Shown: piece by piece, positions 1 to 50,160 of the stretch
How the letters are laid out: every line of letters begins with the position of its first letter
Position numbering within the stretch: the stretch's first letter is position 1
Origin: Moritella sp. PE36
GTDB lineage: Bacteria; Pseudomonadota; Gammaproteobacteria; Enterobacterales; Moritellaceae
Assembly (NCBI RefSeq): GCF_000170855.1
Contig: NZ_ABCQ01000034.1
Coordinates: 1 to 50,160 of the forward strand
Length of the DNA stretch: 50,160 nucleotides
Direction: 5' to 3'
Notes under the pieces: model-generated
The model's database searches: none
What the model was told of the DNA's origin: nothing
What the model saw: only the letters and a program-made list of their open reading frames with translations
Made by a program: the position numbers and the translations under genes

Positions 1-1421
1 AATTGAGCTTATTAACACTGAGACATATTGAAAGTAACTTTTTATTGCAGGGTGAAATGCAATACCAAGCTAAATTTTCGCAGCGGTTCACGATCTTTCA
101 AAATGAGTTCTCGCAATTACAACAAAACTTAACTGATTTTGACGTATCCATTCCAGCATTAAATAACTTACTTAACCTCACCGCTGATTATCAAACCGCA
201 TTTAACAAGTTAGTCGACAACTATCAGCCCCTCGATTTAAATCATAATCTAGCGCTACGCAGTAACACGACAACCGCAGCAGAAAAAGTCGATACTAAGC
301 TCGTTGATATAAACCAAACCTTATCATCCCGTATTGTCGACTATGAAAATTTTATGGTAAGAATGACCATGACGATCTTGATCTTGTTAGTCGGTGGATT
401 ATTTCTGTTATCGGTACTAATTAATAATTCTATTCGTCAACGTATCAGCTCGTTAAGTGATTTCATTGCCAGTATTACCCAAAACAACGACCTGACAATC
501 ATCGCTGATATTAATCATAATGATGAATTATCACAAATTGAAGAAGATGTGAATCACCTGATTAGTAATTTCCGAGAACTCATTGGTAATGTGCAAAATG
601 CGGTTGGAGAACTGGGCATAGCCTCAAGTCAATTACAAGATCGCAGCATCTCCTCTGAAGAAACGATCAAACACCAAGAAGGTGAAACCGATGCTGTCGC
701 AACAGCCATCACCCAGATGAGTGCCACCATTCACGAAATAGCGGCAAATACGGAAAGTGCGGCAAATCAAGCAGCACAAAGTCAACAAGGTGCTCGCGAA
801 GGTTTAATTGAAGTAAAAACCACCAAAGCCAGTATCGATACCTTATCTAACGATCTCATTAAGGCCAGTAATGAAATTGACAGTCTATCGCAACTATCAG
901 ACAGCATAGGTTCAGTACTTGGGGTCATAGCCTCAATTGCAGATCAAACCAATCTGTTAGCATTAAATGCCGCCATTGAAGCTGCACGCGCAGGTGAGCA
1001 AGGCCGAGGTTTTGCCGTCGTCGCAGATGAAGTTCGTTCATTATCGCAAAGAACCAGTGCCTCCACCGAAGAAATAACCAACATTATTGCCAAGCTACAG
1101 AATCAGACTCGCGATGTGGTTGTGCATATTAATCGTTGCGAGGAGCAAGGTCGATTAAGTGTTGAGCAAGCTTACAGTGCAGAAACGCGTATTGAACAGA
1201 TCATGACAGATTTACAAACTATCATGGGAACCAGCAATCAGATTGCCACCTCGATTGAACAACAATCTAATGTGGTAGATGAAATTGGTCAGAATGTACT
1301 TTCGATGCAAAGTTTATCGAGAAAGAACTCAGACATTTCTCAAGAGAATACTCAGGTTGCCTATTCCATGGCTGCACAATCAGAAACATTAAACACGGCC
1401 ATTACAGAATATAAGGTGTAG
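1..1421 (+). CDS. Methyl-accepting chemotaxis protein, 5'-truncated by the window edge
   Basis: Chemoreceptor that signals through CheW/CheA to the flagellar motor. The reading frame is open at the left edge; the first visible candidate start is a TTG at position 3, so the true N-terminus (first membrane segment and part of the sensor) probably lies outside. The visible product is about 472 residues. A helical sensor remnant is followed by a membrane segment around residues 123-142 ([18 protein letters not shown]), a HAMP linker to about 200, and a coiled-coil signalling domain. The domain contains the hallmark hairpin tip with [19 protein letters not shown] and [18 protein letters not shown]. 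The ligand cannot be told from what is visible. Family assignment is secure; it stands alone, with no che genes nearby. Confidence 0.95.
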
Positions 1422-1440
1422 AACAGGTCAAAGATGCCTA

Positions 1441-1475
1441 CAGAGCCCAACTAGTTACTCACTATTTGGGCTCTG
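1441..1475. terminator. Hairpin between the convergent chemoreceptor and MltA-like genes
   Basis: A perfect 10-bp stem (CAGAGCCCAA at 1441-1450 pairing with TTGGGCTCTG at 1466-1475) lies between two convergent genes. There is no strong T-run on either side, so termination is inferred from position and stem strength only. Confidence 0.45.
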
Positions 1476-1493
1476 TCATTGAGCTAGATTATG

Positions 1494-2708
1494 TTATTCC
1501 TTCAACAATAATATCCGTGCTTCAAAATAGTCAGGGAAGGTACGGTAAGTATTAATATAGTCATCCCAGTTTTTAAAATACCCACCTAAATAATCCAGCT
1601 GATATTGGTTGTTTTCAAATGCACCACCCGTGTCAGCTAATACCGTTAATCGACTTTCGCCATTATGCGTCAGCATAATTAACTTACCTAAACCTAAATG
1701 CGCTAAATCACCTGCAACTGTCACTAACGGATAAACCGGGATCTTATAATTTGCATCTTTACCGTAACCCATTACAGAGTCCGTTTTCTTGAAGTACCAG
1801 TAACGACCTTGTTCTTCTTTCTTTAGATTACGCTGATAACCAATGCCGTTATTACGATGCACATTGAAAAACTGGCTAGTGATCTCGCTACTACCGTCAC
1901 TGGTAATATCACCACTGGTACTCTCATCATTAGTAATGTCGACTTTTACAGTGCCCTGCATTAATGAATCTTCCAGATCATAACGAGACAACCACACCAT
2001 AGGGTCGGCTAATTTATCTTTATCCAAAATACCAGTTAACACATCTTGTTTAGTCAATTTATGACGAGTTAAGCCGCGTTCAGCATCGCCCTGCTCAAGT
2101 GTTAGATATTTTTCATCATTCGGAATGGCATATAACGCATAAGGAGTTTCAGGGGTTTGCTTCGCAGTTCCTTTAGCGAGTTTAATATAATATTTGGTCA
2201 GTAAAATTTTATCGTCTGGAATGTTTTTTAACAGCGGTTTATTTTTGGCAAAGCCCTGCGCTTGCTTTTTATCTGGCATCCAGCGGATCACATCAAAATG
2301 TTTAACAATAAACTCTGCGTCCATCAAACGGCTTGGCGCACCGGCTAATTTATCTTCTTGCTCGATTTGGCAGATAAAATTAAGGGTGCGTTTTACTCGT
2401 TCTAAATCGCCACCAAATTGCGCGGTCATGCCAGCGGTAATAATACCGGGGTCATAATCTTCACCTAAGGCAAGGTAATCCAGCGTACCTTTCGCAACAC
2501 TGCAGAGCTCGGCAGTAGATGGCGTGACCATCTTGCCAAGAGCAGGACTTTTTTCTAGCTGGTAAATACGCTTTGCAGATGATGTAACTGCCGCACTTAA
2601 GTTTAAGTTAAGATTTATGTTTTGGTGACTAACAATTGCAGTACTTGCATAAGTACTCCAGGCCACCAGCACATTAATGGTAAAGAGAAATAAAGAACTA
2701 GATTTCAT
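1494..2708 (-). CDS. Secreted protein with a C-terminal MltA/3D-like domain
   Basis: A 404-residue protein with an N-terminal signal peptide (hydrophobic residues about 5-22, likely cut after the YAS-type stretch). The C-terminal 90 residues run through VTVAGDLAHLGLGKLIML, then LTVLADTGGAF, then a tyrosine-rich end. This resembles the double-psi barrel ('3D') of MltA lytic transglycosylases, where the DTGGA-type motif carries the catalytic Asp. A Thr/Ser/Asp-rich patch near residues 258-275 may be a linker. If the resemblance is real, it would cleave peptidoglycan in the periplasm. The first 250 residues match nothing I recognise, including the usual MltA body. It stands alone; no strong ribosome binding site precedes the ATG. 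The function is tentative. Confidence 0.7.
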   Translation of the reverse strand: MKSSSLFLFTINVLVAWSTYASTAIVSHQNINLNLNLSAAVTSSAKRIYQLEKSPALGKMVTPSTAELCSVAKGTLDYLALGEDYDPGIITAGMTAQFGGDLERVKRTLNFICQIEQEDKLAGAPSRLMDAEFIVKHFDVIRWMPDKKQAQGFAKNKPLLKNIPDDKILLTKYYIKLAKGTAKQTPETPYALYAIPNDEKYLTLEQGDAERGLTRHKLTKQDVLTGILDKDKLADPMVWLSRYDLEDSLMQGTVKVDITNDESTSGDITSDGSSEITSQFFNVHRNNGIGYQRNLKKEEQGRYWYFKKTDSVMGYGKDANYKIPVYPLVTVAGDLAHLGLGKLIMLTHNGESRLTVLADTGGAFENNQYQLDYLGGYFKNWDDYINTYRTFPDYFEARILLLKE

Positions 2709-2934
2709 CGTTTTATAAATCTCGCTGTGATTGGTCGCTATAAAATAATAGTCATGGTGATTAACAGGCTTAAATGTTTACAAGTGTATGTTTATCACAC
2801 CGATGTAAATCTAACCATCAAATTTCAAACACAAAACTGTAATGCAATTTAGACAAAATATAAACTCTAATACTCGTAATTTACACTTCACTGACATCTG
2901 TAATCCTATACAAAATTAATTAAGGTAACCATCA

Positions 2935-3819
2935 ATGCACTTTTTAATCATAACAAACTTGGTATGGGCTTTTTCGTTTAGCCTTATCGGCGTTTATCTG
3001 GCTGGTCAGGTTGATGCTTGGTTCTCGGTGCTATTTCGTATTGGCTTAGCCATGTTGGTATTTATCCCATTCTTAAAATTGGGCAACTTATCACGTACCA
3101 CGATTGTGAAAGTGATGGCGATTGGTGCTTGCCAGCTGGGTATTATGTACGGATTTTATTATCAGTCCTTCTTGCTGCTATCTGTACCAGAAGTTTTACT
3201 GTTTACTGTATTCACCCCTATTTACGTGACCTTAATAGATGATTTATTACATTCACGCTTCAACCCTTGGTATTTAGGTACGGCGATCATCGCGGTATTG
3301 GGTGCAGTGGTCATTAAATATGCCGGTATTAACGAAGGCTTCGTCGTTGGCTTCCTTGTTGTGCAAGGCGCGAATATTGCCATGGCGATTGGTCAGGTAG
3401 CCTATAAGAAACTCTCTGAAAACGAACTGAAAGATGTGAAACACAGTGAAGTATTTGGTTTGTTCTATATTGGCGCATTCCTAGTTGCCGTTGTCGCGTT
3501 CATGTTACTGGGCAGCACAGAAAAAATGCCAACGACTTCCACGCAATGGGGTGTATTAACTTACCTTGGTATTATAGCTTCAGGCTTAGGCTACTTCATG
3601 TGGAATAAAGGCGCATGTTTGGTTAATGCGGGTACATTAGCCGCGATGAATAACGTGCTTGTACCGCTAGGCTTATTAGTGAATCTGGTGATTTGGAACC
3701 GCGATGCCGACTTAGGAAAGCTGGCGTTAGGCGGCGGTATTATTTTGCTATCACTGATATTTAACGAAACAGTGGTTAAGCAAAGAATAAAACAAAAAGA
3801 ATTAGCGCAACAAGGCTAA
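2935..3819 (+). CDS. yigM: YigM-type biotin transporter (EamA/DMT superfamily)
   Basis: Inner-membrane permease of 294 residues with about ten hydrophobic segments in two EamA repeats. The opening VWAFSFSLIGVYLAGQVD, the middle motif LLLSVPEVLLFTVFTP and the late ASGLGYFMWNKGACLVNAGT closely follow what I remember of E. coli YigM (BioP), a biotin uptake carrier. An AAGG sequence nine bases before the ATG supports the start. It is monocistronic, with a weak hairpin downstream. I looked for a BirA operator in the 226-bp upstream gap and found none convincing. If it is not a biotin carrier, it is still a drug/metabolite transporter. Confidence 0.8.
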   Translation: MHFLIITNLVWAFSFSLIGVYLAGQVDAWFSVLFRIGLAMLVFIPFLKLGNLSRTTIVKVMAIGACQLGIMYGFYYQSFLLLSVPEVLLFTVFTPIYVTLIDDLLHSRFNPWYLGTAIIAVLGAVVIKYAGINEGFVVGFLVVQGANIAMAIGQVAYKKLSENELKDVKHSEVFGLFYIGAFLVAVVAFMLLGSTEKMPTTSTQWGVLTYLGIIASGLGYFMWNKGACLVNAGTLAAMNNVLVPLGLLVNLVIWNRDADLGKLALGGGIILLSLIFNETVVKQRIKQKELAQQG

Positions 3820-3844
3820 TTGCTTAATGACTTGAATCTAGCAA

Positions 3845-3887
3845 TACCCTAGGTGATTTTTGTATGAATATTAAATTATCTAGGGTA
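3845..3887 (+). terminator. Possible weak terminator after yigM
   Basis: TACCCTAG (3845-3852) pairs with CTAGGGTA (3880-3887) across a 27-base AT-rich loop, 26 bases after the yigM stop. No T-run follows, so this is only a candidate. Confidence 0.3.
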
Positions 3888-3975
3888 AACCCCTTTAAAA
3901 CTTTAAAAAATGAGTACTTTTCAATAACGCCGTAATCTCTGCTACAATCGCCTTTTTATACGCGAGCAGATCTCC

Positions 3976-4869
3976 ATGTACTTTTTACTCCCGCTATTCA
4001 CCGTTATCATCTGGTCAGGCAATTCAATTGTTAATATCTTATCGACCAATGTCATCGCTCCCGAAACTATTTCCTTCTATCGTTGGTTTATTGCCTTAAT
4101 TGCGCTTACGCCTTTTTTGATCAAACCGGTATGGAAAAAACGCCACGCGATTAAGCCTTATTTAGCCAAATTAGCATTCCTGGCATTACTCGGCATGGCG
4201 ATTAATCAATCCCTAGCCTACTTTGCGGCAGCTACAACGACAGTCACAAACATGACGTTGATTTTTTCTTTAGTGCCGTTATTAAGCTTAATATTTAGTG
4301 TGCCATTACTCGGGCTAACATTAACGAAAAGAGCGGTGTTCGGTGCAGCAATATCACTGACGGGCTTGGTGTATATGTTAAGCCAGGGTCAAGTGAGTAA
4401 CTTGCTGGCAGAAGGGCTTAATATTGGTGATTCGTTAATGCTGATTGCAGCCTGTAGTTACTCGTTGTATGGGGTATTACTCAAGCGCTGGCGTCTGCCG
4501 TTTAATAACTGGATAGCGCTGTATGTGCAGATGGTATTTGCCGTCATCATTTTATTACCGGTACTTACGTATAACGGCCAAGTCAGCCTGAGCAGTGAAT
4601 CATTACCGCTAGTATTGTATGCTGCGATCCCAACCTCGATATTAGCCACTTGGTTATGGATGCAGAGTATTCACCATCTCGGCGCAGATAAGACTGCCAT
4701 GTTCATGAATTTATTACCGGTCTTTACCGCGATCATGGCGACCTTCATTCTCGATGAGCAGCTATCAAGTTATCAATTTATTGGTGGTACGTTGGTGCTT
4801 ACAGGTGTGGCGATGACGCAGTTGAAATCGAAGAAGTCGGCAGGGAAAGTAGTTACGATCCCGTCTTAG
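3976..4869 (+). CDS. EamA family (DMT) transporter
   Basis: A 297-residue polytopic membrane protein with ten predicted segments arranged as two EamA repeats. Recognisable family elements are the N-terminal IIWSGNSIVN, the FYRWFIALIALTPFL segment, and the second-repeat end FMNLLPVFTAIMATFILDEQL with GGTLVLTGVAM. Such proteins export or import amino acids, nucleobases or drugs; the substrate cannot be read from the sequence. It follows yigM on the same strand after 156 bp, but the sequences are only distantly alike, so this is not a recent duplication. A strong hairpin follows its stop codon. Confidence 0.88.
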   Translation: MYFLLPLFTVIIWSGNSIVNILSTNVIAPETISFYRWFIALIALTPFLIKPVWKKRHAIKPYLAKLAFLALLGMAINQSLAYFAAATTTVTNMTLIFSLVPLLSLIFSVPLLGLTLTKRAVFGAAISLTGLVYMLSQGQVSNLLAEGLNIGDSLMLIAACSYSLYGVLLKRWRLPFNNWIALYVQMVFAVIILLPVLTYNGQVSLSSESLPLVLYAAIPTSILATWLWMQSIHHLGADKTAMFMNLLPVFTAIMATFILDEQLSSYQFIGGTLVLTGVAMTQLKSKKSAGKVVTIPS

Positions 4870-4888
4870 TCGAGCCCTTATATAAAAC

Positions 4889-4917
4889 AACCCCAAGTTA
4901 TAACATCACTTGGGGTT
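4889..4917. terminator. Bidirectional terminator, end of the cobW-cobO operon
   Basis: AACCCCAAGT (4889-4898) and ACTTGGGGTT (4908-4917) form a perfect 10-bp stem with a 9-base loop. Read on the minus strand it is followed by TTGTTTTATA, a T-rich tail 29 bases past the cobO stop. It can also close the EamA gene on the plus strand. Confidence 0.8.
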
Positions 4918-4946
4918 CTATCCACTAACCAATAATTTAATTAAAA

Positions 4947-5549
4947 CTACCAATCAACGCCTTTTCTAATTTTAATCCCAGCTCTGAATGCATGTTTGGT
5001 ATCTTGAATATCACTGACGGTATCAGCCATTTCAATTAACTCAGCACTGGCACGTCGGCCTGTAACAATCACAGATTGCTCGCGTGGGCGGTTCTTTAAT
5101 GCATTAAGAATCTCGTCTTTTGGCAAGTAGTCATAACTTAACATGTAAGTTAATTCATCCAGCAGCACCACGTGAATATCAGGGTCTTTTAAAAATACTT
5201 TAGCCTGTTCCCATACGATTTTTGCAGCTTCAATATCGACTTCACGGTCTTGGGTATTCCAAGTAAAGCCAGTGCCCATCACCGCAAAAGGTACATCTAG
5301 CTTTTCTAACAGGTTACGCTCACCGCAATCCCATTTACCTTTAATAAACTGTACCACTGCGGCTTTATAACCATGGCCGACACAGCGCGTGACATTACCA
5401 AAACCCGCGGTGGATTTACCTTTACCATTACCCGTGATCACCAGCATAATACCGCGTTCTTCTTTGGCTTTTTCAACGCCTTTTTCAACCTTAATTTTAC
5501 GGTTTCTCGATTTACGTAAATGCTTTTCTACTTCGGTCATTTCTGTCAT
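4947..5549 (-). CDS. cobO: Cob(I)yrinic acid a,c-diamide adenosyltransferase (CobO/BtuR)
   Basis: Transfers the adenosyl group of ATP to the cobalt of reduced corrinoids, in the cytoplasm. The 200-residue product has the CobA-type P-loop GNGKGKST at residues 40-47, then VQFIKGKWDCGERN, VVLLDELTYML and the C-terminal VTGRRASAELIEMADTVSDI, all typical of the family and at its usual length. I chose the ATG at 5549 because AGGGAAGGG lies seven bases upstream. An ATG at 5570 would add seven residues but has no ribosome binding site. It is the last gene of the cobW-to-cobO operon. Confidence 0.96.
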   Translation of the reverse strand: MTEMTEVEKHLRKSRNRKIKVEKGVEKAKEERGIMLVITGNGKGKSTAGFGNVTRCVGHGYKAAVVQFIKGKWDCGERNLLEKLDVPFAVMGTGFTWNTQDREVDIEAAKIVWEQAKVFLKDPDIHVVLLDELTYMLSYDYLPKDEILNALKNRPREQSVIVTGRRASAELIEMADTVSDIQDTKHAFRAGIKIRKGVDW

Positions 5550-5592
5550 TATTTTACCCTTCCCTGTCATTCTATTTTTTTGGCAATGTTTG

Positions 5593-6210
5593 TTATTTTG
5601 GATCCGCTACTTTATTGGTGTAACACAATTGCGGAAAGTGTTCGCCTTCGTGGGCAAACACACTGATGTGGCTAATGCTGGCATAATCAATTTTAATCCG
5701 CTGAAATTGTACACCTTGCAGATAGTCTATTTTTAAGCACCAAGCGATTAACGTGCGGATCACGCCTGAATGCACAAACAAAGCAATACGCTTACCTTGA
5801 TGCTGTTGTAATACACTAAGCAGTGCAGCTTCAACACGTTGTGAAAAGTCCGCTAATGACTCCCCATTCGGCGGGGTATTGTTACCCGGATCGATAAAGA
5901 AGTTGTGCATGTCTTGCGGAAAGTCATTATGTAACTCCTGATAAGAACGCCCATCCCAATCACCAAAATCAAACTCAGCAAAGTCAGGTTTAATATGCAA
6001 AGGCACTTGTTGTTGCGCTGCTATGTATTCAGCGAATAACGCACAACGCTGTAAAGGTGACGCGATCATCACATCAATGTCAGTAAGATTGGCGCTGTTG
6101 TCGAGCATTTGTTGCCAACCTAATTCAGATAACTCCGGATTAGTACGACCTAATAACGCATTACGGATCTGCGGTTCACCATGACGCACTAAATACAATT
6201 CAGTCTGCAT
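5593..6210 (-). CDS. cobC: Alpha-ribazole phosphatase (CobC), histidine phosphatase family
   Basis: Removes the 5'-phosphate from alpha-ribazole-phosphate or from adenosylcobalamin-phosphate at the end of nucleotide-loop assembly. The 205-residue protein has the phosphoglycerate-mutase RHG motif at residues 9-11 (nucleophile His10), a second arginine in SPLQR, and the late histidine in FVHSGVIR (His147). The start codon abuts the cobU stop with no gap, which implies translational coupling. The specific role is inferred from position between cobU and cobO; a second protein of this family is encoded at 27332. Confidence 0.9.
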   Translation of the reverse strand: MQTELYLVRHGEPQIRNALLGRTNPELSELGWQQMLDNSANLTDIDVMIASPLQRCALFAEYIAAQQQVPLHIKPDFAEFDFGDWDGRSYQELHNDFPQDMHNFFIDPGNNTPPNGESLADFSQRVEAALLSVLQQHQGKRIALFVHSGVIRTLIAWCLKIDYLQGVQFQRIKIDYASISHISVFAHEGEHFPQLCYTNKVADPK

Positions 6211-6738
6211 CTACCCCCCTTTCAATGCTAACGGTAACCCTGCTACTACTAACGTCGCTTTATCAGACACCTTAGCTATCGCTTGGTTTAACCAACCAGC
6301 ATGATCAACAAAACTGCGGGACAACTCCCCCATCGGCACAATACCACTACCGACTTCGTTACTGACGATCACACAGTCACCCTCGAACGTCGTTAACGCA
6401 GTGATAAATGCCTGGCGTTGCGATTCAAATTCAGCAAAATTTTCAGAACAGATCCAATTGCTCAGCCATAAGGTCATGCAGTCAATCAGTACCACGGCAT
6501 TGGTGCCCGATAATGTTTGCAAACAACTCGCCAGTTGCAAAGGCTCTTCCACCAGCGACCAATCCTGATCACGACGTTGCTTATGCAGGTCAATGCGTTG
6601 CTGCATTTCATCGTCGTAGATGGTTGCAGTGGCGAGATAAATTAATTTTTCACCCGTACTTTGGCTTAATTCACCCGCGAGGGTTTCAGCATGAACACTC
6701 TTTCCCGAACGAGCACCGCCAATGACTAAATGGATCAT
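6211..6738 (-). CDS. cobU: Bifunctional adenosylcobinamide kinase / adenosylcobinamide-phosphate guanylyltransferase (CobU)
   Basis: Phosphorylates adenosylcobinamide and then transfers GMP to give adenosylcobinamide-GDP, the acceptor for CobS. The 175-residue protein starts MIHLVIGGARSGKS, with the P-loop at residues 7-14. RIDLHKQRR around 48-56 contains the histidine of the guanylyl-acceptor region, VLIDCMTLWLSNW is the Walker-B-like stretch, and VSNEVGSGIVP is the signature shared by the family. Its ATG overlaps the cobS stop by four bases (ATGA). Confidence 0.97.
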   Translation of the reverse strand: MIHLVIGGARSGKSVHAETLAGELSQSTGEKLIYLATATIYDDEMQQRIDLHKQRRDQDWSLVEEPLQLASCLQTLSGTNAVVLIDCMTLWLSNWICSENFAEFESQRQAFITALTTFEGDCVIVSNEVGSGIVPMGELSRSFVDHAGWLNQAIAKVSDKATLVVAGLPLALKGG

Positions 6739-7520
6739 CCTTGTAGTCCTATAATTAATACCATATAAATTAATAACTCACTGAGTTGCTGCGCTAAACC
6801 AAGTAAATCACCGGTGATTCCACCCACTTGTTTATGCACAAAACGACGGAAAAAAAACACAAACACCACTAATGCAAATAGCATAGGCAAGATTAATTCA
6901 GGCAGCAGTAATAGTGGTAAAAATCCTAATATTAAGCTGATAACTAAATCACTGCGTTGCTTGGGCTCAGCGACGGATTTAGACTTAGTATCTGCGGTTT
7001 CACGTACATATGGCGAGATAAACATCATCACAGTTGCGACTGTCCGACTGAGTGGATGGGCAATAAGCAATGCCAACATAATACTGTTATAACTAGAGAC
7101 ACTGATGTTGCTATAGCTCAATAACAACGCAAATTTAAGCGTTAATACAAACCATATTGCGATAGAACCGTAACTGCCGACTCGAGAATCTTTCATGATC
7201 GCGAGTTTCTGTTCGCGCGTCCAACCACCACCGAGTCCATCCGCCGAGTCCATCAGACCGTCTTCGTGAAACGCACCAGTAAGCAATACCCCAGTAAGCA
7301 TGGCAAACAAGATGGCAATTTCGACACTGAAATAGAGCTGAGTAAAGTAATATACCGCGCTACAACAACCGCCAATTAGCCAGCCCACCACAGGAAAATA
7401 ACGACAAGATTGATTTAACTTCCTGGCACTAAAATCTAAATTAGCGGGCACAGGAATACGAGAAAAAAATCCCAATGCCAACCAAAACAACTCTAACTCA
7501 ACTTTGAGTCGATTTATCAT
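6735..7520 (-). CDS. cobS: Adenosylcobinamide-GDP ribazoletransferase (cobalamin synthase, CobS)
   Basis: Integral inner-membrane enzyme that joins adenosylcobinamide-GDP and alpha-ribazole (or its phosphate) to make cobalamin. The 261-residue protein has several hydrophobic helices. The acidic catalytic motif HEDGLMDSADG is at residues 85-95 and KDSRVGSYG at 110-118, both diagnostic of the CobS/CDP-alcohol-like fold. It overlaps cobT by four bases at its start and cobU by four at its end. This is CobS of the Salmonella naming, not the CobS chelatase subunit of Pseudomonas naming. Confidence 0.97.
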   Translation of the reverse strand: MINRLKVELELFWLALGFFSRIPVPANLDFSARKLNQSCRYFPVVGWLIGGCCSAVYYFTQLYFSVEIAILFAMLTGVLLTGAFHEDGLMDSADGLGGGWTREQKLAIMKDSRVGSYGSIAIWFVLTLKFALLLSYSNISVSSYNSIMLALLIAHPLSRTVATVMMFISPYVRETADTKSKSVAEPKQRSDLVISLILGFLPLLLLPELILPMLFALVVFVFFFRRFVHKQVGGITGDLLGLAQQLSELLIYMVLIIGLQG

Positions 7521-8545
7521 ACTGCGTCAATACCTGCCGCTGCAAAACTCGCCATATCATTATAAAAACTGGCTGCCGCTTGTAATAATGGATAAGCCAA
7601 CGCTACACCAGTACCTTCACCTAAACGTAAATCTAATGTCAGTAGTGCATCAACATTAAGGTGCTTAAGCATTAACTGATGGCCTTGTTCTTGTGATTTA
7701 TGACAGAACACCATGTATTGCTGGCAATTAGGCTCTATCATCACCGCTAGCATCGCTGCTGCAGTGGTAATAAAACCATCGACTAGGATGATACTTTGAC
7801 GCTGCGCCGTTGCTAACATAGCACCTGTTATCTGCACAATTTCAAAGCCGCCAACATTGGCCATGATATCCATCGCAGTATCAAGTTTTCCTTCATGCAA
7901 TGCCATTGCCTGTTTAATCAACGCGACTTTCTTGGCATAAGCGTCATCACTAATGCCGGTACCACGACCAACACAATCTACCACCGGTAACTTAGTGATA
8001 GCAGACATGATCGCCGCCGCAGACGAGGTATTACCTATGCCCATCTCACCAAAACCTAATACATTACTGCCATTATCCAAATGTTTAATCGCAACATCAG
8101 CACCAAGCTGTAAACCTTGCTCAACGCTAGCTAATGTCATCGCCGCTTGTTTAGTAAAGTTAGCCGTACCATTACCTAGTGATTGCATGGTTAAGCGTTC
8201 ATCCGTCACCGGTAATAAAATACCGGCATCGATCACGTCCATGGCGATTTGGTTACTGCGACAAAAACAATTGATTGCCGCGCCACCGTTAAGAAAATTC
8301 AGCACCATTTGCTGCGTTACCGCTGACGGCGCAATACTGATACCTTCTTCGGCAATGCCATGATCACCAGCGAACACTAATATCGTCGGCTGCTTAAGAC
8401 TGATCGTGTCTTTGCCCGTGATAAGTGCTAATTGCAGCGCGAGCGATTCTAACGCACCCAATGCGCCCGGTGGTTTGGTTTTATTATTGATCTTGTTTTG
8501 AATAAATTCTTGGTCAGTGCGATCCAGCGTTTTAACATCAAACAT
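7517..8545 (-). CDS. cobT: Nicotinate-nucleotide--dimethylbenzimidazole phosphoribosyltransferase (CobT)
   Basis: Makes alpha-ribazole-phosphate from the lower-ligand base and nicotinate mononucleotide. The 342-residue product shows the family opening NKTKPPGALGALESLALQLA, the nucleotide-binding VFAGDHGIAEEGIS, GFGEMGIGNTSSAAA, and the catalytic glutamate in LRLGEGTGVAL (Glu310). I start it at the ATG at 8545, preceded by GAAAGG at good spacing. An upstream ATG at 8605 would add 20 residues not found in relatives and would lie inside cobN. No dimethylbenzimidazole-synthesis gene (bluB or bza) is seen in the window, so the base source is unknown. Confidence 0.95.
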   Translation of the reverse strand: MFDVKTLDRTDQEFIQNKINNKTKPPGALGALESLALQLALITGKDTISLKQPTILVFAGDHGIAEEGISIAPSAVTQQMVLNFLNGGAAINCFCRSNQIAMDVIDAGILLPVTDERLTMQSLGNGTANFTKQAAMTLASVEQGLQLGADVAIKHLDNGSNVLGFGEMGIGNTSSAAAIMSAITKLPVVDCVGRGTGISDDAYAKKVALIKQAMALHEGKLDTAMDIMANVGGFEIVQITGAMLATAQRQSIILVDGFITTAAAMLAVMIEPNCQQYMVFCHKSQEQGHQLMLKHLNVDALLTLDLRLGEGTGVALAYPLLQAAASFYNDMASFAAAGIDAV

Positions 8546-8579
8546 ACGGTACCTTTCATCCCTGTAAATAAAATCTGTT

Positions 8580-11500
8580 TTAATTCGAGCTTTCTTGTTT
8601 GGCATCGATCTCTAACAATAACGATTGTAACTTGCCACTGTAGTCACCTGGTTCTTGCCATAATCCCCGTTGCGTTGCTTCTAATAATCGCTCGGCCATC
8701 TCCTCTAACGCATTAACATTATGTTCCTGCATAAAGGCTTGGTTTTCTTGATCAAAAATTAATGCATCCGCCACTTTTTCATATTGATAATCATCAATCA
8801 AATTGGTTGTCGCATCATAAGCAAACATATAATCAATACTGGCCGCCATTTCAAACGCGCCTTTGTAACCATGTTCACGCATCGCAGCGATCCATTTCGG
8901 ATTTAATACCCGAGAACGAATAACCCGGTTTAATTCTTCTTTTAAAGTTCTGATCTTTGGCATTGCTGGATTAGAGTGATCGTTGTGATATACCACCGGC
9001 ATTTCATTTTTTAATACCCGAACCGCATTGGTCATGCCGCCCTGAAACTGATAATAATCATCAGAATCCAATAAATCATGTTCCCGGTTGTCCTGATTGT
9101 GCATCACCACATCAAGTTGTGATAAACGGTTTGCAAATGCACCTCTGGCAACCACACCATCAACATCCTCGGCAAGACTGCCATAAGCATAACCACCCCA
9201 ATTCAAATAGGCATCGGCCAAGTCTGATTCTTGCTGCCAACAACGCTCATCAATCAGTCCCTGTAAACCAGCACCGTAAGCACCCGGTTTGCTGCCAAAT
9301 ACCCGATAGGACGCTTGGCGTTTTGCTTCAGCGTCGGTCAGGCCTTGCGCAGATAATTCTTGTACTCGCTGCTTAATATTTTGTTGAATGGTATTTTGTG
9401 CACCGGGATCGTCATAATCCGCTAATGCCAATACCGCAGCATCGAACAACTTCATCACATTGGGAAAAGCATCGCGGAAAAATCCAGATACCCGCAACGT
9501 CACATCCACACGAGGACGACCTAATAATGCACAGGGAATGATTTCAAAATCGATAACCCGTTGTGAACCTGGTGCCCAAATTGGTTTAATGCCCATTAAT
9601 GCAAATGCCTGCGCAATGTCATCACCACCCGTACGCATAGTGGCCGTGCCCCAGACCGATAATCCAAGTTGTTTAGGATAATCACCATGCTCTTGTAAGT
9701 GACGCTCAATCACAGCTTGGGTTGACCGCTGACCAATTGCCCATGCGGCAGGTGACGGTATCGAGCGGTTATCTACCGAGAAAAAATTACGTCCCGTCGG
9801 TAACGTATCTAATCGACCTCGCGTGGGTGCGCCACTCGGTCCAGGCTCCACAAACAAGCCTGCTAAGCCATCTAACAAGGCTGAAATTTCATTCTCTACA
9901 CTTTGTTCTAGTGCGGTTAATAACGTATTTTTGACGTAACTCAGCTGCTGCATGGTGCGTGGCAACGCTGTCATTAGAGTATTATATTTATCGGCTGCAA
10001 TGGTCGGCGAAATTACCGGTGCAATTGTCGCTTCATTCACTAATACCAGCTCACTGACTAACTGCATGGCGAGCAGTTCTAGACGTTCATGGGTATCAAA
10101 CTCTGTTCGCCAACTATCATCACTGAGCTCAGCTAACAGCGATGGTTTCGCCCCTTGCCAAACATCACTACTGGCCGCCAACGGATCAAATATCTCACCC
10201 GCTTGTTGTAGATTAAGATCTAACGCCAGATTATGTAATATGCCTTGGCTGTGATGCTCTTTACCGCGTGGTAAACGTAACAAGGCGACGATGGTATCGC
10301 TGAGTTTATCCGCTTTTGGTAATACCCCAAGAATATGCAAACCGTGACGTATTTGCGCTTCTTTGATGTCACATAAATAGGTATCGAGTTCAGCAAACAT
10401 GTCATCGCGGCTATCACTATCTCCATAACTATTACCACCGAGTTCTTCGGCAACATGCGAGTTCTTCACCGCATCTACAATCGCTTCACGCAGCCAGAGT
10501 TCGCGTTGTTCATCCATGCCCATGGCTTGGTAATATTCATCCACCAGCCCTTCAAGTTCAGCCAGTTCGCCATAGACTTCCGCGCGGGTCATAGGCGGCA
10601 TTAAATGGTCGATAATAACCGACTGAATACGCCGCTTAGCCTGTGCGCCTTCCCCGGGATCATTAACAATAAAAGGATAAAAATTCGGCATCGGCCCCAA
10701 TACCAGATCAGGCCAGCACTTCTCTGATAATGCATTGCCCTTGCCCGGTAACCATTCTAAATTACCGTGTTTACCCACATGAATAATGGCATCAACTTGA
10801 TAGCTATGACGTAGCCAAAAATAAAACGCCAAATAACTGTGTGGCGGAATCAAATCGGGATCGTGATAATTTGCGGCTAAGTCAATATTAAAACCCCGCG
10901 CAGGCTGAATTCCAACAAAGGTTTGGCCTAAGCGAATGCCAGATAACATTAAGCGACCGTCCCGATATTTAGGGTCCTGTTCTGGTCCGCCCCACTTGTC
11001 CCAAATCGCCTGCTGGTTCTCAATCGGTAACTGTTGCAGATACTGCATATATTCATCAACCGCGATACTTTGCCAGCAACCTAGGTGGTGCAAGGTATCC
11101 GGGTTGTTAGTAATAGAGCCGAGTAACTCATGAATCAGCGCCGTGCCATTTTCAGGAATATTCTCGACCGGATAATTGGCCGCGGCTAACGCCGTTAAAA
11201 TATTCACGGTTGACTCGGGGGTATCTAAACCAACGCCATTACCAATGCGCCCATCTTTGGTGGGATAATTAGCAATAATCAAAGCGATGCGTTTGTCTTG
11301 ATTGGCTTTTATCGATAACTGGCAATATTTAAAGGCCAGGGACACCACAAACTCTGCCCGTTCGCGGTGTAACTGATATTTAACGATGGCGGTTTGACAA
11401 CGCTCACTAAAATCAGCGGCGGTTTTAAAGCTCACCGCCCGCGTCTGAATACGACCATCCATTTCTGGCAATACCACTTGCATAGCAATATCACGACTGC

Positions 11501-12527
11501 GTAAACCTTGTTTGTAATCCAGCCAATCTTGTTCGGTACTACTGGATAACACTAACTGAAATACTGGAATGTTAAGGCTAAACGGTGAAATGAATGAGCT
11601 AGGTTCAGCGCTTAAATCAGGACTGGCGGCGCGGTTACAAGAAAAACCCGTGGTATTAATAATGATTTTCGCTTGCGTCTGTAAAAGCAACTCATTCACT
11701 AGGTCAATAGATTCATCATCTTTCAATGATTGGATCGCGATCGGTAATGGCAACATGCCCTGTTGCTCAATACAATCGATTAAACCATCAAACATCGCGG
11801 TATTGTCACTTTGTAAATGACTGCGATAAAACAACAATAAACAAATAGGTCGATCTAATTCACTCACATCAGCGCGATCAGAGATTTGCTGCCAACGCTG
11901 CTGCCAGTCGTTCAAACTGACTTGCTGATACGATTTTTTATCATGTCTCAGCGCTGCCAGTATCGCGTTGGGCATATACAACATGCAATTGGGCAGCACT
12001 TGTGGTGGCCGCCATGCATAATTGTGGTTGAGGTATTGGCTGGCAAGATAATGATACAGGTTGTTTATATTGGCTGCGCCACCCTCACGCAAATAACGCC
12101 ACACTGCAACCGCGTCATCACGAGCGACACTTGATGCCGAAAATAATGCCTCATCCGCTGTATCATCACCCGGTACTATGATTAATTGGCGGGGATTTCT
12201 GACTGAACCCGCCGCTAACCAATCCTGTAATTGCGCAAAACCATACTGCCAGTAATTTTCGCCGCCCAATAAAGACACCACCACCACTTTGGCGTGATCG
12301 AGCACTTTATCTTGATAGAGGTCGAATGCGGCAGGTTTTAATAACTGCATCCAGTTAGCTAACCGGATGGAGGGGAAATCAGGGTCTAATGCTTCAGCGG
12401 CACTGGCCAATGCCGCCAATGAACTATCGGCGGCTGACAAAATAACAATGTCCGCAGGTGATTGCTCAAGATCAATGATACCTTCGTCATCGGTGAAACC
12501 ACCGGGTTGTGCCGCCAATAAATGCAT
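8580..12527 (-). CDS. cobN: Cobaltochelatase large subunit CobN (BchH/CobN family)
   Basis: Large class I chelatase subunit; in the oxygen-dependent pathway CobN with two AAA+/VWA partners inserts cobalt into hydrogenobyrinate diamide using ATP. The 1315-residue protein opens MHLLAAQPGG and LEQSPADIVILSAAD, typical of CobN. It holds the conserved HVGKHGNLEWLPGKG near residue 580, and further on TGRNFFSVDNRSIPS and VTLRVSGFFRDAFPN. Length is close to the usual 1250-1350, and I see no break. Its ATG overlaps the cobW stop (TAATG), so the two are translationally coupled. The surprise is its presence beside early-cobalt-insertion genes (cbiX, cbiD, cbiG). Its real substrate here is an open question. 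Confidence 0.95.
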   Translation of the reverse strand: MHLLAAQPGGFTDDEGIIDLEQSPADIVILSAADSSLAALASAAEALDPDFPSIRLANWMQLLKPAAFDLYQDKVLDHAKVVVVSLLGGENYWQYGFAQLQDWLAAGSVRNPRQLIIVPGDDTADEALFSASSVARDDAVAVWRYLREGGAANINNLYHYLASQYLNHNYAWRPPQVLPNCMLYMPNAILAALRHDKKSYQQVSLNDWQQRWQQISDRADVSELDRPICLLLFYRSHLQSDNTAMFDGLIDCIEQQGMLPLPIAIQSLKDDESIDLVNELLLQTQAKIIINTTGFSCNRAASPDLSAEPSSFISPFSLNIPVFQLVLSSSTEQDWLDYKQGLRSRDIAMQVVLPEMDGRIQTRAVSFKTAADFSERCQTAIVKYQLHRERAEFVVSLAFKYCQLSIKANQDKRIALIIANYPTKDGRIGNGVGLDTPESTVNILTALAAANYPVENIPENGTALIHELLGSITNNPDTLHHLGCWQSIAVDEYMQYLQQLPIENQQAIWDKWGGPEQDPKYRDGRLMLSGIRLGQTFVGIQPARGFNIDLAANYHDPDLIPPHSYLAFYFWLRHSYQVDAIIHVGKHGNLEWLPGKGNALSEKCWPDLVLGPMPNFYPFIVNDPGEGAQAKRRIQSVIIDHLMPPMTRAEVYGELAELEGLVDEYYQAMGMDEQRELWLREAIVDAVKNSHVAEELGGNSYGDSDSRDDMFAELDTYLCDIKEAQIRHGLHILGVLPKADKLSDTIVALLRLPRGKEHHSQGILHNLALDLNLQQAGEIFDPLAASSDVWQGAKPSLLAELSDDSWRTEFDTHERLELLAMQLVSELVLVNEATIAPVISPTIAADKYNTLMTALPRTMQQLSYVKNTLLTALEQSVENEISALLDGLAGLFVEPGPSGAPTRGRLDTLPTGRNFFSVDNRSIPSPAAWAIGQRSTQAVIERHLQEHGDYPKQLGLSVWGTATMRTGGDDIAQAFALMGIKPIWAPGSQRVIDFEIIPCALLGRPRVDVTLRVSGFFRDAFPNVMKLFDAAVLALADYDDPGAQNTIQQNIKQRVQELSAQGLTDAEAKRQASYRVFGSKPGAYGAGLQGLIDERCWQQESDLADAYLNWGGYAYGSLAEDVDGVVARGAFANRLSQLDVVMHNQDNREHDLLDSDDYYQFQGGMTNAVRVLKNEMPVVYHNDHSNPAMPKIRTLKEELNRVIRSRVLNPKWIAAMREHGYKGAFEMAASIDYMFAYDATTNLIDDYQYEKVADALIFDQENQAFMQEHNVNALEEMAERLLEATQRGLWQEPGDYSGKLQSLLLEIDAKQESSN

Positions 12528-13627
12528 TAGGCAGTTACAGCATCATCAGCGCCAATAACGGCTTGTTGCAACGCACTTTCCAGCACGTTACGGTCAAGGT
12601 TTTTACCAATCACCACCAACTGAGTTTGACGTACTTCATCGCTATTCCACATACGATCAAAATGCACATCAAGACGTTCACCCACAGCTTGTAGTACCTG
12701 ACGCATAGGTTTACCCGGTAAGGCCGCAAAACCTTTGGCACGGAAGATATTATGCTCGGTTAATAATTGCGTTAAGATCTGTTGTAAACGCGGACCATCC
12801 ACTTCACCAAACTTCAACACAAAAGAATCGAAGTGGTCGTGTGCGTGGTCGTGATGTGCGCCATGCGCATGATGATGATCATGATGGTTATGCAGATGAT
12901 CAATTTGCTCTTCTGCTGCCGCATCTAAGCCCATAATAACGTCTAGGGCAATGTCACCATTGTCGACATAAATTGTTTTAACGGCATCTGGTACCCGGTT
13001 AGCGACGACGATTTTAACCTGTTCACGCTCTGCGTCGGTTAGTAAATCGTTTTTACTGACCACCACTAAGTCTGCCGCACTTAATTGATCATCCAATAAT
13101 TCTTGTAAACTTGGATCGTGATCTAAGCTTTCATCTGCCAAACGTTGTGCTTGTACTTTGTCGGTATCATTGGCAAAACGACCCGCAGCAACAGCCGGGC
13201 CATCGATCAGAGTGATAACCGCATCGACCGTACAATATTGCTTTATTTCCGGCCAGTTGAATGCCTGAACCAAGGGTTTAGGTAATGCCAGGCCACTGGT
13301 TTCAATCAGAATATGGTCGATATCATCACGGCGTGCGACTAACTCTTTCATCACAGGTAAAAATTCTTCTTCTACCGTACAGCAAATACAGCCATTGGCT
13401 AATTCATAAATACCGTTCACCCCCTGACTTGGCGAGGTCGATTCATCGTCACAATCGAGTGGGCAACTGCGTAATAAATCCGCATCAATATCCAGTTCGC
13501 CAAATTCATTAACGATAACCGCTATACGTTTGCCCGCGGCTTGTTTTAAAATATTAGAAAGTAAGGTGGTTTTACCACTACCAAGAAAACCGGTAACTAC
13601 GGTAACGGGGATTTTGTTTAATTGCAT
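12527..13627 (-). CDS. cobW: CobW, G3E-family GTPase and cobalt chaperone
   Basis: G3E P-loop GTPase; CobW of the B12 pathway has been shown to bind Co(II) with GTP and is thought to hand cobalt to the chelatase. The 366-residue protein has the P-loop GFLGSGKTT at residues 13-21, the metal motif CICC at 80-83, ETSGLALP, and the nucleotide-base motif SKND at 191-194. A histidine tract lies at 244-265 (HLHNHHDHHHAHGAHHDHAH), followed by the CobW C-terminal domain. The ATG at 13627 is chosen because GGAG sits six bases upstream; the frame is open to a TTG four codons earlier. First gene of unit A and coupled to cobN, which supports a cobalt rather than zinc role. Confidence 0.93.
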   Translation of the reverse strand: MQLNKIPVTVVTGFLGSGKTTLLSNILKQAAGKRIAVIVNEFGELDIDADLLRSCPLDCDDESTSPSQGVNGIYELANGCICCTVEEEFLPVMKELVARRDDIDHILIETSGLALPKPLVQAFNWPEIKQYCTVDAVITLIDGPAVAAGRFANDTDKVQAQRLADESLDHDPSLQELLDDQLSAADLVVVSKNDLLTDAEREQVKIVVANRVPDAVKTIYVDNGDIALDVIMGLDAAAEEQIDHLHNHHDHHHAHGAHHDHAHDHFDSFVLKFGEVDGPRLQQILTQLLTEHNIFRAKGFAALPGKPMRQVLQAVGERLDVHFDRMWNSDEVRQTQLVVIGKNLDRNVLESALQQAVIGADDAVTA

Positions 13628-13670
13628 GTATAGCTCCAAACTGCCATGTTGTTGAGCGAAAAGTGCTGAA

Positions 13671-13699
13671 ATTATAATTTGAGTCCTAGGTTATTACAA
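13671..13699 (-). promoter_or_regulatory. Sigma-70-like promoter for the cobW operon
   Basis: On the minus strand a TTGTAA -35 (13699-13694) and a perfect TATAAT -10 (13676-13671) are separated by exactly 17 bases. The -10 lies 44 bases before the cobW ATG. Confidence 0.65.
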
Positions 13700-13718
13700 T
13701 GTTTGTTTATTGTTATAA
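13691..13718. promoter_or_regulatory. Operator-like palindrome between cobW and cbiX
   Basis: TTATTACAAT (13691-13700) and ATTGTTATAA (13709-13718) are inverted repeats with one mismatch in ten and an 8-base spacer. The element covers the cobW -35 on one strand and a candidate cbiX -35 on the other, so a bound regulator could act on both units. No regulator gene is seen nearby, and the sequence matches no operator I know with confidence. Confidence 0.4.
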
Positions 13719-13739
13719 GTTGGAGGAAAACGCTATAAA
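13710..13739 (+). promoter_or_regulatory. Candidate promoter for cbiX
   Basis: TTGTTA (13710-13715) and TATAAA (13734-13739) are 18 bases apart and lie 55 bases before the cbiX start. The match is four of six and five of six, so this is a moderate candidate. Confidence 0.35.
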
Positions 13740-13793
13740 GCATTATCAGTGTTTAACTATTTTGTCGTATACTTGCGCGCAGAGGTATTAATC

Positions 13794-14882
13794 ATGACAA
13801 CAATTGCAACATTGCCTGAAACTTCAGGTGTTCTTATTTGTGGGCACGGCAGCCGTGCGAAGATCGCTGAAGAAGAGTTTTCTTTATTAGCAAAGGGACT
13901 AAAAGAACGTCATCCAGAATTGAAAGTTGAATATGGCTTTCTGGAATATTCTGCGCCGAATATGCATACCGCGTTAGATCGTTTAGTGGCCCAAGGTGTC
14001 ACCAAGATCCATGCTGTACCGGGTATGTTATTTGCGGCAACCCATGCTAAAAATGACATTCCATCGGTATTAACGACGTATCAAGCCAAGCACCCTAATT
14101 TGACTATCGAATACGGTAAAGAATTAGGTTTACATGATGAAATGATCATGGCGTTTCAACAGCGTATTCTCAATGCACTTGGTCACGACACGATCCCAGC
14201 TGCTGGTGAACTTTACGATACCATGCTGGTTGTGGTTGGTCGTGGTACATCGGTTGTTGATGCTAATGCCGATGCCGCGAAACTGACGCGTATTGCTTGT
14301 GAAAATCTGGGATTTGGCTGGTCAGAAACAGTTTATTCTGGCGTAACCTTCCCGTCTGTAGGACGTGGTTTAGAAATGGCACTGAAGCTCGGTTTCAAAA
14401 AGATCGTGGTTGCACCTTATTTCTTATTCGGTGGCAAGCTAATCGACCGTATCTACAATTACGTTGATAAAGTGGCCAATGAAAACCCTGACGTTACGTT
14501 TTTCAAAGCTGATTACCTGCGTGCACAAGACCATGTGATCAATACTTTTGAACTACGTATCAATGAGACTATTACCGAACCTGTTCCACACGTTACCCTA
14601 ATGGCCGACTTCCAAGCGCGCTTAGCACGTGGCGAAGTAGATGTTCATCACCATCATGCCGAATTTAAAGCTGAAGGTGAGCACAGTCATGAACACAGTA
14701 ATAGTCATGACCATTCGCACGACCATGGCCACAGTCACGGCCATCATCATGCACCTTACAAACATATTGCCCATCCACATGGTCCACGTACCATGGTGAA
14801 TGACAATATCTGCGGTTACTTCATGAGCCAATTGCCAGAACAGGTGATAGCCGAAGAAAAAGCAGCAGGTGAAAAAAACTAG
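13794..14882 (+). CDS. cbiX: Sirohydrochlorin cobaltochelatase, long form (CbiX) with His-rich tail
   Basis: Inserts Co(II) into sirohydrochlorin without ATP, the first committed step of the early-cobalt route. The 362-residue protein has two class II chelatase half-domains. GVLICGHGSR gives active-site His18, and AATHAKNDIP gives His84, while the second half runs from VVVGRGTSVVDANAD to KIVVAPYFLFGG. A C-terminal extension (residues 285-329) carries about 19 histidines, for instance HSHDHGHSHGHHH. Only one cysteine is visible in the tail (NDNICGYF), so the iron-sulfur-type CxxC motif described in some long CbiX proteins is missing. The ATG at 13794 has AGAGG eight bases upstream; an upstream GTG would add 15 unlikely residues. 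Divergent from cobW. Confidence 0.94.
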   Translation: MTTIATLPETSGVLICGHGSRAKIAEEEFSLLAKGLKERHPELKVEYGFLEYSAPNMHTALDRLVAQGVTKIHAVPGMLFAATHAKNDIPSVLTTYQAKHPNLTIEYGKELGLHDEMIMAFQQRILNALGHDTIPAAGELYDTMLVVVGRGTSVVDANADAAKLTRIACENLGFGWSETVYSGVTFPSVGRGLEMALKLGFKKIVVAPYFLFGGKLIDRIYNYVDKVANENPDVTFFKADYLRAQDHVINTFELRINETITEPVPHVTLMADFQARLARGEVDVHHHHAEFKAEGEHSHEHSNSHDHSHDHGHSHGHHHAPYKHIAHPHGPRTMVNDNICGYFMSQLPEQVIAEEKAAGEKN

Positions 14883-14932
14883 ATTCAGCGATACAATTAC
14901 ATTGCTGATGCCAAGTTTTTAAACATTATATG

Positions 14933-14954
14933 AAACGAGCTTAACCGCTCGTTT
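14933..14954 (+). terminator. Rho-independent terminator of cbiX
   Basis: AAACGAGC (14933-14940), loop TTAACC, GCTCGTTT (14947-14954), running into TTTTGTTTTT. It lies 51 bases after the cbiX stop. Confidence 0.9.
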
Positions 14955-14983
14955 TTTGTTTTTCATTGTAATTAAAAACAAAA

Positions 14984-15012
14984 AAGCCAATTAAGAGACT
15001 CTCAATTGGCTT
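14984..15012 (-). terminator. Rho-independent terminator of the cbtB-cbiF operon
   Basis: AAGCCAATT (14984-14992) pairs with AATTGGCTT (15004-15012). On the minus strand the stem is followed by TTTTTTGTTTTT. It lies 27 bases beyond the cbiF stop and backs onto the cbiX terminator. Confidence 0.88.
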
Positions 15013-15038
15013 AGTTACGGCAATAAAAAACAGCGCTA

Positions 15039-15800
15039 TTATTTCACTGGTGGGCGATAAATATGCGGCTGATCTTTATCGTATAAATACGAATCATCAA
15101 ACTTCTCAGTGCCTAATACATGACCGACCAGAATAAGAGAAGTTAACGTGAATTTCTTCGCTCTGACCTTTTCGACAATATCTTTTAACGTACCAAGCAC
15201 TTTGTCCTGATCAGGCCATGATGTACGGTAGCAAACGGCCACAGGGCAATCTTCACCATAAAACGGAATAAGTTCATCGACAATTTTAGCAATCTTAGTC
15301 ACGCCTAAATGGATCGCGAGTGTCGCGCCACTGGCTGCTAATGCAGGTAAACGCTCACGCTCAGGGAACGGGGTTTTGCCTTCATAACGGGTAAAAATAA
15401 TAGTTTGTGATACCCCAGATAACGTTAACTCTTTACGTAACCACGCTGCCGATGCCGCCGTTGCAGTCACCCCTGGGATCACTAGATAATCGATATCTAA
15501 TTGCTCTAAGCGGCGGATCTGTTCGCCAATCGCGCCGTATAAAGAAGGATCACCAGAATGCACGCGAGCAACGTCTTTACCTGCTGCATCCGCGACCCGG
15601 ATATGTTCAATGATCTCATCTAAAGCGATTGGCGCGGTATCAATAATCTGCTCCGCAGTCTCTTCCACATCCGCAAATAATGCCCGAGGCACCAATGATC
15701 CTGCATATAAAATAACGGGGCAGTTATTTATTAGTTTCTGCCCTTTGACCGTGATCAACTCGGGATCACCCGGTCCTGCACCGATGAAATAAACTGTCAT
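15039..15800 (-). CDS. cobM: Cobalt-precorrin-4 C11-methyltransferase (CbiF/CobM)
   Basis: SAM-dependent methyltransferase that methylates C11 of (cobalt-)precorrin-4. The 253-residue protein opens with TVYFIGAGPGDPELITVKG. It has ILYAGSLVPRALF, ARVHSGDPSLYGAIGEQI (the SAM-site GDP signature), VIPGVTATAASAA and the CbiF-type YRTSWPDQ stretch. Length is normal. It is the last gene of unit B, its ATG overlaps the cbiH stop by four bases, and a strong terminator follows. Sequence alone does not tell CbiF from CobM; the neighbours cbiG and cbiD favour the cobalt-containing substrate. Confidence 0.96.
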   Translation of the reverse strand: MTVYFIGAGPGDPELITVKGQKLINNCPVILYAGSLVPRALFADVEETAEQIIDTAPIALDEIIEHIRVADAAGKDVARVHSGDPSLYGAIGEQIRRLEQLDIDYLVIPGVTATAASAAWLRKELTLSGVSQTIIFTRYEGKTPFPERERLPALAASGATLAIHLGVTKIAKIVDELIPFYGEDCPVAVCYRTSWPDQDKVLGTLKDIVEKVRAKKFTLTSLILVGHVLGTEKFDDSYLYDKDQPHIYRPPVK

Positions 15801-16573
15801 AATTTTTTATTATATCCTCGCGGTGTATAAATCCATTCTTTTTGGCCGTTGATGATATGACGAGACTGACTATTGCCCACCGTCACCATAGTGAACATAT
15901 CAACATCATCAGAATGTAGCTTGTCTAATGTGGTCATGGTAATACTTTCATCTTCACGGGTAAGTTGACGTCCTAATAATACTGGCGTATTTGCGGGACG
16001 GTATTGCAGTAAAATATCTCGCGCAGTATTAATCTGCCAATCACGTTTTTTCGATCTTGGGTTATAAAACGACACCACAAAATCCCCGGTACCACAGCTA
16101 TGGATACGTTTCTCAATGGTTTCCCAAGGTGTTAACAAATCCGATAACGAGATAGTACAAAAATCATGACCGAGCATAGCGCCAACCCGACTGGCGCCTG
16201 CTTGCATTGCCGAAATACCGGGTACCACTTCAATATCCACATCTAACCACTCAGGGTGATCTTCTAGGCCTTGCAGCTGGCGATCTAATAATTCAAATAC
16301 CAAGGTAGCCATCGCATAAATACCGATATCACCACTTGATACTAACGCCGTATCTTTGCCACTGGCGGTTAAACTCAATGCTAAACGAGCACGATCAATT
16401 TCTTGCCCGAGTGGTAAGTCATGATGGGTTTTACCATCACAGACATCACCTAATAAATCCAGATACAAGCCATAAGCCACTAGATCTGTGCTGGCTTTAA
16501 TAGCGGCAATCGCCTTTGGTGCAATCAAGTCTTTATCACCTGGACCGGTACCAATTAAAAATAATTTACTCAT
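15797..16573 (-). CDS. cobJ: Cobalt-precorrin-3 C17-methyltransferase (CbiH/CobJ)
   Basis: Methylates C17 and drives ring contraction of the macrocycle. The 258-residue protein starts MSKLFLIGTGPGDKDLIAPKA. It shows TALVSSGDIGIYAMATLVFEL (SAM site), VVPGISAMQAGASRVGAMLGHDFCTISLSDLLTPW and FYNPRSKKRDWQI, all classic CbiH/CobJ sequence. No C-terminal iron-sulfur extension, found in some relatives, is present. A ribosome binding site (AAAGGTGATG) precedes the ATG. With no CobG or CobZ in the window, contraction presumably uses the cobalt-dependent, oxygen-free chemistry together with CbiG. Confidence 0.96.
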   Translation of the reverse strand: MSKLFLIGTGPGDKDLIAPKAIAAIKASTDLVAYGLYLDLLGDVCDGKTHHDLPLGQEIDRARLALSLTASGKDTALVSSGDIGIYAMATLVFELLDRQLQGLEDHPEWLDVDIEVVPGISAMQAGASRVGAMLGHDFCTISLSDLLTPWETIEKRIHSCGTGDFVVSFYNPRSKKRDWQINTARDILLQYRPANTPVLLGRQLTREDESITMTTLDKLHSDDVDMFTMVTVGNSQSRHIINGQKEWIYTPRGYNKKL

Positions 16574-16594
16574 TTCATCACCTTTGTAACTACG

Positions 16595-17371
16595 CTATTT
16601 TGCTTTGTTATTATTTGGATATGCTCTGGCTATTGCGCAGGTAGCTACCGCTGATTTTTGCTTGGTTAAAATTAATTCACCCTGTTGCTGGGTGATCTGC
16701 TGTACATCAAATAAGGCGGCCGATTCTGCGACCCCGTATACCCCAACAACACTGTATACATAATCTGACTTGGTACTTAATAAGTCTTCCATTTCTCGTA
16801 ACTGGTATTTATCCCAAGTAACAAAAGGTTTATTGATCTGTTTCGCTAATGCAATTAAACCGAGTTCATCGGCTTTAATATCAATACTGTTAATATGACT
16901 TATTTGCGCTAGGGTTAAATTAGCTTGCGTTAAACAAGTCATTAATAATTCATGTAACTTATCCACTGGACAATGTCGCTCACAGCCCATACCAACACTG
17001 TATACCGGAGCCAAATAAGGATTAGCGGTAGTCATCACTAATTGCGCCTCAATCAAGGTCGCGACATTATCAGCCCAGTCATTAGCGCCACCTTCATGAC
17101 CAGATAATAACGGGATCACAAACTGTCCCGCTTCATCTAATACCAAGACCGCGGGATCGGTATTTTTATGCGCTAATACCGGCGCTAATGTCCGCACGGC
17201 AATCCCCGTCGCACAGATCAAGATCAGCCGTTCTCCGGCTTGAAATGCCTGCTGCACCTGTGCCGTGAACGGTTTTGGTTTAAACCAGATGTCGCTTTGC
17301 TCAGGCAGTACGTGCTGGATTTGTTTCGCGAGCTTTTCGCCCGCTTCCGTTAACGCCACAATACGGATCAT
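16595..17371 (-). CDS. cbiG: Cobalt-precorrin-5A hydrolase (CbiG), compact form lacking the middle domain
   Basis: Opens the delta-lactone of cobalt-precorrin-5A and releases acetaldehyde, a step unique to the early-cobalt route. The 258-residue protein has the CbiG N-terminal domain (about 50-118, with LICATGIAVRTLAPVLAHK and VIPLLSGHEGGANDWA). The C-terminal domain follows almost at once (about 123-250, with YSVGMGCERHCP and LGLIALAKQINKPFV). In Salmonella CbiG (about 350 residues) a middle region of some 90 residues separates them; here it is absent with the frame intact, so this is a natural short form and not a frameshift. 21 bases separate it from cbiH. Confidence 0.93.
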   Translation of the reverse strand: MIRIVALTEAGEKLAKQIQHVLPEQSDIWFKPKPFTAQVQQAFQAGERLILICATGIAVRTLAPVLAHKNTDPAVLVLDEAGQFVIPLLSGHEGGANDWADNVATLIEAQLVMTTANPYLAPVYSVGMGCERHCPVDKLHELLMTCLTQANLTLAQISHINSIDIKADELGLIALAKQINKPFVTWDKYQLREMEDLLSTKSDYVYSVVGVYGVAESAALFDVQQITQQQGELILTKQKSAVATCAIARAYPNNNKAK

Positions 17372-17374
17372 GGT

Positions 17375-18100
17375 TTACCTCGTTGTTGCGTTATGACGAA
17401 CCACAAATAAGGAAAAGTACGGCCCGGCTTCATGCGCCAGCTTAGTCACGTCTTTCTCGATAATTTGTTGTTCACGGCTGATATATTCTAAATAGCTAGC
17501 ATCTTGGGTGCGTCCTGTTGCCGCTAATGCAGTTAAAATACGCGGACGAGATTGACCCGCCTTCATGATCACCACACTGTTGTGTTCAGTTAAGGTTTGG
17601 CGTAAGAATTCATCACTATGCCGACCACTCACCACAGCAAAAGAATCTGTTAATGCCGTGAGAGGGCTCACCAATGCGGACGCGGCGGCATTAATCGACG
17701 AAATACCCGGTACCACTTCACAGACAAACTGATCTTGTAAGCGTTCTAACAAATAACTGAATGAACCGAAGAATAACGGATCACCTTCACAGATAAAAAC
17801 CACATCCTTACCTAGCGCTAATTGCTGCTGCACACGCGCCGCACCATCATCATAAGCTTGATTAGCTAAGGTACGGTCTTTACTCATAGGCATCACAATG
17901 CCGATCTCAATAGCAGGTGACTTTCTGGCGGCAATCGCGTCACTGGCGATCATTTTGGCCTGCGAGACATGATCGTCATTGGTTAAATAACAGATCACGT
18001 CCACTTGCTGTAACAAACGAAATGCTTTTAACGTCATCAGCTCAGGATCACCCGGGCCCACGCCAACACCAATTAATTTACCGGACTGGTTATACTTCAT
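17375..18100 (-). CDS. cobI: Cobalt-precorrin-2 C20-methyltransferase (CbiL/CobI)
   Basis: Methylates C20 of (cobalt-)precorrin-2, the entry to the corrin branch. The 241-residue product has GKLIGVGVGPGDPELMTLKA, VVFICEGDPLFFGSFSYLLERL (SAM-binding GDP motif), VVPGISSINAAASAL and the late YLEYISREQQII. I start at the ATG at 18100, preceded by GAAGAAG; an ATG at 18115 would add five residues without a ribosome binding site. The chosen start overlaps the end of cbiET by 11 bases, and the gene ends three bases before cbiG. Confidence 0.95.
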   Translation of the reverse strand: MKYNQSGKLIGVGVGPGDPELMTLKAFRLLQQVDVICYLTNDDHVSQAKMIASDAIAARKSPAIEIGIVMPMSKDRTLANQAYDDGAARVQQQLALGKDVVFICEGDPLFFGSFSYLLERLQDQFVCEVVPGISSINAAASALVSPLTALTDSFAVVSGRHSDEFLRQTLTEHNSVVIMKAGQSRPRILTALAATGRTQDASYLEYISREQQIIEKDVTKLAHEAGPYFSLFVVRHNATTR

Positions 18101-19427
18101 TATCGACTTCTTCATATTTGGTAAATTTAAATAAGGTCACCGGCAGGTTCGGTTTATACATTAACTGACCCGCTAATTTAGTGCCTTTGCTAATCGCGAC
18201 TTGCAAGGTTTCCGTTTGTAGATCGGACAACGACTGGGCAAAATGCTGTAATTGGTACTTGGTGGTTTCCGTTACCGCACTCGCAACTAATACCCCACCA
18301 GCAGGTAATTGCTGCCAACTTAGGGCTAGCACCGACGCTAACTCACCATCACTGCCACCAATAAATACTTTATTCGCTACTGGTAATGTCGCTAATTCAG
18401 CAGGCGCACGGCCCGCAATAATCGCTAAGTTAGCCACCACACCAAAGCGTTGTTGATTTGCGGCTAAACAACTTAACCGGTCAGGATGATGTTCAATGGC
18501 ATATATTTGTGCGTCTTGCTGCCAATAGGCCAACTCAACCGCCACACCACCACAACCTGCACCAATGTCCCAGATTACATCGCCTTTAGCAGGCTGCATC
18601 AGTGACAAGATCTGCAGACGCACTTCACGTTTGGTGATCATGCCTTTACCCGCTTCACGGTCGGTGACAAAGTATTGGTCTTCAATGCCCGGAAAGTTTG
18701 GCAATATGCCGCCAGTACCAAGTGGCTCAACCACAGATACGTGCAATGGGTCAAAGCTTAATTCCGGTGTCGCGATTAATTGCGTAGCTGTAAATGCACG
18801 TATACGCTGCTGGGCATAACCCAATAATTCACACACCCAAATAATCGATTGATCAAATCCGGCATTAATACATTCTTGGGCTAAATGCTGAGGCTGACTG
18901 TGTTTATCAGTCAGTATTACTAAGGTTTGTTTAATTTTAAGACGGGTACGAATTTTGGCTAGGGGTCGGCCATGCAAACTTAATACTTCAACATCTTGCA
19001 GTGCCAAACCTAATGCATGGCAAGCCGCTTGAATACTCGAAATACCCGCATGAAACTGTAAATTATCTTTGCCAAATTTAGTCAGCAACCAACGACCAAT
19101 ACCATAATGTAACGGATCGCCCGACGCTAATATCACCACACGCTGTTGCTGATGCGTCGCTAATAACGCAAGTAACTGAGATAGAGACGGCAAGATCACT
19201 TGCTTTGGTTCAGGTTTCGCTTGAGCCTGATGCTCGTCAATATTACCCGTCAACAATTGGCTAATCACGGCTAACTGACGGTCAGAACCAATTATCACCT
19301 CAGCTTGCTGTATGGCTTGCTGCGCAGCAGGTGTTAACAATGCGTGTTCTGCAACACCCAAGCCAATCACATCAATACAGGTTCGGCGACCTTTCTTATT
19401 AATGTCCTTATCGCTATCTTGCATCAT
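18090..19427 (-). CDS. cobL: Fused cobalt-precorrin-7 C5- / precorrin-6B C15-methyltransferase (CbiET/CobL)
   Basis: Two-domain enzyme that methylates C5 and C15 and decarboxylates the C12 acetate side chain. The 445 residues divide into an N-terminal CbiE domain (IDVIGLGVAEHALLTPAA near residue 20; VVILASGDPLHYGIGRWLL) and a C-terminal CbiT domain from about 245 on. The CbiT domain has GMITKREVRLQILSLM and the Rossmann SAM site VIWDIGAGCGGVAVELAYW. In Salmonella these are separate genes; the fusion is common in other bacteria. The start directly follows the cbiC stop with no gap. Confidence 0.96.
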   Translation of the reverse strand: MMQDSDKDINKKGRRTCIDVIGLGVAEHALLTPAAQQAIQQAEVIIGSDRQLAVISQLLTGNIDEHQAQAKPEPKQVILPSLSQLLALLATHQQQRVVILASGDPLHYGIGRWLLTKFGKDNLQFHAGISSIQAACHALGLALQDVEVLSLHGRPLAKIRTRLKIKQTLVILTDKHSQPQHLAQECINAGFDQSIIWVCELLGYAQQRIRAFTATQLIATPELSFDPLHVSVVEPLGTGGILPNFPGIEDQYFVTDREAGKGMITKREVRLQILSLMQPAKGDVIWDIGAGCGGVAVELAYWQQDAQIYAIEHHPDRLSCLAANQQRFGVVANLAIIAGRAPAELATLPVANKVFIGGSDGELASVLALSWQQLPAGGVLVASAVTETTKYQLQHFAQSLSDLQTETLQVAISKGTKLAGQLMYKPNLPVTLFKFTKYEEVDNEV

Positions 19428-20069
19428 TTAATACCATTCGCCATTTACGCAACGTAACAAGGCATTTAAGGTAGCAGAAGTCACTGCACTACCGCCCTGA
19501 CGACCAAGCAAGGTGATACATTCAATCCCCAATTTCTCATGGGCATCCCACAATGCTTGTTTTGATTCTGCGGCACCAACAAAGCCCACCGGCATACCTA
19601 TAATCAATGCTGGTTTTGGTGCACCATTGGCGATCATTTCTAATAATCTGAACAATGCGGTTGGTGCATTGCCGATGAGGACGATGCTGTTGGCCAGATC
19701 TTGCTGCCAAAATTCTAACGACGCCATGGTACGGGTTTCACCTCTTTGTTTGGCTAGAGGAGGCACGCGCGGATCGTTAAGATAACAAAGTGGCGGCTGT
19801 GAGATCATGCGTTTGGTAATACCGTGGCGCACCATTTCTACATCACATAAAATGGGTGCCTGCGCATTGATTGCTTGCAGCCCGTTCTCACAAGCATGAC
19901 GACTAAAGCGCACTTGCTCGCTCACCTCAGGCATACCAACACTGTGCACAATACGCATCACCACTTGTTGCTGTTCTTTACTCAAATGGTCTAATGCGGT
20001 TAATTGGCGTATTTGGCGAAAGCTTTCTTGCTCAATGTTCTGTGGTCTAACTTCGTAATTATAATCCAT
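19428..20069 (-). CDS. cbiC: Cobalt-precorrin-8X methylmutase (CbiC/CobH)
   Basis: Moves the C11 methyl to C12 to give (cobalt) cobyrinate (hydrogenobyrinate in the cobalt-free route). The 213-residue protein carries RIVHSVGMPEVSEQVRFS, where the histidine is the likely catalytic residue. CDVEMVRHGITKRMI, SIVLIGNAPTALFRLLEM and ALIIGMPVGFVGAAESK follow, and it ends with LLGRQGGSAVTSATLNAL. All are strong family motifs at normal length. A 62-bp gap with a 21-bp palindrome separates it from cbiJ upstream. Confidence 0.97.
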   Translation of the reverse strand: MDYNYEVRPQNIEQESFRQIRQLTALDHLSKEQQQVVMRIVHSVGMPEVSEQVRFSRHACENGLQAINAQAPILCDVEMVRHGITKRMISQPPLCYLNDPRVPPLAKQRGETRTMASLEFWQQDLANSIVLIGNAPTALFRLLEMIANGAPKPALIIGMPVGFVGAAESKQALWDAHEKLGIECITLLGRQGGSAVTSATLNALLRCVNGEWY

Positions 20070-20090
20070 ATAATACTGCTACTATTCTTG

Positions 20091-20111
20091 TTAATTGGTT
20101 AAACCAATTAA
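20091..20111. repeat. Palindrome in the cbiJ-cbiC intergenic gap
   Basis: TTAATTGGTT (20091-20100), one central base, AACCAATTAA (20102-20111): perfect 10-bp arms. It lies 21 bases upstream of the cbiC start on the transcribed strand. GTTAAAAGG occurs twice beside it (20115 and 20131). It could be an operator or an RNA hairpin that sets cbiC expression inside the operon. Confidence 0.5.
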
Positions 20112-20131
20112 TCTGTTAAAAGGCTAATAAG

Positions 20132-20914
20132 TTAAAAGGTTAAAAATCGCTGACAAACAAACGCATGACATTCGTCTCGACTGGTAAATTCAACATCCGC
20201 TGGCGGTAAGCTTGGCCGTGTTTGCATGAATACCGGTATTCCTAATATCCGCGCTGCAGTTAACTTCGCGATAGTTGAATCGCCACCACTGTTTTTTGTG
20301 ATCAGCGCATTGATACCGTAATGCTTGAATAAGGACATTTCGTCGTCAACCGCAAATGGCCCGATTGCTTTTAGCCACTGCATGGCAGGTAATAATGCGG
20401 TTTTGGGTTTGACTGCAGTACGCACTAATTGCGGTAATGACAGCAATGAGGAATCCGCTATTAAACGGAGTAATTGCGGCTCTAGTTGCCCGACAGTGAA
20501 GAAAGGACAGAGCTGGCTAGCCTGTTCTGATTCAACGCTGGCTTGTGCTTGTAACAAGGTTAATAATTGTGGCCAGCTAGTGAATGTTTGCCAATTATCA
20601 TCTCGTCCTTGCTGCCATTGCAGCCGATGAAAACGCCAATAAGGTAAGCCACAATCTTTGGCAACTTGCGCTGCAGTGCTACTCATCTGTTGCGCATAAG
20701 GGTGGGTCACATCTAAAATTGCCGTGATGTTTTGCGCATTAATATAATGCGCTAATCCGCCAAACTGGCTAAAACCACCACTGACGATTTCACATCCGAC
20801 ATTCGGTACTCGTACGAGTCCCGCGACGCTGTAAATCAAGGGAATATGACTGGCATGTAATTGTGTTGCCAGTTTTCGGCCATCGGCAGTGCCACCGAGT
20901 AATAATAATTTCAT
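20132..20914 (-). CDS. cbiJ: Cobalt-precorrin-6A reductase (CbiJ/CobK)
   Basis: NAD(P)H-dependent reduction of the macrocycle of (cobalt-)precorrin-6A. The 260-residue protein begins with the dinucleotide-binding LLLGGTADGRKLATQL (residues 3-18). It has AILDVTHPYAQQMSSTAAQVA and the C-terminal INALITKNSGGDSTIAKLTAA, the NSGG signature of the family. It sits six bases after cbiD on the same strand. Length is normal; I see nothing missing. Confidence 0.96.
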   Translation of the reverse strand: MKLLLLGGTADGRKLATQLHASHIPLIYSVAGLVRVPNVGCEIVSGGFSQFGGLAHYINAQNITAILDVTHPYAQQMSSTAAQVAKDCGLPYWRFHRLQWQQGRDDNWQTFTSWPQLLTLLQAQASVESEQASQLCPFFTVGQLEPQLLRLIADSSLLSLPQLVRTAVKPKTALLPAMQWLKAIGPFAVDDEMSLFKHYGINALITKNSGGDSTIAKLTAARILGIPVFMQTRPSLPPADVEFTSRDECHAFVCQRFLTF

Positions 20915-20920
20915 TTTGAC

Positions 20921-22018
20921 TTAGTTATGATCAGCAAAGCCAATCAAATCTCCCTGTCGGTTAATAACCCATATTTCTAATTCTGTATGTGCAGGTATTT
21001 TACTGCGCACCTGTGTAAATGCAGCCTGACACACAGCGGTCGCCAAATCAATTTTATGCGTATAACAATGGTTTAACGCTTCAATCGAGGTATTCGAATT
21101 GACCATCAATGTCATTAACTCAGGACTTGCACCCTGTTGCTGGGCGAGCTCCGCTAAAAAAGGTAGATCAATAGCAGAAACCTTACTGTGCAGATTCCAT
21201 TTACCCATGGCTAGTTTACTTATTTTTCCAAAACCACCACAAATACTCAGTTTGCTCACAGGCACTTTTTTAAGGTGTTTTATTACCGCACCAACAAAGT
21301 CGCCCATCTCAATTAGCGCGATATCGGGCAGCTGATAATACGCTTTAATTGCATCTTCACTGCGATTGCCTGTGGAGGCGGCAATGTGGGTATGACCATT
21401 CGTCGTGGCCACATCCAGACCTTGAAAAATAGAGGCGATATAGGCAGAACAGGAAAAGGGTCGAACAATCCCTGATACGCCTAAAATTGATAAACCGCCA
21501 ACGATACCCAAGCGGCCATTCATGGTTTTTAATGCTATTTCCTCACCATTTTCAACACCGACCGCGACTTCAAAGCCACCTTGATAATCGTGTTCTGCGG
21601 CCATGAATTGCAAGTGTTCCGTCATCATTTGACGCGGAACCGGGTTAATTGCCGGTTCCCCCACGGCCAGAGCAAGTCCTTCACGAGTAACAATACCAAC
21701 ACCTTGCGCGGCTTTAAACACAATGCCCGATTGCGGCGTTAGCGTTAACTCAACAAATATTGTCGCGCCATGCGTCACATCGGGATCATCACCCGCATCT
21801 TTGGTCACATCAGCACGCGTGCTCAGAGGTGACAAAAAATGGTATTGAATAATACTCAGGTCAACAATCAGACCTTTGGGTAACGTCACATTAACCGTAT
21901 CAGTGGTGGTTTGACTAAATAAATGATGCGCAGCAGCCACACAACAGGCAGTTGCACAACAACCTGTTGTTAAACCGGTTCTTAGTTTTTTATTGGTTTC
22001 ATCACTCTCTGGCCACAT
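20921..22018 (-). CDS. cbiD: Cobalt-precorrin-5B C1-methyltransferase (CbiD)
   Basis: Methylates C1 of cobalt-precorrin-5B; a marker of the early-cobalt pathway, unrelated in sequence to CobF of the oxygen pathway. The 365-residue protein opens with LRTGLTTGCCATACCVAAAH and continues with VTKDAGDDPDVTHGA, GVGIVTREGLALAVGEPAINPVPR, GGLSILGVSGIVRPFS and VSKLSICGGFGKISKLAMG. It is preceded by the cobalt-transporter-like gene after a four-base gap, in the middle of unit B. Confidence 0.97.
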   Translation of the reverse strand: MWPESDETNKKLRTGLTTGCCATACCVAAAHHLFSQTTTDTVNVTLPKGLIVDLSIIQYHFLSPLSTRADVTKDAGDDPDVTHGATIFVELTLTPQSGIVFKAAQGVGIVTREGLALAVGEPAINPVPRQMMTEHLQFMAAEHDYQGGFEVAVGVENGEEIALKTMNGRLGIVGGLSILGVSGIVRPFSCSAYIASIFQGLDVATTNGHTHIAASTGNRSEDAIKAYYQLPDIALIEMGDFVGAVIKHLKKVPVSKLSICGGFGKISKLAMGKWNLHSKVSAIDLPFLAELAQQQGASPELMTLMVNSNTSIEALNHCYTHKIDLATAVCQAAFTQVRSKIPAHTELEIWVINRQGDLIGFADHN

Positions 22019-22022
22019 AAAA

Positions 22023-22709
22023 TTAAACCGCCTGATACAACCAGAAACAGCCTAACACGGTTGAAGCTAACGCGATCACGCGACGGCTCCAATAAAATAA
22101 CATGTCGTAACGCTGTTTTAATAACCCTTGCAGTGAGCCAAGACCAAGGCCAAATGCCATCATAGATAACATCACGCCAATCGAGAACATCAGTAAATAG
22201 CCGATAACCACAGATAACTCGGTTTGTCCGATAGCAGGGATCAACGCCAGTGCAGGAGCACTCCCCGCTAAACCATGTAAGACGCCAACCATTACCGGTA
22301 AATGACCGTCTTTGGTCGCTGCTTGTTCTACATCTTTACCATGTTCATCATGGTGCCAATGACTGTGTTCTACATCGCCATGACGATGCTTAGTTATCAC
22401 TAATTTTTGTTGTCTAAACTGCCAAAATGAATACAAACCTAGCACGATAAGTAATACGCCAACACTCATCTCAGCAACATGGATAAGCGCTTCTGGCAAT
22501 GCAATACCAAGACCAAATAACAGCAAGCCACTAACCACCAGCACACCGCCATGACCAATGGCCCAATTAGCACTGAACAATACCGTACGGCGTAGGCTTG
22601 GTTTCTGATTACTCAGACTGGAAACCGCCATCACATGATCCGCATCCAGCGCATGCATCATACCGAGGGTAAAACCCAATAAAATAATCGGTAACTGTTC
22701 AATTAACAT
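22023..22709 (-). CDS. UreH/NiCoT-like transmembrane metal transporter with His-rich loop
   Basis: Probable inner-membrane cobalt (or nickel) permease of 228 residues with about six hydrophobic segments. The motif HALDADH (residues 19-25) in the first helix is the metal-selectivity motif of nickel/cobalt transporters. VGVLHGLAGSAPALALIP near 141-158 is typical of UreH-like relatives. A cytoplasmic-type loop at 108-123 is packed with histidines (HRHGDVEHSHWHHDEH). I use the ATG at 22709, eleven bases after AAGGA; extending the frame further would run deep into cobB. Cobalt is favoured over nickel because it lies inside the B12 operon between cobB and cbiD, but nickel cannot be excluded. Confidence 0.88.
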   Translation of the reverse strand: MLIEQLPIILLGFTLGMMHALDADHVMAVSSLSNQKPSLRRTVLFSANWAIGHGGVLVVSGLLLFGLGIALPEALIHVAEMSVGVLLIVLGLYSFWQFRQQKLVITKHRHGDVEHSHWHHDEHGKDVEQAATKDGHLPVMVGVLHGLAGSAPALALIPAIGQTELSVVIGYLLMFSIGVMLSMMAFGLGLGSLQGLLKQRYDMLFYWSRRVIALASTVLGCFWLYQAV

Positions 22710-22713
22710 AAGT

Positions 22714-24030
22714 CTATAATTCCTTAAAAAGTGCTGCGATAGCCTGTGGATTTGATGGAAAAAATAAATGTAAGTAGCTCGCGGTAATATTGCCAACGCG
22801 ATAAATAGATTCACCCGGTGCTGGGTGTTTAGGCCGACGGCCGGTGGCAATCGGCTCTGGCGTATCAAAACTCAATGAACGGTGATGAGAATGACCACGA
22901 ATATCACCTTCCGGTAACGGTGCGGTTTGCATGCCTTGGCAGCCACCACGCTCACGCATTTGACCTTTACCTTGCAGTAATCCCAACATGGTAAATGAGT
23001 TATCTTGCAAGTCACCCAACGACTCAAGGCAATACAAGAATCCACCACATTCAGCCAAAATAGCGTTATCGGTTTGGGCAAAGTCACGAATCGATTGCAA
23101 CATAGATAAGTTACTTGTCAATTTATCGACATGCAGTTCTGGATAACCGCCCGGTAACCACAACGCATCCGCTTCTGGCATCACTTCGTCATACATAGGT
23201 GAGAAAAATACATAACTCGCGCCCAGATCGGTTAGCAAGCGTAAATTAGCATCATAGATAAAACTAAACGCGGTATCTTTAGCGATCGCAATGGTCTTTC
23301 CAGCCAGTTCAGGCGCTATGGGTAATAATTTGTCCTTCGCAACAGGATGAAACTCAATCGGTTTGACCACATCAAGAATATGCTTTAAGTCCGATGCTTC
23401 AATCCAGTCGATACCAGCCGCTAATTTTTGCTTCAATTCCGCTTGGATCTCTTCAGCTTGCACCAAACCAAGGTGTCGCTCGGGTAACGTGATCGTATCG
23501 GTACGCTTTAATGTAGCCAGTAACGGCAAACTTGCCGGCAGCGCATCACGGATCAATTGCGCATGGCGTTCACTGCCACAATTATTGGCAATCAGTCCGG
23601 CAACATCAAAATCATCGCGGAAATTAGCTAAACCCACTGCGATTGCGGCCGCAGTTTGTGCCATGCCTTTTACATCCATCACAATCGCAATCGGAATACC
23701 AAAATGCGCAGCAAGATCGGCACTGGATGGATCACCATCAAAAATCCCCATCGCCCCTTCGATTAAAATAATATCGGCCACCAGCGCCGCTTCATACATT
23801 TTTTGCTGGCAATACTCAGGGCCGCCCATCCATAAATCTAACGGTTCAACAGGTTGCCCGGATGCCTGACGTAGTATTTGTGGATCGAGATAATCTGGAC
23901 CCACCTTAAATACCCGAACCAGTTTGCCTTGCTTGGTCAACATGGAAGCCAATGCGGCAGTGATCGTGGTTTTACCTTGGCTAGACGAAGGTGCCGCTAA
24001 TATTAGTGCAGGACAAAGAACTCTGGTCAT
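22714..24030 (-). CDS. cobB: Cobyrinate a,c-diamide synthase (CbiA/CobB)
   Basis: Glutamine- and ATP-dependent amidation of the a and c carboxylates of cobyrinate. The 438-residue protein has an N-terminal dethiobiotin-synthase-like ATPase domain (P-loop in APSSSQGKTTITAAL; VGPDYLDPQILRQASGQP; LIEGAMGIFDG). Its C-terminal class I glutaminase-like domain has the cysteine nucleophile in ILAECGGFLYCLESL (near residue 328), and GHSHHRSLSF lies near the end. Length is slightly below the usual 450. Together with CobN nearby, either cobyrinate (cobalt in) or hydrogenobyrinate (cobalt out) could be its substrate; CbiX makes the former likelier. Confidence 0.96.
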   Translation of the reverse strand: MTRVLCPALILAAPSSSQGKTTITAALASMLTKQGKLVRVFKVGPDYLDPQILRQASGQPVEPLDLWMGGPEYCQQKMYEAALVADIILIEGAMGIFDGDPSSADLAAHFGIPIAIVMDVKGMAQTAAAIAVGLANFRDDFDVAGLIANNCGSERHAQLIRDALPASLPLLATLKRTDTITLPERHLGLVQAEEIQAELKQKLAAGIDWIEASDLKHILDVVKPIEFHPVAKDKLLPIAPELAGKTIAIAKDTAFSFIYDANLRLLTDLGASYVFFSPMYDEVMPEADALWLPGGYPELHVDKLTSNLSMLQSIRDFAQTDNAILAECGGFLYCLESLGDLQDNSFTMLGLLQGKGQMRERGGCQGMQTAPLPEGDIRGHSHHRSLSFDTPEPIATGRRPKHPAPGESIYRVGNITASYLHLFFPSNPQAIAALFKEL

Positions 24031-24103
24031 TGATTACAACTCTTACAACAAATGGTGATGTTAGGAAATACTGCTATTTATTTACGTCCAATTACAAATA
24101 GAT

Positions 24104-25873
24104 TTAAGTCGGTAGTACTAAATATTCACAATCGAGCTGCTGGGCAATTTCAGCTCCACGGCCACGTTTAATGGCACTGTCTTCAGTATCTATCAACACG
24201 GTATGACCCGTTAATTTAAGATCATCCACATCTTGGCTAATACGCCCATCAGTCAGTAAATAATTGCGAAACGCTAACCCGCCTTGTTGTTTTTGGCAGT
24301 TAGCTTGATAGGCACGTATTTGCGTTAACATTTCCCGGATTGGGGTGCCACCGCCAGCGGTAATACTATCAAGCAGATGCTGAATATATTTTGGTGCTTT
24401 TTGCTTTGGCATAACCGCTTCAATCACATCGTTACCAAAACCAAAAATACACAACAACTCACGTTGTTTATAAGCCTGCTCAGCAATATGCATGATGGCA
24501 GCTTTGGCACGCGATAATTGTAGCTTTTTTAATGTCGAACCCGAGGTATCCAATAAAATAACATGTAATATTGGCTGGCCGGTTTTGGCTTTTTTAAAGC
24601 GTAAACCCGCAGGCGGCCAACGTCCTAATGACGCAACCAAAGTAGCAAACCAATCGGGAGAAGCGGTGGTGTTCTTGCTAGATTTTTGCCCACCTAACAC
24701 CGCACCTTGATTATTTTTTGATGCTAAGGCAAGTTTATCGATTAGTTTTTTTTTAGCGTCTTGTTGTTTAATCGGTAGCTCTACGGCCTGAATATTGGTT
24801 ATAGGCTGAGAAACCGCAGGCATACTTCCCCATTCGCTACTGTCGCTTTGTTGCTGCATATTTGAATCAGCTTGCTCTGATGAAGACGGTTCTGCTGAAG
24901 TCGATGGCGGCGAAAATTGTGACGTTTGTGGGTATGTCGACTCTGGTCGAGAAAATGGTGATGTCGATGATGGCGGCTGGTGTTGATTATTTTCTACTGG
25001 CGGTGGTGATTGTGATGAACCCGCATTGCGGCGATGGTTTAACACCAATTCTTCAACCGCGAGGATATCCGCTTTCGTCACCTCGCTATGACCTTGCCAA
25101 GCTGCATGGGCAAGCGCGGTTTTAAACCAAACGATATCAGCACGTAAACCGTCAACATTCGCATCATGGCAACGTTGGGCAATAAACTGACGTAATGCCA
25201 GCGGACAACTCACTTGCCCAAGTAAGGCCTGCGCGTTAGTTATATCTTGCTGTAACTGCTGCTGTTGGTCTGCGTATTTCGCTATAAATGCGCTAGGGTC
25301 TTGATCGAACGCTTCACGTAAGCAGACAATTTCAACCCGTTCGTTAATGCTATATTGCGCTGATAACTCAACAGATAAGCCGAATCTGTCTAATAGCTGA
25401 GCACGTAATTCGCCTTCTTCAGGGTTCATTGTACCTAATAATATAAAGCGGGATTCGTGTTGATGACTGATCCCATCACGCTCAATATAATTGATACCAC
25501 TGGCCGATACATCTAATAATAGATCCACCAGTGAATCTGCCAATAAATTAACTTCATCAACATACACAATGCCCTGATGAGCCTTGGCCAGAATACCCGG
25601 TTTGAAATTAACTTTTTGCTCGCTCAATACCAATTGTAAATCCAGCGTGCCCACTAGCATCTCTTCTGTCGCAGATAGAGGTAAGGTCACAAAGTTTTGT
25701 AATTCATTCGGTAATATGTCTGCAAAACCGCGGGCTAACGTAGATTTAGCCGTGCCGCGTGGGCCATTCACCAATACCCCGCCAATACCAGGATTAATCG
25801 CCGCCAGGATCAGTGCAGTCTTAAACAGTGACTGACCCGATACGGCCGTAAATGGAAAGTTAACTCGGGACAT
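24104..25873 (-). CDS. ChlI-ChlD-type chelatase ATPase: AAA+ and VWA domains in one protein
   Basis: Motor subunit of a class I metal chelatase, the natural partner for CobN. The 589-residue protein has an N-terminal AAA+ domain with Walker A GPRGTAKST at 37-45, Walker B VDEVNLL at 105-111 and the ChlI-type GTMNPEEGELRAQLLDRFGL. A low-complexity Pro/Ser/Gln linker (about 286-365) follows. Near residue 440 begins a C-terminal von Willebrand A domain with MIDAS motif DTSGS and YLLTDGRISQD. So it joins what are separate I and D (or CobS and CobT of Pseudomonas naming) subunits. An ATG at 25873 is used; a TTG two codons earlier is better spaced from AAGG and may be the true start. Confidence 0.93.
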   Translation of the reverse strand: MSRVNFPFTAVSGQSLFKTALILAAINPGIGGVLVNGPRGTAKSTLARGFADILPNELQNFVTLPLSATEEMLVGTLDLQLVLSEQKVNFKPGILAKAHQGIVYVDEVNLLADSLVDLLLDVSASGINYIERDGISHQHESRFILLGTMNPEEGELRAQLLDRFGLSVELSAQYSINERVEIVCLREAFDQDPSAFIAKYADQQQQLQQDITNAQALLGQVSCPLALRQFIAQRCHDANVDGLRADIVWFKTALAHAAWQGHSEVTKADILAVEELVLNHRRNAGSSQSPPPVENNQHQPPSSTSPFSRPESTYPQTSQFSPPSTSAEPSSSEQADSNMQQQSDSSEWGSMPAVSQPITNIQAVELPIKQQDAKKKLIDKLALASKNNQGAVLGGQKSSKNTTASPDWFATLVASLGRWPPAGLRFKKAKTGQPILHVILLDTSGSTLKKLQLSRAKAAIMHIAEQAYKQRELLCIFGFGNDVIEAVMPKQKAPKYIQHLLDSITAGGGTPIREMLTQIRAYQANCQKQQGGLAFRNYLLTDGRISQDVDDLKLTGHTVLIDTEDSAIKRGRGAEIAQQLDCEYLVLPT

Positions 25874-25890
25874 CAGCAATATTTAACCTT

Positions 25891-25938
25891 TATTATTTAT
25901 TATTTATTATTTATTATTTATTATTTATTATTTATTAT
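25891..25938. repeat. Tandem heptanucleotide repeat (TATTATT x 6.9) between cbtA and chlID
   Basis: Six exact copies of TATTATT plus six more bases, beginning 17 bases before the chlID start and running through the cbtA stop codon on the minus strand (AATAATA as transcribed). Such perfect short repeats are prone to slippage, which would change the cbtA-chlID spacing in 7-bp steps. Confidence 0.95.
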
Positions 25939-26666
25939 AATCTAGCGTGCAACGAACTTTTCAGCATCCACGCACAAGATATCCCGAGGGCTATCCAGAA
26001 AATAAAATTACTGACCGTCGTCGCCACAATAAACTGCTGATGTAATTCAGTCAGCGCCATGACAGCATTGGCATCAGGATTCGAAAACAGTGGTCCATCA
26101 AAGTGTGGCGCACCGACAACGAAGGGCAATGCCAGACTAAGTAAACCGAATAATTTGAATTTAACTGGGGCGAATACAAACGTAACCAAGCTAATTGCTG
26201 CGCCGCAAACGGCCAACAACCACCAAGATTGACGATGCTCAAGTAAGTCGGCAGAAGAACCCGGTACCTCTGGTGGTAAACCGACACCTGGCACCACAAA
26301 AAAGATAAAGTACCCCGCTAATCCCCAGAGTATACCCTGCAACTTAGTCAGTTTAACCAAACCACGAGATTCAAACTGACTCATGACAACTAACAACATA
26401 CACGCAAAACCAATGGCTGCTAATACATTCGCCAACACAGTATAACCAACACGCTCAACACCATCTTCGGGTCCCCACGCTTCATCACTGTGATGTGATT
26501 CGGCATCCATATGTGCCGGCATTATTTGAGCCGGCTCACCAGCCACTTCATATACTTCGGCATCTAACAGGATCGGAGTAACACCAATGACTTGGATTGC
26601 ACTCAATAATATGCCAGTAAGTATACCGATCATCACGGCACTAAACATAATACGACGAAAAAACAT
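25935..26666 (-). CDS. cbtA: Cobalt transporter subunit CbtA
   Basis: Inner-membrane protein of 243 residues from the CbtAB family, predicted from B12-riboswitch regulons in other bacteria to move cobalt. It opens with MFFRRIMFSAVMIGILTGIL and has about five membrane segments. A loop with His52, His58 and His59 (AHMDAESHHSDEAWGPEDG) follows the first segment and is typical of the family. The conserved GYFIFFVVPGVGLPPEVPGS stretch is clear. The ATG at 26666 has GGAG eight bases upstream (the frame continues to a TTG one codon earlier). It follows cbtB on the minus strand and precedes chlID. Confidence 0.94.
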   Translation of the reverse strand: MFFRRIMFSAVMIGILTGILLSAIQVIGVTPILLDAEVYEVAGEPAQIMPAHMDAESHHSDEAWGPEDGVERVGYTVLANVLAAIGFACMLLVVMSQFESRGLVKLTKLQGILWGLAGYFIFFVVPGVGLPPEVPGSSADLLEHRQSWWLLAVCGAAISLVTFVFAPVKFKLFGLLSLALPFVVGAPHFDGPLFSNPDANAVMALTELHQQFIVATTVSNFIFWIALGISCAWMLKSSLHARL

Positions 26667-26737
26667 CAAACACGCTCCAATAAATTCATCACTAAATAAT
26701 CAATAACAACCTTCAATAGCAACACTGAATAATTAAA

Positions 26738-26935
26738 TTAATGACAAGGGAATGAAATTGAATGACGCGTATCGTGCGCAGCGTTATGTACTATTTGCAT
26801 CGGTGCAAAGCCAACAGCAAAAATGATTAACGCACCAAATGCAAATATAGCAGCATGCTGTAATGATTCAGAGCGTGTTAAAGGCGTTGTTTGAGTAGAA
26901 TTTATTGCTTGATTTGTCGTCACTGATGTTGGCAT
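26738..26935 (-). CDS. cbtB: Cobalt transporter subunit CbtB
   Basis: Small 65-residue membrane protein. One membrane segment (about 26-46, HAAIFAFGALIIFAVGFAPM) is followed by a C-terminal histidine motif HNAAHDTRHSISFPCH, the CbtB signature thought to bind cobalt for CbtA. I start at the ATG at 26935 (AGGG six bases upstream) instead of a codon seven residues earlier. It is the first gene of the long minus-strand B12 unit, so its upstream region should hold the main control signals. Confidence 0.93.
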   Translation of the reverse strand: MPTSVTTNQAINSTQTTPLTRSESLQHAAIFAFGALIIFAVGFAPMQIVHNAAHDTRHSISFPCH

Positions 26936-26956
26936 AAAAAACCCTAGGCACGTCAT

Positions 26957-27331
26957 TGTGCTGATGATGAATAAAGATCTAATGTAGATAATGTTTAAAA
27001 AGGGCTCAAAAGTACTTTACTACCATGATCAACCTGATCGTAAATACGACACTTATATCATCCTTTATAGCGGCAAAATAATACTATTATAGTCGCTAAC
27101 AAGCAAGCCAGTCGCCACGCTGGCTAACGATATAAACTCATCCACTATCAACAAGATAATCAACGTTTAAAGCATTAAACACCAACGGGGAAGTAAAATG
27201 CCAATTTAAAAACTTAAATTAAAATGCCATCCAATTCAAAACTCCAAACCCGAACCTAACGATTGTTCAGCGTTTCACTATCATGATAAAATCATGACTT
27301 ATTATATCTCGCAATATGTAACCTATTAATC
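26957..27331. other. Intergenic leader between cbtB and the second cobC-like gene
   Basis: A 375-bp AT-rich divergent region that must hold the promoters of units B and C. I see a 6-bp stem with 8-base loop (AGCCAG at 27106-27111, CTGGCT at 27120-27125) and small inverted repeats GATCA/TGATC (27027-27039) and TCGTA/TACGA (27038-27049). TCATGAT/ATCATGA (27281-27297) lies before the plus-strand gene. TATAAT occurs on the minus strand near 27085-27090. The conserved blocks of a cobalamin riboswitch are not recognisable on either strand. No small gene is evident. Confidence 0.5.
27281..27297 (+). promoter_or_regulatory. Inverted repeat upstream of the second phosphatase gene
   Basis: TCATGAT, spacer AAA, ATCATGA: perfect 7-bp arms, 35 bases before the ATG at 27332. 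It sits where a promoter -10 region would be expected, so it may be an operator. No known regulator is assigned. Confidence 0.35.
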
Positions 27332-27925
27332 ATGAAAACGTTATTTTTTCTCGCCCGTCATGGTGAAACCCAATGGAATAAGCTACAAAAACTCCAAGGT
27401 CAGTTAGATAGTCCGCTGACCGAAGCCGGTCTATTGCAAGCCCAGCAACTCGCCGTGCTATTAGCAACACCAGCCATAGATCGTATTATCAGTTCGCCAC
27501 TGCCACGGGCAGAGATGACCGCCAATATAATTAATCAAACGCTTAGTCTGCCACTACAGCAACATCCAGCACTCATCGAACGACACTTTGGTGACTGGCA
27601 AGGCTCACTCATTACTGACGTCAGTACACATTCCGATTACAATAATATATTTTTGCAAGTAACCGCTGATGCACCGCCAAATGGTGAAACAGGCGAAGCT
27701 TGTGCCCTGCGTTTCAAAAATGCATTGATTGAAATTGCCGAAACCTATCCACAACAAACCATTTTAGTCATGACCCACGGTGATATTTTACGCTGTTTCT
27801 TAGCGCAGGTTAATCAAGCCTCTGCCAATGATGAATTGCCGTTATATGCGAATTGCTGTGTGTCCACCACCGCTTTTGATCATCTTAAGCAGTCTTTTTC
27901 TATTAGCGGTACACTGCAAGCATGA
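27332..27925 (+). CDS. Second histidine phosphatase, CobC-like
   Basis: A 197-residue phosphoglycerate-mutase-family phosphatase. FLARHGETQWNKLQKLQGQLDSPLTEAG holds the RHG nucleophile (residues 9-11), ISSPLPRAEMTA the second arginine, and VMTHGDILRCFLAQ the second catalytic histidine. Its stop overlaps the cbiB start (ATGA), so it belongs to unit C. A role as alpha-ribazole phosphatase is plausible, but one cobC already lies at 5593, so one of the two may act on another phosphate ester. The two differ clearly in sequence. No good ribosome binding site precedes the ATG. Confidence 0.88.
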   Translation: MKTLFFLARHGETQWNKLQKLQGQLDSPLTEAGLLQAQQLAVLLATPAIDRIISSPLPRAEMTANIINQTLSLPLQQHPALIERHFGDWQGSLITDVSTHSDYNNIFLQVTADAPPNGETGEACALRFKNALIEIAETYPQQTILVMTHGDILRCFLAQVNQASANDELPLYANCCVSTTAFDHLKQSFSISGTLQA

Positions 27926-28872
27926 ATGATTATATAACCGTCAGCGTGATCCTTATCGCCGCATTTATACTTGATATATTACTGGGTGAGCCACGTCGTT
28001 ATCACCCCTTGGTAGGCTTTGGTAATATCACCAAAAAGTTAGAATGCTTGTTAAACAACAAACACAATAAACCTTGGCAAGCCAGATTAGTAGGCATCTG
28101 TGGCTGGGCCTTACTCACCCTTCCCCTGCCCTTGGGATATTTTTGGTTGCATCAAGATACACTGCTATTCTGGTGCCTCGACGCTGTCATTGTCTATTCT
28201 GCTATTGGTTATAATAGTCTGGTTAAACATGCCAAACAGATAGCTGCGCCTTTAATGAATGATGATATTCAACAAGCACGGCATTTTTGTTCTTACATAG
28301 TAAGCCGTGATACCAGCAATCTGAGCGAACAAGAAATTGCGCGCGCGACCACAGAGTCGGTATTAGAAAATGGCCATGATGCAGTCATTGCTTCTTTAGT
28401 CTGGTTTGCGATTGGTGGTGCGCCCTTAGTGATCTTACATCGCTTGGTGAATACTCTAGATGCTATGTGGGGATACAAAAATCCACAGTTTTTATATTTT
28501 GGCTGGTGCGCAGCCCGGATGGACGATTTACTCGGCTGGCCAACCGCGAAAGTATCGAGTTTACTGTATGCAAGTCAGGCCTTATGGTGTCGCCATACCA
28601 GCATGTTCAACGCGCTGCGCAACGGCTTGCGCCAAGGTCGACAATATAAAAGTTTAAATGGTGGTTGGGCAATGGCAACCGGTGCAACCGTATTGAATGT
28701 ATCATTGGGTGGACAAGGTATTTATGATGGCAAAGTTGTTGAATCTGTCACCCTAGGTCAAGGTCCGCAGGTTACTACTGCAGATATTGTTCCCAGCCTA
28801 AATTTAGTCCGCAATGCCGCAATTATTTTTATCATCAGCTGTTTATTCGTTAGTTTGATTGCCGCTGTATAA
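27922..28872 (+). CDS. cbiB: Adenosylcobinamide-phosphate synthase (CbiB)
   Basis: Integral inner-membrane enzyme that attaches (R)-1-amino-2-propanol phosphate to adenosylcobyric acid. The 316-residue protein has DILLGEPRRYHPLVGFGNIT near the N-terminus, and IVSRDTSNLSEQEIARATTESVLENGHDAV, whose short pieces SRDT and ESVLEN are diagnostic. LVNTLDAMWGYKN and the WCAARMDDLLGWPTAK segment follow. About five hydrophobic stretches are visible. It is coupled to the upstream phosphatase by a four-base overlap, with cobD 102 bp downstream. Confidence 0.97.
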   Translation: MNDYITVSVILIAAFILDILLGEPRRYHPLVGFGNITKKLECLLNNKHNKPWQARLVGICGWALLTLPLPLGYFWLHQDTLLFWCLDAVIVYSAIGYNSLVKHAKQIAAPLMNDDIQQARHFCSYIVSRDTSNLSEQEIARATTESVLENGHDAVIASLVWFAIGGAPLVILHRLVNTLDAMWGYKNPQFLYFGWCAARMDDLLGWPTAKVSSLLYASQALWCRHTSMFNALRNGLRQGRQYKSLNGGWAMATGATVLNVSLGGQGIYDGKVVESVTLGQGPQVTTADIVPSLNLVRNAAIIFIISCLFVSLIAAV

Positions 28873-28902
28873 CCGATTTTATTTAAACTTAGATTCAAAT
28901 AA

Positions 28903-28920
28903 TGAATAAGCGCTTATTCA
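28903..28920. promoter_or_regulatory. Perfect 18-bp palindrome upstream of cobD
   Basis: TGAATAAGCGCTTATTCA is its own reverse complement and lies in the 102-bp gap between cbiB and cobD, 54 bases before the cobD ATG. No T-run follows, so an operator is more likely than a terminator. Confidence 0.45.
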
Positions 28921-28974
28921 AGTAAACACTGACTCATCAACAATAGTCAAAAAAGAGCAAACAAGGACTTTTAG

Positions 28975-30003
28975 ATGACATTAGTACACGGCGGGCAACT
29001 GCAACAAGTTGCACTGCAATATGCCAGACCCATTGCTGAGTGGTTAGATCTCTCCACTGGTATCAGTCCAACTAGCTATCCGATACCGTCCATTCCAACG
29101 TCTGTTTGGCAGCAGCTACCACAACCGAGTCAGTCACTCATCACTGCAGCCAAACACTATTACGGTACTGACAATATTGTTGCGACCAGTGGTAGTCAAG
29201 CCGTGATAAAGCAACTACCCAGCATATTTAAACAACACGTAGCTGAGCAACTCATATCAGAACAAAGCACAGGTACTAGCACAGTGTGGTTACCGCTAGT
29301 CGGTTATAAAGAACATGAAAGAGCATGGCGTGAACAAGGTTTTACGATCCAGCAATACACTCAACTACCGACTAGCGCGCAATTAACAGCAAACTGTATT
29401 GTCGTGGTGATCAACCCCAATAACCCGACGGGAGAACTTTTCACCCGTAATACGCTACTGGCATTACTTGATAATATTCAAACCCTAAAAGGATGGTTGA
29501 TCCTTGACGAGGCCTTTATGGATGTCGTCGAGCCCAGTCAATCTATTATCTCGCACACAGATAATCCGCACCTATTGGTATTGCGCTCTGTGGGTAAATT
29601 TTTTGGTTTAGCCGGGATCCGCCTGGGTTTTTTAAGTGCACATCCGCAGTGGTTGCAAGCATTGGAGAAATTATCTAGTCCGTGGGAAGTCAATGGACCC
29701 GCACAATATATTACCGAAATCGCGTTAATGGACAGACAATGGCAACAGCAGCAATTATTAAGTCTCACGGCTTTATCGGCCACACTAGAGCTATTGTTGA
29801 TGACTACGTTTGATTGTCCTGTCGCAGGGTCTGCGTTATTTAAAACCATACGGTTAGACAACGCGCCAGAGGTATATATATTATTGTGTCAACAAGGGGT
29901 TTATGTACGCTTGTGTGATGAACAGAATGCGTTACGGTTTGGCATACCAGACCAGAATGGATTAGTTAAATTGGCCAAGGTATTGCAGCAACTAGCTAAG
30001 TAA
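28975..30003 (+). CDS. cobD: L-threonine-O-3-phosphate decarboxylase (CobD), PLP enzyme
   Basis: Makes (R)-1-amino-2-propanol O-2-phosphate for CbiB. The 342-residue fold-type I aminotransferase relative opens VHGGQLQ and has LDLSTGISP, typical of CobD. VVVINPNNPTGELFTR (NPNNPTG at 147-153) binds the substrate and cofactor, ILDEAFMD holds the aspartate, and the PLP lysine is Lys208 in LRSVGKFFGLAGIRLGF. AAGGA seven bases before the ATG fits well. It closes unit C; a modest hairpin follows. General histidinol-phosphate aminotransferases look similar, but the context settles the role. Confidence 0.95.
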   Translation: MTLVHGGQLQQVALQYARPIAEWLDLSTGISPTSYPIPSIPTSVWQQLPQPSQSLITAAKHYYGTDNIVATSGSQAVIKQLPSIFKQHVAEQLISEQSTGTSTVWLPLVGYKEHERAWREQGFTIQQYTQLPTSAQLTANCIVVVINPNNPTGELFTRNTLLALLDNIQTLKGWLILDEAFMDVVEPSQSIISHTDNPHLLVLRSVGKFFGLAGIRLGFLSAHPQWLQALEKLSSPWEVNGPAQYITEIALMDRQWQQQQLLSLTALSATLELLLMTTFDCPVAGSALFKTIRLDNAPEVYILLCQQGVYVRLCDEQNALRFGIPDQNGLVKLAKVLQQLAK

Positions 30004-30039
30004 TCAACATAATTAGCATCGCCACTAACTTGAATATAA

Positions 30040-30066
30040 CGCCATTAACCGCAAGTGATAATGGCG
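30040..30066. terminator. Hairpin between convergent cobD and metC
   Basis: CGCCATTA (30040-30047) and TAATGGCG (30059-30066) form an 8-bp stem with an 11-base loop. No T-run is visible, so termination is inferred from its position between convergent genes. Confidence 0.4.
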
Positions 30067-30094
30067 CTTACAACAGGATATTTACCAGTATTGG

Positions 30095-31282
30095 TTATTT
30101 TAATCGAGAAAAACCAGCATCTAAATCAGCAATCAGGTCTTCAACATCTTCCAAACCGATATGTAAACGTACCAAGGTACCGGTGAAATCAACATCACCT
30201 GCTGGACGAATACGGTTTAGTTCTGAAGCTTGGTTAGCCAAGATTAATGACTCATAACCGCCCCATGAATACGCCATACTGAAATGGGCAAAGTTATCTA
30301 AATAGTTAGCTAATTGCTCATTGCTCAGTTTGTCTTTTAAGATAAATGAGAATAAACCATTACAACCCTTAAAATCACGTTTATAGAACTCATGACCTTT
30401 ACAGCTTGGTAATGCAGGGTGATTAACACGTTCAACTTCTGGTCGTGTGCTTAACCAGTTCGCGACTTTAATACTGGCCAGTTCATGCTGCTTTAAACGG
30501 ATACCCATAGTGCGTAAACCACGGCTCGCCATATAGGCAGTATCAGCGTCAACCATTTGCCCCATTAGGTATGACTGTTCACGTAATTGTGCCCAGCAAC
30601 GTTCATTCGCCACTGCCGTGCCTAACATGTAATCAGAATGGCCAATGATGTACTTAGTACCGGCTTGAATTGAAATATCAATATCATGTTCAAGGGCTTT
30701 GAATAATACCCCTGCAGCCCAGGTATTATCGATCATGATGATCACGTCAGGATTTACCGCGCGCACCGCTTTTACAATCGCAGGAATGTCTTGTATTTCC
30801 ATCGTGATCGAACTTGGTGATTCTAAAAATACCACGCTGGTATTCGGTTGCATTAACGCTGCAATGCCCTCGCCTAGCATAGGATCATAATAGGTCGTCG
30901 CTACGTTCATTTTAGCTAACATGACATTACAAAAATCTTGCGTTGGTTCATAGGCCGCACCGGTCATGAGGATATGCTCACCCGCGCTTACAAATGACAA
31001 GATCGAATTGGTCACTGCAGCTGCGCCACAAGGATAAAGCGCACAACCTTCGCCACCTTCAAGCTCGGTCATCGCTTGCTGCAGAGAGAAATGAGTTTGA
31101 GTGCCACGACGACCGTAAAATAGTGCACCGTCAGCGCGTTTTGCTGTTGCCGCTTTTTTCGCTTTCACTGAGTCAAATACAATTGAGGATGCTCGCTGCA
31201 CAACAGGATTCACTGCACCGTGTGAGAATTTTTTATCACGTCCTGCCGAGACAAGTTGTGTGGCTAATTTATCTGAACTCAT
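30095..31282 (-). CDS. metC: Cystathionine beta-lyase (MetC), PLP-dependent
   Basis: Cleaves cystathionine to homocysteine, pyruvate and ammonia in methionine synthesis. The 395-residue protein has the Cys/Met-metabolism fold: [17 protein letters not shown] near residues 55-70, [14 protein letters not shown], and the PLP lysine Lys210 in [16 protein letters not shown]. The late [21 protein letters not shown] is usual for MetC. Homocysteine feeds methionine synthase, whose MetH form uses B12, but the gene is convergent with the B12 unit and so probably separate in control. A GGGAAAG lies upstream of the ATG. Confidence 0.95.
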
Positions 31283-31396
31283 ATTAATGTCTTTCCCTGC
31301 TCATTTGTATTTTTATAAAATGGTGATCTATAAAAACACATTAGCGAAAGATAGAGTGGCAGGCAATGAATAATATTCGTTGTGGCTGGATAAAAT

Positions 31397-31440
31397 AAAA
31401 CCCCGGGCCAATTTTCCAAAGAAAATCAAACCGGGGTTTT
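31397..31440 (-). terminator. Terminator of the AGCS symporter gene
   Basis: AAAACCCCGG (31397-31406) pairs with CCGGGGTTTT (31431-31440), with a smaller inner stem ATTTTC/GAAAAT. On the minus strand TTTTATTTTATCC follows. It lies about 45 bases after the symporter stop. Confidence 0.82.
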
Positions 31441-31484
31441 ATCGTACTTGTTAGCAGAGGCTCTCTAGACGAGAAAGTTACTGC

Positions 31485-32849
31485 TTACGATTCTTTAGCA
31501 GACTCACCTTGCTTGGCAAAGTATTCTTTGGTTAACTTAAATACCACAGGGCTAAGCAGTGCCAGTGCGATCAAGTTAGGCAGCGCCATCATCGCATTTA
31601 ATGTATCCGCCAGTAACCACACAAAGCTGAGGGAGCTTGTCGCACCGATTGGCACGGCAATGATCCACAAGATACGGAAAGGTACAATCGCTTTCACACC
31701 AAATAGATACTGCACACATTTTTCGCTGTAGAAGCTCCAACCAAGGATCGTAGTGAACGCAAATACCGACAGGGCAATAGCAACAATGTAGTTACCCATA
31801 CCTGGCAACGCGCTGGCGAAAGCAGCCGATGTTAATGCCGCGCCCGTGTCGCCCGATGTCCAAGCACCAGTAACAATAATCGCCAAACCAGTAATAGTAC
31901 AAACGATAAGGGTATCAATAAAGGTACCTAACATCGCGATAAGGCCTTGTTGTACCGGATCGTTAGTCTGTGCAGCAGCATGTGCAATAGGCGCACTACC
32001 TAAACCGGCTTCATTCGAGAACACACCACGAGCGACACCGAAACGAATAGCAGCCCAAACCGCAGCACCAGCAAAACCACCTTCGGCAGCAACTGGCGTA
32101 AATGCACTTTCAAAGATTAAGGCAAATGCAGCTGGGATCTCGCTCGCATTCATGAATAGAACCACACAACCAGCGCCGATATAGAAGATCGCCATTAACG
32201 GGACTAATTTACCAGCGACATCAGCAATACGCTTTACGCCGCCCATTAAGACCAGACCCACTAATACCATCATCACCAGACCTGAAGCCAATGGTGGTAT
32301 ACCAAAACTGCTCGATAATGCAGCGGATACCGAGTTTGACTGTACTGTGTTACCAATACCAAAACCAGCGATAGAACCAAAGACAGCAAACGCAGTGCCT
32401 AGCCAAGCCCACTTACGGCCTAAACCATTTTTGATGTAGTACATCGGGCCGCCAACGAAGTTACCATTAGCATCCTTTTCACGGTATTTAACCGCACAAA
32501 CAGCTTCAGCAAACTTAGTCGCCATGCCCACTAACGCAGTACACCACATCCAAAATAGTGCACCCGGACCACCTAAGAAGATCGCCGTTGCGACACCGGC
32601 AATATTACCGGTACCGATCGTGGCAGAAAGTGATGTCATTAACGCATTAAACGGCGTAATTTCACCTTCGCTTTTAGCACCAGCAGAACGTCCGGCCCAA
32701 AGTAGCTTAAAACCAGTACCTAATTTCAAAATAGGCATTAATCTCAGTCCCAAAGATAGGTATAACCCAACCCCGAGGATCATGACTAGCATAGGAACAC
32801 CCCATACCACGCTATTTACCGCAGAAATAAAATTTGTTAAAGCTTCCAT
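31485..32849 (-). CDS. Sodium:alanine (or glycine) symporter, AGCS family
   Basis: Inner-membrane sodium-coupled uptake of small neutral amino acids. The 454-residue protein has about eleven membrane segments and the family motifs MTSLSATIGTGNIAGVATAI, GPGALFWMWCTALVGMATKFAE and YREKDANGNFVGGPMYYI. AIRFGVARGVFSNEAGLGSAP is the AGCS signature. The start is the ATG at 32849, six bases after AAGGA; upstream in-frame ATGs lie too close to or before that site. Relatives in vibrios are controlled by a glycine riboswitch, but I found no such element in the 389-bp upstream gap. Confidence 0.95.
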   Translation of the reverse strand: MEALTNFISAVNSVVWGVPMLVMILGVGLYLSLGLRLMPILKLGTGFKLLWAGRSAGAKSEGEITPFNALMTSLSATIGTGNIAGVATAIFLGGPGALFWMWCTALVGMATKFAEAVCAVKYREKDANGNFVGGPMYYIKNGLGRKWAWLGTAFAVFGSIAGFGIGNTVQSNSVSAALSSSFGIPPLASGLVMMVLVGLVLMGGVKRIADVAGKLVPLMAIFYIGAGCVVLFMNASEIPAAFALIFESAFTPVAAEGGFAGAAVWAAIRFGVARGVFSNEAGLGSAPIAHAAAQTNDPVQQGLIAMLGTFIDTLIVCTITGLAIIVTGAWTSGDTGAALTSAAFASALPGMGNYIVAIALSVFAFTTILGWSFYSEKCVQYLFGVKAIVPFRILWIIAVPIGATSSLSFVWLLADTLNAMMALPNLIALALLSPVVFKLTKEYFAKQGESAKES

Positions 32850-33238
32850 CAACATTCCTTCCCTTAGATTTATGATAATGCGCACGTACATTATCGGGTT
32901 ACTTATTCAACAAACAGACAAACATAATACCTACAACCGATTAACATGCACCAAATATCGCTCACATAAAAGAACAAAACATTATATTCCGTGAAAATAT
33001 CCCGCCATCACAATCTCATAATTTCATTGATAAGATCATAAAAACACACGTTAAAGCCGCATCAGAACAGGCGCCAACAAAAATAACACCCTGTTATATC
33101 CACTATCGATAGCGACAACAAAGAAACCAAAAAAAATAAACACTAAGTTAACAATTTAGACACAAGAATATATAAATATGGATAAAAAAATGAGCTAATA
33201 AGACATATTGTTATTTTTACTGGATCATAAGGTTGCTC
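32850..33238. other. Divergent intergenic region, symporter / chemoreceptor
   Basis: A 389-bp AT-rich gap with promoters for both neighbours presumed. The only structure seen is a weak inverted repeat AACAGG/CCTGTT (33066-33095). No riboswitch core, small gene or known operator is recognisable. Confidence 0.4.
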
Positions 33239-34939
33239 ATGAATAACTTGAAAATGCAGAATAAACTACTACTTATTGCGATAGTTCCCATGGTCATTGC
33301 ATTGTTAGTGGCATTAGCAATAATCACTAATTTACAGGCTAACGCAGTAACAAGCATGATCAGTGATCATTATTCACTTTTACGTTCAGAGCGTCAGACA
33401 CAACTCAGTAACGTGGTAAAAATAACCCAGAACATAGTACAGCGAGAAATCACCAACGCAGCGGCTCAAAATAAAACCCAACAGCAAACATTGGCTGCAG
33501 TTCGCGATCTCCTTAAGCGTGCTCGTTATGGCGATAACAACCTCGGGTATTTCTTTATTTACGACAGCAAAGGTTACAATATTGCCGATGCGAGCAACGA
33601 AAAAAATCACGGTCAAAATCGCTTCGAACTGCAAGACAAAAATGGCGTAATGCTGATCCAAGAATTAATCAAGGCCAGCCAGTCCGGTGGCGGTTTTGTT
33701 GAATATGTTTACCCTAAGCCTGGTACTGATACATTACAACCCAAGTTAAGTTATTCTGCCCCCATTGCTGGTACCAATTGGTTTATCGGCACAGGTGTTT
33801 ATATTGATGATATTGAAAAAGATTTAGTGACGTTCAGTGAGTCAGTATGGCAACAACTTTATACTCAAATACAATCCGTTATTAGCAGTGCGATTGTACT
33901 GGTTATTCTCACCAGTTTACTGATGTTATGGATCGCCAAACGCGTTGCAAAACCCATTAATGAGATGCTCCACACACTCAATGATATTGCTGACGGAGAG
34001 GGTGATTTAACGCGTCGCTTAGATATTAAAGGCAGTGACGAAATAGCTCAGCTTGGCGCTGCATTTAACCGTTTCACGTCTAAATTACAGCGCATTATCA
34101 GTGCTGTAGCTGACGTGACCCATCATGTCTCTGACTCTGCGAGTAGTTTAAGCCAGCAAACCCAAAAAACCACCGAGCAACTCATCATTCATAATAATGA
34201 GACTGACCAAGTCGTTACCGCTGTTACACAAATGAATGCCACGGCTAATGATGTCGCTGAAAATGCCACCCAGGTCGCTGACGCAACCCAATTAGCAACC
34301 CAAGATTCTTTATTAGCACAAGATAATGTTGCTACATCAAATACCGCGATCACTAACCTCGTTGATGAAGTTGAGCAGGCCAGTGGCCATATGAATTCAC
34401 TTCATGAGCAATCACAAAAAATTGACCATGTATTACAAGTGATTGGCGCGATTGCCGAACAAACTAACCTATTAGCACTGAATGCCGCGATTGAAGCGGC
34501 AAGAGCCGGCGAGCAAGGCCGTGGTTTTGCCGTCGTAGCTGATGAGGTGCGCAGCTTAGCAAGTCGGACACAAGACAGCACATTAGAAATTAAAGTGATG
34601 CTTGATGGCTTACATCAATTTGTCGCGAAAGCGGTTAGTGCCATGAAAACCAGCCAAGAAACCAGTGTTCACGTGATGCAATCATCAACCCAAATCAGCG
34701 GGAGTTTGTCAGCCGTCACCGATGCTGTTGATGTGATTAATGATATGACAACGCATATTGCCACCGCCGCAACAGAGCAAAGTTCAGTAACCGATGAAAT
34801 AAACCGTAACATGATCAACATTCGAGATGTGGTTACCCAATTATTAGCATCAAGTCATGAAACAACACAAGTTTCCACTGACTTATCCGCAGCTGGCGAA
34901 GAATTAGAAACTCTGCTCAGCCAATTCAAGCTCTCGTAG
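33239..34939 (+). CDS. Methyl-accepting chemotaxis protein with periplasmic Cache sensor
   Basis: Chemoreceptor of 566 residues. A membrane segment at about 11-32 is followed by a periplasmic single-Cache domain (about 35-200). This contains [18 protein letters not shown], a [13 protein letters not shown] stretch and [20 protein letters not shown], typical of sCache_2 sensors of small carboxylates or amines. A second membrane segment (about 212-235) leads to a HAMP domain and the signalling domain with [19 protein letters not shown] and [18 protein letters not shown]. The ATG at 33239 has AAGG six bases upstream. It is not paired with other chemotaxis genes; the ligand is unknown. Confidence 0.95.
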
Positions 34940-34974
34940 CACAAGCATGATATTAATCTGTCCGCGATGATTGC

Positions 34975-35026
34975 CATGAACAATTACCATGAACAAAGAC
35001 CGTGAACAATTTCCATGCACAAAGAC
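34975..35026 (+). repeat. Two-copy 26-bp tandem repeat
   Basis: Copies at 34975-35000 and 35001-35026 agree in 23 of 26 bases; both contain TGAACAAT near the start and end ACAAAGAC. The repeat lies in the gap upstream of the NfeD-type gene. Confidence 0.7.
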
Positions 35027-35054
35027 GCGGGCACGGTATTAATGAACTAGAATA

Positions 35055-35085
35055 ATAGGTAACATGATTGTGAGATGTTACCTAT
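35055..35085 (+). promoter_or_regulatory. Inverted repeat spanning the start codon of the NfeD-type gene
   Basis: ATAGGTAACAT (35055-35065) and ATGTTACCTAT (35075-35085) are perfect 11-bp arms with a 9-base loop that contains GTGAG. The right arm begins with the ATG at 35075. In RNA this hairpin would enclose the ribosome binding site and first codons; in DNA it could be an operator. Confidence 0.55.
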
Positions 35086-36601
35086 GTATTACTTGCTGAT
35101 AAGCATGCTATTGATTTACAGCAGTATGTTAAATGCTAACGTAGTTGAACCTGCGGATCCCGTCACCGACAACGTCGCTATTACTGTGCCCGTATTAACC
35201 ATCAAAGGTGCTATCGGCCCTGCAGTTAGCCATTATCTTACCAGCGAAATTACCCGTGCGAATCAGCAAAGCAGTACTGATGCAGGCAACAACAGTACTT
35301 CAACCGCACCGTTAATCATCATTACTATCGACACCCCGGGGGGGTTAGTCTCCAGCTTACGAGATATTAACCAAGCTATCTTAAACTCAGATATTCCGAT
35401 TGCCTGTTTGGTTCATCCTCCCGGTGCAAGAGCCGCCAGTGCTGGTACCTATATTCTCTATGCCTGTCATATCGCAGCGATGGCGACCACCACCACTTTA
35501 GGAGCCGCAACCCCAGTCAGTATTGGTAATCCATTACCCTCTGGTGACAAGAAACCAGCTAACCCTTACCAACCGGCACCAAACTCGGATAATAAACCCA
35601 ATACCCAGCCAGATGAATCTGATCCTGATGCTAACGAGCCGCAACCCTCTCCCGCGCCATCAGACTCTCCACCAAAGGCTGAAAAAACAGCCATGGAAAA
35701 GAAAGTACTTAATGATGCCGTTGCTTATATCCGTTCTTTAGCGCAACTACGTAACCGTAATGTCGAATGGGCAGAATTAGCGGTGACAGAGGCAGCAACA
35801 CTCACAGCCATTGAAGCATTAGATAAAAACGTCATTGATCTATTAGCACAATCGCCACAACATCTATTAAAAAAACTTGATGGTCAACTCGTTACCATCA
35901 AGCAACAGCAAAGATTACTGACATTAACCGACGTCCAACTGGAGCTACGTAAACCCAATTGGCGCAGCAACTTTATCGGCACTATCACCGACCCAAATAT
36001 TGCTTATATACTGATGTTAATTGGGGTATACGGCATCTTACTCGAATTCTACAGCCCAGGAATTGGTATCGCCGGTGTAACAGGGTCGATCTCCTTGTTC
36101 ATTGCACTCTATGCCTTCCAACTGTTACCGCTCGATTATGCCGGACTGGCGTTATTATTACTGGGCATTGCATTGCTCATCGCAGAATCAATGTCGCCGA
36201 GCGTGGGTATTTTTGGGCTCGGCGGTCTCATTGCTTTTACCCTAGGTTCCATATTTTTATTTGATACTGATCTACCGCAATTTCAAGTATCCATACAACT
36301 TATTGCCGCCCTTGCCGTCGTCTCATTGCTGTTCTTTATCTTTATATTTGGCTATTTGTGGGATATACGCAAAAACAAAGTAGTCAGTGGTAAAGAAGCA
36401 TTAATTGGCGCTGAAGCCACCATAGATACAGGGTTCATTGGTCAAGGTTATATTAATATAAATGGTGAGCGTTGGGCGGCTTATTGCCCACAGCAATTGA
36501 TCGCAGGACAAGTGGTGCAAATCAATGGCATTGATGGCTTGACCCTGATCCTATTGCCAATCACAGAGTTGGAGGTTAATGATGCAAGCAATCCTCAGTA
36601 G
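35075..36601 (+). CDS. NfeD family membrane serine protease (ClpP-like, long NfeD)
   Basis: Membrane protease thought to cleave its partner slipin in membrane quality control. The 508 residues comprise a signal-like N-terminus (to about 20) and a ClpP-type domain (about 38-290) with [14 protein letters not shown]. Nucleophile Ser122 lies in [10 protein letters not shown], and the likely catalytic lysine in [17 protein letters not shown] (Lys209 or Lys210). About five membrane segments (310-430) and a C-terminal OB-like NfeD domain follow. An unusual Pro/Asn/Asp/Ser-rich insert (about 155-203) splits the protease domain before the lysine. The start is uncertain: ATG at 35075 or 35084. It overlaps the slipin gene by 20 bases. 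Confidence 0.93.
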
Positions 36602-37370
36602 CGGCATGTTATTTACCGGAGCAATCATATTCTTATTACTCCTGTTAATCATCAGCATGTTTCGGATCTTACGTGAGTACGAACGTGGGGTTATCTTTTT
36701 TCTCGGTCGTTTTGAAAAAGTAAAAGGACCCGGTTTGATCATCGTGATACCACTCATTCAGCAAATGGTACGCGTCGATTTACGTACCGTAGTCATGGAT
36801 GTACCGAGCCAGGATGTGATCAGTCGAGATAATGTCTCTGTGCGCGTAAATGCGGTAATTTATTTTCGAGTCATTGATTCACAAAAAGCCATTATCAATG
36901 TCGAAAACTTCCTGCAGGCGACATCACAACTCGCACAGACCACATTACGTTCGGTATTAGGTCAACATGAGCTGGATGAAATGTTAGCCAACAGAGAGGT
37001 GCTCAATGTCGATATTCAAGAGATCTTAGATTCACGCACCGATGGCTGGGGGATCAAGGTATCTAACGTAGAAATAAAGCACGTTGATTTAAACGAAACC
37101 ATGATCAGAGCAATTGCACGGCAGGCGGAAGCAGAGAGAACACGACGGGCAAAAGTCATTCATGCATCAGGGGAAATGGAAGCCTCCGACAAATTGGTAC
37201 AAGCCGCAGCGAAACTAGCCGAAGAGCCAAATGCAATCCTACTACGTTATCTGCAAACGTTAACCGAGATCGCCAGCGAGAAAAACTCGACCATTTTATT
37301 TCCAATGCCAACCGAATTACTTGCCAATTTAATGCCGGGGAAAATATCGAAAAATAAAGATGAAGAATGA
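36582..37370 (+). CDS. Slipin (stomatin/SPFH/Band 7 family), NfeD partner
   Basis: Membrane scaffold protein of 262 residues that forms oligomers in lipid microdomains. One N-terminal membrane segment (about 9-27) is followed by [20 protein letters not shown] and the SPFH domain with [22 protein letters not shown]. The later VNVQI-like coiled stretch contains [20 protein letters not shown], and FPMPTELL closes the family core. The second of two adjacent ATGs (36582) is chosen because GGAGG lies six bases upstream. The overlap with the NfeD gene gives translational coupling, the common arrangement for this pair. Confidence 0.94.
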
Positions 37371-37373
37371 CAT

Positions 37374-37497
37374 AGACCCCTCCCTAACCCTCCCCTACTT
37401 TTTATAGAAAATAGAAGGGAGGGAACAAGAGCAGTGCGGAGCTAGCTTTTGTTTTTGCTCCTCCCCTTAACTTTAGGGGGAGGCTGGGAGGGGGTCT
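37374..37497. repeat. GC-rich imperfect inverted-repeat element
   Basis: The ends AGACCCCTCCCTAACCCTCC (from 37374) and GGGGGAGGCTGGGAGGGGGT (from 37476) are imperfect inverted copies of about 22 bp. Between them are two more complementary tracts (AGAAGGGAGGG and GCTCCTCCCC). The 124-bp piece is far more GC-biased in its arms than its surroundings. It looks like a dispersed palindromic element of the REP or MITE kind, placed right after the slipin stop. No second copy is seen in this window. Confidence 0.6.
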
Positions 37498-37523
37498 CTA
37501 TTTATATATAATCTACAAAACGC

Positions 37524-37549
37524 AAAAAACCAGCCGAAGCTGGTTTTTT
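37524..37549. terminator. Bidirectional terminator between slipin and aceA
   Basis: AAAAAACCAGC (37524-37534), tetraloop CGAA, GCTGGTTTTTT (37539-37549). T-runs end the stem on both strands, so it can stop both convergent transcripts. Confidence 0.9.
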
Positions 37550-37592
37550 CATATTAACTGATGAATCTAAAACAATGCGTGTCTAACGATTA

Positions 37593-39197
37593 TTAGAACT
37601 GGTTCATCGTGTTATCTTCGCCGCCAGCTTTAAGCGCGTTATCACCAGAGAAGTAACCTTTATGAGCATCACCGATATCTGAACCCGCTAGGTTTTGGTG
37701 CTTAACAGATGCCTGTTCACGACGGATTTCTTTACGTTGAATATCACGTACATATGCAAGCATACCAAGTTCACCGAAGTAACCTTCAGAAAGAATATCA
37801 GTACCCAGTGCTGTTTCATGGTAAGTCGGCAATGTGATTAGGTGATGGAAGATACCTGCTTCACGTGCTGAATCAGCTTGGAATGTTTGTACTTTCTTAT
37901 CTGCTGCGATTGCAAGTTCTGTTGTATCGAACTTCTCATCCATCAGGCCACGTGGGTCTGTTGCTGGGTCTGGGTATGCTGATACATCTTTACCTGCTTC
38001 AACCCATGCTGCGTATTCTTGTTGACGGAAGTTAAGCGTCCAGTTGAATGATGGTGAGTTATTATAAACAAGTTTCGCATCAGGAACCACTTTACGTACT
38101 TCGTTAACCATGTGAGCGATTTGACCTACGTGTGGTTTTTCAGTTTCAATCCACAATAAATCAGCGCCGTTTTGTAAGCTAACGATACAATCAAGTACCA
38201 CACGATCAATCTCTGTGCCTTCACGGAATGCATACAGACCAGACGCTAAACGTGTTGGTTTAACTAATTTACCATTTAGCTTGATGATCATGTCGCCTTC
38301 GGCAACGTCTGCTGCAGATTCAACTGGTGTTGTTTCTAGGAATGCATTGTATTGCGATGCTAAGTCACCTGGCGTTTGAGATACAGGTACTTTTTGCGTT
38401 AGGCCAGCGCCTAATGAGTCAGTACGTGCAACGATAATACCGTTGTCGATACCCAATTCAAGGAATGCATAACGTACCGCGTTGATTTTCGCTAGGAAAT
38501 CTTCGTGTGGAACCGTTACTTTACCCGCTTGGTGACCACATTGTTTAGCATCAGATACTTGGTTTTCAATTTGGATACAACATGCACCGGCTTCAATCAT
38601 TTTCTTAGCAAGTAGGTACGTTGCTTCTTCGTTACCAAAACCGGCATCGATATCAGCAATGATTGGCACTACATGTGTTTCGTGATTGTCGATAGCGGCT
38701 TGTGCTGCTACTACGTCACCGCCGTTGTTACGGGCATCATCTAGTTCGTTGAATAAAATATCGAGTTCACGTGCATCTGCTTGACGTAGGAACGTATAAA
38801 TTTCTTCGATTAGTGCCGGTACAGACGTTTTTTCGTGCATTGATTGGTCAGGTAAAGGACCGAACTCAGAACGCAGTGCCGCAACCATCCAACCAGAAAG
38901 GTAAACGTAGCTTTTCTTCGTTGTTTTTTCGTGGCGTTTAACAGCCATCATCATTTGTTGCGCAGTGAAACCATGCCAGCAACCTAAAGACTGCGTATAT
39001 TGTGAAGAATCTTGGTCGTATTCAGCCATATCTGCACGCATGATATCAGCTGTAAACTGTGCCACTTCAAGACCTGTTTTGAAACGGTTTTGAGTACGCA
39101 TACGCGCTGCATATTCAGGGTTAATAGCGGCCCATTTAGAACCTTGTTCAGCTTTTAGCGTTGCAACTGCATCGATATCACTTTTGTATATAGACAT
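37593..39197 (-). CDS. aceA: Isocitrate lyase (AceA), long form
   Basis: Splits isocitrate into glyoxylate and succinate, the first step of the glyoxylate shunt. At 534 residues it is about 100 longer than the E. coli enzyme and resembles the long bacterial form. The catalytic loop is KQCGHQ with Cys220, within QIENQVSDAKQCGHQAGK. VPIIADIDAGFGNEEATY and IIVARTDSLGAGLTQKVP bind magnesium and substrate, and LVYNNSPSFNWTLNFRQQE is conserved. AAGGA precedes the ATG. It lies 84 bp downstream of aceB, likely one operon for growth on acetate or fatty acids. Confidence 0.96.
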   Translation of the reverse strand: MSIYKSDIDAVATLKAEQGSKWAAINPEYAARMRTQNRFKTGLEVAQFTADIMRADMAEYDQDSSQYTQSLGCWHGFTAQQMMMAVKRHEKTTKKSYVYLSGWMVAALRSEFGPLPDQSMHEKTSVPALIEEIYTFLRQADARELDILFNELDDARNNGGDVVAAQAAIDNHETHVVPIIADIDAGFGNEEATYLLAKKMIEAGACCIQIENQVSDAKQCGHQAGKVTVPHEDFLAKINAVRYAFLELGIDNGIIVARTDSLGAGLTQKVPVSQTPGDLASQYNAFLETTPVESAADVAEGDMIIKLNGKLVKPTRLASGLYAFREGTEIDRVVLDCIVSLQNGADLLWIETEKPHVGQIAHMVNEVRKVVPDAKLVYNNSPSFNWTLNFRQQEYAAWVEAGKDVSAYPDPATDPRGLMDEKFDTTELAIAADKKVQTFQADSAREAGIFHHLITLPTYHETALGTDILSEGYFGELGMLAYVRDIQRKEIRREQASVKHQNLAGSDIGDAHKGYFSGDNALKAGGEDNTMNQF

Positions 39198-39281
39198 TTT
39201 TATTCCTTTAATAATTATTTTAATACTTGATACAACAAGAACATGACGAGATAATCTAACCTCGCCCTATCCCAAAAATTT

Positions 39282-40898
39282 CTAATCTAAGAAATCATAA
39301 CCAGGCAGCGTTAAGAATTCAGCAAGATGGTCGCTGACCGTTAGCTCTTCAAACAGTTTAGATGCTTCAGCAAAACGACCTTTCTCGTAAGCTTCAACGC
39401 CAATTTCTTCATCACGAATGACCACAAGTTCTTCTTGTAATAATTGGCAGAATAACTCTTTTGTGACAACTTTACCGTTGCTCAATGTTTTGCCGTGTTG
39501 GATCCACTGCCAAATTGACGCACGAGATATCTCAGCGGTTGCCGCATCTTCCATTAGACCGTAAATAGGCACACAACCATTACCCGAGATCCATGCTTCT
39601 AGGTAACGTACACCGATACGAATATTTAAACGCATACCCGTTTCAGTACGTTCACCAGAACAAGGTTCAAGTAATTCAGCAGCCGTAACCGGTGCATCGT
39701 CTTCACGTAAAACGTTAATTTGGTTAGCATTACCTGCACCTATGTATTCGTTCATTACACCCATCGCAGTATCAGCTAAGCCAGGGTGAGCAACCCAAGT
39801 ACCGTCATGACCATTTTTTGCTTCTAGGGTCTTATCTGCGGTTACTTTAGATAATACTTTATCATTTGCTTCGGCTGTTTTAGCTGGAATAAATGCAGCC
39901 ATACCGCCCATCGCAAGGGCACCACGTTTATGACATGTTTTGATTAATAAACGTGAGTAAGCGCTAAGGAAAGATTTATCCATGGTTACTGAGTGGCGGT
40001 CTGGTAGTACGCGATCTGGGTGTTTACGTAATGTTTTGATGTAGCTAAAGATGTAATCCCAACGACCACAGTTAAGGGCAACAATGTGCTCTTTCATGCT
40101 ATATAGAATTTCTTCCATTTCGAATACAGCAGGAATAGTTTCAATCAATAGTGTTGCTTTGATCGTACCGCGATCTAGATTTACTTTATCTTCTGCATAG
40201 CTAAATACTTCACTCCACCATTTTGATTCATGATGACTTTGTAGTTTAGGAATGTAGAAATAAGGACCGGCACCTTTGGCTAATAGCGCTTCGTAGTTAT
40301 TAGAGAAGAACAGTGCAAAATCAACTAAACAACCCGGTACAATTTTACCGTTAAAGGTAATGTGTTTTTCTGGTAGGTGTATACCACGAACACGACAAAT
40401 AAGCGTCGCAGGATCTTCATCTAAAGTATAATGTTTACCGTTCGCAGGGTTGGTATATTCAATCGTGCCATTTACAGCATCACGTAAGTTTACTTGACCA
40501 TCTAATACACCCGCCCATGTTGGCGCGAATGAATCTTCAAAATCAGCCATGAATACTTTAACGCGTGCGTTTAAGGCATTAATCACCATTTTACGGTCAA
40601 CTGGACCAGTAATTTCTACGCGACGGTCTTGAAGTTTTGCTGGGATACCTTGAATTTTCCAATCGCCTTCACGGATATGGGCAGTTTCAGGTAAGAAGTC
40701 TGGAAGCTCACCAGCATCCATACGTGCTTGTTTTTTTACACGTTGGTTTAGTAACTCATCGACTTGAGGAGCGAACTTTTCTACTAACTCAGTCAACAAA
40801 GCAACTGCTGCAGGATTTAGGATCTGTTGTTGTTCTTGATTGATTTCCCCATGGAAAATCAGAGAACCTGTTTCATTAGACTGGGTATTGGCAGTCAT
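39282..40898 (-). CDS. aceB: Malate synthase A (AceB)
   Basis: Condenses glyoxylate with acetyl-CoA to malate. The 538-residue protein shows VEITGPVDRKMVINALN, VFMADFEDSFAPTWAGVLDG, LLIETIPAVFEMEEILY and the malate synthase signature HIVALNCGRWDYIFSYIK. Near the C-terminus it has RIGVRYLEAWISGNGCVPI. Length fits isoform A. The start is the ATG at 40898 with GGAG seven bases upstream; a start 12 codons earlier lacks a ribosome binding site. First gene of aceB-aceA. The kinase/phosphatase aceK, often third in enterobacteria, is not here. Confidence 0.96.
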   Translation of the reverse strand: MTANTQSNETGSLIFHGEINQEQQQILNPAAVALLTELVEKFAPQVDELLNQRVKKQARMDAGELPDFLPETAHIREGDWKIQGIPAKLQDRRVEITGPVDRKMVINALNARVKVFMADFEDSFAPTWAGVLDGQVNLRDAVNGTIEYTNPANGKHYTLDEDPATLICRVRGIHLPEKHITFNGKIVPGCLVDFALFFSNNYEALLAKGAGPYFYIPKLQSHHESKWWSEVFSYAEDKVNLDRGTIKATLLIETIPAVFEMEEILYSMKEHIVALNCGRWDYIFSYIKTLRKHPDRVLPDRHSVTMDKSFLSAYSRLLIKTCHKRGALAMGGMAAFIPAKTAEANDKVLSKVTADKTLEAKNGHDGTWVAHPGLADTAMGVMNEYIGAGNANQINVLREDDAPVTAAELLEPCSGERTETGMRLNIRIGVRYLEAWISGNGCVPIYGLMEDAATAEISRASIWQWIQHGKTLSNGKVVTKELFCQLLQEELVVIRDEEIGVEAYEKGRFAEASKLFEELTVSDHLAEFLTLPGYDFLD

Positions 40899-41151
40899 AG
40901 CTTCACTCCGTTGAAATATATGTATTGACCACAATTCATCACAATCTAAACGCTGGAAGCATAACGTCCCATTGTTTTAAACATGTGTACGAATTGCTCT
41001 CTCAACCTACACATTGCAACAACTTAGCAATAAATGCAACAAATTTCACACTGATGACACAGTGTCAAATTATATCGTTTCGCTTTAGCAAAAAACAACT
41101 AAAACTGAAGCAAAACGCACTTTCAAATGAAGCTAATTTCACCCATGCTAA
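40899..41151. other. Upstream region of aceB
   Basis: 253 bp with no convincing gene. An inverted repeat ACACTG/CAGTGT with a 6-base spacer lies at 41048-41065, and GCAACAA occurs twice just before it. These could be binding sites for a glyoxylate-shunt regulator, but I cannot name one. Confidence 0.3.
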
Positions 41152-42057
41152 TTAGACAATTGTTGATGTAACCCAATCCGTTACATCGTTAAATACCTCA
41201 TTGGCATTGGATTCATTTAGCATCTCGTGGCGACCACCGGGATAAAGCTTATATTGCACTTGCTCACAACCACTGTTAACAATATGTTGTTTTAATGCTA
41301 ATACACCTTTACCTTGTAAACCGACCGGATCTTGCTCACCACTAAAAATATAAATCGGCAATTGATTGGGGATTTTAGCTATCTCTGATTTTTGACTGAT
41401 GGTAATTAAACCCGACATGAAATCGAGCCAAAATTGTGGACTACAGGGGAAGCCACAATAATCATCATTAATGTACTTATCGACTTGCTCAGGATCACGA
41501 CTTAACCAATCCGATGCTGTGCGCGGCGGTTTGAATTTACGATTGAACGCGCCAAATGACACAAAATCTAAAAAGCGACTTGGCGAACGAGCACCAATAC
41601 GCACTTTTTCAATTTTACTGACCAAGGTAGCCAGTTTATACATGATCGGGGGTTGGTAATTAGAACCACTCAATATCAAACCATTGAGTTTATTACCGTG
41701 TAAAATGGCATATTGCTGAGCAATAAAAGAGCCCATACTGTGACCAAATAATACTAAGGGTACAGTATGACGCTTAGCGATTTCATCAATGATAAGGTCT
41801 AAATCACTGATCACTTTCTGCCAACCGTTATCATCGGCATAATGACCTAATACTGGCGCATCTGCACCATGACCACGATGATTAGCACCATACACCGCAA
41901 TACCCGCCGCATTACAGGCTAACGCAAACGTTTCATAGCGTTGTATATGCTCTGCCATGCCGTGGCTTAGTACCATCACGTGACGAACCTCTTGCTCTGG
42001 TAGCCAAGCAAATAATTTTATCTCGCGGCCATCACTCGCCGTCAGCACAGAATGCAT
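41152..42057 (-). CDS. Alpha/beta hydrolase, monoglyceride lipase/lysophospholipase-like
   Basis: A 301-residue serine hydrolase of the S33-like 'hydrolase_4' type. VMVLSHGMAEHIQRYE near residue 28-43 is the oxyanion region typical of lysophospholipases. The nucleophile elbow is GHSMG with Ser107 (105-109), the acid is probably in FSGEQDPVG and the catalytic histidine in GGRHEMLNE. There is no signal peptide, so it is cytoplasmic or membrane-associated. AAGGA seven bases before the ATG at 42057 fixes the start. The substrate is probably a monoacylglycerol or lysophospholipid, by family only. Confidence 0.9.
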   Translation of the reverse strand: MHSVLTASDGREIKLFAWLPEQEVRHVMVLSHGMAEHIQRYETFALACNAAGIAVYGANHRGHGADAPVLGHYADDNGWQKVISDLDLIIDEIAKRHTVPLVLFGHSMGSFIAQQYAILHGNKLNGLILSGSNYQPPIMYKLATLVSKIEKVRIGARSPSRFLDFVSFGAFNRKFKPPRTASDWLSRDPEQVDKYINDDYCGFPCSPQFWLDFMSGLITISQKSEIAKIPNQLPIYIFSGEQDPVGLQGKGVLALKQHIVNSGCEQVQYKLYPGGRHEMLNESNANEVFNDVTDWVTSTIV

Positions 42058-42194
42058 TACTATATCCTTATCGGTTAAATACAAGATCAAGTTAATGATG
42101 AATATAGTCGCATGCTGACTAGACTTGTAAAGCGAAATGAAGCTGAAATGTTATTTATGCCAACTCAAACATTAAGGATCGACAATAAACAAAA

Positions 42195-42226
42195 AAGCCT
42201 TGCTTATCAAATGATAAACAAGGCTT
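42195..42226 (-). terminator. Terminator of the pst-phoU operon
   Basis: AAGCCTTG (42195-42202) pairs with CAAGGCTT (42219-42226), and TTATCA with TGATAA inside. The minus-strand continuation is TTTTTTGTTTATTG. It lies 33 bases after the phoU stop. Confidence 0.85.
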
Positions 42227-42259
42227 AAGTCACTAACTAGTATGCGCAATATAACGCGC

Positions 42260-42967
42260 TTATTTTGCTAATAAGTCTCTGACTTCATCATGGTTAATAT
42301 GACGAATATCTTTACCTTTTACAAAGTAAATGATGTATTCAGAAATATTCTGACAACGGTCACCAACACGTTCGAGAGCACGCACACACCATAATACATT
42401 CAGCACTTGTGGGATTGAACGTGGATCTTCCATCATATACGTCATCAATTCACGAATGATACTTTCGTATTCACGGTCAACTTTGGCATCTTCTTGATAC
42501 ACTTTAAATGCCGCATCCACATCCATGCGGGCAAATGCATCCAGTACATCATGCAACATTTTTACGGTATGACGCCCCATATTTTCCACGCTAACCAGTG
42601 GTGGTGATTTTTTGTTACGGTTTTCAATGACAGTACGGGCAATACGATCGGCTACGTCACCAATACGCTCTAAATCAGTAATGGTTTTAATAATCGCCAT
42701 CACTAAACGTAAATCACTTGCCGCAGGTTGACGCTTAGCAATAATACGCGTGCAAGCTTCATCAATAGCCACTTCCATTGAGTTGACGCTTTTATCGGTA
42801 TCAATGATCTTGTTCGCCATGTCTAAATCTTGTGACGTTAATACTTCAATTGCTGAATTTAACTGTTCTTCAACTAAACCACCCATCACCATGACTTGAT
42901 TACGGATGCTTTCTAATTCTGCATTAAATTGACCGGAAATATGACGGCCTAATGTTAAATTATCCAT
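42260..42967 (-). CDS. phoU: Phosphate signalling protein PhoU
   Basis: Negative regulator linking the Pst transporter to the PhoR/PhoB two-component system. The 235-residue all-helical protein carries the two PhoU repeats: [25 protein letters not shown] (key acidic piece ERIGDVAD) and [22 protein letters not shown] ([10 protein letters not shown]), both metal-binding E/DxxxD motifs of the family. AAGGA precedes the ATG. It is the last gene of pstC-pstA-pstB-phoU, 56 bp after pstB. Confidence 0.97.
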
Positions 42968-43023
42968 TTGTTATCCTTTAAACTAATAACGCTAATTCTT
43001 TATTAAATATAAGCAAATCTTAA

Positions 43024-43842
43024 TTAACCGTATTTACCCGTAATATAATCTTCTGTTTGCTTTTTAGCTGGTGTGGTAAATAAGGTATTGGTATCTGAAT
43101 ATTCGACCAATTTACCCATATACATGAAGGCCGTATGATCTGATACTCGTGCCGCTTGTTGCATATTATGGGTGACGATAACAACCGTAAATTTTTTCTT
43201 CAGTTCCGTGATCAACTCTTCAATCACCAATGTCGAAATCGGATCCAGTGCTGATGTTGGTTCATCAAGTAATAAGATTTCAGGTTCAATAGCAATGGCA
43301 CGGGCAATCACCAGACGCTGTTGCTGACCACCAGATAACCCAAAGGCATTATCATGTAACCGGTCTTTTACTTCATCCCAGATCGCCGCACCACGTAATG
43401 AAGATTCAGCTGCGTCATCCAGATGACGTTTGTCCTTGATGCCTTGTAAGCGTAAACCATAAATCACATTTTCATATATAGATTTAGGAAAGGGATTCGG
43501 ACGCTGGAACACCATACCAACGTTACGGCGCAGTGTCGCGACATCAACATCACGGTCGTAAATATTTTTACCCCGTAAATTAATATCACCTGTAATATGA
43601 CAAATATCAACTAAATCATTCATGCGGTTAATACAACGTAATAGTGTTGATTTACCACAACCTGATGGGCCAATGAACGCGGTGACTTGTTTTTTCGGTA
43701 TTTTCATACTGATATCAAACAATGCCTGTTTGTCGCCATAAAATAAGTCTAAATTTTTAATTTCTAATGCCGTATCTTCTACCGATAAGTTAGCAACATC
43801 TAGGCTTATTCCATCAGTAAGATTTGAACTCATATCAATCAT
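43024..43842 (-). CDS. pstB: Phosphate ABC transporter ATP-binding protein PstB
   Basis: ATPase of the high-affinity phosphate importer. The 272-residue protein has Walker [10 protein letters not shown] (58-66), the PstB-specific [15 protein letters not shown], the ABC signature LSGGQQQR (168-175), Walker [14 protein letters not shown], and the switch histidine in [20 protein letters not shown] six bases before the ATG fixes the start. It is eight bases downstream of pstA. Confidence 0.98.
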
Positions 43843-43850
43843 TTTCTTTC

Positions 43851-45497
43851 CTATAGCTCTAGATTTTTAAATTTTTCACGTAAATGGTTACGCACAGCAA
43901 TGGCCGTTAAGTTGAGTCCGATAATAACCGTGACTAACAAGAACGACGTGGCATAAACGAGTGGTCTAGCCGCTTCTACGTTTGGACTTTGGAAACCAAC
44001 ATCATAAATATGGAAACCTAAGTGCATAAACTTACGTTCAACGTGAATATAAGGGAAGTTCATATCAACCGGTAAGGTTGGTGCTAATTTAACCACACCC
44101 ACCAGCATCAAGGGTGCAACTTCACCTGCGGCACGCGCAACAGCGAGAATCAGACCCGTCATAATAGCGGGGCTCGCCATTGGAATAATAATACGCCATA
44201 ACGTTTCAAACTTTGTGGCACCCAGTGCTAACGAACCTTGACGTAATGATGTCGGTATACGGGATAAACCTTCTTCCGTTGATACAATCACTACGGGTAG
44301 CGTTAAGATAGCCAGTGTTAATGCCGACCATAATACCCCAGGCGAACCAAATACCGGTGATGGTGATGACTCAGGGTAGAATAGATCATCAATTGAACCA
44401 CCGAGCATGTAAACAAAGAAACCTAAACCAAATACACCGTATACGATTGATGGTACACCAGCGAGGTTAATCACCGCAATACGGATCATTTTCGTTAGCC
44501 CATTTTTAGGGGCATATTCGTGTAAGTAAATAGCCGCAACCACCCCTAATGGCGTGACGATAACAGCCATCAACATCACCATGAAGATAGTACCAAAGAT
44601 CGCGGGGAATACACCACCTTCGGTATTCGCTTCACGTGGATCACTGCTAATAAAGCTACCAATATTACCAAACCAGTGGGTGATTTTACTCACAATACCC
44701 ATGTCATTCGGGTACGTGACTTCCAGAACATTTGATAATGGAATGCGCACTTCCACACCACGCATGTCTCTGACAATCACCGCATCACGATTAGCTTGGT
44801 CACGATAACTGAATAATTGCGCTTCATAAATTTGATATTTTGCACGCAATGTATCTGCAATCTTTTGGTATTTCGTTTCAATTTCACTGGTCAGTTCATC
44901 TTTTAATTCGTAGCTACGTAATTTTAACCGAATGCGTTCTAATTCGTAGTTAACCGAACTGATTTCACCTTTCTGTAAACCTTGCGATTTGTCGTTTAGT
45001 TCAACCGCACGCTCAATCAAGACATCTAATTGCTCGGCAGAAGTTAACGTTTTGGTTACCCCGTCTTCTTCGACAGCAACAGGGTAGCCATAAAAGTTAC
45101 CGTTAGTGAAACGTTCAAACACCGCCACCGCCGCGGGTGTTGATTGTTGCGTAATTGCCGGTCCCAGTAACCAGCTGAAATCGAGATCAACATATTCACG
45201 GTTACCGGTTTTCACCAAGATACGCTCTACCGTTTCTAACGTTGGGTCGATCTTCACACCCGCTTCAAGTAGACGTTGAATAGGCACAACTTCACGATCA
45301 TAGATCTCGCCAATAACAATGCGACTAGAGCCATCTTCAAGCTGTACATTAAATTCATGTATCGTACTTGGCCAGAAGTAAGTGAGACCACGCCATGCGA
45401 TCAACATTAACAAACCAAGAACGGCAATCAAACTTATACTTACAGCACCACCTGTCATCCATATCCAAGGCGATCCTGAGCGAAACCAATTTTTCAT
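43851..45497 (-). CDS. pstA: Phosphate ABC transporter permease PstA, long form
   Basis: Inner-membrane permease subunit. At 548 residues it is nearly twice E. coli PstA (about 296). One membrane segment (about 15-35) is followed by some 240 residues of probably periplasmic, charged and partly coiled-coil sequence. The standard permease domain (about 290-535) then follows, with [20 protein letters not shown] and the EAA-loop region [21 protein letters not shown]. This long form is usual in Vibrio- and Shewanella-like bacteria. AGGAT precedes the ATG. It sits between pstC and pstB. Confidence 0.95.
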
Positions 45498-45524
45498 TTT
45501 AATATCCTAGTTACAAGCCTTAGA

Positions 45525-47735
45525 TTAAATCGCGCTGTATTTTTCACGTAAACGCTGTCTTACATATTCAGCAATCGTGTTGAATATAAACGTCAGAATA
45601 AAGAGGACGAATGCGGCTAAAAACAGGACGCGGTAGTGCGAGCTACCCACTTCTGATTCTGGCATTTCTACCGCAATATTAGCCGCTAGCGTTCTCATAC
45701 CCGAGAAGATATTGAAGTCCATTACCGGGGTATTACCGGTGGCCATTAACACAATCATGGTTTCACCAACCGCACGGCCTAAGCCCATCATCACGGCGGA
45801 AAAAATACCTGGACTAGCGGTTAACAATACGACGTTAATCAGCGTCTGCCAGCTGGTCGCACCTAACGCTAATGAACCTTGGGTTAAATGCTTTGGTACA
45901 CTGAAAATGGCATCTTCCGCAATTGAGAAAATAGTCGGAATAACCGCAAACCCCATCGCAATACCAACAATTAAAGAGTTACGTTGGTCGAAGCCAAAGA
46001 TATCATTGATGTAAGCACGTGCATCACCATCAAAGACTAAGTCTTCCACAAGCGGGCTAGCTAATACCGAGAAGTAACCGACGAGCAGTAGCACAGGTAT
46101 TAAAATAATTACATGCGCCCCTTGCGGGATACGGTTAATGATTTTTTGGGGTAAGAAATGCCAAATGGCCGCCACCAACACAGTTGAAAATGGCAAGAGC
46201 ACGGCTATCATCATCACCCCCGGTAAATGCATTTCCACAAACGGGGCTAACCATAGACCAGCAAGGAAACCCAGGATCACAGTGGGTAATGCTTCCATGA
46301 TTTCAACCGTAGGTTTAATCACTTTACGCAGACCCGAGTTCATGAAGTAAGCAGTATAAATGGCGCCCGCTACCGCGATTGGCACCGCAAATAACATCGC
46401 ATAAAATGCCGCTTTAATGGTACCGAATGTGATTGGTACTAAACTTAGTTTCGGTTCAAAGTCATCGGATGCTGATGTTGACTGCCAGACGTAATCGGGT
46501 TCCGGATAGCCTTCATACCAAACTTCTTGCCACAACGCGCTCCATGTCACTTCTGGATGCTCATTGGTTAACTTGTAAAAACCAATACCTTGTTCTGATT
46601 CAACTAAGAAAGCGTTAGCACGAGGAGAAATTGCAATATGCTTAAGTGACCCCATACCAAGATCTTGGTGTAATAGTTTGGTTTCACCTGTGGCGTGAAA
46701 AATGGTAAGGCTATTATCCACCCCAACCGTCATGAAACCTTTACGAGAATATTCCGTGGTAATATCGATGACACTGGCTTGTGCATCAAACTGACGAATT
46801 TTAGTAAACTTACGCTCGCCATCTTTCGCCACTTCAAACCACTGACTCACTACACCGTTATCATTCGCGACCAGTAATGAACTAGCGCCAGTTAACAATG
46901 CAACGTGGGTAACGTTTTGCTGTTTTTCATTAATGTCTAATACTTCCACAATCGAAATATCATCGGTATCACGAATATCATAGATAGACAGTTTGTTACC
47001 ACTGCGCATGAAGATAAAACGGAAGTTTGGTGTTAACAATACTTGTTCAATATCCTTTGGCATTGAAGGCAGTTCAATTATCTCGCTGCTCCATTCCAAC
47101 TCTTCCGTCATGAAGTTTTCTTCTGCCACATAGCGTACTAATACACCGCGGTTATCAGCAGTCACCGCGACAATAGCCGCATCTTCACCTTCAACCTCAA
47201 TCGCGATGTGTTGTAATGCTTGCCCTTGGCTATCAACTGCAATAGGTTGTTCGCCAAATGGAAACTTAATTTGTGGGGTAATAAGACGCTTATCGTTAGG
47301 ATACGTCACATCAAAATCGGCTTCCAAAATTAATGCGTTACCATCATTAAAACCGAATACCACGGCTGACGATGTTGGTCCACTTTGACCAAATGAGATC
47401 GCCGACTGTGGTAATGCATATTGCATTAACTCAACGTTTGGATCTAAAGTATTAAAGAAGTTAATCCCTAACTCACTATAACGGTAAGCAATTTCATTTT
47501 GCTCTTCCATTGCTAACGCATAAGTAGTACCAGCAAAAGACTGACTGTATTGTGCTTTAGATTCTACTTTCGCAGATTCAAAAACCGGATAAACCACATA
47601 CAGAAGGTAGAAAAATATTAGCAACAGTGTCATCAGTACAACACCACCACCCATTTTAATGCCATATTCTGCGAGTTTATCTTTAAGTAAGCGTTTGCGG
47701 GAGCCCGCAATCGTTAAAGAAAACTGTTCAGCCAT
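45525..47735 (-). CDS. pstC: Phosphate ABC transporter permease PstC, long form
   Basis: Inner-membrane permease subunit of 736 residues against about 319 in E. coli PstC. The first membrane segment (about 32-52) is followed by roughly 370 residues of beta-rich, probably periplasmic sequence with repeated strand-turn patterns. This may be a propeller-like domain. The permease core (about 430-725) follows, with IMEALPTVILGFLAGLWLAP and [25 protein letters not shown] lies close before the ATG. It is the first gene of the operon and sits directly behind a Pho box. No pstS substrate-binding gene is in the window. Confidence 0.95.
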   Translation of the reverse strand: MAEQFSLTIAGSRKRLLKDKLAEYGIKMGGGVVLMTLLLIFFYLLYVVYPVFESAKVESKAQYSQSFAGTTYALAMEEQNEIAYRYSELGINFFNTLDPNVELMQYALPQSAISFGQSGPTSSAVVFGFNDGNALILEADFDVTYPNDKRLITPQIKFPFGEQPIAVDSQGQALQHIAIEVEGEDAAIVAVTADNRGVLVRYVAEENFMTEELEWSSEIIELPSMPKDIEQVLLTPNFRFIFMRSGNKLSIYDIRDTDDISIVEVLDINEKQQNVTHVALLTGASSLLVANDNGVVSQWFEVAKDGERKFTKIRQFDAQASVIDITTEYSRKGFMTVGVDNSLTIFHATGETKLLHQDLGMGSLKHIAISPRANAFLVESEQGIGFYKLTNEHPEVTWSALWQEVWYEGYPEPDYVWQSTSASDDFEPKLSLVPITFGTIKAAFYAMLFAVPIAVAGAIYTAYFMNSGLRKVIKPTVEIMEALPTVILGFLAGLWLAPFVEMHLPGVMMIAVLLPFSTVLVAAIWHFLPQKIINRIPQGAHVIILIPVLLLVGYFSVLASPLVEDLVFDGDARAYINDIFGFDQRNSLIVGIAMGFAVIPTIFSIAEDAIFSVPKHLTQGSLALGATSWQTLINVVLLTASPGIFSAVMMGLGRAVGETMIVLMATGNTPVMDFNIFSGMRTLAANIAVEMPESEVGSSHYRVLFLAAFVLFILTFIFNTIAEYVRQRLREKYSAI

Positions 47736-47772
47736 CTCTTCCTCGTCTTTAGCTGTAATTAATCACAACGCG

Positions 47773-47806
47773 ATTATATGTAATATTTATGACAGTTATA
47801 TGACAT
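47773..47806 (-). promoter_or_regulatory. Pho box and -10 of the pstC operon
   Basis: On the minus strand ATGTCAT (47806-47800), ATAA, CTGTCAT (47795-47789), AAAT and ATTACAT (47784-47778) form three 7-mers with an 11-bp period. This is the PhoB recognition pattern. TATAAT (47778-47773) follows ten bases after the second 7-mer, the spacing known from E. coli Pho promoters. It indicates induction under phosphate starvation by PhoB. Confidence 0.88.
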
Positions 47807-47976
47807 CACTCAACAACATTAAATAAATTCTAATTTAGCTGGACTAAGTTCTGATATTTCGATGACGAGACTATATTTATGCATATTCTTTGCATATAGT
47901 ATGGCGCATCATATTGAGTGATGAAAATAGCTAACACGAAACGTTTTAGCTGGAATTTCTTACATAGGGCTTAGTA

Positions 47977-48480
47977 ATGCTTAAACAACTTATCGTAACG
48001 CTTATTGGTGATGATAAATCAGGTCTCATAAACAATTTATCACGTGTCGTCGCCGAGCATAAGGGCAATTGGCTAGCAAGTAACATGAGTGAGCTAGCAG
48101 GACAATTTGCAGGCATTTTACAAATTTCAGTCGAAGATGAATATTACCGTGATTTATGCGAAGCATTAAGCCTGATCCCAGGCCTGACTATTAATTTCGC
48201 TGAAGGTAAAAATCAAAGTATTTGGCAACAATCTCCTTGCCTGATAATTCAAGACAGCGATCGTCCGGGTATTATTAATGAAGTATCTAAGGTACTGACT
48301 CAACATGATATTGAATTGAAAGCGATAACTACCCATTGCAAAGACTTATGGCAATCGGAGAATAATCAATTTTATGCCAAACTTAAGCTCGCACTACCTG
48401 ATAGCTTAGATCTTGAGATGTTTAATATTGACCTAGCAAAAATTTCACCTACCTTGATTGCTGAAATGACCACAGCATAG
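47977..48480 (+). CDS. ACT-domain regulator, GcvR-like
   Basis: A 167-residue cytoplasmic protein with two ACT domains: LIVTLIGDDKSGLINNLSRVV (from residue 5) and LIIQDSDRPGIINEVSKVL (from about 90). The doublet architecture and opening match the glycine cleavage repressor GcvR, which binds GcvA in enterobacteria. Identity to E. coli GcvR looks low by eye, so the target is uncertain; other two-ACT proteins sense amino acids in different pathways. It is divergent from pstC and monocistronic. The ribosome binding site is weak (AGGG about ten bases upstream). Confidence 0.8.
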   Translation: MLKQLIVTLIGDDKSGLINNLSRVVAEHKGNWLASNMSELAGQFAGILQISVEDEYYRDLCEALSLIPGLTINFAEGKNQSIWQQSPCLIIQDSDRPGIINEVSKVLTQHDIELKAITTHCKDLWQSENNQFYAKLKLALPDSLDLEMFNIDLAKISPTLIAEMTTA

Positions 48481-48509
48481 GTCATGGTTAGATAGGCACA
48501 CAAACAATA

Positions 48510-48542
48510 CGGCGCCATTACCAAACCATGATAATGACGCCG
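48510..48542. terminator. Hairpin between convergent gcvR-like and narK genes
   Basis: CGGCGCCATTA (48510-48520) and TAATGACGCCG (48532-48542) pair with one mismatch over 11 bp. No clear T-run follows on either strand. Confidence 0.45.
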
Positions 48543-48569
48543 CACTTCAATAACTGTTATTAACGCTAT

Positions 48570-50030
48570 TTATGACACATTAATTAACGTCACCTTACCG
48601 TCTTCATCTACTTCCGCAATATGACCCTTTGGCTCTTCCATTAAGAATAAGGCCATAAAACCAATGACCGCAGTGATCGCAATGGCGTAAAAGAACATTT
48701 GCGTTGATACGATTGAATACAGCGTTAAATAGAATACCGCACCGACATTACCATAAGCACCTGTCATACCGGCGATCTGTCCCGTTAGGCGACGTTTAAT
48801 CATAGGTACTGCAGCAAATACCGCACCTTCACCGGCTTGCACGAAGAATGAACATGCCATGGCGGTGGCGATAGCTAATGGTAATGACCAAGCAGCCGTA
48901 ATTTGTGACATTGCATAGTAACCAACGGCTAAACCAGCGGTTAAAATCAATAAGGTTTTCTTACGACCAAAGCGATCACTGATCCAACCGCCACCTGGAC
49001 GTGACATAAGGTTCATAAAGGCGTAAGACGCAGCGACCATACCCGCTTCCGCCATCCCTAATCCAAATGTTTCCGCAAAGAATAATGGCAGCATAGAAAT
49101 AACCGCTAACTCAGAACCGAATGTAGAAAAATATAATACGTTCAGTACCGCTACTTGTTTAAACTTATAACGTTCTATCTCAGGTACATCGTTAACAAAA
49201 ATATCGCTGTTTACCTGGTAGGTTTTCCAACAATCAAAAACATACAGTACCGCTAAGCCAATATAAATCGCATTAGTGGTCGTCTCAGTGAACATACTAA
49301 TCTGTAATAATTTCCACGCTAATAGACCTAGCGTGAGATACATAGGTAACTTCATGAACAGCAGTAAATAGAAATCACCTTTACTGGTGACTTCCATTGC
49401 GCCGCCTTTTTTCGGACGGAAATAAGTCGCACCTTTTGGTGTATCAGTGACATTAAAGTAGTACACCACACTGAATAGCAGACTCATTAAACCGGTAATG
49501 GCAATCGCATAACGCCAGCCATCTTCACCACCAAACAATAATGCCACTGTTGGTAATGTGAATGCCGCAGCAGCGGAACCAAAGTTACCCCAGCCACCAT
49601 AGATACCTTCAGCAGTACCGAGTTCATTCGCTGGAAACCATTCGCTGACAATACGGATACCGACCACAAAGCCAGCACCAATCAAGCCCATCATGAAACG
49701 CGCTATCGCCAATTGTTCAAATGTGGTCGCCAACGCAAACATAAAGCATGGAATTGAACAGACCGCTAATAACGTAGAGTAAACAATCCGAGGCCCATAT
49801 TTATCGGTTAACATGCCAATAATAACCCGGGCTGGGATCGTCAATGCCACATTAAGAATAAGTAAGGTTTTCACTTCTTCCGTTGTGAGCCCCATACTAT
49901 CTTTAATCGCCAGCATTAAGGGGGCAGCATTAAACCAAACCACAAACGTAATAAAAAAAGCCATCCATGATAGATGTAATGTTTTCATCTTCCCTGTAAA
50001 AGACAATATGTTAAATTTTTCCTGTCCCAT
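48570..50030 (-). CDS. narK: Nitrate/nitrite transporter, NarK type (MFS, NNP family)
   Basis: Inner-membrane MFS carrier of 486 residues with about twelve membrane segments. The two nitrate signatures are visible: EGIYGGWGNFGSAAAAFTLP (141-160) and, near residue 425, GQIAGMTGAYGNVGAVFYLT. The MFS motif GMLTDKYGPR follows the second helix. An extended loop sits between helices 6 and 7, with a hydrophobic part, as in some marine NarK-like proteins. GAGGG seven bases before the ATG fixes the start. Uptake of nitrate for respiration or assimilation, or nitrite export, cannot be separated by sequence; no nar, nap or nas gene is in view. Confidence 0.92.
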   Translation of the reverse strand: MGQEKFNILSFTGKMKTLHLSWMAFFITFVVWFNAAPLMLAIKDSMGLTTEEVKTLLILNVALTIPARVIIGMLTDKYGPRIVYSTLLAVCSIPCFMFALATTFEQLAIARFMMGLIGAGFVVGIRIVSEWFPANELGTAEGIYGGWGNFGSAAAAFTLPTVALLFGGEDGWRYAIAITGLMSLLFSVVYYFNVTDTPKGATYFRPKKGGAMEVTSKGDFYLLLFMKLPMYLTLGLLAWKLLQISMFTETTTNAIYIGLAVLYVFDCWKTYQVNSDIFVNDVPEIERYKFKQVAVLNVLYFSTFGSELAVISMLPLFFAETFGLGMAEAGMVAASYAFMNLMSRPGGGWISDRFGRKKTLLILTAGLAVGYYAMSQITAAWSLPLAIATAMACSFFVQAGEGAVFAAVPMIKRRLTGQIAGMTGAYGNVGAVFYLTLYSIVSTQMFFYAIAITAVIGFMALFLMEEPKGHIAEVDEDGKVTLINVS

Positions 50031-50160
50031 AAAAAATCCCTCTAAGATATATAAAACAAAGTTTAAAAAATTTTATCTTATCTAGAACAAAGCAATACTA
50101 AGGCCAACTTAATGAAACCCAATAAAAATACTAATTATCAATCACTTACGAACATACGTT

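Follow-up and report, generated by a model that had tools for sequence, protein, structure and literature searches.

Why organisms that make vitamin B12 by the cobalt-early pathway retain the late cobalt chelatase is an annotation question found in earlier reports (PMC8305020, PMC12583661), and it is posed again by a locus of Moritella sp. PE36. Within the window, the whole 50,160-nucleotide stretch that was analyzed (contig NZ_ABCQ01000034.1, forward strand), positions 4947 to 30003 hold a near-complete cobalt-early B12 pathway together with an intact CobW-CobN-ChlID late-type chelatase (Table 1). The genes named in the original prediction are present as intact ORFs with agreeing coordinates and domain or profile scores, and its claim that early-cobalt enzymes and an ATP-driven late-type chelatase share one locus was confirmed from the profile matches. 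The name cbtB for the ORF at 26738..26956 is presumed from gene order. An Rfam scan of the whole window returned no family at the gathering threshold, hence no B12 riboswitch call, and a scan of 26600–27400 gave nothing beyond snoRNA-type chance matches.

Table 1. Features of the B12 locus in the window, with the profile, domain, or positional evidence for each.
Feature	Coordinates	Strand	Evidence
cobO/btuR, corrinoid adenosyltransferase	4947..5570	-	TIGR00708 209 bits, cut-off 167.75
cobC-like histidine phosphatase, alpha-ribazole phosphatase type	5593..6210	-	TIGR03162 144.9 bits (below cut-off 162.9); PF00300
cobU/cobP	6211..6738	-	NF004469 201.9 bits, cut-off 161
cobS, nucleotide-loop cobalamin synthase, not chelatase CobS	6735..7520	-	NF001277 297 bits, cut-off 273
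cobT, DMB phosphoribosyltransferase, not chelatase CobT	7517..8605	-	TIGR03160 429 bits, cut-off 319
cobN, ATP-driven cobaltochelatase large subunit	8580..12527	-	TIGR02257 1549 bits, cut-off 822
cobW GTPase, CICC motif and His-rich stretch	12527..13639	-	TIGR02475 466 bits, cut-off 332
cbiX, class II sirohydrochlorin chelatase of the long form (two domains, His-rich tail)	13749..14882	+	PF01903, two stretches
cbiF/cobM	15039..15800	-	TIGR01465 311 bits, cut-off 260
cbiH/cobJ, ring-contraction methyltransferase	15797..16573	-	TIGR01466 286 bits, cut-off 246
cbiG, N and C domains, middle domain without match	16595..17371	-	PF11760 and PF01890
cbiL/cobI	17375..18115	-	TIGR01467 212 bits, cut-off 163
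cbiET fusion	18090..19427	-	TIGR02467 and TIGR02469, both above cut-off
cbiC/cobH	19428..20069	-	PF02570 234 bits
cbiJ/cobK	20132..20914	-	PF02571 176.5 bits
cbiD	20921..22018	-	TIGR00312 373 bits, cut-off 200
NicO/HoxN-like putative nickel/cobalt transporter, weak; TTG-started frame overlaps cobB	22023..22868	-	PF03824 25.8 bits (below cut-off 27.7)
cobB/cbiA, a,c-diamide synthase	22714..24030	-	NF002204 395 bits, cut-off 254
chlID, AAA+ motor fused to VWA protein, CobN complex	24104..25879	-	TIGR02442 469.5 bits (below cut-off 779); motifs; PDB ChlI 257 bits
cbtA, putative cobalt transporter subunit	25935..26669	-	TIGR02458 198 bits, cut-off 183
small cbtB-like ORF	26738..26956	-	ORF; same place conserved in L101
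second histidine phosphatase	27332..27925	+	PF00300 159.6 bits
cbiB	27922..28872	+	PF03186 280 bits
cobD/cobC-like aminotransferase-fold protein	28975..30003	+	PF00155 117 bits; putative B12 role, from position

CbiX, CbiD, and CbiG had been taken as marks of the route in which cobalt enters first. The class II chelatase expected of a cobalt-early pathway (CbiX or CbiK) is present as a CbiX of two half-domains, and CbiG carries both its N (PF11760) and C (PF01890) domains; the CbiG reaction has been described as cobalt-dependent (PMC8305020). CbiX does not by itself imply cobalt insertion: an alpha-proteobacterial CbiX, from an organism with CobN, is a siroheme ferrochelatase (PMC4063343). That Paracoccus enzyme has its catalytic histidine in the C-terminal half, whereas the motif histidines of CbiXL and SirB lie in the N-terminal half (PMC4063343). 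The window CbiX, with motif residues His33 and His99 both in the N-terminal half, resembles CbiXL and SirB rather than the Paracoccus enzyme, although SirB is itself an iron chelatase; a cobalt-early role for this protein is presumptive. CbiD is no early-route marker, as four fetched loci hold it together with CobG in one stretch (L099 and L102, where scoring confirms CobG, and L131 and L133, where CobG was called by tblastn). CbiL and CbiC fit NCBIfam models named for metal-free precorrins better than those named for cobalt intermediates, a preference that is not decisive because CbiJ scores the opposite way.

The original prediction saw no CobG, CobZ, or CobF, and named CobG or CobZ together with CobF elsewhere in the genome as its refutation. 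In the Moritella genome (99.9% complete), the best CobG match scored 64.9 bits (cut-off 234.8), with no CobF match at E ≤ 1e-30 and no CobZ match at E ≤ 1e-20. At these thresholds none of the three was found in the genome, the named refutation fails, and the oxygen-dependent route looks incomplete as proposed, with no ring-contraction enzyme of that type recognizable. Among 43 genomes with close CobN relatives, five proteins exceeded the CobG cut-off (TIGR02435) and were rejected, as all score far better on nitrite-reductase models, four with the NirA family (558–594 bits) and the fifth (L098/G199) with ferredoxin-nitrite reductase (695 bits); one of 14 control genomes also passed this cut-off. 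The CobZ cut-off (TIGR02485) was exceeded in two genomes of the class set (G051 and G106) and in G169, G173, and G177 of the 43, where CobZ is not separable from related flavoproteins.

The window CobN is an equivalog-level match to TIGR02257 and the single protein in the Moritella genome matched by that model. The solved CobN (PDB chain 9uk9) matches it at 1145 bits over query positions 1–1297, as compared to 363 bits for HmuS. A ChlI-ChlD-type motor had been predicted; its AAA part, with Walker A motif GPRGTAKST, and its VWA/MIDAS part, with DTSGS, are both present, not as two genes but joined by a linker in one in-frame protein, in which the Pfam match of the VWA part (PF13519) is 23.9 bits, below the cut-off of 27. 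In the characterized late pathway, CobW is the GTPase that supplies Co(II). The window CobW carries a CxCC motif (read as CICC), which an earlier report names as the probable Co(II) site (PMC7689651). Measured against Moritella DT_65, dN/dS is 0.063 for cobN, 0.016 for cobW, and 0.063 for cbiX, which indicates strong purifying selection on these three, and 0.198 for chlID.

The pairing of early pathway and late chelatase is ordinary in kind and widespread: it is already in print (PMC6461909, PMC8305020) and is found in 36 of the 43 genomes, a set picked from 80 fetched loci to thin Marinomonas and Neptuniibacter near-copies, whose members are not phylogenetically independent. Genomes dropped from the count were G163 (no CbiX), G189 and G197 (no CbiG_N; G197 also no CbiC), G200 (CobF present), and the CobZ-like cases G169, G173, and G177, while G179, with a CobZ-model score of 257.5 bits (below cut-off), was kept. 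The order cbiF-cobW-cobN, with cbiX between or not, recurs in 61 of 80 related loci, and the genes of the CobN locus are conserved across many genera.

CobN is also kept where the ring enzymes are missing. Nine genomes from six families (G145, G244, G245, G246, G494, G617, G527, G535, and G028) carry CobN above the TIGR02257 cut-off yet are without CbiC (none at E ≤ 1e-10) and without CbiH/CobJ above cut-off (weak matches only, at most 57 bits against 246), a count that missing genes in the assemblies may affect (G028, with a divergent CobN, reaches 93% completeness; G245 has 7% contamination) and in which G197 and G245, sharing contig coordinates, are entered once, and G010, whose CobN-like protein is below cut-off at 544.9 bits, is not included. 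When genomes were drawn evenly across phyla, CbiC was missing in 4 of 59 with strong CobN. FecCD/BtuF-type importer genes (Pfam-checked in L080, L085, L117, and L118) lie in the CobN stretch of six of the nine ring-less genomes, the exceptions being G494, G617, and G028, and the Peripla_BP_2/FecCD families also take in heme and siderophore importers. Within the fetched stretches, such genes are absent from the window and likewise from 79 of 80 related loci (0 of the 79 other loci of L005–L084, ring-type like the window), and were found in 1 of 20 of L128–L147; the importer queries, all drawn from a single family, may miss distant importers. Six of the nine have a CbiM-type cobalt-uptake gene (called by PF01891 for L085, the rest by 55–61% tblastn identity), and six have cobW beside CobN, which was not seen in the CobN stretch of G494, G535, and G028. 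CobN of G535 comes after a CobB-like gene (called by tblastn), and a TonB receptor is encoded nearby; that of G527 is accompanied by CobO, CobW, and CobU, with the importer on the opposite strand. Pathway type does not divide the CobN tree: the proteins of L136 and L137, from clusters with a CobG match (tblastn), fall within the cobalt-early set, and no fewer than five changes are required for the ring-less label. G220 does not discriminate and was set aside as a test case, since it has one CobN but both an importer-CobN operon (L122) and a ring cluster (L124).

Because ring-less bacteria keep CobN, often near importer-like genes, the second chelatase may be a salvage tool. On balance, and judging from sequence, we consider it somewhat probable that Moritella runs a cobalt-early pathway via CbiX and keeps a separate, functional CobN-ChlID-CobW system that charges preformed cobalt-free corrinoids. 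In the cobalt-early pathway CbiX would insert cobalt into sirohydrochlorin; CobW would load Co(II) for the late chelatase, the ChlID motor would spend ATP, and CobN would add the cobalt to preformed corrinoids that lack it, at the a,c-diamide stage or close to it, after which CobO, CobU, CobT, and CobS would complete the cobalt-loaded corrinoids. The cobalt-free corrinoids may be salvaged from outside or may be the cell's own output when the early chelatase misses. Rescue or salvage, a candidate role in the original prediction, is supported by the ring-less CobN genomes, while for the chemistry itself we infer that the substrate is a metal-free corrinoid, where it comes from, and that the reaction runs toward insertion. 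We are aware of no seawater measurements of cobalt-free corrinoids. The pairing also occurs in haloarchaea, with a salvage role called speculation (PMC8305020), and what certain groups of archaeal CobN do has been called unclear (PMC12583661). Possible, though rather doubtful, is a broader reading in which CobN-ChlID-CobW forms the core of dedicated scavenging, with metal-free corrinoids and cobalt imported separately and then joined, Moritella-like cobalt-early producers keeping a second entry point and ring-less bacteria living from scavenging alone. The absence of importers from nearly all related loci indicates that the CobN of ring-type genomes keeps company with the ring genes, which lowers the scavenging-core reading and raises the rival that CobN-ChlID repairs or rescues only the cell's own cobalt-free corrinoids under cobalt shortage, with no import.

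The retention of CobN alongside ring genes and its company with CbtA, a proposed cobalt transporter, are likewise consistent with such internal rescue, but CobN persists without CbiC and CobJ/CbiH in genomes that should make no corrinoids themselves, and we regard this explanation as unlikely. A disguised late pathway, in which CbiX serves siroheme, the ring is built cobalt-free with an unrecognized CobG substitute, and CobN performs its normal insertion step, appears similarly improbable. It would accommodate the alpha-proteobacterial siroheme ferrochelatase CbiX alongside CobN (PMC4063343), the adjacency of cobW-cobN to ring genes in most related loci, the co-occurrence of CbiD with CobG elsewhere, and the precorrin-model preference of CbiL and CbiC, offset by CbiJ. 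It is opposed by the absence from the genome of CobG and CobZ matches above cut-off, by the N domain of CbiG, whose reaction is described as cobalt-dependent (PMC8305020), and by the N-terminal CbiX histidines, although the iron chelatase SirB shares these (PMC4063343).

Removal of metal from heme or another tetrapyrrole, also put forward originally, fares poorly, and we think it very unlikely. HmuS, a heme de-chelatase related to CobN and of the same class I chelatase superfamily (PMC12583661), provides a precedent, and one close relative has a Has-type heme-uptake set between cbiX and cbiF. No heme genes occupy that interval in the window or in L006, in which 168 bases separate cbiX from cbiF, however, and the window CobN, at equivalog level, is far closer to solved CobN than to HmuS, from which it also differs in gene neighborhood (PMC12583661), with CobW, CobO, and nucleotide-loop genes adjoining cobN. 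That CobN is a functionless relic is hardly credible: de novo synthesis would not need it with CbiX present, but the ORFs are intact, dN/dS is low, and conservation extends across many genera.

One close described counterpart is the arrangement of Haloferax volcanii (HVO_B0051/B0050), which shares the CbiX early route, CobN, and an adjacent ChlID, with salvage speculated (PMC8305020); that system is archaeal, whereas in the gammaproteobacterial Moritella locus cobN has cobW as its neighbor. The CobNST and CobN-ChlID systems of the cobalt-late pathway have an equivalog-level CobN, CobW, and an AAA/VWA motor in common with Moritella, which differs in having CbiX and the CbiG N domain with no CobG, CobF, or CobZ found, and in its single in-frame motor fusion, scoring below the TIGR02442 cut-off. 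Sphingomonas haloaromaticamans, reported without ring synthesis, keeps CobW-CobN with corrinoid uptake (riboswitch-btuB-hoxN-cobW-cobN-cobO-btuF), like the ring-less loci and unlike Moritella with its ring genes; the available part of that report draws no special role for CobN (PMC6970198). New here are the ring-less CobN genomes, with importer genes near CobN in most, which make the retention question simply testable with defined cobalt-free corrinoids. Were salvage borne out, it would mean that cobalt-free corrinoids are exchanged as a nutrient and that the presence of CobN is no sure sign of aerobic B12 synthesis. The control genome of Deinobacterium chartae, with CobN and CbiX but no CbiG_N or CbiC, may be a further ring-less case.

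The window, from the Moritella sp. PE36 genome (5.22 Mb, 131 contigs, 99.9% complete), contains one B12 locus, and its gene content confirmed the original observation that cobalt-early enzymes and a late-type ATP-driven chelatase (CobN-ChlID-CobW) are combined there. The minus strand carries cobW-cobN-cobT-cobS-cobU-cobC-cobO, with neighbours overlapping or less than 30 bases apart, and cbtB-cbtA-chlID-cobB-nicO-cbiD-cbiJ-cbiC-cbiET-cbiL-cbiG-cbiH-cbiF; a divergent cbiX separates the two groups, and a phosphatase gene, cbiB, and a cobD-like gene lie on the plus strand. CobW, CbiD, and CobN, the latter the only match to its model in the whole genome, passed curated NCBIfam cut-offs, while ChlID, a single fused protein, fell under its model's cut-off yet retains both signature motifs. 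Neither CobQ/CbiP nor BluB was seen among the scanned window genes. The NicO-like ORF, as read from TTG, overlaps cobB by 155 bases, and its true start is probably later. Whole-genome searches for the late ring route returned no CobF match at 1e-30, no CobZ match at 1e-20, and only sub-cut-off CobG matches (best 64.9 bits versus a cut-off of 234.8). Two stand-alone tetrapyrrole methylases (PF00590, about 270 residues) encoded elsewhere in the genome (loci L125 and L126) could, judging by size and family, supply precorrin-2.

Coordinates of features in the window and in fetched loci
Feature	Sequence	Coordinates	Strand
B12 locus	window	4947-30003	
NicO-like ORF	window	22023-22868	minus
cobB	window	22714-24030	minus
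Nine-A run in ChlID linker, inside chlID	window	24746-24754	minus
Perfect (TTTATTA) repeat	window	25889-25938	
Haem-uptake-like set, Moritella sp. DT_65	L100	16305-19998	
Haem-uptake-like set, continued	L101	5-2492	
Second CobN-like gene, genome G494	L115	12222-16211	

The interpretation originally placed on these genes is supported in part overall. CbiD fails as a cobalt-early marker, as it shares a stretch with CobG in four loci (L099, L102, L131, and L133; CobG of L099 and L102 was confirmed by NCBIfam score). CbiX alone also fails, since the siroheme ferrochelatase of Paracoccus is a CbiX with catalytic histidines in its C-terminal half, as described in PMC4063343. In contrast, the histidines of the window CbiX (33 and 99, in GHGSR and HAKNDIP) are in the N-terminal half, the C-terminal half reading GRGTS, a placement like that described for CbiXL and SirB in the same paper (PMC4063343). 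SirB is an iron enzyme, and the N-terminal histidines therefore leave the metal of the window CbiX unsettled. The cobalt-early reading is carried by CbiG, with its N domain present, together with the absence of CobG and CobZ.

This pairing is ordinary in kind. The 65 genomes searched comprised that of the window itself, 21 that gave CobN-like matches in an even class draw, and 43 reached via 43 of the 80 named CobN loci; among these 43, CbiX was matched in 42, CbiG_N in 41, CbiC in 42, CobF in one, and CobZ-like proteins over cut-off in three. The CobG cut-off was passed in 5/43, and all five were rejected as nitrite-reductase-type proteins by score. CobN, CbiX, CbiG_N, and CbiC without CobG, CobF, or CobZ, by the tests used, occurred in 36 of the 43, and all four were matched in 4 of 14 control genomes (Methanocaldococcus jannaschii, Methanosarcina acetivorans, Haloferax volcanii, and Synechococcus elongatus), which places the finding within a known kind. 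The TIGR02435 CobG cut-off is exceeded by NirA or ferredoxin-nitrite reductase type proteins (L094, L095, L096, L097, and L098), a pitfall when calling the aerobic B12 route. In a Mesoflavibacter genome (G200, L084), CobF over cut-off occurs alongside CbiX and a CbiG_N domain, the latter within a frame of 779 residues.

A CobN with no role beyond late insertion in de novo synthesis would be expected to disappear when the ring pathway is lost. With CbiC, used by both routes, as the ring test, nine genomes with CobN over cut-off lacked CbiC and over-cut-off CobJ/CbiH (ring-less: G145, G244, G245, and G246, of one family, G494, G617, G527, G535, and G028). Completeness is 93% for G028 and 99% or higher for the other eight. 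Of 398 genomes drawn evenly from the same phylum, 59 had strong CobN, and CbiC was missing from four of those. G145, G245, and G246 share the order cbiB-cobO-BtuF-BtuC-BtuD-cobW-cobN-chlI-chlD followed by a CbiM-like cobalt-uptake gene, as does G244 from cobO, at its contig start, onward. In G527, one strand carries importer genes together with cbiB, and the other carries cobO, cobN, cobW, and cobU; a CobB/CobQ-type amidotransferase, cobT, and cobS are nearby. In G535, a cobB-like gene, cobN, and importer genes adjoin one another; a TonB receptor is also there, and no cobW was seen in the stretch. The G617 stretch holds a CbiM-like gene, cobW, cobN, and chlID with no importer found; those of G494 and G028 hold chlID with neither importer nor cobW. 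Importer genes, cobW, and a CbiM-like gene were each near CobN in 6/9, and the same importer queries matched 0/79 other loci of L005-L084, 1/20 of L128-L147, and nothing in the window. The Sphingomonas locus published in PMC6970198 resembles these ring-less loci in kind. Among open-licence papers, none was found that tests whether CobN salvages cobalt-free corrinoids. The ring-less CobN operons give a way of testing the old question of why cobalt-early organisms keep a late chelatase. G494 carries, immediately next to its CobN gene, another CobN-like gene of greater divergence. The control Deinobacterium chartae matched CobN (over cut-off) and CbiX, not CbiG_N or CbiC, and so may be another ring-less genome with CobN, here from beyond Pseudomonadota.

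We propose that CobW would supply Co(II) and that CobN, driven by ChlID, would insert it into a cobalt-free corrinoid at about the a,c-diamide level; CobO and the nucleotide-loop genes that follow cobN would then complete the cofactor. The proposal agrees with the position of cobB, next to chlID in the window, and with that of the cobB-like gene, next to cobN in G535. The analysis shows the genes, their distribution, and the selection on them; the substrate of CobN, its source, and the reaction direction are inferred. Rescue of the cell's own corrinoids and a true late step each fit at least as well as uptake, as no importer lies beside cobN in the window or in 79/80 related loci, and cobW-cobN directly follows cbiF, with or without cbiX between, in 61/80. 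Also against the proposal, an importer was not seen near CobN in 3/9 ring-less genomes, and FecCD/Peripla_BP_2 importers could transport ligands of other kinds. It is also possible that a late pathway is disguised here, with something unknown standing in for CobG.

In a quick-method 64-row CobN tree (LG+G4), the window CobN groups in one clade with cobalt-early genomes of marine gammaproteobacteria, and CobN of L136 and L137, with a CobG match in their clusters, is placed among them. At least five changes are needed for the ring-less label and at least four for the late label on starred branches, in a tree where 'other' rows carry unverified pathway labels, some rows are long-branched, and four of the genomes labelled 'early' have CobZ-like matches (L016, L023, L027, and L090) while one more (L059) gave no match to CbiG_N. 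The window CobN shares about 97% identity with its counterpart in Moritella sp. DT_65, against which dN/dS was 0.063 for cobN, 0.016 for cobW, 0.063 for cbiX, and 0.198 for chlID. Gene order is common to both except for an insertion between cbiX and cbiF in DT_65, a haem-uptake-like set absent in the window; its TonB receptor and HasA were assigned by Pfam, its ABC and membrane-fusion proteins from their translations.

In the alignment, the nine-A run of the ChlID linker is no more than one column away from a frameshift-type site of relatives (A AAA AAA/G, one codon ahead of the chlI stop, chlD going on in the -1 frame), present at that column in 10 of 16 compared relatives and nearby in an eleventh. 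Frameshifting chlD is already known (PMC9227772). In the window, the long chlID frame is unbroken and both other frames end within 0-3 codons; slippage at this run could therefore yield a ChlI-like short form. Most of the gap immediately upstream of chlID is made up of the (TTTATTA) repeat, with seven copies in the window and five in DT_65 (L101), and its length therefore differs between these two relatives.
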